Shown here: positions 1-64,000 of the stretch, piece by piece
Layout of the letters: every line of letters starts with the position of its first letter
Position numbering within the stretch: position 1 is the first letter of the stretch
DNA from: Sphaerolaimus hirsutus
Taxonomy: Eukaryota > Nematoda > Chromadorea > Monhysterida > Sphaerolaimidae
Assembly (NCBI GenBank): GCA_964036195.1
Contig: OZ038453.1
Location: 9,315,469-9,379,468 of the forward strand
DNA length: 64,000 nt
Reading direction: 5' to 3'
Program-made: the position numbers and the translations under genes
Notes under the pieces: model-generated
Database searches by the model: none
What the model saw: only the letters and a program-made list of their open reading frames with translations
What the model was told of the DNA's origin: nothing

Positions 1-905
1 TAAAAAACATTCCTGTACACATTTAGACGATACGGGTTGACGGATGATGTCACTCGTTCAAATCACCGAGGTGCAAAAATATTAGACTGCGCCGGGTTGG
101 TGGCAGTGCCGCACCTTGTAAAGTGTCATGTCATTTGTCAAATGCCATGCAACGAAAAAAAAAACTCCCAATATTGGCTTGGCGTGTACCTATGCCAATT
201 TATGCGCAAATATACGCGTGATATTTTGTTTTGCAAAATATTCACCTATAGTGAATCAGTACCAAAAAGTTCAACTAAAAAGTCAGTACTTCCGTTTTTT
301 AACGACTCGGCAGTGTTTTGCAAGTTGACAAGTTTGCAATTCAACAATGACGCAAAGGAATGATTCATATTACAACAGTGAATAAACAGAACATGAAAAT
401 GACCAGTAACAAAATGAGAATCAGACTTGGAAAAAAACAACGTATTGTAATAGGTTCAAGCTTCAGCTGTTCCAACTGCAATGATGTACACATGTTGCCT
501 ATTCAAAATCTAGAATACCCCTGCGGTGTACACCAGTAGCACATCAGCTTTGGCTTCCCACTAAAATTTACTGCATTACCTACAAACATGTTGACAGAGT
601 GGAGGGCAAACCATGATTAAAAGTGACATTGTGCCCTACAGTTTGGAGCAGCTTTAGTGCCAGACATCAGTTAATCAAAGACATTCAAAATGAAACTAGC
701 AAACTTCCATCACTAGGAAACACAAAAAAATGGAAACACCATGCAAGCACTAAATGAGAGTGCACCACTGAAAAAAACCTAATCATGATAAACAACTGGA
801 GATCATAGAACAAAATGGAATGCAAAATTGAGTATCCATTAACAGAGGGCATGTTCACACTGCCCAGTCAGAAAAAATGTGGCAGTGACAGTGATTGTCA
901 TTGTT
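1..905. repeat. 3' flank of duplicated segment, copy A
   Basis: Non-coding. It aligns along most of its length with 25016-25800, for example the CATTTGTCAAATGCCATGC block near 129 and 25023, and the GGGCATGTTCACACTGCCCA block near 847 and 25742. This shows that the tandem duplication reaches past the 3' end of the ankyrin/RING gene. The homology is cut at about 905 by the LINE insertion and resumes at about 6986. No convincing gene seen. Confidence 0.75.
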
Positions 906-1492
906 AATTTAATTTAATTTAATTAAAGGTAGAGCGGATCAATGTACAAGCAATTTTACTCATACATAAGGGACAGCCAAGATAAGGTCTGGTCCTTCCG
1001 CACAGGATACAGTATATAGGAAATATATATATGTCAACACAAGAATTAACAAATTCCAATGTCAACAAAAACATAAAGAATGTCACCTAACATTACTTCA
1101 ATCACCCTTTGTTATCGAGCATTCTGCCAATGGCACACCACCCAAATCCAATGTGATTTATGACCTGGAAAATGATGCTCATTCCATGATCTGAAAAATT
1201 TGGGGGTTTTCTCTTAAGAAGTTTAATTATCACATAAATGTAATTGATTATTTTACAAATTTTTTTTTTATTTAATGCAATTTTAACATTATTTAAAGTG
1301 AAATTTTTTTGTCTTTATTCTGTAAATCATCACATCAATATCACAGTATTACCCATGCATACATACTGCTGTAAATGTCAAATGACATTGCATGAATATA
1401 TATACAATCACCCTGACTGAGTATTATTCAGACTTAGGTGATTGTGATACTCAGCACTCATTTACAGTTACAGCAGCATTCAATTACCAGCA

Positions 1493-4400
1493 CTATCCAC
1501 GAAAGTATAACCCGGTGGAAACCAACGTATCTATCAGATCTCTGTGTCTGCTACAAACATTTCCATTAAGCAAATCATATTTAGATGCACAGTTATACAC
1601 ACATTTAAGAGTGGTAATGTCATTTCGCATTCTGTCTAATTTTTGGCAGGTATAGAGTATATGGGTCACACTGCTACGTATTTTGCAATTTTCAGTGCTA
1701 CATGCTAAACATAATTTTCTACCTGTAATCGCGTGATCGCGAAGCCCGTTGTGCCGTGCAGCAAACCAGTTTAAATGAGTGTATTTGAGGCTTTTTAGAC
1801 TACATTGACTGTGTGTTTCAGGGCGTATGTCAGCAATCTTTTGGCTTTGCACTGCCTGCAGTGATATCGCACGTCTATTTTGTTCTATCATCCGTTTTAG
1901 GTTGATCTTAGTCAAACAAAGTGCTGTTTGGTTAGTGATTCTTACATGTTTGCATGCCCCCCTGAATTGACTTTCTGATGTTTCACATTTTTTTGAGAGT
2001 CGGGCATTCCCACATAATTTTTTGTCAGAATTAAGCGATATTTTGAGGAGTCTTAAATTATCTAGTAAATGCATGTATCTGTGATATGTTATGACCATTT
2101 GGTAATATTTGTCGGAGGGTAAATTCCCGCCCAGGTCAAGTGTTAAACTCGCTGAACTACATGTGTTTGGCAACCGCACACAGCGTTTCATTGTACTGAT
2201 GTATAATTTATCCATTTTAGATAGTATTTTTGCATCTACACCGGTTACTTCTAGTCCGTACATACTTTGTGGCTCAACATAGCCCTTGTAGCATATTTTT
2301 GCATAGTGCAAGGGCGTAACTGTCTTTTTTGAAGATAAAATGGCTAACGAGCTGAATTTCAACATTTTAGTGTATGAATTGAGTATATGTTTGTGGAATG
2401 GATTACGCTCTGAGGTGATGGTTATGCCGAGATACTTAGTCTCGTCACATTCATGTATTTCACCTTTGATTTTTTCGGCTGACCAGCCCAGGGGCCATTT
2501 CATTGGAGTTGAATGTTCCCCCCAGCGTAGGACCATGGATTTTGATGTATTTATGCTTATGTTCCAGTTCCAGGCCCAGTCACTGAAGAGGTCTAATATT
2601 TTAAGCAATCCAAGTTCTGTATTTGATGTCAAACACACATCATCTGCAAAGAATAATCCAGGGATTTTACTTGTATTTTTGTCCAATTTTGCACCTAGTC
2701 CTGACTCCTGAAGTACGTGTGCCAAGTCGTACATGTAAATGGCGTAGAGTGTTGGGCTCAATGCGCAACCTTGTGCAACTCCATATGGGTAATCAAGCTC
2801 TTCACTTGTATAGTCAGCATATGTCATTTTTACCTTAATATTTGTGTAGGCATTAGCAATTGCTGTTACCAGTTTGCTTGGTATACCCATATCTATCATT
2901 TTTTTCCATAATTTGTCTCTAACAACGCGGTCAAATGCCTTTTCTGCATCCACAAAGCATGTGTAAAATTTATTTCCATTAGCCTTTGCATAGCTATAGC
3001 ATGTTTTTAGGATTTGAACGTTATCACATGTTCTTCTGTTTGGTCGGAATCCACCTTGCAATTCTGTAAAGACATTAGCTTCTTCACAAATTGTTATTAA
3101 ACGCTTATTTAAAAGTATCATGTATAGTTTCTTAATGTTACATGAGATACCTAGGGTTCTGTAGTTTTTCATATCAGATTTTGGACCTTTCTTGTGAAGT
3201 AAAACCATTTTGCAAATTTTTGCTTCTTGTGGGATCTCTGATCCGTTCAACCATGAGTTGTACATCAACCGTAAATTTTCCTTGAATGAGACACTCATGT
3301 GCTTAAAGTACTCGTGATGAATGTCAGTAGTCCCTGGTGATTTGTTATTTTTTAAATGTTTAATTGCATTATCCAGTTCTGCCATTGAAAATTCTGTGGT
3401 GGCGCCTGTATTGATCAGTACAGATGTGTCTAGTAATTTGTCAACTGTTGGACATTCTGTGTTTCCGGGGTTAAGTTTCATAACTGTAGCCCAAGCTTTT
3501 TTCATTTCTATGTTCATTTCAGATTGAGACTGAATCGGATCACCTTTCTCATTTTCCATTGTGTGTACTATCCCCGAGTTAATATTTTTGTTTTTGTTCA
3601 CATGTTTATAGATGTGATTAATGTTGTTGTGACTTGCCAAAACCAATTTATCCATAAGTTTTTCATTTTGTTCCCTTTCTTTTCTTTTTTTTACCCGGCG
3701 TAATTCTGCCCTAAGTCTTGTTTGATTTTGTTTATGTTGAAGCTCCCCTGTTTTTTTAAATTTGCGACGTTCCTTGGCCATACGCCGATGGAGTTTTTGG
3801 ATTTCTCTGTTAGGCCTATGACCTGGGCCTGTGTTGATTTGTTTGCGCCCAGTTGTTGACTCAATTGCTGCTTCATGAACACTTTTTATCATATCCATGT
3901 AATCTGTCGCATGCGCATTTTCTGTGCATGTATGAAATATCTCCCATTCGTCTTGAGTTGGTTTTATTATTCTAGTTTTTGGTTTTATTTTTTCTGGGTT
4001 CATGTTGATTTTCATGATTATAGCATGATGGTCTGAGATTAAAGGGCATTGTTCACCACAGTCATCTATGCACCCTGTGATGTCAATATCTGTGGAGGAA
4101 AAACATAAATCAATTATCGATTCAGCATTTTTCCTTTCAAATGTCCACTGACCTCTTAAGCGTTCATTTAATAGGGTTGGTGTATATTCGCATATCCAAT
4201 CCCTGATTAATTTTCCATTTTCATTCACATCCTGTTTGTTGCCCGGTATACCCAACTCATCACATCCAATGTGACCGTTGAAATCCCCTATTAATATTGT
4301 TATCTCATTGTTCTGTCTGGATCGCACAAGAAGGTGTCCCAGTGTATCTAAGATATCACTGTTTAATTTTTGTACTTCCATTGACTTTTTCACCTTGCTG

Positions 4401-6904
4401 TTATTTTCTAAGTAACAAGCAAAAATGTTATATGCTTGCCCATGGTTAGTTAATATGCGAACGCCTGAGATATAATCAGAATGCAAAGTAGCGTTAACTG
4501 TGTATCGCAATGTATTTTTCAGATACATTGAAATACCGCCTGTTTTTTTACCACTCTTAAATGTGTGTACAGCTGTGTAACCGTTCAATGAGCCTGCATC
4601 AGTAGCACACATCAAGTTTGTTTCAACAAAGCAAAGCAGATCTGCAGCAGTGTTTGAAATAGCAGTCAAAACCTCACTCCACTTTCCTTTCAATGACCGT
4701 GCATTTTGGTACAGCATGGTAAAACCAGCTAGAACATCCAATGTGCCATTTTCAGAGTCTATTGAATAAAGTGATTCTAAATGTGCACCATTTACTAACT
4801 TGCACATGTATAAGAGTAAGCAGATCTTAACAACAAAGGAACTTTGAGAAAGGAAACCACACTGAGTAGTGTGTGACAATCTTCCAAAGTAAAGCATTGG
4901 TAAAACCATCAAACGATAAATCCACATAAAATGAGTAAAAATTGTAAACGCATGAAATGAAAGTTTAACAAAAAGCATTCTAGCTCTCAAAAATATACCC
5001 ACTTCTCTGTTTGGGTTAAACCCCACACAAGGGTTTGCATACCAACCTGTATCTTCTGTATAGTTGTATAAAGTCTCGAATTGAATCTTAAAAGTTTTGA
5101 ATTTGAAATCTGAATTTGTATCACAATTTTCTAGTGTAACCATTTTTTTTAAATCAGTGTCTGAATGGATAGGAAAACATGTGTTATTTACGTATTTAGT
5201 GTCTAATCTAACTAACAGAAGCTTTGTATGTGTTTGCCATTTCCTGCTGCATTTTACATGACTTTTGACACTTTGCAGAAGATTTGACACATTGCAGACC
5301 AGTTTACAAACTCTGGGAACTGTTTGCCATTTTCCGAGGCATTTTATACAATGTTTGACATTTTCCAAGACATTTGACACTTTACAAGGCAGTTTACAGT
5401 TTTTGTGGGTGTCCCCATTTTGCATTTGCCATTTACCACCACATCTTACATGAATTTTAATACTTTGCATTACATTTGACACTTTACAGGGCAGTTTACA
5501 GTGTTTTCCAGTGCACCATGTATGTATTTGCCATTTCCTGCTGCAGTTTACTTGACTTTTGACATTTTGCAGGACAGCTGACATTTTGCAGATCAGTTTA
5601 CAAACTTCAGAAACACCCCTCATATTTGCTTGCCATTTTACGAAACATTTTACATGACTTTTGACACTTTGCAGGACATTTGACACATTACAGAACAGTT
5701 TAAAGAGTTTGGTAGCGCCCCTTGTACATGTTTGCCATTCTACATAGCATTTTACATGACTTTTGACACTTTGCATGACATTTGACACTTTACAGAATAG
5801 TTTACAAAGTTTGGGATCAGTGCTTGTACATGTTTGCCATTTTACATAGCATTTTACACGACTTTCAACACTTTGCATGACATTTGACACTTTACAGGGC
5901 AGTTTACAGTGTTTTGCAGTGCCCCATGTATGTGTATACCATTTCGCACTGCAGTTTATCTGACTTTTGACACTTTGCATGACATATGACACTTTACAGA
6001 ATAGTTTACAAAGTTTGGGAGTGCCACTTGTACATGTTTGCCATTTTACATAGCATTTTGCATGACTTTTGACACGTTGCATGACATTTGACACTTTACA
6101 GAGCAGTTTACAGTGTTTTGCAGTGCCCCATGTATGTGTATACCATTTCGCGCTGCAGTATACTTGACTTTTGACACTTTGCATGACATTTGCCACTTTA
6201 CAAGAGCGATTTCGGCACCCCTGTGACCCATGAATTACGTTGGGTGTCTGTACGTTGCACACCCTGACTATGTGTCTTGAATCATCATAGAGACACGTTG
6301 TAAAACCCCCCTGAGTACAAAACGACCAACCTACAGCAGGGCGATTGCTCATAGCAGTGGAGTCACGCGAATCTGCTCCCACATCGGCACAGCAAACACA
6401 CTTTCCGACTGCTGCGTACATGCACAGGCCACGAATCGACGTACTTTCATTTTTTTCACATTTGAACAACACTAAGTTGGCTTTGGATACATTAACGTTT
6501 TCGTTCCCTTGGCCGCGTGCCAATATTCGTTGGCTGAGTGCCAATTTCATAAAAAACGTTAACGGCATTTGACCCAGAAAGGCATTGTTGCCGAAACCAT
6601 CGTTTGGTAGACTTGAGCTCTTTGTGCGAGCAGATTCACCCATCGGGGGTGTTGAGAGTTGCAGATTTTTCATGTAGATCGGTTCTCGTAACCTTTCGAT
6701 ACATGATCTGGTCAACTCTAAATCGAGGACCGAAGCCACTTGTTGGCTAGTCGACTCGATGTTTTGGCGCGATGCCAGGTGAGCGGAAATCGTCTCGGAA
6801 AGCCCCAACGGCTCTTCCTGTGAGACTATCTGCTCACATTTTGACCACGATGGTCCTAAGTTTCCTCCAAAACACACCAAACCCACCAACAACAGTTGTA
6901 TCAC
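1493..6904 (-). CDS. LINE polyprotein: Cys-rich repeats, APE endonuclease, reverse transcriptase
   Basis: One uninterrupted 1803-codon frame. Residues 1-14 are hydrophobic. Residues ~225-565 hold ten 34-residue repeats of the form CKLFCKVSNVMQSVKSHVKC. A hydrophobic stretch lies at ~640-705. An apurinic-type endonuclease spans ~728-965, with YQNARSL, the catalytic-type GDFNGH and a terminal SDHHA. The reverse transcriptase spans ~1180-1510, with GGFRPNRRT, DAEKAFDRV, AQGCALSP and the active-site box FADD near residue 1413. A C-terminal Cys/His knuckle (CLAC...HILYTC) lies near 1735. The enzyme would copy its RNA at a nicked target. There is no stop or frameshift, so the copy may be recent and competent. 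No conventional gag-like ORF1 is seen; the repeat-bearing N-terminus takes its place. Confidence 0.9.
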   Translation of the reverse strand: MIQLLLVGLVCFGGNLGPSWSKCEQIVSQEEPLGLSETISAHLASRQNIESTSQQVASVLDLELTRSCIERLREPIYMKNLQLSTPPMGESARTKSSSLPNDGFGNNAFLGQMPLTFFMKLALSQRILARGQGNENVNVSKANLVLFKCEKNESTSIRGLCMYAAVGKCVCCADVGADSRDSTAMSNRPAVGWSFCTQGGFTTCLYDDSRHIVRVCNVQTPNVIHGSQGCRNRSCKVANVMQSVKSQVYCSAKWYTHTWGTAKHCKLLCKVSNVMQRVKSHAKCYVKWQTCTSGTPKLCKLFCKVSYVMQSVKSQINCSAKWYTHTWGTAKHCKLPCKVSNVMQSVESRVKCYVKWQTCTSTDPKLCKLFCKVSNVMQSVKSHVKCYVEWQTCTRGATKLFKLFCNVSNVLQSVKSHVKCFVKWQANMRGVSEVCKLICKMSAVLQNVKSQVNCSRKWQIHTWCTGKHCKLPCKVSNVMQSIKIHVRCGGKWQMQNGDTHKNCKLPCKVSNVLENVKHCIKCLGKWQTVPRVCKLVCNVSNLLQSVKSHVKCSRKWQTHTKLLLVRLDTKYVNNTCFPIHSDTDLKKMVTLENCDTNSDFKFKTFKIQFETLYNYTEDTGWYANPCVGFNPNREVGIFLRARMLFVKLSFHAFTIFTHFMWIYRLMVLPMLYFGRLSHTTQCGFLSQSSFVVKICLLLYMCKLVNGAHLESLYSIDSENGTLDVLAGFTMLYQNARSLKGKWSEVLTAISNTAADLLCFVETNLMCATDAGSLNGYTAVHTFKSGKKTGGISMYLKNTLRYTVNATLHSDYISGVRILTNHGQAYNIFACYLENNSKVKKSMEVQKLNSDILDTLGHLLVRSRQNNEITILIGDFNGHIGCDELGIPGNKQDVNENGKLIRDWICEYTPTLLNERLRGQWTFERKNAESIIDLCFSSTDIDITGCIDDCGEQCPLISDHHAIIMKINMNPEKIKPKTRIIKPTQDEWEIFHTCTENAHATDYMDMIKSVHEAAIESTTGRKQINTGPGHRPNREIQKLHRRMAKERRKFKKTGELQHKQNQTRLRAELRRVKKRKEREQNEKLMDKLVLASHNNINHIYKHVNKNKNINSGIVHTMENEKGDPIQSQSEMNIEMKKAWATVMKLNPGNTECPTVDKLLDTSVLINTGATTEFSMAELDNAIKHLKNNKSPGTTDIHHEYFKHMSVSFKENLRLMYNSWLNGSEIPQEAKICKMVLLHKKGPKSDMKNYRTLGISCNIKKLYMILLNKRLITICEEANVFTELQGGFRPNRRTCDNVQILKTCYSYAKANGNKFYTCFVDAEKAFDRVVRDKLWKKMIDMGIPSKLVTAIANAYTNIKVKMTYADYTSEELDYPYGVAQGCALSPTLYAIYMYDLAHVLQESGLGAKLDKNTSKIPGLFFADDVCLTSNTELGLLKILDLFSDWAWNWNISINTSKSMVLRWGEHSTPMKWPLGWSAEKIKGEIHECDETKYLGITITSERNPFHKHILNSYTKMLKFSSLAILSSKKTVTPLHYAKICYKGYVEPQSMYGLEVTGVDAKILSKMDKLYISTMKRCVRLPNTCSSASLTLDLGGNLPSDKYYQMVITYHRYMHLLDNLRLLKISLNSDKKLCGNARLSKKCETSESQFRGACKHVRITNQTALCLTKINLKRMIEQNRRAISLQAVQSQKIADIRPETHSQCSLKSLKYTHLNWFAARHNGLRDHAITGRKLCLACSTENCKIRSSVTHILYTCQKLDRMRNDITTLKCVYNCASKYDLLNGNVCSRHRDLIDTLVSTGLYFRG
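5225..6210 (-). repeat. ~102-bp tandem repeats inside the LINE ORF
   Basis: Ten degenerate units of about 102 bp, all in frame. On the minus strand each contains TGTAAAGTGTCAAATGTCAT, then AAAGTGTCAAAAGTCATGTA, then GGCAAAC and GGCACTCCCAAACTTTGTAA. The last block resembles the termini of the separate MITE family at 44903-45177, 20282-20469 and 60247-60465. Confidence 0.85.
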
Positions 6905-7292
6905 GCGCTGCAGCCTGCAGATGTTCGTCGGTAAGAAAAAAATCGCGTTGACTTTTTTCTTTTTTCACAAACAACTACTTTTTTTTGTTGGTTTGGTTTG
7001 ACAACTGCAATAAAATATTGTGCTGCCATTTTCAAATTTTTGTGATTCAGTGCATAATTTTGTGTGCATATTCATCATGTAAATCCTCATGTAGGCCCTC
7101 CCGGGTTTACATGACGACGGGCACAGGGTCGCACATTCAATAACAGAAGTGAAAAATCACCCATCAAAGGTGTCAAAAAACTTTCAGGGACTTTAAAAAT
7201 ATATCGTAAGTATATATGACCACCTCTCTAACACTAGTCATTCACTGTCTTTGCCACAATTTCAACAATCAGTTGTCTCTGGCCCCATCCAC

Positions 7293-10200
7293 TCAATTCA
7301 CACCACTGATAATCATGCGCCTGCTCTCTTTAATCACCGCACGGCAAAGTGGGCATGTCCGTCTGTGGGGCATTCCAGCAGCCTCCGTCTGCAGTTTTGC
7401 ATCGCACTTGTGGCAGGTGCACGCGTGGCCGCATGGGTAGAAGCTGGTGTTCTGGGTGAGGAGTAGTTTGGTGTTATTGTTATACATTTAGGGGGTTGGT
7501 AATGGTAAAACTGGCAGAAAGCACCTAGACATAGTTGACAATGAAACTAAATGTCAACTGGTTCCTATCCCAATTCAAAGCTTGCTGATGAGCTTTGAAC
7601 AACGTTCAAATGCGAAAGTGTTTATTTATGTTGCAAATGAAGCTGTAGTGTTGGACAAAAGTGTTGGGCATAGTGTTACTGGTTATTTTAACAAACTTTG
7701 AATTACAATCATAACCAATTGACATTTGGTGTGTCGTTCTCAATTAGTGCGATAAAAGCGATAATAAGCTAAGCAGTGGGTGGTAATTGATCCATCTGGC
7801 ATGTGAATAAATCAGCACAAGTATTTATCCCCGGTTAACCTGATTCACTATATCTGATTCACTACATCTAATCGGGGGGGGGGGCATAAAATTTCAGATG
7901 TGAAGAACCGACTAGCCCAAAAAACGCTCAGGCACGATTTCGATTATCATCCAATGTGGCATTATAAATATATATTATTCGTTAAAAGGCATGAAAATAT
8001 AAATAAATTTTTTTCAATGTGACAACATGCCAGGCAGGACTATTAAGTACCTTCCAGTCATCCACATCAAAAGCCAACAAAAACAATCAATCAAAATCAA
8101 GACAAAATGATGGTTGAAAACAGCAAAAACTCACGATCATCTTTTCCATGCACAAAATGCACATGGTCCCATTCCCAGGTGCGGCGTCATTATTGGTCCG
8201 AACTTGGTGGAACGGCATGGTGCGAGTGCCAGTAGCGCCAATTTCCTGGCCGCTGGATGTTTGGGTGGTGTAGTGGCAAATGTTTTTTTCCGGAACTGTT
8301 AAGTATACATATTTTTTGGAACTATTTTTATTTTACAAATGATGATGTATGATGTTTCCTTCAGAAAAATGCTGTCCGCAGAGTATATAAAAAATATAAA
8401 AAATCCTCTACACAAACCTGTGGTAATCAAAACAGACTCTACACAAAACCTTATATTTACAAGTGCGAAAATTTTACAAAACCAACCCATCGATGCCCTG
8501 TTGCAATTCCGACTGGCCATCTGGTTTAAAAGTGTACACAATCGCTGCCAACTTGTACCATGCATTGCGTTTTTCCGTTGTTACATTTGTTCGGCCAATA
8601 AATGCCTCCTCCAAGCAAGCTCCCTCTGTATCGTGGTACCCTGTAAAAAGTGTAAAGATTGTCAGTAATCACATTAAGCGTAGATGATCACTAAAAAGAA
8701 CAATGTCGACGCAGCGACAACTCAGCGCAAGTAAACCCTCAGGGCAATTAAACTCTCAGCGCAAGTAAACTCTCAGGGCAAGTAAGCTCTCAGCGCAAGT
8801 AATCTATACCCAGTTAAATGATTGGTGTATTTGGATTGGACCCCTCCAGGGGTTCATAAAGATAGTAAATTGCTCATCCAGAGGGACAGATCGCTGGAAA
8901 AATCTATTTGGGGGTCGCGGGGGTTCAGTATATTAGCTTTTCTAAGTGTAAAAACAAAAATGTTAAAATATCGCAAAAATAGATGAAAATGTCCAAAACA
9001 GGTATATAAGCACATACACAGCCAAAAATAGTTGAAAATGGGCAGTAATTTACATGAACGATAATGATTTTGAAGTCTATGAAATCAATATACCCTAAAT
9101 CCTCGAATAAGACCCCAGGGGAGTTTTTTTTCCTCAGATGTTTTGGGGGGGGGGGTTATTCAGGGGGGGGGGTTATTCGAGAGGGGGAGTTATTTTTTCC
9201 TCGTAAAACTTGAACTTAATTCATTGTTCGGGTGCAATCTGTAAACTCATGTAATTCAGGTATTTAATTGTCCAGCAAAAATAAAAAGATGTGTATAATG
9301 CATACACTGCATACACGGTAATATATCTGCTGCCGCTCAGGTTAATATTCTTTTATATTTTTGTAAACTCCTGCCCGATCAAGTCCGGCCCCCAATTTTT
9401 TATTTTACTTCTGACGTCCTATCTACAGTTCTAGGACGCGCCAGAAGCAGCTGAAACTTGCGGTAGATATTGGCGCAACACCCCTCTACTTCGCATGAAT
9501 TGAAGGGGTCGCGGCGACCCCCTACAGGGTGGGTCGACGAGTGCAAAAAAAATTGCAGCTTTTTTAGTGTCCCACACATGTCCGGCCCCCACTGATTTCT
9601 TACACTGCGGGTGCCGTACCTCCAGCTGTGGGAGGGGTATAAATCTAAAGTTTTGGGGATGTGTCGCCAACATCCCTCCCCTACTATACACTGGCCAGGC
9701 GGTTTTTGGCAACTCCCCACAGTGTGGGGTGCAACGTTTAAAATTTATTAAAATGTTACTGTCACACACAAGTCCAGCATCCAATTGAATTTCTAAAAAT
9801 AGACACTTTTGTCGTGTTTTAACACTAATGTGGTTGACAATGTGAATTAGCATGAAACATCCTCTAAAAATATCTTATCCGACCTAAAATCGCCCACCAC
9901 ATGAACCCCTCCCCCCAAGTGGGTGACAAAAAATCACTTTTTACAACTTTTTTGTTAGACACTTGAACTGCTGGTTTACAATAATTTATAGGGGAGGGTT
10001 AAATGTTTCAAATTGTGTAAAAAACCTTACCTCCAAAATGCCTTCATAAGAAAATTTGCTGGGGGTAAATTTAAAATTGTAAATTTTGCTTATTTTTGTT
10101 CCAGCAATGATGTCATTTTTACAATTTGAAATTCACCCCCAGCAAATTTTCTTGTGAAGGCATTTTTGAGGTAAGATTTTTTACACAACTTGAGACCTTT

Positions 10201-13200
10201 AACCCTCCCCTATAAATTATTGTAAACCAGCCGTTCAAGTGTCTAATAAAAAAGTTGTAAAAAGTGATTTTTTGTCAGCCACCTGGAGGTAGGGGTTCAT
10301 GTGGTGGGCGGTTTTGGGTGGAATAATATATTTTTAGAGGATATTTCATGTTTTTGTCACATTATCAAACAATTAAGTGTTAAAACAACACAAAAGTGTT
10401 TATTTTTCGAAATGCGCCACAGGTGCTGGACTTGTGTGGGACTGTAATGTTTTAACAAACATTTAGCGCTGCGCCTCACACTGCTGAGTTGCCAAAAACC
10501 ACCTGGCCAGTGTTTAGTAGGGGGGAGGGGTGTTGGCGACACATTCCCAAAATTTTAGATTTATACCCCTCCCACTTTGGAGGTACGGCACCCGCAGTGT
10601 AAGAAATCAAGCGGGGGCCGGACTTGTGCGGGACAGTGAAAACGCCGCAAATTTTGGAGGTTTTGAAGGCGAAAAGCTATAAAAAGGTACATTACTTGCG
10701 CTGGGAGCTTACTTGCACTAAGAGTTTCCGCCCATTGATTTGCATTACCTTCCATTCGACCAAATGCATAGAATGAAAACTCCACAAACGAACTAGCTGT
10801 GCGCAGCAGCAGGAACATCGGCACCAGGGCAGATAGCTTAATGGCAGCACAAATTTGGCCAATGGCCACGAATTGGTCCTGCCCATCATTTTGATTCTGC
10901 GCAGAGGCAAGTTTCTGGCGGTCAGAACGATATGACACAGACAAATTGGCAGCGTTTACACCGTATTTTTGTGACGACACCGACAACACTTGAAAAAGTT
11001 CCACAAGTCGATTGAAAGGTTCCATATTCACAAGAAAAAGTGGCAGTCGTTACACTCAATGAAAACAGGCTGAAAGTTGTCACACTCATAAAAATGTGCA
11101 AAAATATTCAGTAGTCATCGCAAACGGTCTGTGACGAAACAAATTTTCTGTCGTCACAAAAAAAATCCGTGTAAAAAAGGCCTTAGAGGATAGTATCACC
11201 AAACCTTGTTTTTCCAATTATTGACAGCTCCATCGAGACGGCCAAATTCATCCTGAAAAAGTTATTCGAGTTATACGTCCTTGTTCACAACACATTTCAC
11301 ATTTGTTAGTTTCATATGGTTTGCAATTTATCAATTCAGGTACATTGACATTGACCGGTGCAATTGAAACATTTTGGTAAACAGATTCTCAACTATTCGG
11401 ACTAAAATGGCTTTCCGAATTCAGCCATAAATTTTTGTTACGCATCATTTTCCAATTACATAACCCATCTCCTGTTTTCTGGAATTAAATTTTTCCAATT
11501 CCGACAGATGACTTTTTTTGTACCTTTCCAGAAATCTTTCACCTTTCCGATTTCCATCGAAAAAAAGCGTTTGCAAGAAAACCGATAGGCAAGCCATGGG
11601 CTTTGCTATCATTAAAATCCACACACCCAAAATATCCCTAAAAATCGGTAATCCTTATTAATCCCGATATCAAAATTCACTTTTATCTAAACCCCACAAA
11701 CTCACAGCCAACTTCTCAAATGGACCACTCAGCACCCTCAGCTGGTCGCAGACGGCCTGCACGCAAATCGCCAGGGGGTTGCCTTCGGGGGGGTTGCCAT
11801 CGGAGGGGTTGCCAGGCAGCTGTTCGCGGGGGTCGGCGCCGGCGGTGAGCAGGCACAAGCCCTGCGAAGAATTGAACCGTTTACTTTTGAAAGGCGATAA
11901 ATCCAAAAGTCGATCTCGAAATTGATATTAAAATTGATTTTAACTTTCATTCCCAACCATCATGCCCAAATTTTCCGCCTCTGCTCTCAACATACGCAGC
12001 AGTGGCCATTACACGAAATGCATTTCGACAGAATACAAGACTTTGGCTTCCAAAAAAGACCCCCGGGTGGACACAAAAAATCAATACTCACAGTACCATA
12101 GACTCTCTTGAGTGCCAACTCCAACTTGTTCGCGCTCGAGCCAGTGACAGCTCGCCGCAACTCTTGGTTGGATTCCTTCGCCCAGGCGTGCAGGGCGCCG
12201 CTGCCCGATAGCGGGATTTTGGCGCCGTTTTGTGCCTGCGATTATTTTAAAAAAGATGTATGCGAATGTTGGTTTTAGAAGCGATTGTGTTCGGAAGCCG
12301 TTTTACAAGTATTTTTTCAATTTTTAAAAACGCAGTTGTGAAAGCCACTAAATTGTTGTGGTTGCTTGAATTATGTGCAGAGTGGCAGCAATCGTGTGCC
12401 TAACAAAGCCGTATCCAGGGGGGCGGGGGGCTGCAGCCCCCCCCCTTCCGGGGTGAGACCTAAAATTCCCGGGTAATTTCAAACACAATCACTGCACTGC
12501 GCTCATTCTTACGAGTCATATTGAAGAACATAATCTGAATTTGGTACATTATGTATGAATTCAATGTGTAGGGGGCGTGGCAAAAGGTACGGCTTCGCGG
12601 TGATTTTCCTATTTTGCGGTTAACGGTATGGTATGGTATATTTTCAACTTTGTGGTACAGGGTATGGTACAGTAAATTTCTGAATGTGCAGGCTCGTCAA
12701 AGGCACGGTATGTTTTCCGATTTACCGGTACGGTAAATTCTGCCAACCTTCGACAACACTTAACGTAATTTCTACTAATAAATATTTTTTCGTCAACTTT
12801 TTACCTGCCATTCTATTGGAGGTGCTGTTCTATTGGAGGGTGCCGTTCTATTAGACGAAATATGCTAAATAACATAAAAATTTAATCACCCAAAACGAGC
12901 CTGTGCCATCCGACATCTAAACCCATCCCACATCTAGACCAACCGCACATCTAATTTTGTGTCATCCGTGTCAACGGAGGGCCGGTAACCCCACCCGAAA
13001 CTGCCCAGCGATCTATCTATCCCTGGGGCAAATTTTTTTGGCCACTCTCCCCTGAACCCCCCCCCCCCCCGCTAATTGCCTAGCTAATCTGGAGCGCTTT
13101 TGAGCAATTTTACTCTAATTTGCACCAAAAATCGCAAATTTTCATAATTCTTTTAGATTTTCACCTTCAAAATCACTAGGTCATGTGTTTTATTGCCTAT

Positions 13201-16200
13201 TCTCAGCATGCCGGGTATAATTAAATGTGTTCCGTGTCAACATGTTCCGTGTCCAAGTCTAGATGTGGGATGGGTTTAGATGTCGGTTAAGCATGGCCCC
13301 CCAAAACAACCACGTCACCAAGCCCACCTGCACGCTGAGCAGCATTTCCACGGCGCGGCTGTTGAGTGCCTCGACGGTGATGAGCAGGGCAGCCTGCAAC
13401 TCTCGCTGGGTGACTCTCGTGTGTTCGGCTCGCTCCACTGCCATCCATTCGATGGCACAGTCGGCCAGTTTCTTTAGAATTCTGAAATGGGGGTAGGTTA
13501 CTGTGATTGGAGTTTTATATCGCCAGAGTTATATATCTTATTTGCACACATTTGAGTTGGCCACAATGAGGAATCTGTCAACCACAGTTGACGACAATCA
13601 AAAACAATTCATTCTGGTAAACTCAAAATGTGTTCAAAACAGATTTATGAGTTGCCCAACTTTCGATGGTGTACTAGTGTGCGTGGCCGCAATAACGATA
13701 TTTAATTTTTGAAAAACTGCTGTTGGCAACTAATCGATACGATACAATAGAAAATTGATATACATATTTCCATGTCAACAATAGGTGTAAAATGTTCAAG
13801 AATAGTCCTGTAGTAATACTCGTCTAACCCTAAAAACAAAACCCACCATGAAACGCACAAGAGAACACAAAACTACAGTAACCCATCACCATACCCCAAT
13901 AAATAACCCCCACAAACTGCATGCCAACGGGCTGCGTGCTCCTGGCAGCTAGCACCATTGGCGAATGCCCGGCATTGCACGCGGCGGCGAGCAGAATCAC
14001 GGCGGCGGACTCGATCAGCAAGGACACGGCGGGCAGGTTGAGGCACACCACCGCCGTGTGCAGCGCCGTCTCGCCCGCGCGGTTCTTTTGCCGGGGGGGG
14101 GGGAGTGTTGAGAATTTGAGGAATGTGTGGTTATTTGGGAGATTTATGAATCCGCGATTTAGTTTCATTGCAAACAACAATGAGGTGTGTGATTCCATAG
14201 TTTTTCAAACAGATTTTTCAGTATAAAGAAAGAGTGCAAAATCGCATTACGACAGGCGGGAATCGACCCCGCGCATCGCGTATAGAACACGAGCACTGCG
14301 AAAACAATGCCCTTAACTATAGACACACATGGTTACAGAAAATGGTAATCAATTCACAGAGATCCCAGCAAATTCACGCAGCCCGAGGAACATCAAATCC
14401 AATGTAAAATTTAAAAGTTGAAACAACCCAAACTGCAACATCACCAACCTTCTGCTGCGCGATGGCGAGCCTCCATTTCACCGCAAAAGAAAACAGCTCA
14501 TTCACAGCTGTATTATTGCCCATTCGAATGGCCAGCTGGAGCAAGCTATCGCCATTGTGTCCAGTAGGGCTGTGGACAATTAGCTTTATATTCTCTGGGC
14601 TGAGAAGCTCTTCCAGTAAGTGCAGCAAAGCGGTCCACATCAATGGGTCACATCTGGGCAGAGAATGTAAGTAGAAAACTGATGATGATGTCTATAATTA
14701 TGTAAATGCGCCACGGTGCTGGCGCTAGTGCCAAAGCCAAAAGTGTCAAGGAGCTTTTGGCGCTTGGCGCCGAAGTCATGGCGATTTTGGTGCAAGGAAC
14801 AAAATTTCTATGGCAATGGTGCTAGGTGCTAGTCGATTTTAACATTACTAGTCTATACCCACCTAGAATCAAAAATGCATAAAGACCATGCATAAGTGCA
14901 TCAAACCCAGAATTGCAGAAACTCAATTAAATTTGAATGAAATGATATGAAATTGAATATTATTTTTTCACTCCATCCATTTGAAAAAACTCATTGCACT
15001 AAAAACGAAATTCCTGCAAACAGAAAAAAGTAGCAAACCCCAAACAAACTTGGCTTCCACAGCCCAACTTAAGCAGTCCACTAAAAACTGTCTCGGTTTC
15101 TCATCTGCACAAATCAGCCCATATTTAATTTGTGCTGTGGTAATTAGCCACTTCACAAGGCTTGTACTGCCAGTGTGCATCGCGGTGCATAGGAGGCTGT
15201 CCGATGTGTCACTGCCCTCCATTGCCTGCAGGGGTTTGCAAATTTGTGAGGGGTATTCAAGGGAAGCAATGGTGTATTCATGTATTATTCTATCGCAGCT
15301 CTGCCTATTCTGTGACACCGTGCCAAAGATGATTAAAAACAGGGGATAGAAAAAGTTTCACGTAGATTCTTACGTATACCGTATTTCCTCAAATTACCCC
15401 CCCCCTAATTGAGTGTAAATGGAACGTCAATGACAAAAGCTGCAGTTCATGACCCATGCAATGCATAACACACGTTAAAAACAATGATTGTGTTATTTTA
15501 GAACATGGTTTATACCATCTACATACTTATATAAGGCTGTAGACTTTTATCTATGGTGGTTTTTGTCGCATTTTTCTACGTCTGCGTACATTTTTAGTAT
15601 TGGGAGTTAAAAAAATTTCTGGCGAAAAAATAAACCCCCTCGAATTACCCCCCCCCCCTCAAAATTCTCACTCTGAAAAAATAGTGGGCAATAAAAAAAA
15701 GAAATACCCGGTCCTGAGCGCAATAAATAGCAAAATAACAAGCGAATTGTACTGAAAATTTCAATAACCATTTTTTTAAATGCTGATGCTCACGTTTAAA
15801 AAAAATATGGTTCGTTTCAAGGACGTAGCCCGAGGGGGGCCAAAAAAAAGTGGCGGCCGACGAATGGCACTAGCGCCAACAATGACATGGTGCGGCCATA
15901 CGGGATTTTTCGGGTAGCATTTTAGAAGGGGGGGGGGGGTCCGCCATTGTTTGAGCACTCACAGCTCAGCAACGGCGAGAACTCGGTCGTAAAGTAAACC
16001 CGGCCGTAAAGTAAATCCGGCCGTAATGCATAGTTGTACAAACGTAATTACGTTTACTCGATAAATACGTATACTCGAGTGCTGCGTAAATACGTTTGTT
16101 TCCTCCCGAAAAAATACCGGTACTCACTTACTCGCGTACTTTGAAAGTACGCGGGTACAGAAAACGTGATTGAGAACATTTTTTGAGTGCATAAAAAGCA

Positions 16201-19200
16201 AAAAAATCACTCACACGAATATAAACGGCTGAAAAAATAGCGTAAAATAACATTGGAAATTATAGAATTCGCGATGGGTAGGGATAGCGACGACTCTCGC
16301 TTTCACCTATACTCAATTTTACGTTTTCCTAGGTACAAAACTAAAGTAGCACCCTCTACTTTACGGCCGGGTTTACTTTACGGCCGGACCATCCCCCTCA
16401 GCAACCACTAGGCGAAAATTGATGAAAATTAAACATAATGAGGTTTCCATGTCGGGGCTATATTGAAAATCGAATTCGACTTTCTACGACCCCCCTGACT
16501 CGAGATAGGGGGGGGGGGTTTGAAAAAAGTAAATTTTTCGGGGGGTTTACATTGTCGCCCCCAACGAACAAATTGGCATACGGAATTTAGACATCACTCA
16601 CTTGCAGGTGTTCTCGATCATTTTAAGAGTTTAACGATCAAAATCGGTCAAGAAATGGCAGAGTTATAACGCTGCAAAGTTAACATGTTGGGGGCGACAG
16701 TGAAAACCCCCCCAAAAATTTACTTTTTTTCAGACCCCCCCCCCCCCCCGCATCTCGGGTCAGGGGGGTCGTAGAAAGTCGAATTCGATTTTCAATACAG
16801 CCCCGACATGAAACCACATTATGTAAAATTTTCAGCAATTTTCACAGTGGTTGCTGAGCTGTGAATGCTCAAACAATGGCGGACCCCCCCCCCCCCCCCC
16901 AAAAAAAAAAAAATGTTACCCCAAAAATCCCCTATGAGTGCGGCGCCTATCAATGGCGTCAGCGGCATGACTTGATTCCGCCATTACAGGGACGAAATTT
17001 TAGGGGGGTGCCCCCACCCCTCGTTCACCGGGTCCTGTAAACCCCCCCCCCCCTCAAAACTACTGGTTACGTCCGCGGTTCGTTTTGAAAAGGTAAAAAA
17101 ATTTAAAAAGCCAAAAAACCAACCGCCAAAAAGTCCACTCTGCACACACTTTCCAACAACTCACGCACATCCTGGCCTTTCCACCAATTCTCATTGCCAG
17201 TCCCATTTTCCGCGTGATCAGCGATTGAGGCCATCAGCTGGTCAACGGGCTGTGCCAGCAAATTGGGCTGGTTTGTGATGGTGGCTTGGGGGAACACTTG
17301 GCTCACTGTTGTCTGTATTTTGTTGGGGTGTTACTTTTGGATACTGGCAGAAAAAAGGGACATTTTGTTATAAATAGGTTGTTTGTAGTTTTTGGCTTTT
17401 CTCACAGTAGTTTCCTATCAAAATGAAAAAATGTGGAAAAACTCACAAATTACTTTGAGCGCATTTGAGTTTACCGCGGATGACGAACAGTTGACGGAGA
17501 AAAAAAAATTACTCATTCCAGTAAAGTCAAGTACATTCACAGTTGGTGTACAATTTTACCAAATTTTTCTGAAAAATCGGATACAAACGTACCGACATGT
17601 TCACAAGCATCCATGCACCGTATTACCTCGAAATATCCCCAGGGGGTTTATTATTTCGCCAGCAAAATTTGAGGGGGGGATAGTTCGAGGGGGGTTTATT
17701 CGAGGGGGGTCTATTATTTCGCTAGAAATTTTCAGAAATTCCCCATACTCAGACGTAGAAAAATCAAACAATTACATAGATGTATATGTGTTTCTAGGCA
17801 TATATGACTGTATCTACACATAAACCATTCCCTAACATCACTCAATCATCATTTTTTACGTGTGTTCCGCATTGTACAGATGACAAACTGCGGTATTTGT
17901 CATGTACGTTCTCTTCACACACAATTTTAGGGGGGTATTTCGGGGGGGGGGGGGGTGGTTTATTATTTCCTCAGCCGAATTTTAGGGGGGTATTTCGAGG
18001 GGGGGAGATAATTCAAGGGGGGGATAATTCGAGGTAATACGGTATTCATGTAAGGGTTTTAACCAAGGTTTTAAATAAAAAACGTTTTTTCTAAAGCATC
18101 AAAACAGATTTTTAATAAAAAATACACTTTCAAAAAACTCCCCCATCATAACTCGTAAAATATAACAAAAAACTTATTTCAAAATTTACATTTCTCAAAT
18201 TTTGCCACAAAAACAGTCACACCCTCCAGAAGTTTCGGTTTTCTCACCGTGCTGCGATACACCGGGCAGGCACACTGAGCGGGAATGGTGACAGGCAAAC
18301 CAGCGCCAGTCAAACCAGAAACAGGGGGGTCAGTGACCAATTGCACGGCTATGCGGTCGTAGGGCGGCTCGGTGCCCACCACGGCGCACAGCTTGTTGCG
18401 CACCTGCATGGATAATGATTTTGAGGGGATTTGAATGCGTGTTTGTAGCGTACCGGGCAATTTCGTTGACGAAATTACCGTATTTCTTCTAATAGAACGG
18501 TATACCTCCAATACAATGGCACCTACGATAGAACGGCAGGTTGTGGCTCTTTTTGCACTCATGAAAACAATAGAACTGCATCATCCAATAGAACGACACC
18601 TCCAATAGAACGGCAGGTAGAAATTACGTTGGACGGGTGCCAGAACACATACAAACATAGAAATGTATGACAAGAACATTCAAGGCATTCAAATTTTGAT
18701 TTTTAGTTACAAATTGATGCTCTGGCATTAAAATGTTGCTCAAGTTTCATAAAAATATAACTGTGAACAGGTGAAAAGTGTGTGAAGAAAATGGTGTAAA
18801 AAGAACAGCAGCCTCCAATAGAACGCCACCTCCAATAGAACGGCACTCTTATATTAGAAGAAATATGGTAGTGTGTTTTTCCAGAGTGCCCACGTGAAAG
18901 CAAATTATAGCGCTCATGACTAGGGTTGTAAAAACAACAACAACAATTGAAAACTGCATGATTTTTAAAAAGTTTCTTGAATTTTTTAAATTTAATAGGC
19001 TTTTAAAAATGAGGAATTAAGCTAGAATAAATATGCATTCAGCGGCACATAATGTATTGTTATGTTTACTGTGGACATAATGACCCTGCTATTGTGTTAC
19101 AAGCTGTGATTCCTGCCAAAAATCCATTTTTATGTCGATCCGCTTGTATTTATATCCTTTCACGGAATTTTCGTGACTTGACCCGGACATAAATGCTACT

Positions 19201-22200
19201 TGAACGCTTCAACGCTTATACTTGATTGTCAATCTATTGAAAAACCAAGAAATGCCGGATGTTTTTAAAATTTCGAGTTCTAAAAATCAAAACACCAACA
19301 AAAATGTACACAATTTCTGGATGCCGACTACTAGAAAAACAACTCGCAAATAACCCACTGCATTCATGTTGTTCTGCAACGACGCGTGCTTGAATCTTGA
19401 GCACTGGCTGGCCGCTTTTGCAATGAACACGAAATCACCAGCCATGTGTGGCCGCAGGGTGGCGTCAAAGGGCGCAACCATTTCTGTCGGCACCCGAATG
19501 AAGCATCTGCGTGATTTTTCTACGATATGCTTTACATACAAATTCTGCGTGGTTTGGATATCCTTTACATACAAATTTGTAATATTTTCACAATATTTTA
19601 GGCTCTACATAGGCTCAGGCTTAGGTCTGAGTGTTTTGGTGATGCGCTCATTCTCTGGAAGGAGGTGCGAGTGTCACTTGGACCAAAGCCAATTAGTAAA
19701 CGAAAACTGAGAAATTGTTTGCTGCATCTGCTAAATACTAAGAAGTCTTCTGCTGTGTGTGATGAGATCGGACCAAAACCGAACTGCATCGAAAATTACA
19801 ATATTTAGAGGTTTTTGACTGAAAGGCATATTGACGTGAAATACGTGATGGTGATCAAGTTGACGCCATTTCCCTTCAAAATTCTAAAAAATAACAAATA
19901 AAATTTCTCTCCAAATAAAGTGAATACAGCTTTTTCTCTCCAAATAAAGTGAATACAGAGTAAGAACAATGTCAACTGAAAATGTCAACTCAAATTGGTT
20001 CGAAATAATAGTATTCTGGTTCCGTCAAGCAGAGTTGTGCAAATACTGGTATTTTTGGAAAACGTAAACGTAAACGTAAATACCTTTTCCAAATCAAAAG
20101 TATAAATACTAAAACGTAAGGTATTTTAAAAATACCAAGGAATACGTAAAAAAAACGTAAACGTAAAAATAGATGTGCTTTGGAAATACCATTATTTTCA
20201 CCTTTAGATAGGTCAATCGCTCCATCTGCACCACTTTCCGTTGTAAGTGTGGCAAAATCCAACTATATGCTGGTGATTCTGGGGGAGTCCCAGACCCTGT
20301 AAAATGCGTTGTAAAATGTCAAATGGCATGCAAAGTGTCTAAAGTCATGCAAAATGCTCTGGAAGGTGGCAAATCTTTGCCATTTTGCTGGGCATTTTCC
20401 ACGACTTTTGACACTTTGCATGACGTTTGACATTTTACAGGGCTTTTTACATGGTCTGGGAATGGCACCAGAGCTTGCACTCGACCTGCCAGTTTCAAAA
20501 CATTTTAAAAATGTTACTCACAGTTGTTGCAAGTGGCGTCGTCAGTATTCATCAAAAAATTTTTATAGACGCAAGGCTCCACAAACAAACAAAAAGGTTT
20601 CTGTGTTCAGCGTTTGAACACATTTATGAATATGTATGTACCCAGTATTCCATGTGTAAGTGCAAGCGTGCAGTCATGTTACGTTTATGCGATAACATAA
20701 GAATATTGTTGGCTGCAGGTGGTGCGGCCCATTTGAAAATGTGCACGTGTGAACGATTACAAGTTTTTTTACGTTTTCCCACGTACCCGGGTATTTTGGT
20801 CAGGAAAACGTAACAAAACGTAATGGTATTTTTGAAAAGCGTAAACGTAAACGTAAGTATAAATACCCGAATAACCGGGTATTTCGGGTAAACGTAAATA
20901 CGTTTTTCCAACTCTGCCGTCAAGTAGGAACGCCCACACAACCGCGCGCAAGGTATAAGTGCAGTTTATATCGAACCCTATATAGAAATGTAGGGTTCGG
21001 GCGAAAACGCGTATGAACGCGTTAAGGTAAAGTTGTTTGTTAAACATTAAAAAGTTGTTCTTTACGTTCTTTTCGAAATTGCCGAATTTAGCAAAAAAAA
21101 GAAGAAATGAAAAATCGCTCAAAATATGCTCCATTGGCCCACTGCACACTGCAAAGTTGCACGGGCGGTTCGGACGTTTTCTATTTCCGCCCGGGCGGAA
21201 TTGTAAAGTCGGTTCGGACGATTTTATTTACGACCAATCTAAAAAACTACTGAAATCTGGGTCGGTTCGGACGATTTTTAATTCCCCCCTGTTTTTCAAT
21301 CCGCCTTTGAATTCCGACCATGCAAAAAACGTCCGCACCGCCCGTGCCACTTTGCAGTGTACGGTGGGCCAATTGGATCGCTGAGCGAACTTGGGGACAG
21401 TATCTAAGGATAGATAGATTGCCTCATCGGAGACCCCAAGACGGCATAATGCCAACAAATACACACACTACCATCAAACCCTCAAAACAACACTCTAAAA
21501 AAGTAAAAAATTCACAAAGCCAACCGCATCAAATGGCCACTCATGGTGCAATATGAACACCCGGCCACGTCGCTGGTGAGGCCGGAGCTGGCGCCGGGCA
21601 CGCACAGGTAGTGCAGCACCTCCACCCACGCGGACCCGAGTGAAGGGGGCGACCCGTCCAGCAGACACGCGGTGCGCGACTCAGCGTACTGAAATTAGGA
21701 TGGCGGTTTTTGGACCAGTTTTATTTCGAGAGTGGGGGATTATTCGGGAGAAATGGTGTTTAATGGCGGCGCACACACTAGTTGACACAAAGCGCAAAGG
21801 CGAAGTGAAACGGCAAGTGCATTGGCAAAAGCGAAGTAAAAAAATAGCTTTCGTTATTTCACTTGCCATTTCACTTCACCTAGGTATTATATGCGCTTTT
21901 ACTTCGCCTTTGCCAATTCACTTTTTGCGGAACTAGCACCAGGTCTGTGTCAACTCAGATTTCGGCTTCACGTGTCGCAGATAGTGATGTTAAAGGCACC
22001 GGGAAAAATGGCACCGCACCGCACCGGCACCTTTGCCAACGCATGCAAAGGCCACCTGGCACCCTGGGGCACCGGCCAGAAAATGGCACCGCACCGCACC
22101 GGCACCGGTGCCTTTTGGAAAAAATGGCACCGGCACCGAAGGGCACCGGCTGGTTGCCGGTGCTAGCACCGAAAGGCACCGCACCGGGCTGGAATTTCTG

Positions 22201-23864
22201 AAGTAAATATCGGGCAGTTTCTCAGTGGTCTCACCTTTGGAAGTGCATATTTCCATGAATTTTCAACCGATTTTGATGGTTGAGCACTTAAAATGATCAG
22301 AATGATGTGGCAATCACTTTTATGAAGCAATTACAATTATTACAAATGAAAGATAAAATATTTAATTAACTGCAATGTCCATTGCCACTTTTGTCTACTG
22401 ATCGGAGTCGTTGCTGTACAGATAATGGAACTATCTCTGTCGTAAACTGACAACAAATTTTGAACAAACAAGTAAGATAAATATAAAATATAAAAATGAT
22501 TCAAAATTCAACAAAATTTTAGATTCGCTCATCAGATCACGTATCGGGTATAACGGATTTCACAGTAGGTATTTATATTTATTTAATGGGAGGTTTACAA
22601 AATAGGCAAAAACGGTTGGGTAAATATATCGCTGTTTTTTGTAATATGAATAAGCACATACTATGGACAAAATTGCACAGCACATGAAGCTTTGGCCGGT
22701 GCCTTTCCCGGTGCCTTTTACTTTGGCCCTGGTGCTAGCACCTTTGGCACCGGCAAAAAAATGGCACCGCACCGCACCGGCACCGGTGCAATTCTGAAAA
22801 AAATGGCACCGGCACCAGCATGGCACCACTGAAGATTGCAATGGCACAGCACCAGCACCGGTGCTGGTGCCTATCGGTGCCCAGCACCGGGGCACCGGTG
22901 CCTTTACATCACTAGTCGCAGAGCGATCTACCAATGCACTAGTTTAATATTTATTTGCGTAATTTGAAATTGCTGTGCGCCACGTGAACATAAATCTGAG
23001 TTGACACAGACCAGTTGACACAAATGTGTCAACTAGTGTGCGGGGCGCAAATAAAGCGAAGCCCAACATGGTTTAACGGCGTGTAAATCGGCCAAAGTAT
23101 TTACACAGCGAAATGGGGACACGATTCAGGTGGTGTGGATGCCTAAAATGCTACCCACCCCACGGACAGATCTGCCCACACGCAATTCAATTCTGTCAAA
23201 GTTCAATTCCAAATTAAGATCCGTATCACTGCACACGTGAATAGATACCGTATTTGCTCGAATAATTCCCCTGGGTAATTATTTCGTCAGGCTTTGTTGA
23301 GGGGGAACTATTCGAGGTGGAATTATTCAAGGAAGAAATTATCAAGAATATTTCTATCAAGTCATTTAATGAAATGTGCTTTATTCACAAAATAACATGC
23401 CATTTCTGTTCAAATTCGACAAATCCACTTGATCATAAGCTGTAAGGGGAAAATTCATTCATGTAATCATTCATGGGAGGGAATTATTTCACCTCAGTAG
23501 TCTAACAGGGGGGAATTATTTGAGGGTAGGAATTATTGAGCAAATATAGTAGTTAGAGTCCTGGGGGGTAGATGATAATCAGAGCTTTCGCGGGTAACCA
23601 CGCAAACCATAACCAAAATACTTCCAAATCAATTTTTTTTGGCATTTTTGAAAAGAGCCACCCACTCAGAGCCAGCATCTTCAGAACGAAAAACCCAAAA
23701 TCCGAAAAGGCGGCGCCAAACACAAAACAAACCATTAACAGCCTGGCGGCCAACTCCTTACAATCCTTCTCCACAACCTGATCATAAAATTCCAAAACTT
23801 TTTGGCGCAGCTCGATTTTTGTCCACCCAGTGGGGATTCGGAATTCCGCCACTCTCGACCCCAT
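7293..23864 (-). CDS. Ankyrin-like/RING protein, copy A (16 exons, intact)
   Basis: Exons 1-16: 23864-23733, 21688-21525, 19506-19359, 18403-18248, 17312-17124, 15225-15050, 14653-14449, 14084-13918, 13481-13328, 12235-12092, 11861-11706, 11252-11205, 10914-10749, 8640-8487, 8252-8135, 7451-7293. They sum to 2436 nt with every phase matching, giving 811 residues. Exon borders were set by GT-AG sites shared with copy B. The start is an ATG conserved in both copies. Ankyrin-like units occur in exons 6-8 (for example GETALHTAVVCLNLPAVSLL) and weakly in exon 11. A C3HC4 RING is split over exons 15/16: C751-C754, C766, H768, C772-C775, C792-C795, which suggests an E3 ubiquitin ligase. Residues 1-260 match no family I know. 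No close named relative recognised. Confidence 0.85.
8714..10735. mobile_element. Inverted-repeat element with ~20-bp terminal minisatellite
   Basis: Lies in intron 13 of copy A. The left end has about five copies of CTCAGCGCAAGTAAA/CTCAGGGCAAGTAAA (8716-8803). The right end has the inverse, TTACTTGCGCTGGGAGCTTA (10693-10712). It encloses the fold-back element at 9548-10656. A clear target duplication was not found, so the limits are approximate. Confidence 0.5.
9548..10656. mobile_element. 1.1-kb fold-back MITE, absent from copy B
   Basis: Near-continuous palindrome centred near 10090. The left arm reads GGCCCCCACTGATTTCTTAC, the right arm GTAAGAAATCAAGCGGGGGC, and inner blocks such as TTTACAATAATTTATAGGGG recur inverted. 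The corresponding interval of copy B (about 28690-29050) lacks it, so it postdates the duplication or was lost there. Confidence 0.75.
12236..13327. repeat. Intron 9 of copy A: degenerate transposon pieces
   Basis: No gene seen. Contains a fragment of the CAAGGACG hAT-like family (GTATCCAGGGGGGCGGGG, 12412-12429), a degenerate GGTATGGTA-repeat element (~12565-12760), TTCTATTGGAGG repeats (12810-12855) related to 18477-18870, and C-runs. Confidence 0.5.
14221..14320 (-). mobile_element. tRNA-derived SINE, shared by both copies
   Basis: Minus-strand GGGTCGATTCCCGCC resembles a Pol III B box. It is preceded by GTGTTCTATACG and followed by a tail ending CTCTTTCTTTAT. It is the same family as 25133-25290. 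The orthologous insertion in copy B (40160-40240 plus 40872-40890) shows it predates the duplication; there a later element splits it. Confidence 0.65.
15818..17077. mobile_element. hAT-like fold-back element, TSD GTTCGTTT
   Basis: Termini CAAGGACGTAGCC and GGTTACGTCCGCG, flanked by GTTCGTTT (15810-15817 and 17078-17085). Arms carry long G and C runs in inverse order. It lies in intron 5 of copy A and contains another nested element at 15974-16396. Confidence 0.8.
15974..16396. mobile_element. Nested element with GGCCGTAAAGTAAACCC arms, TSD CTCAGCAA
   Basis: GGTCGTAAAGTAAACCCGGC at the left is inverted at the right as GCCGGGTTTACTTTACGGCC. CTCAGCAA(C) flanks it at 15965-15973 and 16397-16405. 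Removing it rejoins the arm of the 15818-17077 element. Confidence 0.75.
17617..18043. mobile_element. ACCGTATTT-family MITE, G-rich
   Basis: Ends ACCGTATTACCTCGAAATAT and ATAATTCGAGGTAATACGGT, with GGGGGTTTATTCGAG repeats inside. It lies in intron 4 of copy A. The family recurs at 23247, 48917, 53121 and 54112. Confidence 0.75.
18477..18870. mobile_element. MITE with ACCGTATTTCTTCTAATAG termini
   Basis: Left end ACCGTATTTCTTCTAATAGA, right end TATTAGAAGAAATATGGTA. CTCCAATAGAACGGCA repeats fill both sides. The left end is 74 bp upstream of the exon 4 acceptor of copy A. A decayed relative lies near 28290-28372. Confidence 0.7.
20030..20916. mobile_element. hAT-like MITE with GTAAAC-array arms, TSD CCGTCAAG
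   Basis: Termini CAGAGTTG and CAACTCTG, with CCGTCAAG at 20022-20029 and 20917-20924. The arms are tandem AACGTAAACGTAAA and its complement. Copy B has the uninterrupted site TTCCGTTAACTAGGAA near 46620, so the insertion followed the duplication. Encloses the TGTAAA-family sequence at 20282-20469. Confidence 0.9.
20282..20469. mobile_element. TGTAAAATGTCAAA-family MITE
   Basis: Left GGGGAGTCCCAGACCCTGTA, right ATGGTCTGGGAATGGCACC. The interior repeats ATGTCAAATGGCATGCAAAG. Same family as 44903-45177 and 60247-60465, and similar to the repeat inside the LINE ORF. Confidence 0.65.
21769..23046. mobile_element. CACACTAGTTGACAC inverted-repeat element
   Basis: Ends GCGCACACACTAGTTGACAC and GTGTCAACTAGTGTGCG. 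It lies in intron 1 of copy A and is interrupted by the hAT-like element at 21982-22914. A short relative is at 60975-61187. Target duplication not clear. Confidence 0.65.
21982..22914. mobile_element. hAT-like MITE with GGCACC-array arms, TSD GTCGCAGA
   Basis: Termini TAGTGATGTTAAAGGCACC and GGTGCCTTTACATCACTA. GTCGCAGA flanks both sides (21974-21981 and 22915-22922). Arms are dense GCACCGGCACC and GGCACCGCACCG repeats; the middle is unique AT-rich sequence. Nested inside 21769-23046. Confidence 0.9.
23247..23550. mobile_element. ACCGTATTT-family MITE
   Basis: Starts ACCGTATTTGCTCGAATAAT and ends near AATTATTGAGCAAATATAGT. It lies in intron 1 of copy A, close to exon 1. Confidence 0.65.
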
Positions 23865-24199
23865 TTTAGATTTTTTTCGCCGAAAAGGTTCGCTGGAACG
23901 TTTTTGGAGTCGGAACGTTCACCGAGACGTTCTATCGTACGCGGTTTGACGGAACGATTTGAAAATAAATGATTGTGAGTTTTTTGAATGAAGTTTTTTA
24001 ATGGAAAGCACCCAAAGTTGAAGGAAAGCGAACATAGGAAACAACACCCAGAACAATCAAAAATATTCCAATTCAACAAAATGAGCTTTATTTATATTTT
24101 AAAAATAATAACGAAATAGCAACTCCTCCCCTTGAAAATCAACCTCCTCCAAAACTTCTGACGAAATAGTAACCCCCTGGGGTGTTATTCGAGGATATA

Positions 24200-24726
24200 G
24201 GCGCTACGCACACTGAAGCCGAAATATTCGGCATACACACGTTTTTATTTGCCGAATCCGAATTGAAAAATTGCCGTTCGGACGTTTTAAGTTCGGCATT
24301 TAAGGGGCCGCCATATTGAATTTTGAAAACGTGCGCACAATATTCGGACGAATTTGAGCGTTAATTTTTAGACGCTAAAGTATGTCGAAAGCAACATACT
24401 TCAGCATTTTCTATGATCAGGACAATAGCTGAATGTGTGTATTTACCGTATTGGCTTGCGTACTGTACCGTACTCGCAATTTCGACAAGTGTACATTTTT
24501 CGCAGTTCAGCATTCAACATTTCATCTGATTTTGCCGAATGGTTTCCGCATGTAAAAGTGTACACATCTTTTGAATGCTGAAATACATGCTGAATTGACA
24601 AACAGCCTAATTTTCAAGAGTACGGATGATTTAAGTTCAGCAAGTTTTTTTCTATTCAGCATTTAATTCGGCATTTGTCAAAAACGTGCGTATGCCGAAT
24701 ATTTCGGCTTCAGTGTGCGTAGCGCC
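24200..24726. mobile_element. Harbinger-like MITE, TSD ATA
   Basis: Long terminal inverted repeats start GGCGCTACGCACACTGAAGC and end GCTTCAGTGTGCGTAGCGCC, with AATATTCGGC just inside. ATA lies on both sides (24197-24199 and 24727-24729). A 3-bp duplication and GG-starting termini fit PIF/Harbinger; the assignment is inference. Confidence 0.8.
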
Positions 24727-24813
24727 ATAGTGTATGTAAAATCCTGCGTACGTCCCTGGATTTGAGTACCACTCGAGGCCAGATTTAATACTCTCTGTGT
24801 CAACCATCATGTC

Positions 24814-25014
24814 TAGTGATGGAAAAAGCGCCAGACTTTTGGCACCAAGCACCAGACTTTTGGCGCCAAGCGCCAAAAGCGTCACAGCGCTTTTCAGCAC
24901 CACGGCGCCAAGCGCCAATAGCGCCACAGGATAATAGCGCCAAGCGCCAAAAGTGCCACGGCGCTTTTTTGCTTTGGCGCTAGCGCCAGGCGCCATGGCG
25001 CTTTTCCATCACTA
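24814..25014. mobile_element. hAT-like MITE with GGCGCTTGGCGCC arms
   Basis: Termini TAGTGATGGAAAAAGCGCC and GGCGCTTTTCCATCACTA. Flanks ATCATGTC and GTCATGTC match at 7 of 8 positions. Arms are GCGCCAAGCGCCAAAAG repeats. Confidence 0.8.
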
Positions 25015-25015
25015 G

Positions 25016-26131
25016 TCATGTCATTTGTCAAATGCCATGCAACGAAAACACTCCCAATATTGGCGTGTCCCGTGTACCTATGTGAATTTATGTGCAAATG
25101 TATGTGAACTTTTTCCCCTACATATTTATTGTTAAGGGCATTGCCGACGCAGCATGTCAGCCCCTAATAGCGAAGAGCCCAACCGCCTCTGTAGTCTAGT
25201 GGTTAGGGCACTTGTGTTCTATACGAGAGGTGCGGGTTCGATTCCCGCATGAGCCAAGTGCAATTTTGCTTTCTTTCTTTATCTATAATTAATCAGTACC
25301 AAAAGGTTCAGCTCAAAATTCAATACTCAAGTTTTTTAACAGCTTAGCAGCGTTTTGCAAGTTATTCAACAATGATTCATATTACAACAGCGATGTGATC
25401 AAAATGAGAACAAACATGAAAATGACCAGTAACAGAATGAAAATCAGATTTAAAAACAACAACAAATAGGTTCAGGCTTCAGCTGTTCCAACTGCAACGA
25501 TGTATACATGTTTTGAGGACACCATGATTAAAAGTGACATGGCACCCTACAGTTTGGAGCAGCTTTAGTGCCAGACATCAGCAGATCAAGGACATTTAAA
25601 ATGAAACTAGCATACTTCCATCAGTAGGAAACACACTGGCAATCACTAAATAAGAGTGCACTACTGGAAAAAAAACCTAATCAGAATAGACTCGAGATCA
25701 TAGAACAAAATGGAATGCAAAATTGGGTATCCATTAACAGAGGGCATGTTCACACTGCCCAATGAGAAAAAATGTGGCAGTGACAGTGATTGTCACTGTT
25801 GGTTTGGTTTGACAACTGCAATAAAATATTGTGCTGCCATTATCAAATTTTTGCGACTTAGTGCATAATTTTTGTGTGCACATTCAACGTAGGCCTGCTC
25901 GTGTAAATACGTCATGTAAATACTCATGTAGGCCAGCCCGGGATTACATGATGAGGGGCGCGGGGTCGCACATTCCATTACCGAAGCCAAAAATCACCCA
26001 TATAATGTGTCAAAAACTCTCCAGGGACTTTAATTCATATATGGTAGCGGTTAAGTGACCACATCTAAAACACTAGTCATTCACTGTCTTTGCCAGAATT
26101 TTAATGATCAGTTGTCTCCAGCCCTGTCAAC
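25016..26131. repeat. 3' flank of copy B with pre-integration site of the LINE
   Basis: Homologous to 1-905 and then to 6986-7292. The empty LINE target CACTGTTGGTTTGG lies at 25795-25808. A SINE absent from the copy A flank occupies 25133-25290. No gene seen. Confidence 0.75.
25133..25290 (+). mobile_element. tRNA-derived SINE with tRNA-Arg(UCU)-like head
   Basis: 25185-25255 resembles a tRNA. It has an A-box-like TAGTCTAGTGG, an anticodon arm CTTGT-GTTCTAT-ACGAG with anticodon TCT, and a perfect T arm GCGGG-TTCGATT-CCCGC. The acceptor stem pairs at only about four of seven positions. A non-tRNA tail (CAATTTTGCTTTCTTTCTTT) follows, as in the copies at 14221 and 40160. I read it as a SINE rather than a working tRNA gene. 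Confidence 0.65.
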
Positions 26132-26342
26132 TCAATTTGCCCCACTCAGAATCATGCGCCTGCTCTCTTGAATCACGGTGCGGCAAATCGGGCATGTCCT
26201 TCGGTGGGGCCTTCCAGCAGCCTCCTGCAGTTTTGCATCACACACATCGCAGGTGCACGCGTGGCCACAGGGGTAGAAGCTGGTGTTCTGTGTGAGGGGG
26301 ATTGTGGGGTTATTGGATTAGGTTGAGGGGGTTGGCAGTGAT

Positions 26343-27351
26343 AAGCAGAATAACAGAGGGTATTTAACCTACCAGACCACTAGGTAATGTACCACTCGTT
26401 CCTTGGCATGGTGCCAAGTAAACAACAAGTGCCAATGATGTCATTTGTTTTTCTGGCAAGTGTCCGGATTGGAGACTTATGTCCCAGTGACGTCATTGGC
26501 ACAGATCCAATGTTTGTTGGCACTTGCCCAATACTAGTTGGCACTTGCCCAACGTTATTGGCACTCATCAAATAACATTGGCACAAGTCCAATATGTCAT
26601 TGGCACTTGGACAACGTTATTGGCACTTGTCCAATGATGATTGGGCAAGAGCCAATGTTTGCGCCATGTACTTTGGCACAGGGCCAATGTTGGCATTTTG
26701 GCACAGTTCCAACATTGGCCCTGTGCCAAAGTACATGGTGCAAACATTGGCTGTGCATACTCATTGGCACATGTCCAGCATTGGCTCATGTCCAGCATTG
26801 GCTCATGTCCAGCATTTTCACATTTTTATTCGCCATTTGAGCCCTTTAACCTACCAAACCACTTGTGAATGTCCAAAACCCAACTGGCACATGTCCAACT
26901 ACTATATAAGACTTTTTGGCACATCTCCAACCATATGCATCTATCACAATCTTATACCATACTTGGAGATGTGCCAAAACATCTTAGACAATATTTGGAC
27001 ATGTGCCAAATTGGAAAAGTGCCAATGCTGGACACGTGCCAATGAATATGCACAGCCAACCTTTGTGACATGTACTTTGGCACAGGGCCAATGTTGGAAT
27101 GGTGCCAATATGCCAACATTGGACATGTGCCAAAGTACATGACGCAAACGTTGGCTCTTGTTCAATCATTATTGGATGAGTGCCAATAACGTTGGACAAG
27201 TGCCAACGTTGGACAAATGCCAACTAGTATTGGACACTTGCTTTAAAAACAAATGATGTCATTGGCACTCATTGTTTGCTTGGCACCATGCCAAGGAACG
27301 AGTGGTACATTACCTAGTGGTCTGGTAGGTTAACGGACTCTGTTATTCTGC
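26343..27351. mobile_element. ~1-kb palindrome built from TTGGCACTTGTCCAA units
   Basis: Ends GCAGAATAACAGAG and CTCTGTTATTCTGC, then CTACCAGACCACTAGGTAAT and its complement. The interior holds more than 20 variants of TTGGCACTTGTCCAA, itself a near palindrome, in both orientations. Flanks are only approximately duplicated (GTGATA, GTGGTA). Copy A lacks it near 7510. It lies in the last intron of copy B. Confidence 0.75.
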
Positions 27352-29755
27352 TGTGGTAAAACAGGCGGATACCCCATACACACACTAGTTGACAATGACA
27401 CCAAACATCAACTGGTTCCCATACCAATTCGAAGCTTGCTGACCATCTGAGGAACGACGTTCAAATACAATGTTGACTTATGTTGCAAATGAAACTGTAG
27501 TGTTGGAAAAAATTGCGGTATGTGCAATGTTCAAGGCCGGCATGAAGTATAAGTGTATAAATAATGCATGACGTTACTTGTCAGCTAGATTTGAGATAGG
27601 ATGGGAACCAGTTGACAATTGTGTCATTGTCAACTAAGGCCATAAAAGCGACAACCAACTAAGAAGTGGGCAGTAATTGATCCATATTGTATGTGAATAC
27701 CGTATTTCCTCTAAATACCCCCCTCAAAATGGGCACTATGAATTTGTGGTCCGGGAAATGCATAACAGGAAAGGCTGTAAAAACTTATAAATGATGGTTA
27801 TTGTTGCATTTTTCACGTTTTTCTCTCAAAATTTTCACTCTGAAAAAATAAACCCGGGGGGGGGGGGGTAATTCACTATATCTGATCAGGTAGCACAAAA
27901 TTTCAGATGCAAAGTATCGGGTAGCCCAAAAACGCCCAGGCACGGTTTCAAATGTCCAAAAATACAACCAAAAAAATCAACACTGATGGTTGAAAACAGC
28001 AACAAACTGACGATCATGTTATCCATGCACACACTGCACATGATCCCTTTGCCAGCCGCAGCGTCACAACCGGCCTGAAGTGCGGCTGCACTCGTCGCAC
28101 TGCTGGATGCACGTAGGTTGCCAGTGGCGCCATTTTGCTGGGCGCTGAATGTTTGGGGTATGTGCATAAAGTGAGTGGACTTGATACTCTGCACTCGCAC
28201 TGATTTATGGATTAAGTTGGAAGCGTGCCAATGGAGATTTTTACATTGATCAAATGGAAAATGTGTGAAAAATTGTTGAAACAAATACAGCGACAGGCTC
28301 CAATAGAAAGGCGGGTGAAAAATTTGAGAGAAAATAGAAGAGCACTCCTCTATCAGAAGAAATACAGTAATTTCCCACACCAAGATTCACTGGTGAAAAA
28401 TTAATACCCCTCAGGAAATTTCGAAGAGTTAAATGCAGTAATCAAAAATACTCAACACAAACATGTAGTAATCAAAACTGACTCCACACAAAGCCTTATT
28501 ACAGGTGCAAAAATTATACAAAACAACAAACCTATCAGTGTCTTGTTGCACTGACTGGCCATCATTTTCAAAAGTGCGGACAACGACAGCCAACATAAAC
28601 CAGGCGTAGCGCTTTTCCGTTCTAATATTTCTTTGGCTGCCCATAAATGCCTCCTTCAGGCAAGCTCCCGCCAAATCGTCGTACCCTGTAAAAAGTGTAA
28701 GATTGGCAGTAATCACATGATGATCTCCAAAAAGAACGATGTCGTTATAGCTTTCACCCATGCAGGGATCTCCAATGGGTGGCCCAAAAGGTCCAACTTA
28801 TTATCTACCTATCCAAGACAGCATTCTATCTATCTACCTACTATCTGACCCCCCCCCCCAATAGCACAGCTATCTCCTATATGGAGCGAAGTTTTAGTTA
28901 TTTTACCCCACGTTTCAACCAAATTCGCTAAGTTTTGAAGCTTTTTTTTTTGGGGGGGGGGTAATTATTCAAGGGGCACTATTCAAGCAAATGCAATAAT
29001 TCTACATATTGGCTCTACCCTCTTGTCGATCTAGTCATTGACTTGCATCACCTTCCATTCGATAGAAAGAAAACCCCCCAAAAAAAACCAGCTGTGCGCA
29101 GCAGCATAAACATGGGCATAAACGCAGATAACTGGATCGCGGCACAAAGTTTGCCAATGGCCACGAATTGATCCCGGCCATCATTTTGAGTCTGTGCAGA
29201 GACATGTTTCTGGTGGTCAGATGTATGACACAGAAAATTCACAGGCATCGTTTACACGGTATTTTTGTGGCGACACCGACAACACTTGAAGAAGTTCCCA
29301 AGTCGGGTGAAAAGTTCCATATTCACAAGAAAAAGTGGCAGTCGTCACACTCAAAGAAAACAGGCTGATAGTCGTCACTCTTTCCACTCTTAAAATGTGC
29401 AAAAATATTCGCTTTTCGTCGCAAACGGTCTGTGGCAAAACAAATTTTCTGTTGTCACAAAAAATCCGTGTAAACAGGGCCTTTGAGGACAGTATCACCA
29501 AAAATCTCACCTTATTAGTCCAATTCTTGACCGCTCCATCGAGGCGGCCGAATTCTTCCTGAAATAGTCATTCAATTTTTATAGAAAAGTGCTCACGAAA
29601 AGCTATACCTCGTATAAGGATGTTTGATATTTATACATTCAGGTGCATTGACATTGACATGAGCAATTGAAACATATTGGTAAACAGATTCTCAATTATT
29701 CATATTAAAATAATTTTATGAATTCGGCGCCACGGATTCAGTTTCCAATCACCTA

Positions 29756-30840
29756 CACAGCAAATAATGTGCTCGTGAAGTGCACTGAAGTGGTCTTAAG
29801 TGCCCCTTGTGATCACACTTCAGAGCCTGTTCACGCCTGATCACCAGGCACTTCACCGCCTGTGATCACACTTGGGGAGTTCCATTCTAAAAGTTCACAA
29901 GCGCCAAATCCAGAAAAATCGTGTTAAGCGTGGATTTGACCTCCACGTATAGTTTTTCACATTTTAGGAAAAAAATCAGCGTTATAGTCCATTTCGTTCC
30001 CGAGATACAGTGGTACCGTTTTTCAGAAAAATCACAATTTTCAAATCGAAAGTGCACATATCCATCTCAGATCCCCTATGAAAAACAGGACTTTCATTTC
30101 GTAAGTGCACATTCCATCTCGGACCACCGGAGTTTCATTTCATAAGTGCACATATCGAAAAAATAGTTTCATTTCCAAAAATGCACGCGTGTTTCGGCGC
30201 GGCTGCGAAGAGCTGGCCGGAATTCCCATACAAAAAAAGTTTCATTTCCAAAAATGCATACGTGAATTTCCAAATATATTTTGCACTATAAATCAAATAT
30301 GCGTGCATATATTGATCTGAAAATTTAGGTAGAGGTACTTTCAGACACGGGCTTTGCAGTGATGTAATTCGTTTTATCCTACGATGCGCCGTTAAGAAGA
30401 TATTAACCATTTAATTTCAAATATTCAGATTTGTTCCCAATTTTGGGTGACTTACAAAATCTCACATAACTCCCTAAATATTTCCCGGCCAACAAAATTG
30501 GTGATTACAAAAATTGTAGAGAAATGTCGGATCTATCTGAAAAGTGCGGGGCAAGCATCGTCCCCCAAACATAGCGTCGTCGGGCCAGCGTCAAACTTTA
30601 AAATGCGATTTTGAAAAATCTAAAAACTTGGATATATGCATTTTTAGAATGAAACTCCCCACTTCAGAGCCTTATCACGCCCGATCACTGTTGGAATGCA
30701 CTCCACTGACACTTCACAGATTTGTTTACTAAATTGTTTATAGAAACAAAAAATTAGAAATTCGTGAAGTGTGTTGAAGTGCCTGCAAGCGTCTGCGTGA
30801 AGACACTTCACCGCAGATCACCAGCACAGTTTTTGCTGTG
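29756..30840. mobile_element. CMC-like MITE, TSD CTA
   Basis: Termini CACAGCAAATAATGTGCT and AGCACAGTTTTTGCTGTG, with CTA on both sides (29753-29755 and 30841-30843). Copy A is uninterrupted at ATTACATAACCC near 11460. Subterminal GTGAAGTGCACTGAAGT-type repeats. CACAG ends with a 3-bp duplication suggest CMC/EnSpm; inference. Lies in intron 11 of copy B. Confidence 0.75.
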
Positions 30841-31635
30841 CTAACCCACTTCCTGTTTTCTGGCATATCATTTTTCAGATTCCGATAAATGAATTTTTGT
30901 ACTTTACAGAAATGTTTCACCTGTACCGACTTCCATCGGAAGAACGTTTGAAAAAGCCGATAGGCAAGGCTCAGCAGCTGTGGACATCAAACACACCTGG
31001 ACAACAAACATCCGTGGACAACAGCGTGCGCGCAGTGGGCCGCAATCACACCTGGACAACACAGACACGCGCGCAGTAACCGCCGGCGCCCGTCAAGGCG
31101 GCGCCAGGGCGCCGCCAATGCACTCGCACCCAACTGGCGCCATTTCTGCCGCGCGGGCCCATCCAATCTCTCGTTATTGGGCCTCCACACGCTAGTTGAC
31201 ATCGCATTTTTCGCATGTAAAATGTCAACTCAGAGTCAACTGAAATTTTTCTCAGTTGACTCTAGTTGACCCCGTACACAGTAATGATAATGTCAACTAG
31301 TAAATTTGGGCAGTACAGATATTTGTGTCACTGGCCGAGTCAACTAAAGCATACGCGTATGTTTTTTTGCGTACGCGTATGTTTTTTTGGCATACGCGAA
31401 CGCAGAAAAACGTACGCGTATGTTTTTCTGCGTACTTATACAAATGTTTGCGTACGTGTACACAATTTATGCCTTTTGAATTGCCAAAAGTGTAAAAGTG
31501 AAAAAGTTAATGATGAAATGTGGTGATAGTTATGTATTTTTTTATGTTTTCTTGCGTACACATACACAATTTGCAGTAATTTATTTATTTTGAATTGCCA
31601 AAATAGGATAACTTGAAAGGTTAATGATGAAAGTG

Positions 31636-31723
31636 GTGATAGTGATGTATTTTTTCATGTGATAGTGATGTATTTTTTCATGTGATAGTGATGTATTTTT
31701 TCATGTGATAGTGATGTATTGTT
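31636..31723. repeat. 23-bp minisatellite, four units
   Basis: Unit GTGATAGTGATG followed by TATTTTTTCAT, nearly identical in tandem. Lies within the 4.3-kb element. Confidence 0.9.
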
Positions 31724-32535
31724 GCCTTTTAAATGTTGCTTTATATTTCATGTAATTTACTGTTGTTTCCAGATACAATTTGTATAAAATAAAAATTTAA
31801 TTTCTTTTTGATTTACATTTTCATTTAACTACTTTATTTAATGTAATAAATTGAAAAATCACAAGCTCAAATGATTTAATGTATAATTACTATTACAATT
31901 ACATTCTGCCAACAAATCACAAAAAGTGAGTAACAAGACAGCAAAATAAAAACAAAGTATTTTAAGCAACTAAAACAACAGGATACTTGGGTTGACTGAC
32001 AAGTTAAAAATTTTTGAACCAGATAATCTTTACATATCAAATTTTTTTAAGAAAAACAAACAGGAGATTCATTTTAAACTTGAATAATTTGGAGATTGAA
32101 AATAGCAAACATGAAAACTTTAATTGTTGCATTTTTGCACAAATTTTCAAAAAAATTTACAGCTTTTGACACAACTTTTTGAAATTTTTATTTTGAAAAT
32201 TCAAGGTAAAAAAAAATTCAAAATTTAGTTATTCTTTAAAAGTTGCACTTTTGTGTCTAACAAAGAATTCATATCTGCTATCTATTTACTATTAACAACA
32301 AAACAAAAAGTTTCCAAATTATTATAAAAACAAGCACATTCAAATCTTTCCAAAAATTCAAAAATACTCAAAAATCATCGCGAAATACCAAACAAAACCA
32401 CTAATTCCAGAAAACATTCAAGCCATTTCACTTCAGACACCGCCCACTGCTGCCACTCTCCTGAAAGTATCAATAGAGTTAAGAATGGATTAGTCTACAA
32501 AATGTCAACTTATATATTGTTTACTTCACTACTAT

Positions 32536-32692
32536 GCCCCACACAGGCTACTTGACAACGACAGAAAATGTCAACTGTTTCCTGTCCCAATCCAAAGCTT
32601 GCTTTTCAATTCCTGAAAGCAAGCTTTGAATGGGGATCAGTTTGGTTTGGGACTTTACATTTGGTGTCGATGTCAACTAGCCTGTGTGGGCC
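32536..32692. mobile_element. Short nested Harbinger-like MITE
   Basis: GCCCCACACAGGCTACTTGA at left and TCAACTAGCCTGTGTGGGCC at right. It has the internal AAAGCTTGC/GCAAGCTTT inverted motif shared with 37234-37396. Confidence 0.7.
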
Positions 32693-33519
32693 CTTTTTTC
32701 AATTATGAGGTGGAGCCAACCACTTACACACACACTCAAACTTATATAAGTTGACATTTTCAATCTATAAATATAACTATAAGCAACATAAATGACAACA
32801 TGCAACCATAAATGTCAACTTATCTGTGTTTACATTTGCAGTTGACATTTTCATTTACAGTGTTCATTGAATTGACTTTTTGGCTGTTTCAAAAGTTTCA
32901 ATAAAAGTGAAAATCATGATCGAAAATGTCAACTGAGCTGAAAGTGTACGCTGCGTACGCTAGTATACGTTTTTTTTCATTTCAGTTGACACAAGTGTTG
33001 TGTGTACGATGTCAAGTACCCAAAATCGTATGAAAACGTCAAAAAATGTATGCAAAAGTGCGTATTTCCGGCAGTTGACTCAGCGCTCGCCGACTTACCA
33101 AAAGTAACTTTATTTATCCAATTTACATTCTATTTATACGAAATTTTAGGTACACATAGAGAAAAATAATGCGCATCTTTCATAGAAGAACTTTTTGCAA
33201 AGGAACAGTTCAAAAAAGTGTGAGAATTTTTTTTGTTCAAAATTTCCAAGTCAGTTGACATCGCGTTTTTTGTATACTATGAGTGCATACGCATATTGAC
33301 ATAAGCTACATAGACATTTTGTCAACTTCAAATTTTTTTCTACACTTCATGTGTTCAGTAAACAATGCTTTTCAATATTAATGTTCTGATTTTGTTGATG
33401 CAGAGGCAGCTGCACCAGATATTACTATCACAAGGGACACTACTTGGTGATTCTGTTCATTTCTGCAAGTGCTGATTTGTGTGTGCAGTATGTGCATCCT
33501 TAAATTTATTTTTACACTT

Positions 33520-33960
33520 ATATTTTTTGCTATATTATTATTATTTTTTTTAAATTATTTTTATTTTTATTTAAATTTTATGTTTTTTTTTGTTTAAATG
33601 TTTTTACTTATATTTTAATGTCCATTTTTAAATTTTTTTTTCTTAAAGTTTTATTATATTTATTTTCATGGGTATTTTATCTATTTTTTATTTTTCAATC
33701 ATTTTTATTTTTTTATAAATTTTATTGTTTTCATTTTAATTTTTACTAATTTTTTTAATATTTTTACTTGAATTTTATAATTTTTATTATTATTATTATT
33801 TCATATTATAATTACTTTTTATTTATGAATTTTATAATTTTTATTTTTATTTTTTTCTTCCTATTTTTATAACTTTTTTATTTATATTTCAATTAAATTT
33901 TCCTTATTTAATTTAATTTTTGATGTTAATTAATTATGTTTTTTTTATACAAAAAGATAC
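33520..33960. other. T-rich low-complexity tract
   Basis: About 440 bp of almost pure A/T, heavily T on the plus strand (TTTTTATTTTTATTTAAATT-like). No coding potential. Lies within the 4.3-kb element. Confidence 0.8.
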
Positions 33961-34193
33961 TGTATACTGGCAAGATTGCTGAGTTAATGAGTCAGATTTA
34001 AATGTTATGTCAACTGATCCATTTCTAGGTGAAATGAATCAGTTGACATATTTTTGTAAACTGTCAGTGTCAACTCATCAATTTTTTTTCAGAGTTAGAT
34101 ATTTAGGTGTTAAAAATGAAAAAGCTGCCGTTTTTTGAAATTTCTTGTGTTACTTGCTTCAATAGTTTTAGTATATCAAATTTCACATTCAGT

Positions 34194-34836
34194 TAGGGTG
34201 TCAAAAGATTTTTTTTACGGAAAACGGAAACGGAAACGGAAAAATATTTTCAGTGGCCGGAAAACGGAATAAAAATTGCACTTGGCGGAAAACGGAAACG
34301 GAAACGGAAAAAAAATTTCAGCGGCCGGAAAACGGAAAAAGAGGCCGGAAAAACGGAAACGGAAAAATCAAATTTGCACAGAAATGGAAAAACTTGCTGA
34401 AATTTTGCTGGAAAACGGATAAAATTTGCATAAATTTTGCTGGAAAAGGGGAAAAAATCTGCAGTAATTTTGCTGGAAATGGAAATTTTTTACATCATTG
34501 ACAATCTGCATGAATTTTTACCAGTTTGGCTGATCAGAAAACAGAAAGTTGAGCCAGAAAAAGGTAAAATGAGGCGGAAAAATGGAAAATTGAGGCAGAA
34601 AATGGAAAAAAGGTGGAAAAACTGGAAATTGAGGCGGAAAACGGAAAAAAGGCGGAAAAACTGGAAATTGAGGCGGAAAACGGAAAATGAGCCGGAAAAA
34701 CGGAAACGGAAAAAAAAGAAAACATAACGGAAAACGGAAAAAAAATTTCAGCAGCCGGAAAACGGAACGGAAAACGGAAAAAAATTGCCTGCGGAAAACG
34801 GAAACGGAAAACGGAAAACGGAAATTTGACACCCTA
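34194..34836. mobile_element. hAT-like MITE with GGAAAC-array arms, TSD CATTCAGT
   Basis: Termini TAGGGTGTCAAA and TTTGACACCCTA, with CATTCAGT at 34186-34193 and 34837-34844. The whole body is GGAAAACGGAAACGGAAA-type repeats. Here the array is on one strand and degenerates in the middle; related element 62815-63380 carries it in inverse orientation. Confidence 0.9.
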
Positions 34837-36298
34837 CATTCAGTGCTGTCATAACTTGCCAGGAAAACTTTTTAAAATTATTGAAGTTTGAAATATTGAA
34901 AAATTCATATCTTTCTTTTGTGTTATGTGATTCTTTCAAAAAAAATACTGCTGTGTTCGCGTTTATTTTGCCTTTCATTTGGTTATGTTGGCATTATGAT
35001 GTGATTCCATGTTGCGCGATGAAAAATAAATTTCCGTTTAAAGAAAAAGATTTTTTATTCTTTCAAAAAAATTTATTACAAATGAGAATTAGTACAGAAA
35101 AATTCACAGACATTTATAGTACATGAAACAACTATCTAATTAACAAGCATTCACACATGTAAACAATAAAAAAATTTTGAATATGGAACATGCAAATAAT
35201 TTTTCATTTGGTTATGCTTCACACAATATATGATAATTAGGTGTCAAAAAATCAGATTAATGATGGTCTATCACATAACACTCTTTAAATCACACAAACT
35301 GCATTGTAGAAAGCAGGGTCAACTCGTTTCTGAGAATGGATTTTTCCAGTTGACTTTTTCAATGAAATACATAAGCTAAATGCCAAAAATATGGGTTAAC
35401 GCGTATGCTCTTTTAAAAAAGTCAAGTGGTGAGTGATTGCGTCAACTGAAACACTAGTTGACTCTGAGTTGACTCTGAAATGCGATGTCAACTAGCGTGT
35501 GGAGGCCCATTGACATGCATTGTTCGCAACGGTGCAGCGCAATTCCCATTTATAATACCATATTTGGGACCTTTTGAAAAAGTACATTTGCTCATTTGAG
35601 GGGTGGAGGTGGTCAACATCAAAGTGACTAATTTATTGGTGATTATAATTCAATATATTATCGGTCAATTTCATCCGATGAAAATCATCAATTTCAGTCA
35701 ATTTCATCCGATAATCTATAAAAAAATCCGATGCCGCTGGTCACTTTTTTAATTTATTTTTCCATTATTTTCGAAAAACTGGTTAAATTACTGGTTAAAA
35801 CTGGTAAAAAACTGGTAAAAAACTGGTTAAATGGGGACGTAATCAATGAATGTCCAGTGACTTGAAACCTTGAAGGTTCATGTTGAAAGCATGTAAATGA
35901 TTTTTAGCACAAGCAATTAATAATCGCATAATTGAATTATCATTTAATTGAATTATTATTTAATTATGATTTCAACGCGAGACATAAATCTGTAGTTGGT
36001 GATGCGCGGCGCGGGTTATGCCGCTGACACGACTGCGCGGCTGGATTAGAGTGCCGCAGCTGCGCGGCAGAAATGGCGCCAGCCGGGCGCGAGTGCGTGC
36101 ACCGGTAGCACATTGGCGGCGCAATGGAGCCGGCTTGGCGGGCGCGTGCTCATGTCGTTGTTGTCCAGGGGTGATTGCGGCCCACTGCGCGCACGCTGTT
36201 GTCCAGGGGTGATTGTTGTATTGATGTTATTCGCCGATAGGCAAGCCATGGGCTTTGTTAACAGAAATTGAACACATGCAAACTATACCGAACCCGAC

Positions 36299-36544
36299 TA
36301 GGGATGGAAAAGTGCCATGGAGTTTGGCGCAATTTCGCTGTAGCGCCATTGGCGCATGGCGCTGCACCCACGAAAAGCGGCATGGAGCTTGGCGCTATTT
36401 TTGTGTGACGCCAGGAAAAAACGCCTGGCGCTGGCGCTTAACGCTGCTAGCGCCAAAGCAAAAAGTGCCATGGCGCTTCTGGCGCTTGCGCCGGGGTTCG
36501 AAAAAGCGCCATGGCGCCAAGTCCTGGCGCTTTTTTCATCACTA
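36299..36544. mobile_element. hAT-like MITE with GCGCCA arms
   Basis: Ends TAGGGATGGAAAAGTGCC and GCGCTTTTTTCATCACTA; interior GGCGCTGGCGCTTAACGC-type repeats. Same family as 24814 and 41981. No clear target duplication. Confidence 0.65.
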
Positions 36545-37233
36545 ATGCCAACATCCAAAATTAGTTTTAAATATCATCAGCAACATTATATTTACCACAA
36601 ACTCACAGCGAGCTTCTCAAAGGGACCACTCAGCACCCGCAGTTGTTCGCTAGCGGCCCGCACAGAAATAGCCAGGGGGGTGCCATCGGAGGGGTTGCCT
36701 TGCAGAACTTCGCGGGGGTTCGCCCCCGCGTTGAGGAGGCACAGGCCCTGCAAATAATTGGAGTTTTTACTTTTGAAAGTCGATAAATCCAAAAGTCGAT
36801 TTCCAGAAAATGACAGCAGCAAATGGCGTCAACGTTACATTGGATACAGCATAGAAATACCGACTTCTTGCTGGATATTCTTTGAAAATTGTTCTTGATT
36901 GTCCCAAAAGTGTGAAAATGTGACACTTTAAAAAAGTGACTTTGACAAAAATTGGGAAAATGTGTAAAATGTAGACGACTAATTCTAGGTGCCGTTTCTG
37001 TGCTTTAGTCAATTTTTAAAATTTTGAAGTTATCGACTTTTAGCAGTAGACGCCTCGGCTCAATTAATTGTGGCTTTGAAAAGAAATTGTGCTGAAATTG
37101 AAATTGCGCGTCGGTCACTCAACAATTATACGGATTGAAAAAATACTTCAAAAACTGTCAAAAAATCATATCATATTTTTATACACAACACAGTCCAAAA
37201 AGACCCCCAAAATAAACAAACAAACAATCCATA

Positions 37234-37396
37234 GGGCCCACACACGCTAGTTGACATCGACACAGAATGTCAACTGGTGCCGATCCCGATTCAAAGCTTG
37301 CTGACGAGCCGACGAACGACGTTCAGACGCAAGCTTTGAATTGGGAACGGAACCAGTTGACATTCGGTGTCGATGTCAACTAGCGTGTGTAGGGCC
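37234..37396. mobile_element. 163-bp Harbinger-like MITE beside a splice donor, TSD ATA
   Basis: Ends GGGCCCACACACGCTAGTTG and CAACTAGCGTGTGTAGGGCC, with ATA on both sides (37231-37233 and 37397-37399). It begins 8 nt into intron 10 of copy B, leaving donor GTGAGTAT. Copy A lacks it. Confidence 0.9.
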
Positions 37397-37571
37397 ATAC
37401 TCACAGTGGCATACACTCTCTTGAGTGCCAACTCCAATTTATTCCCGCCCGAGCCAGTGACAGCTCGCCGCAACTCTTGGTTCGATTCCTTCGCCCAGGC
37501 GTGCAGGGCGCCGCTGCCCGATAGCGGGATTTTGACGCCGTTTTGCGCCTGCGTTAAGGGATAAATGTGAA

Positions 37572-38024
37572 CAGGGACGTAGCCAGGATTATTGAGCGGG
37601 GGGGGGGCGGATTGTATACGGAGCCCGGTGAACGGTGGGCGGCAACCCCCCCCCCCCCAAATTTTTACCCATGTAAACCCATTTTTACCAAAAGTAAATG
37701 GCATGGCGCCACGCCATGGCGCCACTGGCGTTGGTATTGGCGCCAAAACAGCAGTATACGTCTGCATTTTAAAGGCATATAGAGCGAAACGGACACGAAT
37801 TGAGTCCATTTTCACTGGCTTTGCGGCCGTGGAAACCGGTCAGCCGAAAAGATATGTTGTGAAGGGTAAACGCGCGCTTGCGTGCAAAATTTTTTCAAGC
37901 TGTCGACAAAATCGTCTTCTGGAATTGCCATTTCTGGCACATTTTTTTGGTCCGGCCCGTGAAGGGGGGGGGCATAGCGGATTTTGGGGTTAGCATTTTG
38001 GGGGGGGGGGCGGCTACGTCCTTG
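37572..38024. mobile_element. hAT-like element, TSD AATGTGAA
   Basis: Termini CAGGGACGTAGCC and GGCTACGTCCTTG. AATGTGAA at 37564-37571 and 38025-38032. Long G and C runs inside. Same family as 15818, 47246 and 58759. Confidence 0.9.
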
Positions 38025-39202
38025 AATGTGAATGTTTATTCTAGAAGCGATTTTGTTGAGGAGCTGCTTTTTCAACCATTTTTAAAATTTTAAAAACACT
38101 AAAACGAAGAAAAGTCTGCCAATCGCTAATGGTCCTCATTCACTAGGCTTTTTCGAAAAAGTAGTGCTTTAAATTGCACGCAGTATGGAAGATGGTGTTC
38201 AAAAGTTTTCAGGCATATGCAAGCGGGCGTACCATGGCCAGGGGGTCCGGGGAGGACGACCCCCCCCCTACCGGGCCTGACATGACCACTGTTTATAGCG
38301 GTTTTGTTCGCAGTGTGGAAAAAGTTATAGCGGTTTCCCCACCGATCAGTATGTCTTACTCATCTGCAGAAGTGAAGAACAAAATCAGACTTGGGTTTGG
38401 GTACTGAATGTTTGTAGTGAATGGACACCAGCCATTGAAAACCATTCAACAACACCCCCCCCAAAAAAAACAAAAACAACAACAGACTACTTAAATCCGC
38501 AAAACGACAAACCCCATGTCACCAAGCCCACCTGCACGCTGAGCAGCATTTCCACGGCGCGGCTGTGCAACCCCTCCACGGTGATGAGCAGGGCAGCCTG
38601 CAACTCGCGCTGGGTTATTGAAGAGTGCTCGGCTCTCTCCACTGCCAACCACTCTATGGCACAGTCGGCCAGTTTCTTTAGAATTCTGAAATGGGGGTAG
38701 GTTACTTTGTTAGGTTCTATGCTATTATTCTACCAAAGGGGATCATATAATGTTTGTAAACATGTTTATTTAACTGAAAATCAAATAACGATATCTAATA
38801 TTGTCCAAAGACTGTTGTCGATATGTTCGATATAATAGAAATACTGATAGTTACAATTCAAAAATTTTTCGTCAATGTCAAAAAATATATAAAAAAATCA
38901 AAAATGCTTCAATTTTAGTGGTAAAGCCCAGAAACAAAGCCCACCATGAAACCCACAAAACTGCCGTAACCCATAACCATAACCCCATGAATGAATAACC
39001 CCACACAAACTGCATGCCAACGGGCTGCGTGCTCCTGGCAGCGAGCACCATTGGCGAATGCCCGGCATTGCACGCGGCGGCCAGCAGAATCACGGCGGCG
39101 GACTCGATCAGCAGGGACACGGCGGGCAGGTTGAGACACACAACCGCGGTGTGCAGCGCTGTCTCGCCCGCGCGGTTCTGTTGGGGGGGGAGGTTGTTTG
39201 AG

Positions 39203-40058
39203 GGACGGTGTGTCGGTGCCCAAGTAAACCCGGTGCCCAAGTACGCCCGGTGCCCAAGTTTAGATACCTGGTGCCCAAGTACACCCAGTGCCCAAGTTTA
39301 AATACCTGGTGCCCAAGTACGCTCGGTGCACAAGTAAAGTGCCCCGTACTTGTGCACTGGGCAAATGTTTACTTGTGCACCGGACGGCTTTTTACTTGTG
39401 CATACTTGTGCAGTAGGCGTATTCGGGTTGTAAATACGAGCACTAGTCAACTAGCGCTTGTATGTATGACCTGAAAAAACTACCAAGTCTGGGTTACATT
39501 CCAGGTTGTGAACATGAATGCTATTCATTAGCGATCACCTTCACTAGGGTGGCAGACGGTATGGCCTTGCGGTAAACCATACGGTATGGTAAATTTTCTA
39601 TTTTGCGGTAAATGGTACAGTATGGTAAATGTTCAATTTTGCGGTAAACGGTATGGTACAGAAAATCTGAAAAGTGCGGTGCGCGGTACGGTACGGTAAA
39701 TTTCGGGAAATGCGGTACACGGTATGGTATGGTACATTTCTAAAATTGCGGTAAACAGTACGGTATGGTAATTTTCCCAAAAATGCAGTACAGTACGGTA
39801 CAGTAAACTCTGCCACCCTAACCTTCACAACCCGGAATGTTACCTGGACTCGATATTTTTTCAGGTTGTAAATACAAGACCTAGTCAACTAGTCTTTCGC
39901 TTGCACCTGACTGGTGCCCAAGTAAACATCCGCCCAGTGCCCAAGTAAACATCCGCCCAGTGCGAAAGTAAACATCTGCCTGGTGCCCAAGTACAGGCAC
40001 TTTACTTGGGCACTGGGCGTACTTGGGCACCGGGTTTACTTTGGCACCGGTCTTTCGC
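39203..40058. mobile_element. MITE with GGTGCCCAAGTA arrays, TSD TGTTTGAG
   Basis: Arms repeat CCGGTGCCCAAGTAAACC and its complement. TGTTTGAG lies at 39195-39202 and 40059-40066. Right terminus complement GCGAAAGACCGGTGCC matches the start of 40241-40871. Nested inside is 39545-39820. Absent from copy A. Confidence 0.85.
39545..39820. mobile_element. hAT-like MITE with GGTATGGTA arms, TSD ACCTTCAC
   Basis: Termini TAGGGTGGCAGA and TCTGCCACCCTA; ACCTTCAC at 39537-39544 and 39821-39828. Body is GCGGTAAACGGTATGGTA repeats. Nested in 39203-40058. Confidence 0.9.
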
Positions 40059-40240
40059 TGTTTGAGGATTGTGTTACTTTTTAGGGATTGACGAATCCAC
40101 GGTTTGAATGAATGGAAAACAGGAATGATTGCATACATTTTCAAACAGATTTTTCAGTAGAGAGAAAGGGTGCAAAATTGCATTACAACAGGCGGGAATC
40201 GACCCCGCGCATCGTGTATAGAACACGAGCACCGCGAAAA

Positions 40241-40871
40241 TGGCGAAAGACCAGTGCCCAAGTAAACCCGGTGCCCAAGTACGCCCGGTGCCCAAGTTTA
40301 AATACCCGGTGCCCAAGTACACCCGGTGCCCAAGTAAAGTGCCTGAACTTGGGCACTGGGCAGATGTTTACTTGGGCACCGGTCAGGTGCAAGCAAAAGA
40401 CTTGTGCTTACTTGTGGCAGTACCACTTGTGCATTACTTGTGCACTGTGGCGGTTGTGTACTTGGACTCAATATTTTTTCGGGTCGTAAATACGAGCACT
40501 AGTCAACTAGCGCTTGTATTTATGACCTGAAAAACTATCGAGTCCAGGTGACATTCCGGGTTGTGAACATGAATGCTAGTTCACTAGTGATCACCGTCAC
40601 AACCTGGAATGTTACCCGGACTCGATAGTTTTTTTGGGTGGTAAATACAAGTGCTAGTTGACAAAAATATTGAGTCCAAGCACACAACCGCCAGCACAAG
40701 TAATGCACAAGTGGTGCCCAAGTACTGCACAAGTATGCACAAGTAAAAAGCCTCCTGGTGCACAAGTACGGGCACTTTACTTGGGCACTGGGCGTACTTG
40801 GGCACTGGGTATTCAAACTTCGGCACTGGGCGTACTTGGGCACCGGGTTTACTTGGGCACCAAAACACCGT
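40241..40871. mobile_element. MITE with GGTGCCCAAGTA arrays, TSD CGCGAAAA
   Basis: Starts TGGCGAAAGACCAGTGCCCA; arms repeat GGTGCCCAAGTACGCCC. CGCGAAAA flanks it at 40233-40240 and 40872-40879. It splits the shared SINE of copy B; copy A retains the intact site GCGAAAACAATGCCC at 14299. Confidence 0.85.
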
Positions 40872-40892
40872 CGCGAAAACAATGCCCATAAC

Positions 40893-41524
40893 TGAGGTGT
40901 CTAATTCTAAACGTAGACAAGTCCACAAAATGTGATTTTGAGTAAATCACATTTTAAGTTTCTAAACCCAATCAGGCCGATGGTGCATGTCCAATTTGGC
41001 TCTCTCATACTTTCCATTAAGTTCCATATGTCAACAATAAAGTGTCAAATTTTCAGCCCCTAATCTCAACCTATATGTGAAAAATGGGGTGTCCATAAAA
41101 TTCCATTCGGTCAGAGCAAAACTGTTTTTGGGAGGGTAATGGACTTGTCGCCTTCTTGCACTAGAGAACATTTTTGTTCCCGCCCTCGTTGCGCCTCCCT
41201 TATGGGAAATTTATGCACTTGTCGACTTTAAGAAATCGGTGCCCATAGTGGACTTATCACATTTCTTGCGTTTTTCACAAAAAAAAGGATGCGGAGGATG
41301 GACTAGTTGACTTTTAGCCCAAAACTCAGTGGACTTGTTGACTTCTTGCCCAAATTTTTTGTATTTTTCCCCAAAAATGTCAGATTTGGCATTATGCCAT
41401 ATGGGCATGTAAGGTCAAAAAATTTATGGAAAATGATGAAAAATCTGCGGAAGTAGTCACAGATGACGTTTCTGGGCCTAACTTGAAATTTTCATATTTT
41501 GGACTTTTAGAATTGGATGCCTCA
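40893..41524. mobile_element. MITE with repeated AAGTCGACAAGTCC-like motif
   Basis: Ends TGAGGTGTCTAATTCTAAA and TTTTAGAATTGGATGCCTCA. Inner motif (GTCGACTT, GTTGACTTC, GGACTTG) is repeated. Same family as 49399-50043. Present in copy B only, intron 7. Confidence 0.7.
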
Positions 41525-41980
41525 ACAATAATCATGCATGGTTACGGAAAATGTAATTTAAATTCACATAATTCCACAAAATTAATGCAGCCCGAGGAAC
41601 ATCGAATCTCATTAAAAATTAACAATCGATGAAACAACCAAAACTGAAACATCACTAACTTTCTGCTGCGCAATCGCGATCCGCCATTTCATCGAAAACG
41701 AGAACAGCTCATTGGTAGCCGTATCATTGCCCAATTTGATAGCCAGCTGGAGCAAGCTATCGCCATTGTGTCCAGTGGGGCTGTGGACAATGGCCTTGAT
41801 ATTCTCTGGGCTGAGAAATTCCTCCAGCAACTGCAGCAAAGTTGTCCACATCGACTGGTCGCATCTGGGCAGAGATAATGTCAATTGGAAACTGATGGTG
41901 CTGTCTATAATTGTGTAAAAGCGCCATAGTGCTGGCGCTAGCGCCAAGGAGCTTTAGGCACTTGGCGCCAAAGTCATGAC

Positions 41981-42200
41981 TAGTGATGGAAAAAGCGCCA
42001 GAACTTTGGCGCCAAGCACCAAATCGCCATGATGCTTTTCGTTTTGGCGCTAGCGCCTAGCAGTTTGTTACTGGCGCCACAAAAAAAAGCGCCAAGCGCC
42101 AAAAGCGCCATGGCGCTTTTCCGAACCCCTGCGCCAAGCGCCAGAAGTGCCATGGCGCTTTTTGCTTTGGCGCTAGCGCTACAGCATTTTTACATTACTA
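41981..42200. mobile_element. hAT-like MITE with GCGCCA arms
   Basis: Ends TAGTGATGGAAAAAGCGCC and GCATTTTTACATTACTA. Flanks GTCATGAC and GTCATAAC match at 7 of 8 positions. The next element starts exactly at the end of the right flank. Confidence 0.8.
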
Positions 42201-42208
42201 GTCATAAC

Positions 42209-42865
42209 TAGGGTTGGCCGATGTTTTTTTCAAACGTTTTGTATTATAAAAAAACGTTTTTGTTTAAAAAACATGATGTCCGAAACGTTTTTATTTAAAA
42301 AACCACTGGCTGAAATATTTAGTACTAAGTACTAGGTATTTTGCAAAATTTTTGCGCGCAATATCACACACAAATTGACATTGGTGGTTGTTTTCATTGG
42401 TTTTGTGGCATTTTTAGTATCAAAGCATCCATTTCTATGTGCTACCATGGGTTCAAAAGCTATGATATGTCGCTGTATAGTATATAATATTCAGGTATGC
42501 ACAGTGTGTAACATCACTCCCAAAGTAACAACCTCCTTTTATAACTTTGTTTGATCACTATTCCATGCCGAACTTCACTTGAAGTCACGAACATTTGACT
42601 ATAAGGCGATATATGAACATGTCGACCAAAAATGGACATTTTTGACACAAATCACCACTTATAATGCTATACCACGGCTCCACAGCCATTATATGGTCAT
42701 ATATAACATCAAGAGTATTGCCACTTGTCTGATATTCCTATATATTTAGACTCAAGGCCATATCTGGTAGCTTTGAAAAAACAACAACTTTTTTTTAAAT
42801 AAATTAAAATAATAAAATAAAAAACGTTGTTTTTTAAAAAATTTATGAAGTTTTTACCAACCCTA
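42209..42865. mobile_element. hAT-like MITE with TTTAAAAAACG arms, TSD GTCATAAC
   Basis: Termini TAGGGTTGGCCGATG and ACCAACCCTA; GTCATAAC at 42201-42208 and 42866-42873. The middle (TTGACATTGGTGGTTGTTTT and on) is shared with 50904-51597, 52311-53016 and, diverged, 58448-60217. Confidence 0.9.
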
Positions 42866-43506
42866 GTCATAACACTTTTGGAGCAAGGAACAAAATGTCT
42901 ATGACGATAGCGCCAGGCGGTTTTTACATCACTAGTCAATATCCTCATAGAATGATATGGGATCGAATATGAATTTTTCACTCCACCCATTTGAAGAAAA
43001 AAATCATTCCACTAACTCCACTGAAAACATACTTCCTGCAAACAGAAAAAAGTAGCAAACCCCAAACAAACTTGGCTTCCACCGCCCAACTTAAGCAGTC
43101 CCCTAAAAACCGTCTCGGTTTCTCATCTGCACACACCATCCCATATTTCAAATGTGCAGTGATCAGCAGCCACTTAACCAGACTCGCACTGCCGCTGTGC
43201 ATCGCGGTGCATAGAAGGCTGTCGGTTTGGTCGTTTCCCTCCATTGCCTGCAGGGGTTTGTAAATGTGTGAGGGGTATTAAGGGAACCAATGGTGTTTAT
43301 GTATTTTCCTATCGCAGCTCTACTCACGGGTCTCCAGGGGGGGGGGGGGCTGCCCCCCAAAACCGCCAGCTATCACATGACACTATTACACATTGAGTAA
43401 ATGAAAGCTTTTACACCAAAAATGCCTCAAAACCCATGAAAACTGGTAATGTGTATGTGAAATTGCGCACTTGCGTGCAAAAAAATTGCAAAATACCCAG
43501 TGCATG

Positions 43507-43936
43507 TAGGGTTCAAACGGGTTTGACTATTCGGGATCGGGATTGTTTTTTTTTGAGATTTCGGGATCGGGACCGGAATTGGCCGGGATTGGGGTCACGG
43601 GATCGGGATTGACATTTTTTCGGGATCGGGATTGGGGTCTTGGGATAGAGATTTTGGCCAATGTTTTGGCATCCACAATTGTTCATAAAGGTCTAAAAAC
43701 ACTGTTGGATGCCAGAAACGTGGCATAAAATGAACGCTGGAGGTTTGAGTTCACATTTTTGCATGCAAAAACGTCGTTTTTTCACTTTTGATAATTTCCA
43801 CTAATTTTTCCGGGATCAGGATCTCGGACTTTGGAGTTTCTTGGGATCGGGATTTGAAAAGTTTCGGGATCGGGACTGCTAAATCCTGGAATTTCACGGG
43901 ATCCGGGATCAGGATCGGGATCCCGTTTGAACTCTA
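43507..43936. mobile_element. hAT-like MITE with CGGGAT arms, TSD AGTGCATG
   Basis: Termini TAGGGTTCAAACGGG and CCCGTTTGAACTCTA; AGTGCATG at 43499-43506 and 43937-43944. Arms are partly decayed GATCGGGATCGGGATT repeats. Same family as 58800-59420. Confidence 0.9.
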
Positions 43937-44902
43937 AGTGCATGTCTACCAGAAATTTTGTTTTTGATTTTTTTTAAACAAAATTAGTTGCCACCATGTG
44001 ATTTGAAAGTTTAGGCTACACACCTGTTTCATAAAAAAAATAAAAAAAAGGTTAAACGGGAAAAAAACCAACCGCCAAAAAGTCCAGTCTGCACAAATTC
44101 TCCAACAGCCGGCTCACATTCACATCTTGCCACCAATCCAAATCACCATTCGCATTTTCTGCATGCTCAGCAAAAGAAGCCAGCAGCTGGTCGACGTGCT
44201 GACAGGTTGGAATGGTGCCTGGCTGCCCCAGCAAATTGGGTTGGTTGTTGATGTTGGCTTGCGGGAAAACTTGCCTGATCGTTGTCTGCATTGTTTTGGG
44301 GTGTTACTGTTGGATACTGACGGAAGATAAGGACATTTTGTTACAAATACCTAGGTGGCTTGTGGTTTCTGGATTTACTCACACTAGTTTTTTTAATCGA
44401 AATTTGAAAAAAAATTGAGAACCTCACAAATCGGTTTGAGCGCATTTGAGGTTACCGTGAATCACGAACAGTTGACGGAGATAAAAAATTACTCATTCCG
44501 GTAAACAGAAGTAGGTAGGTTCAAAGATGATGTAAATACGTGTCTACCGAAATTTTTGAAATTTCAATAGAAAACTACCTAGTGTGTGTATTTGTGTACC
44601 ATGTAAAAACACTCGCAATGGCCGGATTTTTTTCAACGTTTCTTTTCCAATATAAGAGATCGTTGCTTTTAAAAAACCCAACCATCAAAACCTATTTTTG
44701 ATAAATAATACACCTTCAAAAAACTCCCCAATCATACGCCTCAAACAATAACTAAAACAGCTTTTTAAAGAATTTACACAACTCAAAATCTCTCAAAAAA
44801 CTCACACCCGCCATAAGTTTCGGTTCTCTCACAGTGCTCCTATACACTGGGCACACATACTGGGCGGGAACAGTGACAGGCAAACCAGTGCCAGCCGAAC
44901 CA

Positions 44903-45177
44903 TGGGGCACTCCCAAGCCCTGTAAAAGACCCTGTAAAGTGTAAAAGACCCAGTAGGGTGTCATGTGTCATGTAAAAGACCCTTACTTTTTGACATAAGA
45001 TTTGGATACAAAAACAAGATTTGGAAACACGTGATACTTCACAAGGTCTTTTACTTGACCCATGACATTTTACAGGTTTTTTTTACATGACACCTAACAG
45101 GATCTTTTTCACGACACATGACATTTTGCAGGGTCTTTTACACTTGACAGGGTCATTTACAGGGTCTGGGAGTGGCA
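44903..45177. mobile_element. 275-bp MITE inserted in exon 4 of copy B, TSD CCA
   Basis: Ends TGGGGCACTCCCAAGCCCTG and CAGGGTCTGGGAGTGGCA, with CCA on both sides. Copy A has the uninterrupted coding sequence AAACCAGAAACAG. The size fits exactly: exon 4 is 156 nt in copy A and 434 nt in copy B (156+275+3). Adds a frameshift and a stop. Confidence 0.9.
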
Positions 45178-45479
45178 CCAGAAACAGGGGGGTCGGTGAC
45201 CAATTGCACGGCTACGCGGTCGTAGGGCGGCTCGGTGCCCACCACAGCGCACAGCTTGTTACGCACCTGAGTGGATAATGATTTTTTTGGGGATTGTAAA
45301 TTTATGCATGTTTGCGGCATATTTACTGCGCAACTTCATCGGCAAAATTGGTGTTTTTCCAATGCCCGGGCCCGCATAAAAGCAACAATGTGTGAAAAAA
45401 GAAAGGCGGTGATTGCTAGGGTTGTAAAAACAACAACAATTTTTCAACTGCTTAATTAATATAATTCTCTCAGACAGCG

Positions 45480-46020
45480 GTCTCGAATGGGGGGGGGGGG
45501 GGTTGGGGGGGGTTACCCCCCCCAAACCGCCCAGCTATCTATCTATCCCAGAGGCCGCTCAGCTATCTATCTATCCCGGAGGCAAAATTTTGGGCTACTA
45601 CCCCCTAAACCCCCCCCCAAATCGCCCAGCTATCTACTTATCTGGAGCGATTTTTCAGAAACTATACCCTAATTTTCGCTCAAAATAGCTATTTTTCATA
45701 CCTATATATAGATTTTCACCTCCAAAATCACTGGTTCATGCGTCTAACTGCCTATTTTCAGCTATTTTAAGTACTATATGCTCTTGTATACCCATTTTGA
45801 GCTATTTTACACCTACTTTTAGCGATTTTTCTCCGTTTTCTTCCTTCTATGCCCCGAAAAAGCCTATATATCGAACCACCACAACCCCCCCAAACCCCCC
45901 CCCCAGAAAATTTTTCAGCTATCTATCCCTCCGGAGGAGCGATTTGCTATCTATCCAACCACTCGGAGGGTCAAAATTCAAGATACCCCTGCTCTCAGAT
46001 TAATAGGCTTTTTAAAATGG
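45480..46020. repeat. C/G-run and CAGCTATCTATCTATCC repeats in intron 3 of copy B
   Basis: Long G and C runs (45489-45530, 45606-45617) with repeated AGCTATCTATCTATCC and GGAGCGATTT. Related pieces are near 28800-28870 and 13005-13060. A decayed inverted-repeat element is likely; no limits found. Confidence 0.45.
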
Positions 46021-47245
46021 TTCAAATGCGGGTAATCAATGTAAAATGAAGTAGCACATAATGTATCGTTATGTTCACTGTGGACAATGTGAACTGTGAT
46101 TTCGGCCAAAAAAATCCATTTTATGTCGATGCTTTGCATACCATTTCATTGAATGTTCGTAACTTCAACAAATGATATTGAACATTGAATCGTGCTCAAA
46201 TACGGAATTACAACCTATGCCTATTTGATTGCCAATTTATTGATGAAGCACTACGGAATGCCAGATATGTTTCTGACATTTGAATTCTAAAAAAACACCA
46301 ACAAAAACGTCCACAATTTTTGGTGGCCGGCTTCTATAAAAACAACTCCCAAAAAAACCTACAGCGTTCATATTGTTCTGTAAGTTGCCAGACTGCAATG
46401 ACGCGTGCTTGAATCTTGTGGACTGGCTCACCGCTTTTGCAATGTACACAAAGTCGCCAGCCATGTGCGGCCGCAGGGAGGCGTCAAACGGCGCGACCAT
46501 TTCTGTCGGCACCGAAATAAAGCACCTGTGTGATGCTTTCCCGAAATAGTGAATACCGAGTAAGAACAATGTCAACTGCAAATGTCAACTTAAAACGGTT
46601 GGAAATTATAGTGTTCTGGTTCCGTTAACTAGGAAAGAAAACACAAACTCCGCAAAATTACCTAGGTGTAAGTGCATGTTCTATCGAACCCTACAAATAT
46701 AGATGTAGGGTTCGAAAGAAAGTTTACGAACGCGTTGAGGTAAGGTTGTTTTTAAACCTTAAAAAGTTGTTTGTTACTTTCCTTCAAAATTTCTCAATGC
46801 AACAAAAAATAAAAGTAAATTTGGGGAAAAAAACGCTCTAAATGTGATCCAAATCAGAAACTGAGCGGATTTGGGATAGTATCAAAAAATTTGCATAAGG
46901 ATGGACAGGTTGCCCCATTGGAGCCCCATAAAACACACAAAACAGACGGCATAACACCCACAAACAACACACATTTCCATCAAACACTGAAAACAACTCT
47001 AAAAAAGAGACCCCGCCAAAAAAAGCCAACCGCATCAAACGGCCGTTCACGCTGCAATGTGCATACCCGCCCACTTCGTTGGTGAGGCCTGACTTGGCGC
47101 CGGGCACGCACAGGTAGTGCAGCACCTCCGCCAAGGTGGAAGTGGAACCGGGGGAAGGGGGCGCGTACAGTAGACACGCGGTGCGCGATTCGGCGTACTG
47201 AAATTATTATGGTTTTGTGGATCAGTTTTATTTCGGGACTGGGGG

Positions 47246-47681
47246 CAAGGACGTAGCCAGGAGGGGGGGGCGGGGGGTCGGTGCAGCCGCTCCCCCCCCT
47301 TCCCTGGCCGGACCAAAAAATGTGCCAGAAATGGCACTTCCAGAAGACGTTTATGTCGACAGTTTGAAAATTTTTTGCGCACAAGCGCGCATTTTGCCTT
47401 CACGCAACATATTTTCGGCGGACTAGTCTCGCACACTCAAAGCCACTGAAAATGGACTCAATTCCTGTCCATGTCGCTGTATAGTAAACCCGTTAAGTAC
47501 AGACAGTTACTGCTGTTTTGGCACCAATGCCAACGCCAGTGGTGCCTTGGCGCGGCGCCTACGAATGGCGCCAGCGCCATGGCGCCATTCGCTCACTACA
47601 GGGGTAAAAATTGGGGGGGGGCGTTCACCGGGCCCCGTATACAATACGCCGCCCCCCGCTAAAAAATCCTGGCTACGTCCG
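47246..47681. mobile_element. hAT-like CAAGGACG-family element without target duplication
   Basis: Ends CAAGGACGTAGCCAGGAG and CCTGGCTACGTCCG. Copy A is continuous at GTGGGGGATTATTCGGG (21732-21748), which defines the insertion point in copy B intron 1. No 8-bp duplication remains, so a flank was probably deleted. Confidence 0.75.
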
Positions 47682-48083
47682 ATTATTCGAGAAAAATGGT
47701 ATTGAAAAGTTTGCAGCTAGTGATGGAAAAAGTGCTAGGACGTTGGTGCTATCGCGCCTTTCCAGAATTCAGCGCCAAAGGGCGCCAAGCGCCATGACAC
47801 TTTTCCCTTTGGCGCCAACGCCAGGCGCCAGCGAACAGGACCTTTTTGGTGAAGCATAACATTCTTTAACGGCACATTGATCGGCCAACGTATATACACA
47901 ACAAAATGGGGACAGGTAGATCCCAAAAAGCGGCACCGAATATAAACACACCATCAACAACCGGGCTGCCAACTCCTTCGAATCATCCTCCCCAACGCTA
48001 CTGTAGAAATTCAAAACTTTTTCGCGTAACTCAATTCTCGTCCAACCAGGGGGGATTCGGAATTCAGCTACTCTTGACGCCAT

Positions 48084-49211
48084 TTTCGATTTTTCCGCTG
48101 ACTTTTTTTTCGAGTCCAAAACGTTCGATGCGACGTTCTTTTGGGTAGGAACGTTCGCTGCGACGTTTTTTTTGTTCGCTGTTTGACGGTACGAAATGAA
48201 AATAAGCGATTGCGAGTTATGTGAACGAAATTTTCTAAACGGAAAGCATCCAAAGTTAAGGGAAAGCGAACACAGGAAACAACACCCAGAATAGTCAAAA
48301 ATATTCCAATTCAACAAAATGAGCTTTATTTCTATTTTGCGACGAGTTATCGTTCCAAATAAATAGACATGATGGTGGTGAATAAATAAATAAAACTGTA
48401 GATTCAATAGCAAACGAGCAAATTCAATCACTGAGAGCTTTTGACGAGTAGTGGATTTGTAGAATATTTTGCAATAGCAGTGGTACAAAATTAAATACGG
48501 CAAATTATCCATTTTATCACAAAAAGGTGGTCGAGAATAGGGATGTCCGCGATTTTTTTCTATTTATGTTTTTATAAAGAACGCAAGCATAGAGTTTTTT
48601 AAAAAGGTAGCATCCCGAATTTCCAGTGGTTATTAGGGGTATTTTGGGGGTAGATTGACAGTGGTTATAGATTTCATTCGTTGGAGACGTTTGAAAAAAG
48701 TATGAATAAGTACTAAAAGTTGTTGGGAACATTTGATTGAGTGGCAAAAATTTCGGCGATCGATTTTAAAAAACGGTCACGATGCTCGCTTTGAATAAAA
48801 AAACGTTTGAAATACGGATAAGAAGGACGCCGGCAATCCCTATCGAGCGTGGAAAAAACTGCAAAGCGTTAAAAAGCTGGAACGACGCTCACAGCCATGC
48901 AGTGGAAAAATGGCATACCGTATTTGCTAGAATAATTCCCCTGAGGACTTTTTGAGGGGGGAACTATTCAAGTGGGGGAATTATTATTTCGTCAAAATTT
49001 TCTAGCATTTTTCTTTTCACTTATTTCATGAAATAAGCTTCATTAACATCACAACATGCTATTTTTTTCAAATTTTACCGACAAATTGATCATATGCTTA
49101 AAGGGGAAGGCAGAATTTTTCCTCACTCATCAACAGAGCGGAACCATTCAAAAGGGGGAATTACTCAAGGGTATTATTCAATCAAATACGGTAATAATTA
49201 TTGCATACGCA
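48084..49211. other. Interval between copy B and IMPACT
   Basis: About 250 bp next to copy B is shared with the copy A upstream region and probably holds the promoter. 48330-48900 shows no gene. 48917-49192 is a MITE. IMPACT's stop codon is at 49212-49214. Confidence 0.6.
48917..49192. mobile_element. ACCGTATTT-family MITE abutting the IMPACT stop
   Basis: Ends ACCGTATTTGCTAGAATAAT and TCAATCAAATACGGT. Its right edge is 20 bp from IMPACT's stop, so it should lie in that gene's 3' UTR. Confidence 0.75.
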
Positions 49212-52200
49212 TCACCGTTTAGTAGGTTTGTTGCGTTTGTGTTTCTTGTCGCCGCAATGCGTTTGTGCCGCGGCGCCGCCAGCGTGTTCAGTCGACTGCG
49301 AACTTTGTAGCCGCGCGTCAAATCCGCCAGTGACCAAGATCTCGCGCGCTACGTTGTTTATGTGCCTGTTGGGGTGTGTGGAGAACTGATAAGACATTTG
49401 AGGCGTCTACTTCTAAAAGTCGACAAGTCCAAAATATGAAAATTTCGAGTTAGGCACGGAAACGTCATCTGGTGCTACTTCCGCACATATGTTATCATTT
49501 TCCATAAAAATTTTTGACCTCACATGCCCATATGGCAAAGTGCAAAATTTGACATTTTTGAGGAAAAATGCAAAAATTTCGGGCAAGAAGTCGACAAGTC
49601 CACCTAGTTTAGTGCAAGAAGTCGACAAGTCCGTTCCTCCGCTTCCTTTTTTATGGGAAAAAATAGCAAGAAATGTGATATGTCCGTCATGGACAGCTAC
49701 TTCTAAAAGTCGACAAGTGCATAAATTGCCCATAAGGCAGCCTCGGCCTCCACGGGAACAAAAATGTTTGTTAGTGCAAGAAGTCGATAAGTCCAATTCC
49801 CTCCCAAAAACAGTTTTGCTCAGACCGAATGGAAATTTATGGACATCCAATTTTTCACATAAAGGTTGAGAGAAGGGGATGAAAATTTGACACTTTATCG
49901 TCAACATATGGAACTTAACGGAAAGCATGAGAGAGCCAAATTGGACACGCACCACGGGCCTGGAATTGGGTCCGAAACGTAAAATGCGATTTACTCAAAA
50001 TCACATTTTGTGGACTTGTCGACTTTTAGAAGTAGAGGCCTTATTTAGAAGTTTATTTTTGAGGAAAAAACGACCCCAGTTTATCACGGCCCGGATTGAA
50101 TCTGATAACACCTTCCAAGAAAAATCCAGAAACAAAAAACCCTGTAGAAGGGCCTTCCAAAACACTTTAACCCGAAAATTTGCAAATCCTGTTCCCGATC
50201 CAGAAAAACGTCCACAATCGGGACCCCGATAACGGAAAATTTAAAGCAAAGATGAATAATAAAAAATGGCTTTTTGCACTGAGAACTGTGAACGGAAATA
50301 GCCATTTTATCTTTTACGCCGCTATGGCATTCAAGTGTTTTTATATTTACATTTTTTCGTGAAAACATTGAGAAAACACCTCAATACCACAACTTTGGCC
50401 AAAATCCCGATTCCGTGACCCAATCTCAATCCCGAAAATTTAAAATTTCCCGATCCCGAAAAGTCAATCCCGTTCGAACCCTAAATGCTACCCACAAACA
50501 AACCTGAATCTATCCGGCCCCAAATGAATGCCGCCGTACCACCTCGTAACCACGACAATCACATTTTCCGCATTCATAACTTCCAGCAAATGCAGCAATT
50601 TCGCACCGGCGCCGTGTTCGCCATCGTCTTCGCAATCGGACAGGATTACGGTAGAAGTGACGTCATTTTTGGCGTTACGTTTGGCCTCCGAATGTGGCGC
50701 TCTATTCGGAAGTATGCGGTAGGCGTAGATGTTGTGCGTGGCGCGAGCGATTTTGTTGTTCGCTTTTAGTGTGTCCAGTACGAGCGCCGCCTGTGTGAAT
50801 TGATCGGTGTGTGAATATTGAATGGCACTTGTTGAGTGATGTCATGGTGCAACGGCGCCATTAAAGCATATTGCGCTTTTTTTCTTTTTTTTGCAGTCCC
50901 ACATAGGGTTGGCCGATGTTTTTTTTAAAACGTTTTTAAAAAAAAAACGTTTTTTTTTTTTAAAAACATGACGTCCGAAATGTTTTTTTTTTAAAAAAAC
51001 ATCGACCGAAATTTTTAGTACTAAGCACTAGGTATTTTGCAAAATTTTTGCGCGCAAGCGCGCAATTTCACAAATTGACATTGGTGGTTGTTTTCATTGG
51101 TTTTGTGGCATTTTTGTATCAAAGTATCCATTTCTATGTGCTACCATGGGTTAATAAGCCGCCATATGCTGCTGTACTATATAATATTGAGGTAATATGC
51201 TTCCATGTACCTCCACAGTGTGTCACTTCACTCCCAAAGTAACAAGCTCCTTTTATAACCTTGTTTGATCACTATTCCGTGCCAAACTTTACCTGAAGTC
51301 ACGAACATTCGGCTATAAGGCGATATACGAACGATATGTCGACGAAAAATGGATATTTTTGACACAAATAACCACTTATAATGCTATCCCATGGCTCCAC
51401 AGCCATTATATGGTCATATATAACATCACAGAGTATTGCCACTGTCTGATATACCTATATATGTTGACACAAGGTCATATCTGGGAGCTTTTAAAAAAAA
51501 CGTTTTTTTATTAAAAAAACAACGTTTTTTTAAATAAAAAAACGTTGTTTTTTTTAAAAAACATCGAGTTAAAAAAAAACGTTTTTTTCCAACCCTAGTC
51601 CCACACCCTGTAAAAGATTAATCATGGTGTTAAATCCCGTGTAAAATGTCAAACATCATGTAAAATCCCGTGTAAAATGTCAAACATCAAGTAAAAATCC
51701 GTGTTATATCGTGTAAAACATTTAAAAAAATAAAAAACGAAATTCGAAACAAATTGACTCGGATATGGACAGCATTGTCAGTGATATGGATAGCATCGCG
51801 AAATGCCGAACCAGGAATACCAACTTATCGGCAACGACGAGATTTTGGGGCATAAAAAATGAACAGTCAAAAATTAGCTCACTTGAATGAGTCTCGAAGT
51901 CTTGTTTAAAAATCAAAATCGAAAAAATCAAAAAGTACTCACTTCATCTTTGGTGTTGACAGGGGCACAGTGGGCTTGGAATGTAGACTTTCTGTCGTTA
52001 AATGGCTTTCCAGAAATAATTTTAAGGCCGCAATTAGAACTGTCTTCAGTATTATCCTTGTCAAAGTGTTTGTAATCTGAATTTTCAGGCTCAATTTCTT
52101 GGTCATAACTTGTGCTAGCAGTACTGTTTGAAACTGTATTTTCAGCACTAATATAAGTATTTTCAGTATTAGTATTGTTATTAGATAGAAAATCAGTGTC

Positions 52201-54782
52201 CTGTTCAAATGTGTGTTCAGAATAATTGTTAAGGAATTCCCGTATTTGCTCGGTCCACTGGAATAGAATTGGCTCGCCTGTATTAAAAAAAATCAGTGGT
52301 GACTTGCTACTAGGGTTGGCCGATGTTTTTTTTTAAACGTTTTTTTTTAAAAAAAAACGTTTTTTTTTTTTAAAAAACATGACGTCCGAAATGTTTTTTT
52401 TTAAAAAAAAACATCGGCCGAAATTTTTAGTACTAAGCACTAGGTATTTTGCAAAATTTTTGCGCGCAAGCGCGCAATTTCACACACAAATTGACATTGG
52501 TGGTTGTTTTCATTGGTTTTGTTGCATTTTTAGTATCAAAACATCCATTTCTATGTGCTACCATGGGTGAATAAGCCGACATATGTTGCTGTAATATATA
52601 ATATTGAGATAATGTGCTTCCATGTACCTCCACAGTGTGTAACTTCACTCCCAAAGTAACAACCTCCTTTTATAACCTTGTTTGATCACCATTCCGTGCC
52701 AAACTTTACCTGAAGTCACGAACATTCGACTATAAGGCGATATACGAACGATATGTCAACGAAAAATGGATATTTTTGACACAAATCACCACTTATAATG
52801 CTATCCCATGGCTCCACAGCCATTATATGGTCATATTTAACATCACAGAGTATTGCCAGTGTCTGATATACCTATATATGTTGACACTAGGTCATATCTG
52901 GGAGCTTTTAAAAAAAAACGTTTTTTTTAAAAAAAAAAACGTTTTTTTTTAAAAAAAAACGTTTTTTTTTATAAAAAAACATCGAGTTAAAAAAAAACGT
53001 TTTTTTTCCAACCCTACTTGCTACACTCAAGTATGACACGCAGTAGGTTTGCCAATTTCAGATTTCAAATTTCCAGATACAGGTATGGTATTTAGGATGC
53101 AGAAAATTTGGTTGGTAGATACCGTATTTGCTTGAATGATTCCCCTTGGGGACTTTTTCGACGGGAACTATTCAAGCATTATTCAAGGGGGAATGATCTG
53201 TTTAGATGAAATTTTCAAGCATATTTCATTTATTTATCAACTCGTTTCAAGAAATATGCTTTATTAACAGCATAACATGCCATTTTTGCTCAAATTATAC
53301 ACAACAAATTTATCATATGCCTAGACGGGAGAATTATTCTAGGGGGGGGATTATTTTCCTTACTCCTCTAACATGGGGAATGATTCAAGAGGGGTGTATT
53401 CAAGAGGGGGAATTATTCAAGAGGGGTGTATTCAAGAGGGGGAATTATTCAAGAGGGGTGTATTCAAGAGGGGGAATTATTCAAGGGGGATCATTCAAGC
53501 AAATACGGCACATCAATTGACAGGGTGCAACATATTGAGTGATCATCAACCAAAATAGTGATAAAACTCGTAACCCAAAACCAACCGACATGCTGCGAAT
53601 AGACTTCATTCAATTGAGCCTCCAGAAATGATTTGTTTCTGCGGTGCATCCACGGCGCCGACAACTCAAAAGTGGCGCAGTTCACGGCCGGGTAACCCAG
53701 TGGCAGGTGGCAACTGAAAATGGGGGAAAAATGTGATTTAGTTGACACTGGAAGAAATCTAGGGGCATAAGAAACCGGCCCAAATATTTCTACCAAAGTT
53801 ACTAGAACAGAAAAACGTTTCTGATCGAAACGACCAACTTCAAATTACGATATTGGCCCTACACACACTTGTTTTCACCGTGACTGATGTGAAAACTGAA
53901 ATGGCGACATGGCGACATCCAGCCTACTCATTTTGTATGCTTTATGTGTTTTAGTTTTCAAATTTTCAAAGTTTAACTATCATTTATTTAAACTCAAATT
54001 TAAATAAAATCATATCATTCAACCGTGATTTTTAATTTGCATTTGAAAAAATTTCACTTTTCACACGAAGTCACGGTGAAAACTAGTGTGTGTAGGCACA
54101 TTATTCCAATTACCGTATTTCCTCGAAATACCTCCATGGGGTTGATCATTTCGCCAGCATTTTTTGAGGTGGGTTAATTCGAGGGGGGCTTATTCAAGGG
54201 GGTTTATTATTCAGTCAGAAAAATCCGTGAAGAATTGTAGTAAAGAATAAGCCACAACATGCCCAAAATTGGTAAATGAGACGAAACAGGATATCTAGGC
54301 ATTTGTAGGGATATATCTACACAAACACTTTGTAGTGTTTAAATATATTTATGTGTGGCTGCAATGCAATTTGGCAGCAAAAATACATCATTTAAATTGC
54401 ATACATGATTCGATACGGGGTTTATTTTTTTCCTCGGGTCGCTCAGGCATGGGGGTATTTCGAGGGGAGGGTCAATTCAATGGGGATAATTCGAGGAAAC
54501 GCGGCATCAATCACATCATATTTGACAGTGTGCGTAAGACAGCAACAAATGAGAATTCCGTGAAAAACAAAGGCACAAGCAACTACCACTTTCAAAAATC
54601 ACACCAGAAAATCCTGGCAACGTGCCAACAAACCAAATCAGAACAGCCCTGCCTGGATCGTCATCGCAACTGAGGTTCAGCGTCAAGGAACAGGCGCCAC
54701 TGTCGGAAATCCTGTCGGAAACGGTGCAACAGTCGGAAAAAATTGCACGCACGGCATCCATTTCGTCCTCGCGCGACACCAT
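49212..54782 (-). CDS. IMPACT: IMPACT homologue (RWD + UPF0029), 5 exons
   Basis: Exons: 54782-54634, 53713-53586, 52277-51943, 50790-50504, 49365-49212. They total 1053 nt, in phase throughout, giving 350 residues. The RWD domain (~1-105) has REDEMDAVRAIF, LPLGYPAV, ELSAPW and GEPILFQW. A polar Asn/Asp/Glu-rich linker spans ~108-175. The UPF0029 domain (~180-312) has DRKSTFQAH, KIARATHNIYAYR, DCEDDGEHGAG, VVVTRWYGGIHLGPDRF and HINNVAREIL. The tail is basic. In known family members IMPACT binds GCN1 and dampens GCN2 activation in amino-acid shortage. Start: the only ATG just before the RWD, matching family length. Introns hold hAT-like, Harbinger-like and ACCGTATTT MITEs. Exon 4 is GC-richer than exon 3. 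Confidence 0.96.
49399..50043. mobile_element. MITE of the AAGTCGACAAGTCC family
   Basis: Ends TGAGGCGTCTACTTCTAAAA and TTTTAGAAGTAGAGGCCTTA. AAGTCGACAAGTCC or its complement recurs at least seven times. It starts about 33 bp from the exon 5 acceptor, in intron 4 of IMPACT. GAGAGAGCCAAATTGGAC is shared inverted with 40893-41524. Confidence 0.75.
50904..51597. mobile_element. hAT-like MITE with AAAACG/TTTTAAA arms, TSD GTCCCACA
   Basis: Termini TAGGGTTGGCCGATG and TTCCAACCCTA. GTCCCACA at 50896-50903 and 51598-51605. Lies in IMPACT intron 3; same family as 42209 and 52311. Confidence 0.92.
51606..51722. repeat. TGTAAAATGTCAAACATCA repeats
   Basis: Tandem CCCGTGTAAAATGTCAAACA units, related to the MITE family at 44903 and the LINE repeat. 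IMPACT intron 3, directly after the hAT-like MITE. Confidence 0.6.
52311..53016. mobile_element. hAT-like MITE with AAAACG/TTTTAAA arms, TSD CTTGCTAC
   Basis: Termini TAGGGTTGGCCGATG and TTCCAACCCTA; CTTGCTAC at 52303-52310 and 53017-53024. Body closely matches 50904-51597. In IMPACT intron 2, 33 bp from the exon 3 acceptor. Confidence 0.92.
53121..53508. mobile_element. ACCGTATTT-family MITE with 32-bp minisatellite
   Basis: Ends ACCGTATTTGCTTGAATGAT and ATCATTCAAGCAAATACGG. Three tandem 32-bp units (AAGAGGGGTGTATTC then AAGAGGGGGAATTATTC) lie at about 53388-53483. IMPACT intron 2. Confidence 0.8.
53855..54099. mobile_element. Harbinger-like MITE, TSD ATT
   Basis: Ends GGCCCTACACACACTTGTTT and AAACTAGTGTGTGTAGGCAC. 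TTTTCACCGTGA and its complement lie just inside. ATT at 53852-53854 and 54100-54102. IMPACT intron 1. Confidence 0.85.
54112..54504. mobile_element. ACCGTATTT-family MITE
   Basis: Starts ACCGTATTTCCTCGAAATAC and ends GATAATTCGAGGAAACGCGG. IMPACT intron 1, next to the Harbinger-like MITE. Confidence 0.75.
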
Positions 54783-55396
54783 CCCGTTGCAATTGACTAG
54801 CGGACGAGTTATGAAAGATTAGTAATGGGTCGAGTAAATGTGGTAAATTGGCCCACGTCCAAGTTACCGGTGGCGTATAGTACATGTATGGATTTTCGCC
54901 CAAACTTTTTGCTCAAAATCGATAAAACTTTCTCCATTTTGGCAAATTTCACCTTTAAAATCAAAATTTACGTCCTTTTACCGGTTATATACCTATTTGA
55001 GCTATTTTTATCCTATTTTATTTATATTCATAGCGATTTCGAAACTGTTGGCCGGCAGCCAATTTGCCATGAGGGTATCTGGTGGGGGAAGTTTGTGCAT
55101 TATAAGAGTCTTGAAAGTTATGATTGTCGAATATGTTTTGTAAACACTCCGGCGAGAACCTACTATTTATGATATTTTTTTCTTAGAATTGTGTTATATA
55201 GCTCAGAATTTATTGAAAGTACTGTAACTTCGTTCTGGTTCGATGTTGATGCGATAACGCAGTGATGTCATGTGATGGCCGCTTTCGCAATTCTACCAAA
55301 AAAATGAATAAATTTACAAACCTGTGACTTGCGATGATATAAAAATAATATTGAGCACGCCTTTTTCACATTTTATTGTCAAACATCAACGCAAAA
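54783..55396. promoter_or_regulatory. Divergent promoter region between IMPACT and RagC/D
   Basis: 614 bp separate the two start codons, which face away from each other. No inverted-repeat element interrupts it, unlike nearly every other interval here. TATAAAAAT at 55338-55346 lies about 50 bp before the Rag ATG and could be a TATA box. Sharing of control elements is inferred from the arrangement. Confidence 0.6.
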
Positions 55397-58300
55397 ATGT
55401 CCGACACAATGGCCGTAAGTGTTGCTGAGATTACTGAGCGCACCAGACGAGAAGTGAGCTCTTATTTGTTGACATTTGTGTATTTTGTTACAAGGTACAG
55501 TACCGTGCATAATGGTTGAGACATTATAGGTTTGGGAATTAAAGGATAACATTCTGGGGGGAAAGACAAGTCCCCGAAATTTGTTATCCCTCAATTCCCG
55601 ATCTATTAAGTCTCAACTTTTATGTACTGTATTTTATGAAAATGAAAACATGTCCTTCTGATTGTAATTGGAACTGAAGTACATGAAGACTATAATAGCT
55701 CTCAGCTGTGCATTTCTTTGATTTAATTTAATCAATAAAAAGCAACTACCCAAGAAAGCAACAACCACACAAGAATATTCCAAGAGAAAACCTCACAATC
55801 CACTAAATTCTCTCAATTTTCTCTCAAAACTCCCCAATTTCTTCAACAGTGTGCCGCACTCGAACGAGCCTCTGGACCCCTGGGGCCAGCCGATTTTGAC
55901 TATGGAGATGTGGATGCCTCTGATGATGAGGGGGATCTGGCCCAAGCCAGACCTGCCATTGTTCTGATGGGATTGAAAAGGTGAAATCTTGTTGTGATTT
56001 TGGGGTTGGGGTTGCCATGGTAGGGTTTTGGCGGAAAATATATTTTTCGAATTGAACCTATCATCGTTGTTAATTTTAATCTGAAGTGTGTGCTTTTGTG
56101 CCAAAAATTCAAAATATCTGGTGGATAAGTATTGAAAATTTCAGCTGCTGTTGGAAAAAAGATATTTTTGTGTTAAAAAATATTATTAAAAGCACAGGCG
56201 ATATTTGGTGTCACTCATATATACACTCCTGTTTACCTCGATCCGCACCTTTGTGATTTTTTTATAAAAAGTTTTGTCACGCCCCCCATCTAACTTTACA
56301 GCGAATTCCATCCCATACAAAAAGTAGCCCAAAGAGTTGCCTAAATGTCCATTGGGGCACCCCCCATTGTAACGCCATGTGGGCTGTGTAAATGGCCCAC
56401 ACATTTTTTATACCAAAATGCAGTGATCACCTTTTCCCATACGCGTTTTGTAAAATGATAATATTCTGTCGGTCAGGGCTGGAAAACTGCTTGGAAGACA
56501 TAAAAGAGTCCTAGCTTAGTGCCAAATGCCATTTCAACGGCTTATTTAGAGATAGAAATAAGATTTGGACATTTTCAATTTGTTCAGATTTGTACAGCAG
56601 ATCACGATCAGTTGTGTTTGTGATCGCTTTATCTGCTCATGCTACATCTGTTCACACAGAGTATGCTTCTGTCTGAAAGAGAAATCCTTAGGCATTTTTT
56701 TAAAACTGACTGCTTGAATACAGCCCCCCACACAAGAGAATTGAAGGAGCGAAATTTAAAACGCATAGTACATTTTGTCCAGGGAAGAAAATTAGTAGTA
56801 AGAAGAATTGAGCAATTGTTTTTAAATTTCGCTCCTTCAATTCACTGGTGTGGGGGGCTGTATTCAAGTGAAGTCAGTATTAAAGAAATGCCTCAGGATT
56901 TCTTTTTCAGACAGAAGCATACTCTGTGTGAACAGATGTAGCATGAGCAGATAAAGCGATCACAAACACAGCTGTTAGTGATCTGCTGTACAAATCTGAA
57001 CAAATTGAAAATGTCCAAATCTTATTTCTATCTCTAAATAAGCCGTTGAAATGGCATTTGGCACTAAGCTAGGACTCTTTTATGTCTTCCAAGCAGTTTT
57101 CCGGCCCTGACTGACAGAATATAATCATTTTACGAAATGCGTATGGAAAAAAGGTGATCACTGCATTTTGGTATAAAAAAATGTGTGGGCCATTTACACA
57201 GCCCACATGGCGTTACAATAGGGGGTGCGTCAATGGGCATTTAGGCAACTCTTTGGGCTACTTTTTGTATGGGATGAAATTCACTGTAAAGTTAGGTGGG
57301 GGGCGTGACAAAACTTTTTATAAAAAAATCACAAAGGTGCGGATCGAGGTAAACAGGAGTGTATGTGATATACATATATGTGTGTTATATATGTCATATA
57401 TATATATGGGTGTTCTTCCACCCCTACTTTCGAGATTGATATTGAATGTCCGTTATTTATATTTTCAGGAGTGGAAAAACGTCAATACGGAAGGTGGTTT
57501 TCCAGAAAATGTCGCCCAATGAAACCTTATTCGTTGAAAGCACAGTCCGTGTGACCAGTGACCGTTTGTTTTGTTGTCCTTTTATCTTTTTACTTTGTCG
57601 TTCAATTTCTTGGGACTTAGCTTTCATCGTTGAATTTTTGCTTGGAAATGGGTACTTCATTTTTCTGTTAAATAGTTTGCGACCGTAATTTCTGCTAACT
57701 GATAAGTAAGCTTTGAAAACGTTTGAGTTGTCAGGATGAGAAGTCCGTTAACTATTGATGAGAAATAGAAAATAGTTTATTTTGGTAAACTGAAGTGTGT
57801 TCAAAATATCTTTCAGTTTCTGAAATCAGTCTGTATGGCCACAATCAGACAAATGGCCTTTTCCGGACAGCCCACTTCTGAAATTTCTCTGTGCACTGTC
57901 CCATCAAAAAGTTTCTGATATATACCCCAGTTGGGATTTCGGATGCGTATAGTCCGGGTACCCGAAAAAACTGCAAATAAACCAAACCCCAGTTTTTCAA
58001 CAGTTTTTTTCTCTCAAATGAAAACACCTTTGTACATATATCGATATTCAGGCGTGACCAGTTCGTTCGTGGACTTTGACACTTTCGAATACCCTGGCCA
58101 AGTGTCACCTTTTGATGCCAGCACCGAGCCGCTGTGCCGCGCTGGTGCTCTCGTTTTCGTTATTGATGCTATGGTCGGTTGGGTTGAGTGGGTTCTTATG
58201 ATTTTTCAAAGTACGTCCAACCGAAGTTCGGCCCTGAAAATCTGATCACATTTTGTTGGGTTACAAGATCAGGAGTGCATCCGTTGTGATAAATATGTAC

Positions 58301-61300
58301 ATTGAATTTGTAATTATACAGTACCGTATTCAATTTGGCAGTGTTTTGCAGCTCGACAAATCACGTTTTCTCAGGCGAAGTATAACTTTCAAACACTATG
58401 GGTTGGTGGGCTCTCCGAAAAATATTTTTGTCTGGCATAATAATTATTAGGGTTGGCACTTGATTTTTTAAACTGATTTTTTTATTTATCTGATTTAAAA
58501 AAATCAAAGGGTGGAAACTGGTTTTTATTATAAAAAATCAAAAGGCAAAATTTCTGGTAGACTTGCACTAGGTATTTTGCAATTTTTTTTTTGCGTGCAA
58601 GCACACAATTTCTCATACACACTACCATTGGTAGTGTTTTCATGGGTTTTGGGGCATTTTTAGTGTAAAAGCTTCAATTTATTCATGTTACCGAGCAATC
58701 ATAAGCCGTGCTATGCTAGTATAATATGCAGCCAACGTGCTCCCACATACTCCTAGAGCAAGGACGTATCCAGGGGGGGCGGGGGGGGGGGGCTGCAGCT
58801 AGGGTTCAAACGGGATTGACTTTTCGGGATCGGGATCGGGATCGGGATTCACTTTTTGAGATTTCGGGATCGGGATCGGGATCGGGATTGGGGTTTCGGG
58901 ATCGGGATCGGGATCGGGATTGGTTTTTTGAGATTTCGGGATCGGGATCGGGATCGGGATTGGCCGGGATTGGGGTCACGGGATCGGGATCGGGATTGGG
59001 ATAGGCATTTTTCCGGGATCGGGATTGGGTTCTAGGGATAGAGATTTTGGCCATTTTTCTGGCATTCACAGTTGTTCATAAAGGTCTCAAAACACTGTTG
59101 GATGCCAGAAAAGTGGCATAAAATTGACGCTGGGGGATTGCATCCACTTTTTTGCATGCAAAAACGTCATTATTTCACTTTTTATAATTTCCACTAATTT
59201 TTCCGGGATCGGGATCCCGGACTTGGGAGTTTCTCGGGATCGGGATCGGGATTTGAAAACTTTCGGGATCGGGATCGGGATCGGGATTGGTATTTTTGAG
59301 ATTTCGGGATCGGGATCGGGATCGGGATTGGGGTTTCGGGATCGGGATCGGGATCGGGACTGGTAAATCCCGGAATTTCACGGGATCCGGGATCGGGATC
59401 GGGATCCCGTTTGAACCCTAGCTGCAGCCCCCCCCCCTTCCCGGGGTGAGACCCAAAAAGTCCCGGAAAATTTCAACTTTTCCTATATATTTTCCGATGT
59501 TTCTTAAAAATTTTGCGCGCAAGCGCGCAATTTCGTCCCCATGCATTGTATTTTCAGCGGATCGGCCCCTGTAAACCAATATACTCGGAAATAAAAACCA
59601 TTTTTGCTATTTTCGCTGTATATGTATGCATTTTACATACATTTAAAGCGGTTCCTGGCGCTGGCGCCACCGCCAATAGCGCCAAGGAATGGTGCCCTTG
59701 TATGGCGCTAGCGCCAAAACGCTTTTCCGTCCCTATATAGGGAAAAATTTTAGGGGGGGGGCTGAGCCCCCCCCGTTCGCCGGCCCCCGTAAACAAGCAG
59801 CCCCCCCCCCCGCTCAAAAATCCTGGATACGTCCCTGTCCTAGAGTGTGTAACATCACTGTCAATGTATTAGGCTTCTCTTACAACCATATTTAAGCACT
59901 ATTCCATGCTGAACTTCACTTGAAGTCACAAACATTCGACAAAAGGCAATATATGTAATAAGTCGACATAAAAATGGATATTTTTGAAAGAAATCACCGC
60001 TTATAATGCTATCCCATGACTCCACAGTCATAATATGACCACAATAGACATAACAATACATTGTCTGACACTTAACATATACAAAAAAATTTTCTGTTAA
60101 TCCCCATTTTGAACGATTTAAAAAAAAATCTGATTTAAATTTTAAAAAAAATCAATTTAAAAAAATTGATTGTGAAAAATCAAGGCGTTTAAAAAAAATT
60201 GATTTTTTCCAACCCTAGGCATAATCTCTCACTTTACACCACCACATGGGGGCAGTCCCAGTCCCTGTAAAGGGTAAATTAAAGTGTCAAATGCCATGTA
60301 AAATGTAAAGTAAACTGGCAATTGTCATGACACATGTAAAGTAAAGTGTCAATTATAATGCAAAGTTCAGTAATGAAATCTTTTATATATATATATATTT
60401 TTGATTAACATTTTACATGGCATTTGACACTTTACTTTACACTTTAGAGGCTTGGGACTGCCCCATGCACACCTTTTTCACAGATCTGCTTATCCTTTAC
60501 CAATCATTTATTTCCAGGAGGATTATAATGAGGCCCTCAAACGTCTGTGCGATTATGTAGTGCGTGCGTACAAATTGAATGCTGGCATTCGCTTTGAAGT
60601 TTTCGTGCACAAAGTCGACGGATTAACTGATGATCAGAAAATGGAAATTCAGAGAGATATTTATCAGAGAGCTAATGATGATTTAGTTGATTTGGGGTAT
60701 GATAATATTCACTTGAGGTTTGTTGTTGTTACGACGGGAAAGTTACCGCACCGATCCGGATAATTACTGGTGAATGTTTGAGGTCAATTAAAGTGTTTCA
60801 TTACGAAGGTGCATAGATGTGAAACCCAAAGAATTTGATCACCCAAACGTTGCGCCATCGAACTAAAAAATACAATTTTGAAAATTCAAATTTTGTGCAC
60901 TTTTGGAGAAGTCTTCAATTACCATCAATTATGAAAGTCTTACTGGCGTTCACCGCACCAATATTGGCAGACCGCACACTAGTTGACACACGTAGTTGAC
61001 ACACGAGTTTGTGTCAACTCAGATTTCGGCTTCGCGTGTCGCAGAGCGATCTCCAAATGCATATGCGGCAATTTTGAACGATAAAAATTACGGCAAGTGC
61101 ATTGGAAGATCGCTGTGCGACACGTGAAGCTGAAATCTGAGTTGACACAGACAAGTTGACAGGCACACATGTGTCAACTAGTGTGTGAACCGTAGGGTTC
61201 AAACGATATCACTTTTCGATATCGATATTCGATATTTGATATTTTTTCAAAATTTTCGATATCGATATTCGATATTCGATATTTTTTCAAAATTTTCGAT

Positions 61301-63746
61301 ATCGATATTCGATACGATATGGACCCTCGATATCGATATTCGATATTCGATACTAAAAAATGGTCGATATTCGATATCGATATTTCGATATTTTCGATAT
61401 TCGATATTTAGCTTTTGGTATAGCAAGGCATATTTCAAGCAGCATATTGTATCTTCATATGGTTGCAAACATGGTAGATTATCTCTTTACTGAAAAGTAC
61501 AATTGATTTTAACAAGGTTTACAATGGTCAGAATGATAAAATCGAAGAAAAAACATGACAAATCAAATTGTATCAGACAAACAAAAATTGGTAGATATTA
61601 CAATTCATACTTATAACCCAATTGTTTAAGGGCATGTTGCAAAAAAGCAGCATATCAGCATTTTCTGGCTTCAAATTTGAGCTAGGTAGTTCAGTAGGTA
61701 TGTGGAGTAAGCACTCCAACAAAGATGACATTAAATACTTTGCTTTTACTCATCAACTTATATACTATAAGCAAATCAAATTAATCACAAATATCTCAAA
61801 ACAAAAATAATAACTTAATTAAGGACATTATACAGGTTCGATATATCGAAAATATGGTCGATATTCGATATCGATATTCAATATTTTTTCAAAATTTTCG
61901 ATATCGATGTTCGATATTCGATATTTTTTCAAAATTTTCGATATCGATATTCGATATTCGATATTAAAAAATGGTCGATATCCGATATTCGATATTCGAT
62001 ACGATATATCGTTTGAACCCTAGTGAACCGCCATAAGGTACCTTTTCCCCGAAAACACGTTTTATTACATCACTTCCTCCCCATTTTCCAGCTTTCACCT
62101 GACATCAATATATGACCACTCTATATTTGAAGCTTTTTCAAAAGTAGTTCAAAAACTTATACCACAACTGCCTACTTTGGAGCAGCTATTGGACATTTTC
62201 AATCAGGTGCGTTCACTTTTAATTTTGGGTGTTGTTTTTGTTGATTCTAGAGTTATTTTGGTGAGGAGGTGAGGAGCTCCTTGTTTAAGTTGCGAATTGG
62301 AGAAGTTGTATTTAAAAACTGGATTTTAAAAATTGTTTGGTTTTTGTCACCCGAACTAGGAATTATCTTTTGACTCTATTCAAAAATAATTCCACCTTAT
62401 TTCCCAGAATTCTCATGTGGAAAAGTCATTTCTATTTGATGTATCCAGCAAAATTTACGTGGCCACCGATGCCACCCCAGTCAGTATGGAAGTTTATGAA
62501 TTGTGCTGCGATATGATCGATGTAGCTGTCGATATCGCCTGTATTTATGGTTTGAAGGACGATGGCCAGCCCGGTTTGTTTACGTGGGACATACCTACCA
62601 GAGTTGCGAAAGCGTATTTACGTTGACTTTTTATTTTACGCTTTCCCATGTATTTTAAAAATGCATTACGTTTAGTATTAATACTCCAGATAAAGGTTTT
62701 TACGTTTACGTTTACGCTTTCCAAAAATACCAGTATTGTAATCTGGTACCAACTTCACTGAGAATTGGGGTCATGCGATTGGGTGTGAACAGCAAGTAGA
62801 AATAGCGCTACAACTAGGGTGTCAACTTTCCGTTTTCCGTTTTCCGTTTCCGCTTTCCGCAGGCAAATTTTTTTCCGTTTCCGTTTCCGTTTTCCGGCTG
62901 CTAAATTTTTTTTCCGTTTCCGTTTTTCCGGCTCATTTTCCGTTTTCCGGCTAAAATTTCAGTTTTTCCGCCTTTTTTCCGTTTTCCGGCTCAATTGTCT
63001 GTTGTTCCAACTTTATTCCATTTTCTGACTCAATTCACTGTTTTCTGTTTCAGCCAAACTGGTAAACATGCATGCATGTTCTCAATTATGTGAATTGTTT
63101 CTATTTCTAGCAAGATTTCTGCAAATTTTTTGATTTCTGGATAAATTTCTGCAATTTTTTTTCCATTTCCGGCAAAATTTCAGCAAATTTTTTCCGTTTC
63201 CGGCATAATTTCAGCAAATTTTTCCGTTTCCGTTTCCGTTTTCCGGCCTTTCATTTTTCCGTTTTCCGTTTTCCGGCAGGTGCAAATTTTTTTCCGTTTC
63301 CGTTTCCGTTTTCCGGCAAGTGTGAATTTTTTTCCGTTTCCGTTTCCGTTTTCCGCCAAAAAGTTTTTGTTGACACCCTAGCTACAACCCAGTGCGCATG
63401 TAAACACGATGCGCATGTTTCCCGGTGCCCATCTAGAGGCTCTACATGCGCACCGAGTCTACATGGACACCGGGTTAGCGCTACATGGGCACCGAGTTTA
63501 TATGCGCACGAAGTCCTTGCCCTAGAAACATGTTCAATATTTTTTCAAATTTTAGTTTTTTTGAGTTCACCAGCTCAATATCTGCACTACAACGCCGCAG
63601 AAAACGACAGCGCGGCGAACATGCACGGCGACGGCGTGGCCAACCACGAGCAGCTCGTGTCCAGCGTGGGGCTGGGCGGGTCGCTCGCCGCCACCATCAA
63701 ACTGCACAATCGGGTCGACGACGCCGCGCCCATGAATGGAGCGCAG
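55397..63746 (+). CDS. RRAGC: RagC/RagD-type GTPase, 8 exons, 3' end beyond window
   Basis: Exons: 55397-55414, 55850-55980, 57469-57563, 58052-58173, 60518-60717, 62092-62206, 62408-62573, 63574-63746. All phases agree, giving 340 residues so far. P-loop G47-LKRS-GKT54; the switch II motif reads EYPGQ (94-98) where RagC usually has DFPGQ; G4 is HKVDG (153-157), typical of RagC/D. Further matches: [48 protein letters not shown] and [10 protein letters not shown]. Rag C/D pairs with Rag A/B on lysosomes and recruits mTORC1 when amino acids suffice. Exon 1 is an 18-nt micro-exon with a strong donor (GCC/GTAAGT). Exon 8 is GC-rich and adds about 35-40 residues absent from human RagC before the IKL strand. 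Whether it is C or D cannot be told. Confidence 0.95.
56224..57361. mobile_element. 1.14-kb mariner-like palindrome, TSD TA
   Basis: Ends CACTCCTGTTTACCTCGATC and GATCGAGGTAAACAGGAGTG, bordered by TA. Both arms of about 540 bp match nearly base for base around a ~60-bp spacer (56762-56820). TA target and CACT... ends suggest Tc1/mariner; inference. Intron 2 of the Rag gene. No other copy in the window. Confidence 0.85.
58759..59837. mobile_element. hAT-like CAAGGACG element (middle of three nested), TSD TCCTAGAG
   Basis: Ends CAAGGACGTATCCAGGG and CCTGGATACGTCCCTG. TCCTAGAG at 58751-58758 and 59838-59845. It interrupts 58448-60217 and is itself interrupted by 58800-59420. Confidence 0.92.
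58800..59420. mobile_element. hAT-like MITE with CGGGAT arms (inner of three nested), TSD GCTGCAGC
   Basis: Termini TAGGGTTCAAACGGGAT and ATCCCGTTTGAACCCTA. GCTGCAGC at 58792-58799 and 59421-59428. Arms are nearly pure GGGATC repeats. The middle resembles 43507-43936. Confidence 0.95.
60247..60465. mobile_element. TGTAAA/TGTCAAA-family MITE
   Basis: Left TGGGGGCAGTCCCAGTCCCTG, right GGCTTGGGACTGCCCCA. Body GTAAAGTGTCAAATGCCATG repeats. Intron 4 of the Rag gene. Confidence 0.7.
60975..61187. mobile_element. Short CACACTAGTTGACAC MITE
   Basis: Ends CACACTAGTTGACAC and GTGTCAACTAGTGTGTG. GATTTCGGCTTC and CGTGTCGCAGAGCGATC are shared with the large relative at 21769-23046. Intron 5 of the Rag gene. 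Confidence 0.75.
61193..62022. mobile_element. hAT-like MITE with CGATAT arms, TSD GTGAACCG
   Basis: Termini TAGGGTTCAAACGATAT and ATATCGTTTGAACCCTA. GTGAACCG at 61185-61192 and 62023-62030. Arms are ATCGATATTCGATATT repeats; the core (~61440-61840) is unique AT-rich sequence. It landed on the edge of the MITE at 60975-61187. Confidence 0.95.
62599..62745. mobile_element. Short hAT-like GTAAAC-array MITE
   Basis: Starts CAGAGTTGCGAAAGCG; its right end complement is CAGATTACAATACTGG. CGTTTACGTTTACG repeats inside. Flanks ATACCTAC and GTACCAAC match at 6 of 8. Related to 20030-20916. Intron 7 of the Rag gene, 25 bp after exon 7. Confidence 0.7.
62815..63380. mobile_element. hAT-like MITE with TTTCCG-array arms, TSD GCTACAAC
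   Basis: Termini TAGGGTGTCAAC and GTTGACACCCTA. GCTACAAC at 62807-62814 and 63381-63388. Body is TTTTCCGTTTCCGTTTTCCG repeats. Same family as 34194-34836. Intron 7 of the Rag gene. Confidence 0.93.
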
Positions 63747-63793
63747 GTGGGCTTTTTTTGCTTTGCGTGGTTTTTTCGTTTTTGCGTTGCGAC

Positions 63794-63911
63794 TAGTGTT
63801 AGAAAAAAAAACTATTTAAAAATTTCGTTTTTTATAATTAAAATCAGATTTTTTTAAAAAGATCAGATAAAAAATCAAGTGCAAAAAAATCAATAAAAAA
63901 ACCCAGCCCTA
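63794..63911. mobile_element. 118-bp hAT-like MITE, TSD GTTGCGAC
   Basis: Ends TAGTGTTAGAAAAAAAAAC and AACCCAGCCCTA. GTTGCGAC at 63786-63793 and 63912-63919. It starts 47 bp after exon 8 of the Rag gene. Confidence 0.85.
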
Positions 63912-64000
63912 GTTGCGACTGAAATTCCAATCCGAGGTCATGTGTGTTTTTCATAAAATTCATATTTTTTATTGGGATTGAGCGAGCAAAACAGCAATAT

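Follow-up and report, generated by a model that had tools for sequence, protein, structure and literature searches.

The 64,000-nucleotide window analyzed here, meaning the whole stretch of DNA at its full length, holds 18 hAT-like elements between positions 15818 and 63911, and 14 of them have arms made of arrays of a short motif. In one family, these motifs stay intact in DNA that apparently encodes nothing, a signature of motif-specific selection. We consider it probable that these are hAT elements of a non-autonomous kind and that selection maintains their arms as arrays of putative binding sites for the BED finger of a transposase. The few hAT elements from which short subterminal transposase sites are known mostly have a small number of irregularly placed copies, and the dense, polarized, and periodic arrays carried by several families at this one locus go beyond that.

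hAT-like elements of the window

A sequence-only reading of the window had listed 18 elements with perfect 8-bp target site duplications (TSDs). Eighteen elements were found, including all ten TSDs that it named, but the duplication is perfect in 16 and matches at 7 of 8 positions in two, at 24814-25014 (flanks ATCATGTC/GTCATGTC) and 41981-42200 (flanks GTCATGAC/GTCATAAC), so that "18 perfect" overcounts by two. Perfect 12-bp terminal inverted repeats (TIRs) with identical 8-bp flanks occurred 5 times, compared to 0 in 20 Markov-shuffled windows, and 9 times compared to 0 in 20 when up to one mismatch was allowed. hAT tips follow the rule YARNG, and 34 of the 36 tips of the 18 elements do so, as had been claimed for most of them. 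The hAT target preference is nTnnnnAn; T stands at TSD position 2 in 10/18 elements and A at position 7 in 9/18 (11 had been counted earlier), a weak preference (pooled 19/36, P = 0.003). TSD length and tips support the earlier hAT assignment.

Like MITEs, the elements are short, bounded by TIRs, present in several copies with common ends, and apparently non-coding, as judged solely from a list of open reading frames of at least 120 amino acids, some of which overlap elements. Their lengths range from 118 to 1,260 bp, several exceeding the ∼500 bp usual for MITEs. Nine families with motif arrays and two others were tabulated, with 1 to 4 copies each; further copies beyond the 18, including one at 58448-60217, are mostly degraded. 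A search of the six frames of the window with a crude regular expression for the hAT dimerization motif gave three matches, none convincing by eye, and no transposase was found in this way.

The earlier description of the arms as one short motif repeated applies to 14 of the 18 elements. The four others, on the forward strand like all elements below unless stated, are three of CARGGACGTA type, 15818-17077 (TSD GTTCGTTT; arm similarity inverted), 37572-38024 (TSD AATGTGAA; G/C runs), and 58759-59837 (TSD TCCTAGAG), which sits inside 58448-60217 and is itself host of 58800-59420, and one with CAGCGG/CAGGGG tips, 45475-45991 (TSD CTCTCAGA).

Motif arrays, polarity, and register

The TAGGGTGTCAA family consists of 34194-34836 (TSD CATTCAGT; CGGAAA 33 forward and 0 reverse, in 40-bp clusters) and, on the opposite strand, 62815-63380 (TSD GCTACAAC; 35 and 0 in element orientation). 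The CAGAGTTG element at 20030-20916 (TSD CCGTCAAG) has CGTAAA arms mostly on one strand (CGTAA 13 forward, 2 reverse); a degraded 147-bp copy lies on the reverse strand at 62599-62745, with flanks and boundaries set by eye and flanks matching at 6/8. The GGAAAC and GTAAAC motifs reported earlier are these same CGGAAA/AAACGG and CGTAAA arrays in another register. The TAGGGTGGCAG element at 39545-39820 (TSD ACCTTCAC) also bears an array, which had gone unnamed, of CGGTA on one strand (GGTA 21/0) with a 36-bp period; a degraded copy lies at 12569-12750 (boundaries by eye). The TAGGGTTCAAACG tip is found on two CGGGAT elements, 58800-59420 (TSD GCTGCAGC; 43 forward, 3 reverse, in 40-bp clusters) and 43507-43936 (TSD AGTGCATG; 14 and 1, shorter arms), and on 61193-62022 (TSD GTGAACCG), which has CGATAT arms in 40-bp clusters and agrees with the CGGGAT family in its 13-bp tip and its register; a truncated CGGGAT copy on the reverse strand, 50171-50483, has no right end that we could find.

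GCACC(G) forms the arms of the TAGTGATG element at 21982-22914 (TSD GTCGCAGA; 30 forward, 10 reverse). GCGCC motifs run all along the weakly polarized TAGTGATGG element at 24814-25014 (10 forward, 6 reverse), and the TAGTGATGG/GCGCC element at 41981-42200 is similarly weak (9 and 6); the element that follows it uses its right flank GTCATAAC as left TSD. Two reverse-strand copies of the TAGTGATG/GCGCC family are partial (36350-36544, delimited at its outer end) or degraded (14695-14850, boundaries by eye). Palindromic AAACGTTT arms characterize three TAGGGTTGG elements, at 42209-42865 (TSD GTCATAAC; right arm degraded), 50904-51597 (TSD GTCCCACA), and 52311-53016 (TSD CTTGCTAC), the last two being 94% identical. 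The copy at 58448-60217, split by the nested 58759-59837, shares their tip and core (74% identical to that of 52311) and has a different arm motif, AAAATCAA/TTGATTTT; it is flanked by GGCATAAT at either end, the left one having an additional 6 bases (AATTAT). A small element at 63794-63911 (TSD GTTGCGAC; tips TAGTG/TAGGG), to which no strand was assigned, carries AAAATCA-type motifs.

The arms had been described as inverted at the other end, which is incorrect. Shared 8-mers between the two arms were more often direct than inverted in 10 of the 14 array elements (for example, 84/5, 86/0, 122/4, 21/0, and 19/0), the remaining four being the three palindromic AAACGTTT elements, which are mixed (11/17, 37/35, and 49/49), and the shortest array element (1/1), which is uninformative. 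Directional motifs lie mostly on a single strand, in clusters recurring every ∼36 to 43 bp.

TU of sea urchin and FB of Drosophila are foldback elements, in which tandem repeats make up long arms inverted to each other. An 8-bp TSD combined with tandem-repeat arms recalls such elements, in particular Tetris, described with TSDs of 8 to 10 bp (PMC4079207). All ten array elements with a directional motif nevertheless have more direct than inverted similarity, although in four of them (20030, 21982, 24814, and 41981) the lesser inverted similarity also exceeds the shuffled maximum. A foldback identity of these families, contradicted by the direct excess in 10 of 14 elements with the other four palindromic or uninformative, is extremely improbable. 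The window does contain long arrays that are clearly inverted, at 26344-27352 and 39194-40882, and these belong to other repeats.

Motifs are grouped in threes and fours, and the groups recur every ∼40 bp, a period found for three motifs. Three motifs also share a left-end register (6/6 pairs at P < 0.05, uncorrected), while no sharing was found for the right-end register across tip groups. The earlier statement that the motif goes with the terminus holds loosely but not one to one: TAGGGTTCAAACG occurs with CGGGAT or CGATAT, both in one register, TAGTGATG with GCACC or GCGCC, and TAGGGTTGG with AACGTT or AATCAA. The motif appears to have been swapped wholesale in related families. We tentatively propose, at somewhat less than even chances, that the window records a switching of recognition code, in which the tip and, where a comparison can be made, the motif lattice (register, ∼40-bp clusters, one-strand polarity) were kept and the motif was rewritten in concert, as for CGGGAT/CGATAT behind TAGGGTTCAAACG and for AACGTT/AATCAA behind TAGGGTTGG, where the cores are homologous; GCACC/GCGCC behind TAGTGATG may be a further case. 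Recognition of the tip and of the BED site would then evolve as separate modules, and a whole array could be re-coded at once, allowing the element to follow or capture a transposase whose specificity is new.

Motif conservation in the arms of one family

Arm motifs are dense in their own family (∼8 to 56 per kb) and rare outside the listed elements (0.2 to 1.0 per kb), where an ordinary microsatellite would also form arrays. The AAACGG (TAGGGTGTCAA) family allows a comparison of two copies, 34194-34836 and 62815-63380. Their divergence is 2.1 to 2.6% in motif columns, 20% in arm spacers, and 24% in the core; the motif/spacer ratio of 0.114 (neutral mean, 0.50) was reached in 0 of 80 simulations. 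Over the arms as a whole, divergence is 8.9% and 30 of 33 motifs are intact, compared to 25.5% and 12.4 under neutrality (60 simulations). Intact CGGAAA lies within 180 bp of an end in 63 of 68 cases (5 beyond), whereas its CpG-decay forms number 1 within that distance and 20 beyond (Fisher test, P = 2.6e-14), and CpG sites are common to both aligned copies at 29 of 33 positions in the outer 180 bp and at 0 of 4 in the middle. Motif and spacer would evolve alike in a microsatellite, and here they do not: the AAACGG arms are not plain microsatellites, and their motif remains intact amid decaying DNA.

These data bear on a passive origin, in which two tips came to lie around a single short tandem array that slippage and unequal exchange enlarged and whose middle then decayed or was replaced; polarity would simply have been inherited from that one array, with no protein reading the motifs. 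One continuous array predicts the strand bias of the 1-mismatch motif copies more than 180 bp from the ends of the AAACGG elements (17 and 8 forward, 0 and 1 reverse). Arms exchange blocks, as indicated by 72 bp at 58853-58924 that are found again at 59293-59364 with 99% identity; the two CGGGAT copies differ in motif count (14 and 43), and AAACGTTT arms are at least as variable as their own core. However, neither homogenization nor youth would make AAACGG spacers diverge like the core and spare the motifs, decay sets in sharply at ∼180 bp from the ends, and different motifs have their left-end register in common. We regard the passive origin as unlikely.

Evidence from the other families is mixed. 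For CGGGAT, conservation of motif over spacer is suggestive: differences were 8/125 in motifs and 33/281 in spacers in one direction (P = 0.11) and 0/84 and 41/322 in the other, and the observed ratio was reached in 5 of 80 simulations. CGTAAA gave 3/37 compared to 13/75 and 0/29 compared to 16/83. Arms of the AAACGTTT copies (42209, 50904, and 52311) are no more conserved than the core, with identities of 0.93, 0.95, 0.83, and 0.98 in arm windows and 0.92 to 1.00 in the core for 50904/52311, and of 0.72 to 0.85 and 0.81 to 0.98, respectively, for 50904/42209.

Candidate transposase-binding sites and known hAT systems

That the arms are amplified transposase-binding sites, as proposed earlier, gains indirect support from one family, with motifs conserved relative to spacers and intact ones in the outer ∼180 bp, and from published hAT transposases that bind such motifs. 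Probably, a hAT transposase provided in trans binds the arrays through its N-terminal BED zinc finger and reads the tip with its catalytic part. More sites would make it likelier for a MITE to capture a transposase multimer, and sites on one strand would keep the two ends non-equivalent, a need of known hAT transposases. Selection for mobility would keep motifs intact in the outer ∼180 to 220 bp and spare neither spacers nor core, a pattern shown for one family; drift of BED specificity, or a MITE changing its transposase, could rewrite the motif array-wide and leave tip and spacing as they were. Provided that the sites are indeed transposase-binding sites, the specificities of BED fingers could be read straight from MITE arms, and joint recognition change of transposases and their parasites could be tested by pairing arm motifs with the BED domains of one genome. 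The uniform polarity also bears on the reason why hAT ends must be unlike.

Binding by host proteins instead, for example BED-finger factors of the DREF/BEAF/ZBED kind or factors reading CpG, which would make chromatin accessible or assist mobilization, seems quite improbable to us. DREF, a BED-finger protein, is described as binding TATCGATA (PMC6179265), which occurs 8 times in the window, 7 of them within the CGATAT element, and the CpG observed/expected ratio is 1.2 to 5.7 in 13 of 17 arm segments tested (window, 0.9). On the other hand, the four GCACC and GCGCC segments have little or no CpG excess (0.6 to 1.1), a common host factor would not yield a motif of its own in every family, and the arm depths resemble the transposase end requirements given in PMC10368747, namely, at least 200 bp per end for Ac, 200 and 150 for Tol2, and ∼100 for Tag1.

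Among known systems, the arrays have partial parallels. The tips of the TAGGGTGTCAA family are not those of Ac. This family alone has AAACGG hexamers in its outer ∼180 to 200 bp; Ac transposase is reported to bind AAACGG cooperatively (PMC3260210) and to need the outer 200 bp (PMC10368747). Ds, by contrast, is said to need three copies only and varies in content, whereas the TAGGGTGTCAA elements have 33 to 35 intact CGGAAA each in ∼40-bp one-strand clusters. In Hermes, BED domains bind subterminal repeats and end asymmetry is required (PMC10368747), and Herves transposase binds a synthetic direct array of four CGATTCAT copies (PMC3143072), also sites behind the tip. Hermes repeats are given as antisense for left-end 2-7 and sense for right-end 1-5 (PMC10368747, PMC3143072), which would place them on one strand, as in the window, provided that each end is read inward, starting at its tip. 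Hermes and Herves are, however, autonomous with few irregular sites, unlike the dense periodic arrays here. Two published points count against a binding array: mutating inner putative sites of Hermes is reported not to reduce activity much (PMC10368747), and the binding motifs of Ac and of Tol2 are said to differ from one end of the element to the other (PMC3143072), whereas the two arms of the window elements do not differ in motif.

Kat1, a domesticated hAT of Kluyveromyces, is described with a hexamer six times between two TIRs and with repeat polarity unlike in TIR-L and TIR-R (PMC4763223), whereas the window arrays keep one strand. Tetris is assigned to Mutator rather than hAT. Galileo belongs to P rather than hAT. 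Both have tandem repeats in their ends, and additional sites for the transposase (THAP) are attributed to those of Galileo (cited in PMC4079207), but in long inverted arms with larger repeat units. The Mar elements of Drosophila are likewise described as hAT MITEs (PMC3517528).

Elements with hAT-like ends and family-specific arms

A scan for 8-bp duplicated flanks and inverted tips recovered most of the elements listed in the sequence-only reading, and 18 elements between positions 15818 and 63911, named here by their start coordinates, were written out and checked, including all ten target site duplications (TSDs) named there. The 8-bp TSDs, described as perfect in all 18, were perfect in 16 and matched at 7 of 8 positions in the other 2. 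A perfect 12-bp terminal inverted repeat (TIR) with a duplicated flank was observed for 5 elements and in none of 20 shuffles. The reported YARNG termini were borne out (34 of 36 tips), but A at TSD position 7, said to occur in 11 elements, was counted in 9 of 18; T at position 2 plus A at position 7 amounted to 19/36 (p = 0.003). Self-comparison of the window revealed further copies, most of them degraded. The elements are ordinary as to superfamily (hAT) and unusual as to arm architecture. Two of different families (41981-42200 and 42209-42865) abut, with the 8-bp duplication of the second sitting exactly on the right one of the first (GTCATAAC).

Arms of one short motif were found in 14 of the 18 elements, and the table of motif densities across families was near-diagonal. 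CGGAAA reached 56 per kb in the TAGGGTGTCAA family (34194-34836 and 62815-63380; termed AAACGG, the same array in another register), CGGGAT 48 per kb in the first (58800-59420 and 43507-43936) and CGATAT 54 per kb in the second (61193-62022) of two TAGGGTTCAAACG families, GCGCCA 56 per kb and GCACCG 34 per kb in the two TAGTGATG families, CGGTA 41 per kb in the TAGGGTGGCAG family (39545-39820), ACGTAA 17 per kb in the CAGAGTTG family (20030-20916), and AACGTT 8 per kb and AAAATCA 12.5 per kb in the two TAGGGTTGG families. Each motif occurred at 0.2-1.0 per kb outside the listed elements, and the highest off-diagonal densities were 7.4 per kb (GCGCCA in CARGGACGTA elements) and 3.7 per kb (CGGAAA in the CGGGAT family). 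Some GCGCC clusters outside the listed elements adjoin listed copies and are probably additional copies of this kind. These densities argue against ordinary microsatellites as the arms of all families, as does motif-versus-spacer conservation for the AAACGG family. A motif array was absent from the four CARGGACGTA and CAGCGG elements; in the CARGGACGTA-type elements 15818-17077, 37572-38024, 47246-47683 (recognized by similarity alone, not by TSD) and 58759-59837, long G or C runs replace it.

The proposal that the motif goes with the terminus held insofar as each motif is dense in its own family and rare outside, but TAGGGTTCAAACG, TAGTGATG and TAGGGTTGG tips each occur with two motifs. Strict one-to-one pairing is ruled out by these tips and by the unlisted element 58448-60217, whose tip is TAGGGTTGG and whose core shares 74% identity with that of element 52311, but which carries AAAATCAA/TTGATTTT instead of AAACGTTT. 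This element has GGCATAAT on either side, where the left flank shows 6 additional bases (AATTAT). It is the outermost of a three-level nest of hAT-like elements: 58759-59837 is inserted in it and in turn hosts 58800-59420. The boldest result is a possible concerted replacement of a motif on a conserved tip and lattice. Elements 61193-62022 and 58800-59420 have a 13-bp tip and the register at both ends in common, with CGATAT in the one and CGGGAT in the other. The motif change corresponds to G to A or G to T substitutions, and these account for 9 of the 15 differences between the two elements over the first 50 bp and for 7 of 18 over the last 45 bp, where the alignment is less clean.

Polarity, spacing and register of the arrays

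The motif had been described as inverted at the other end, but this is not the case. Forward/reverse counts over whole elements were 33/0 (CGGAAA in 34194), 35/0 (CGGAAA in 62815, in element orientation), 21/0 (GGTA), 13/2 (CGTAA) and 30/10 (GCACC); those for the two CGGGAT elements were 43/3 and 14/1, for two GCGCC elements 10/6 and 9/6, and for CGATAT, which overlaps its own complement, 35/10. Because the two AAACGG copies sit on opposite genomic strands, polarity is a property of the element. In a motif-free test, 8-mers shared between arms were counted in direct and inverted orientation against 100 Markov shuffles; direct exceeded inverted in 10 of the 14 array elements, with the direct count above the shuffle maximum in all ten and the lesser inverted count also above it in four (20030, 21982, 24814 and 41981). 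The three AAACGTTT elements were palindromic (direct/inverted, 11/17, 37/35 and 49/49), 63794 was too short to tell (1/1), and 15818, which has no array, had inverted arms (6/34). The excess of direct over inverted arm similarity rules out a foldback reading.

The motifs are grouped in clusters, with typical steps of 7, 6, 6 and 21 bp for AAACGG, 6, 6, 6 and 22 bp for CGGGAT, and 6, 7, 7 and 20 bp or 6, 7 and 27 bp for CGATAT, each totaling 40 bp; gaps departing from these patterns occur in every family. Autocorrelation peaked at 39-40 bp in 6 of 10 arms (AAACGG, CGGGAT and CGATAT), and lags of 39-41 bp were among the ten best in 9 of 10, the exception being the left arm of 43507; CGGTA gave 36 bp and GCACC 75 and 43 bp. 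Clusters start 25-26 and 65-66 bp from the left tip in AAACGG, CGGGAT and CGATAT, and at 105-106 bp in two. Across four elements, all 6 pairs correlated in left-end register (p = 0.0065 to 0.047, gap shuffling). The right-end register correlated within tip groups (AAACGG copies, r = 0.66, p = 0.0005; CGGGAT/CGATAT, r = 0.53, p = 0.0005), and no correlation was seen in the four cross-group pairs. None of these p values is corrected for the six comparisons made on each side among four elements, of which the two AAACGG copies are mutually related.

Conservation of the motifs

Motif-specific conservation in the AAACGG family, one family only, is the strongest single result. Between its two copies, 4 of 191 motif columns (2.1%), 25 of 122 arm spacer columns (20.5%) and 50 of 206 core columns (24.3%) differ. 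This test presupposes an intact reference motif, so the neutral ratio is expected near 0.5 rather than 1, and neutral decay was therefore simulated. The observed motif/spacer divergence ratio was 0.114, compared to a simulated mean of 0.50 and minimum of 0.25 (80 simulations), and 30 and 33 motifs were intact, compared to 12.4 left by neutral decay (60 simulations). Homogenization would have affected spacers and motifs alike. At 0-60, 60-120, 120-180, 180-240 and >240 bp from the nearer end, intact CGGAAA numbered 10, 9, 11, 2 and 1 in the first copy (34194) and 10, 13, 10, 2 and 0 in the second (62815), and the CpG-decay forms TGGAAA/CAGAAA 0, 0, 1, 7 and 7 and 0, 0, 0, 4 and 2, respectively. 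Intact/decayed forms thus stood at 63/1 in the outer ∼180 bp and 5/20 deeper (Fisher, 2.6e-14, not to be taken literally since the copies share ancestry). With intact forms near the ends and decayed forms deeper, the array seems to have once spanned the whole element, with mainly the outer ∼180 bp remaining intact.

The CGGGAT family points weakly in the same direction (ratio of 0.26 versus a neutral 0.51, reached in 5 of 80 simulations). In the AAACGTTT family, arm variation equals or exceeds core variation, so conservation is unsupported there. For the CGTAAA comparison the interval taken was 62613-62757, which departs by about 12-14 bp from the by-eye boundaries (62599-62745). A 72-bp block of the left arm of 58800-59420 (58853-58924) recurs in direct orientation in its right arm (59293-59364) at 99% identity, and the sister copy 43507 is gapped at this site, suggesting block transfer between arms.

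Known hAT systems and other features of the window

These are probably non-autonomous hAT elements whose arms are arrays of putative transposase BED-finger sites, with binding, transposase identity and function inferred. The AAACGTTT arms, together with the four elements that show some inverted similarity, count a little against this reading. In the parts of the papers drawn on here, hAT transposases have a BED finger, which in Hermes binds subterminal repeats (PMC10368747), Ac binds AAACGG, the arm motif of one family here (PMC3260210), Herves binds CGATTCAT as four direct copies (PMC3143072), and the BED-finger protein DREF binds TATCGATA (PMC6179265), which occurs 7 times in the CGATAT element. 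The deepest motif lay 111-257 bp from an end (six elements), the same order as the about 100-200 bp given for hAT end requirements in the relevant part of PMC10368747. Hermes is described as requiring asymmetric ends, and Ac and Tag1 are likewise reported to have asymmetric ends (PMC10368747 and PMC3143072); one-strand arrays would provide such asymmetry while increasing the number of putative sites. The Hermes repeats (left-end 2-7 antisense, right-end 1-5 sense; same part of PMC10368747) would lie on one strand, like the arrays here, if numbered from the tip inward, a direction that we infer. In the passages cited, the polarity of Kat1 differs between its two ends (PMC4763223) and Ac and Tol2 have different motifs at theirs (PMC3143072), whereas the arrays here are mostly one-strand with one motif per family; a review of Tol2 mentions three subterminal repeats of ∼30 bp close to one of its TIRs (PMC8151067, the cited part of which is silent on polarity). 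The coral MITEs of PMC2872659, piggyBac-like in the part cited, were set aside as having no bearing on hAT arms. Periodic arrays confined to one strand were not found described for hAT MITEs in the literature searched, which excluded most subscription papers and Repbase.

Scans of viral_contigs for relatives variously gave 3 stretches, 64 matches or none, and a scan of genome_contigs gave no matches; no outside copy was obtained, so all results come from the window. The exact second tip TTTGAACCCTA did not occur within 3 kb of any of the 64 matches, around which CGGGAT/CGATAT appeared no more than once in 400 bases. One of the 3 stretches (L003) contained a short CGGAAA-rich run (CGGAAA 22 forward versus 3 reverse in 8.8 kb), with no TAGGG, CAGGG, CAGAG or TAGTG plus-strand tip within about 0.5 kb of it.

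Pfam searches of five ORFs identified a non-LTR retrotransposon (RVT_1, endonuclease) and, below the curated cutoff, ankyrin repeats; Rfam identified one tRNA. The retrotransposon and apparent exons give the window a eukaryotic look. The core of the CAGAGTTG element (20280-20461) matches, at 78-85%, 102-bp tandem repeats (5225-6234) inside a long retrotransposon ORF (1493-6904). A large inverted-repeat element (26344-27352; identity of 87% between its 212-bp arms and 89% between its 122-bp ends) has truly inverted TTGGCAC...GTCCAA arrays and a TTAA-flanked inner boundary (26368-27329); it is possibly piggyBac-like, but the similarity extends beyond the TTAA. Element 39545-39820 is surrounded by GTGCCCAAGTAAAC arrays that form several inverted blocks (39194-40882); no TIR plus TSD was found for this region taken whole. 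Finally, 12084-15262 and 37397-43284 appear to belong to a ∼25-28 kb segmental duplication, with pieces at 85-94% identity and ankyrin-like ORFs, and a ∼62-bp exon-like piece noted with it recurs at four places in the window.
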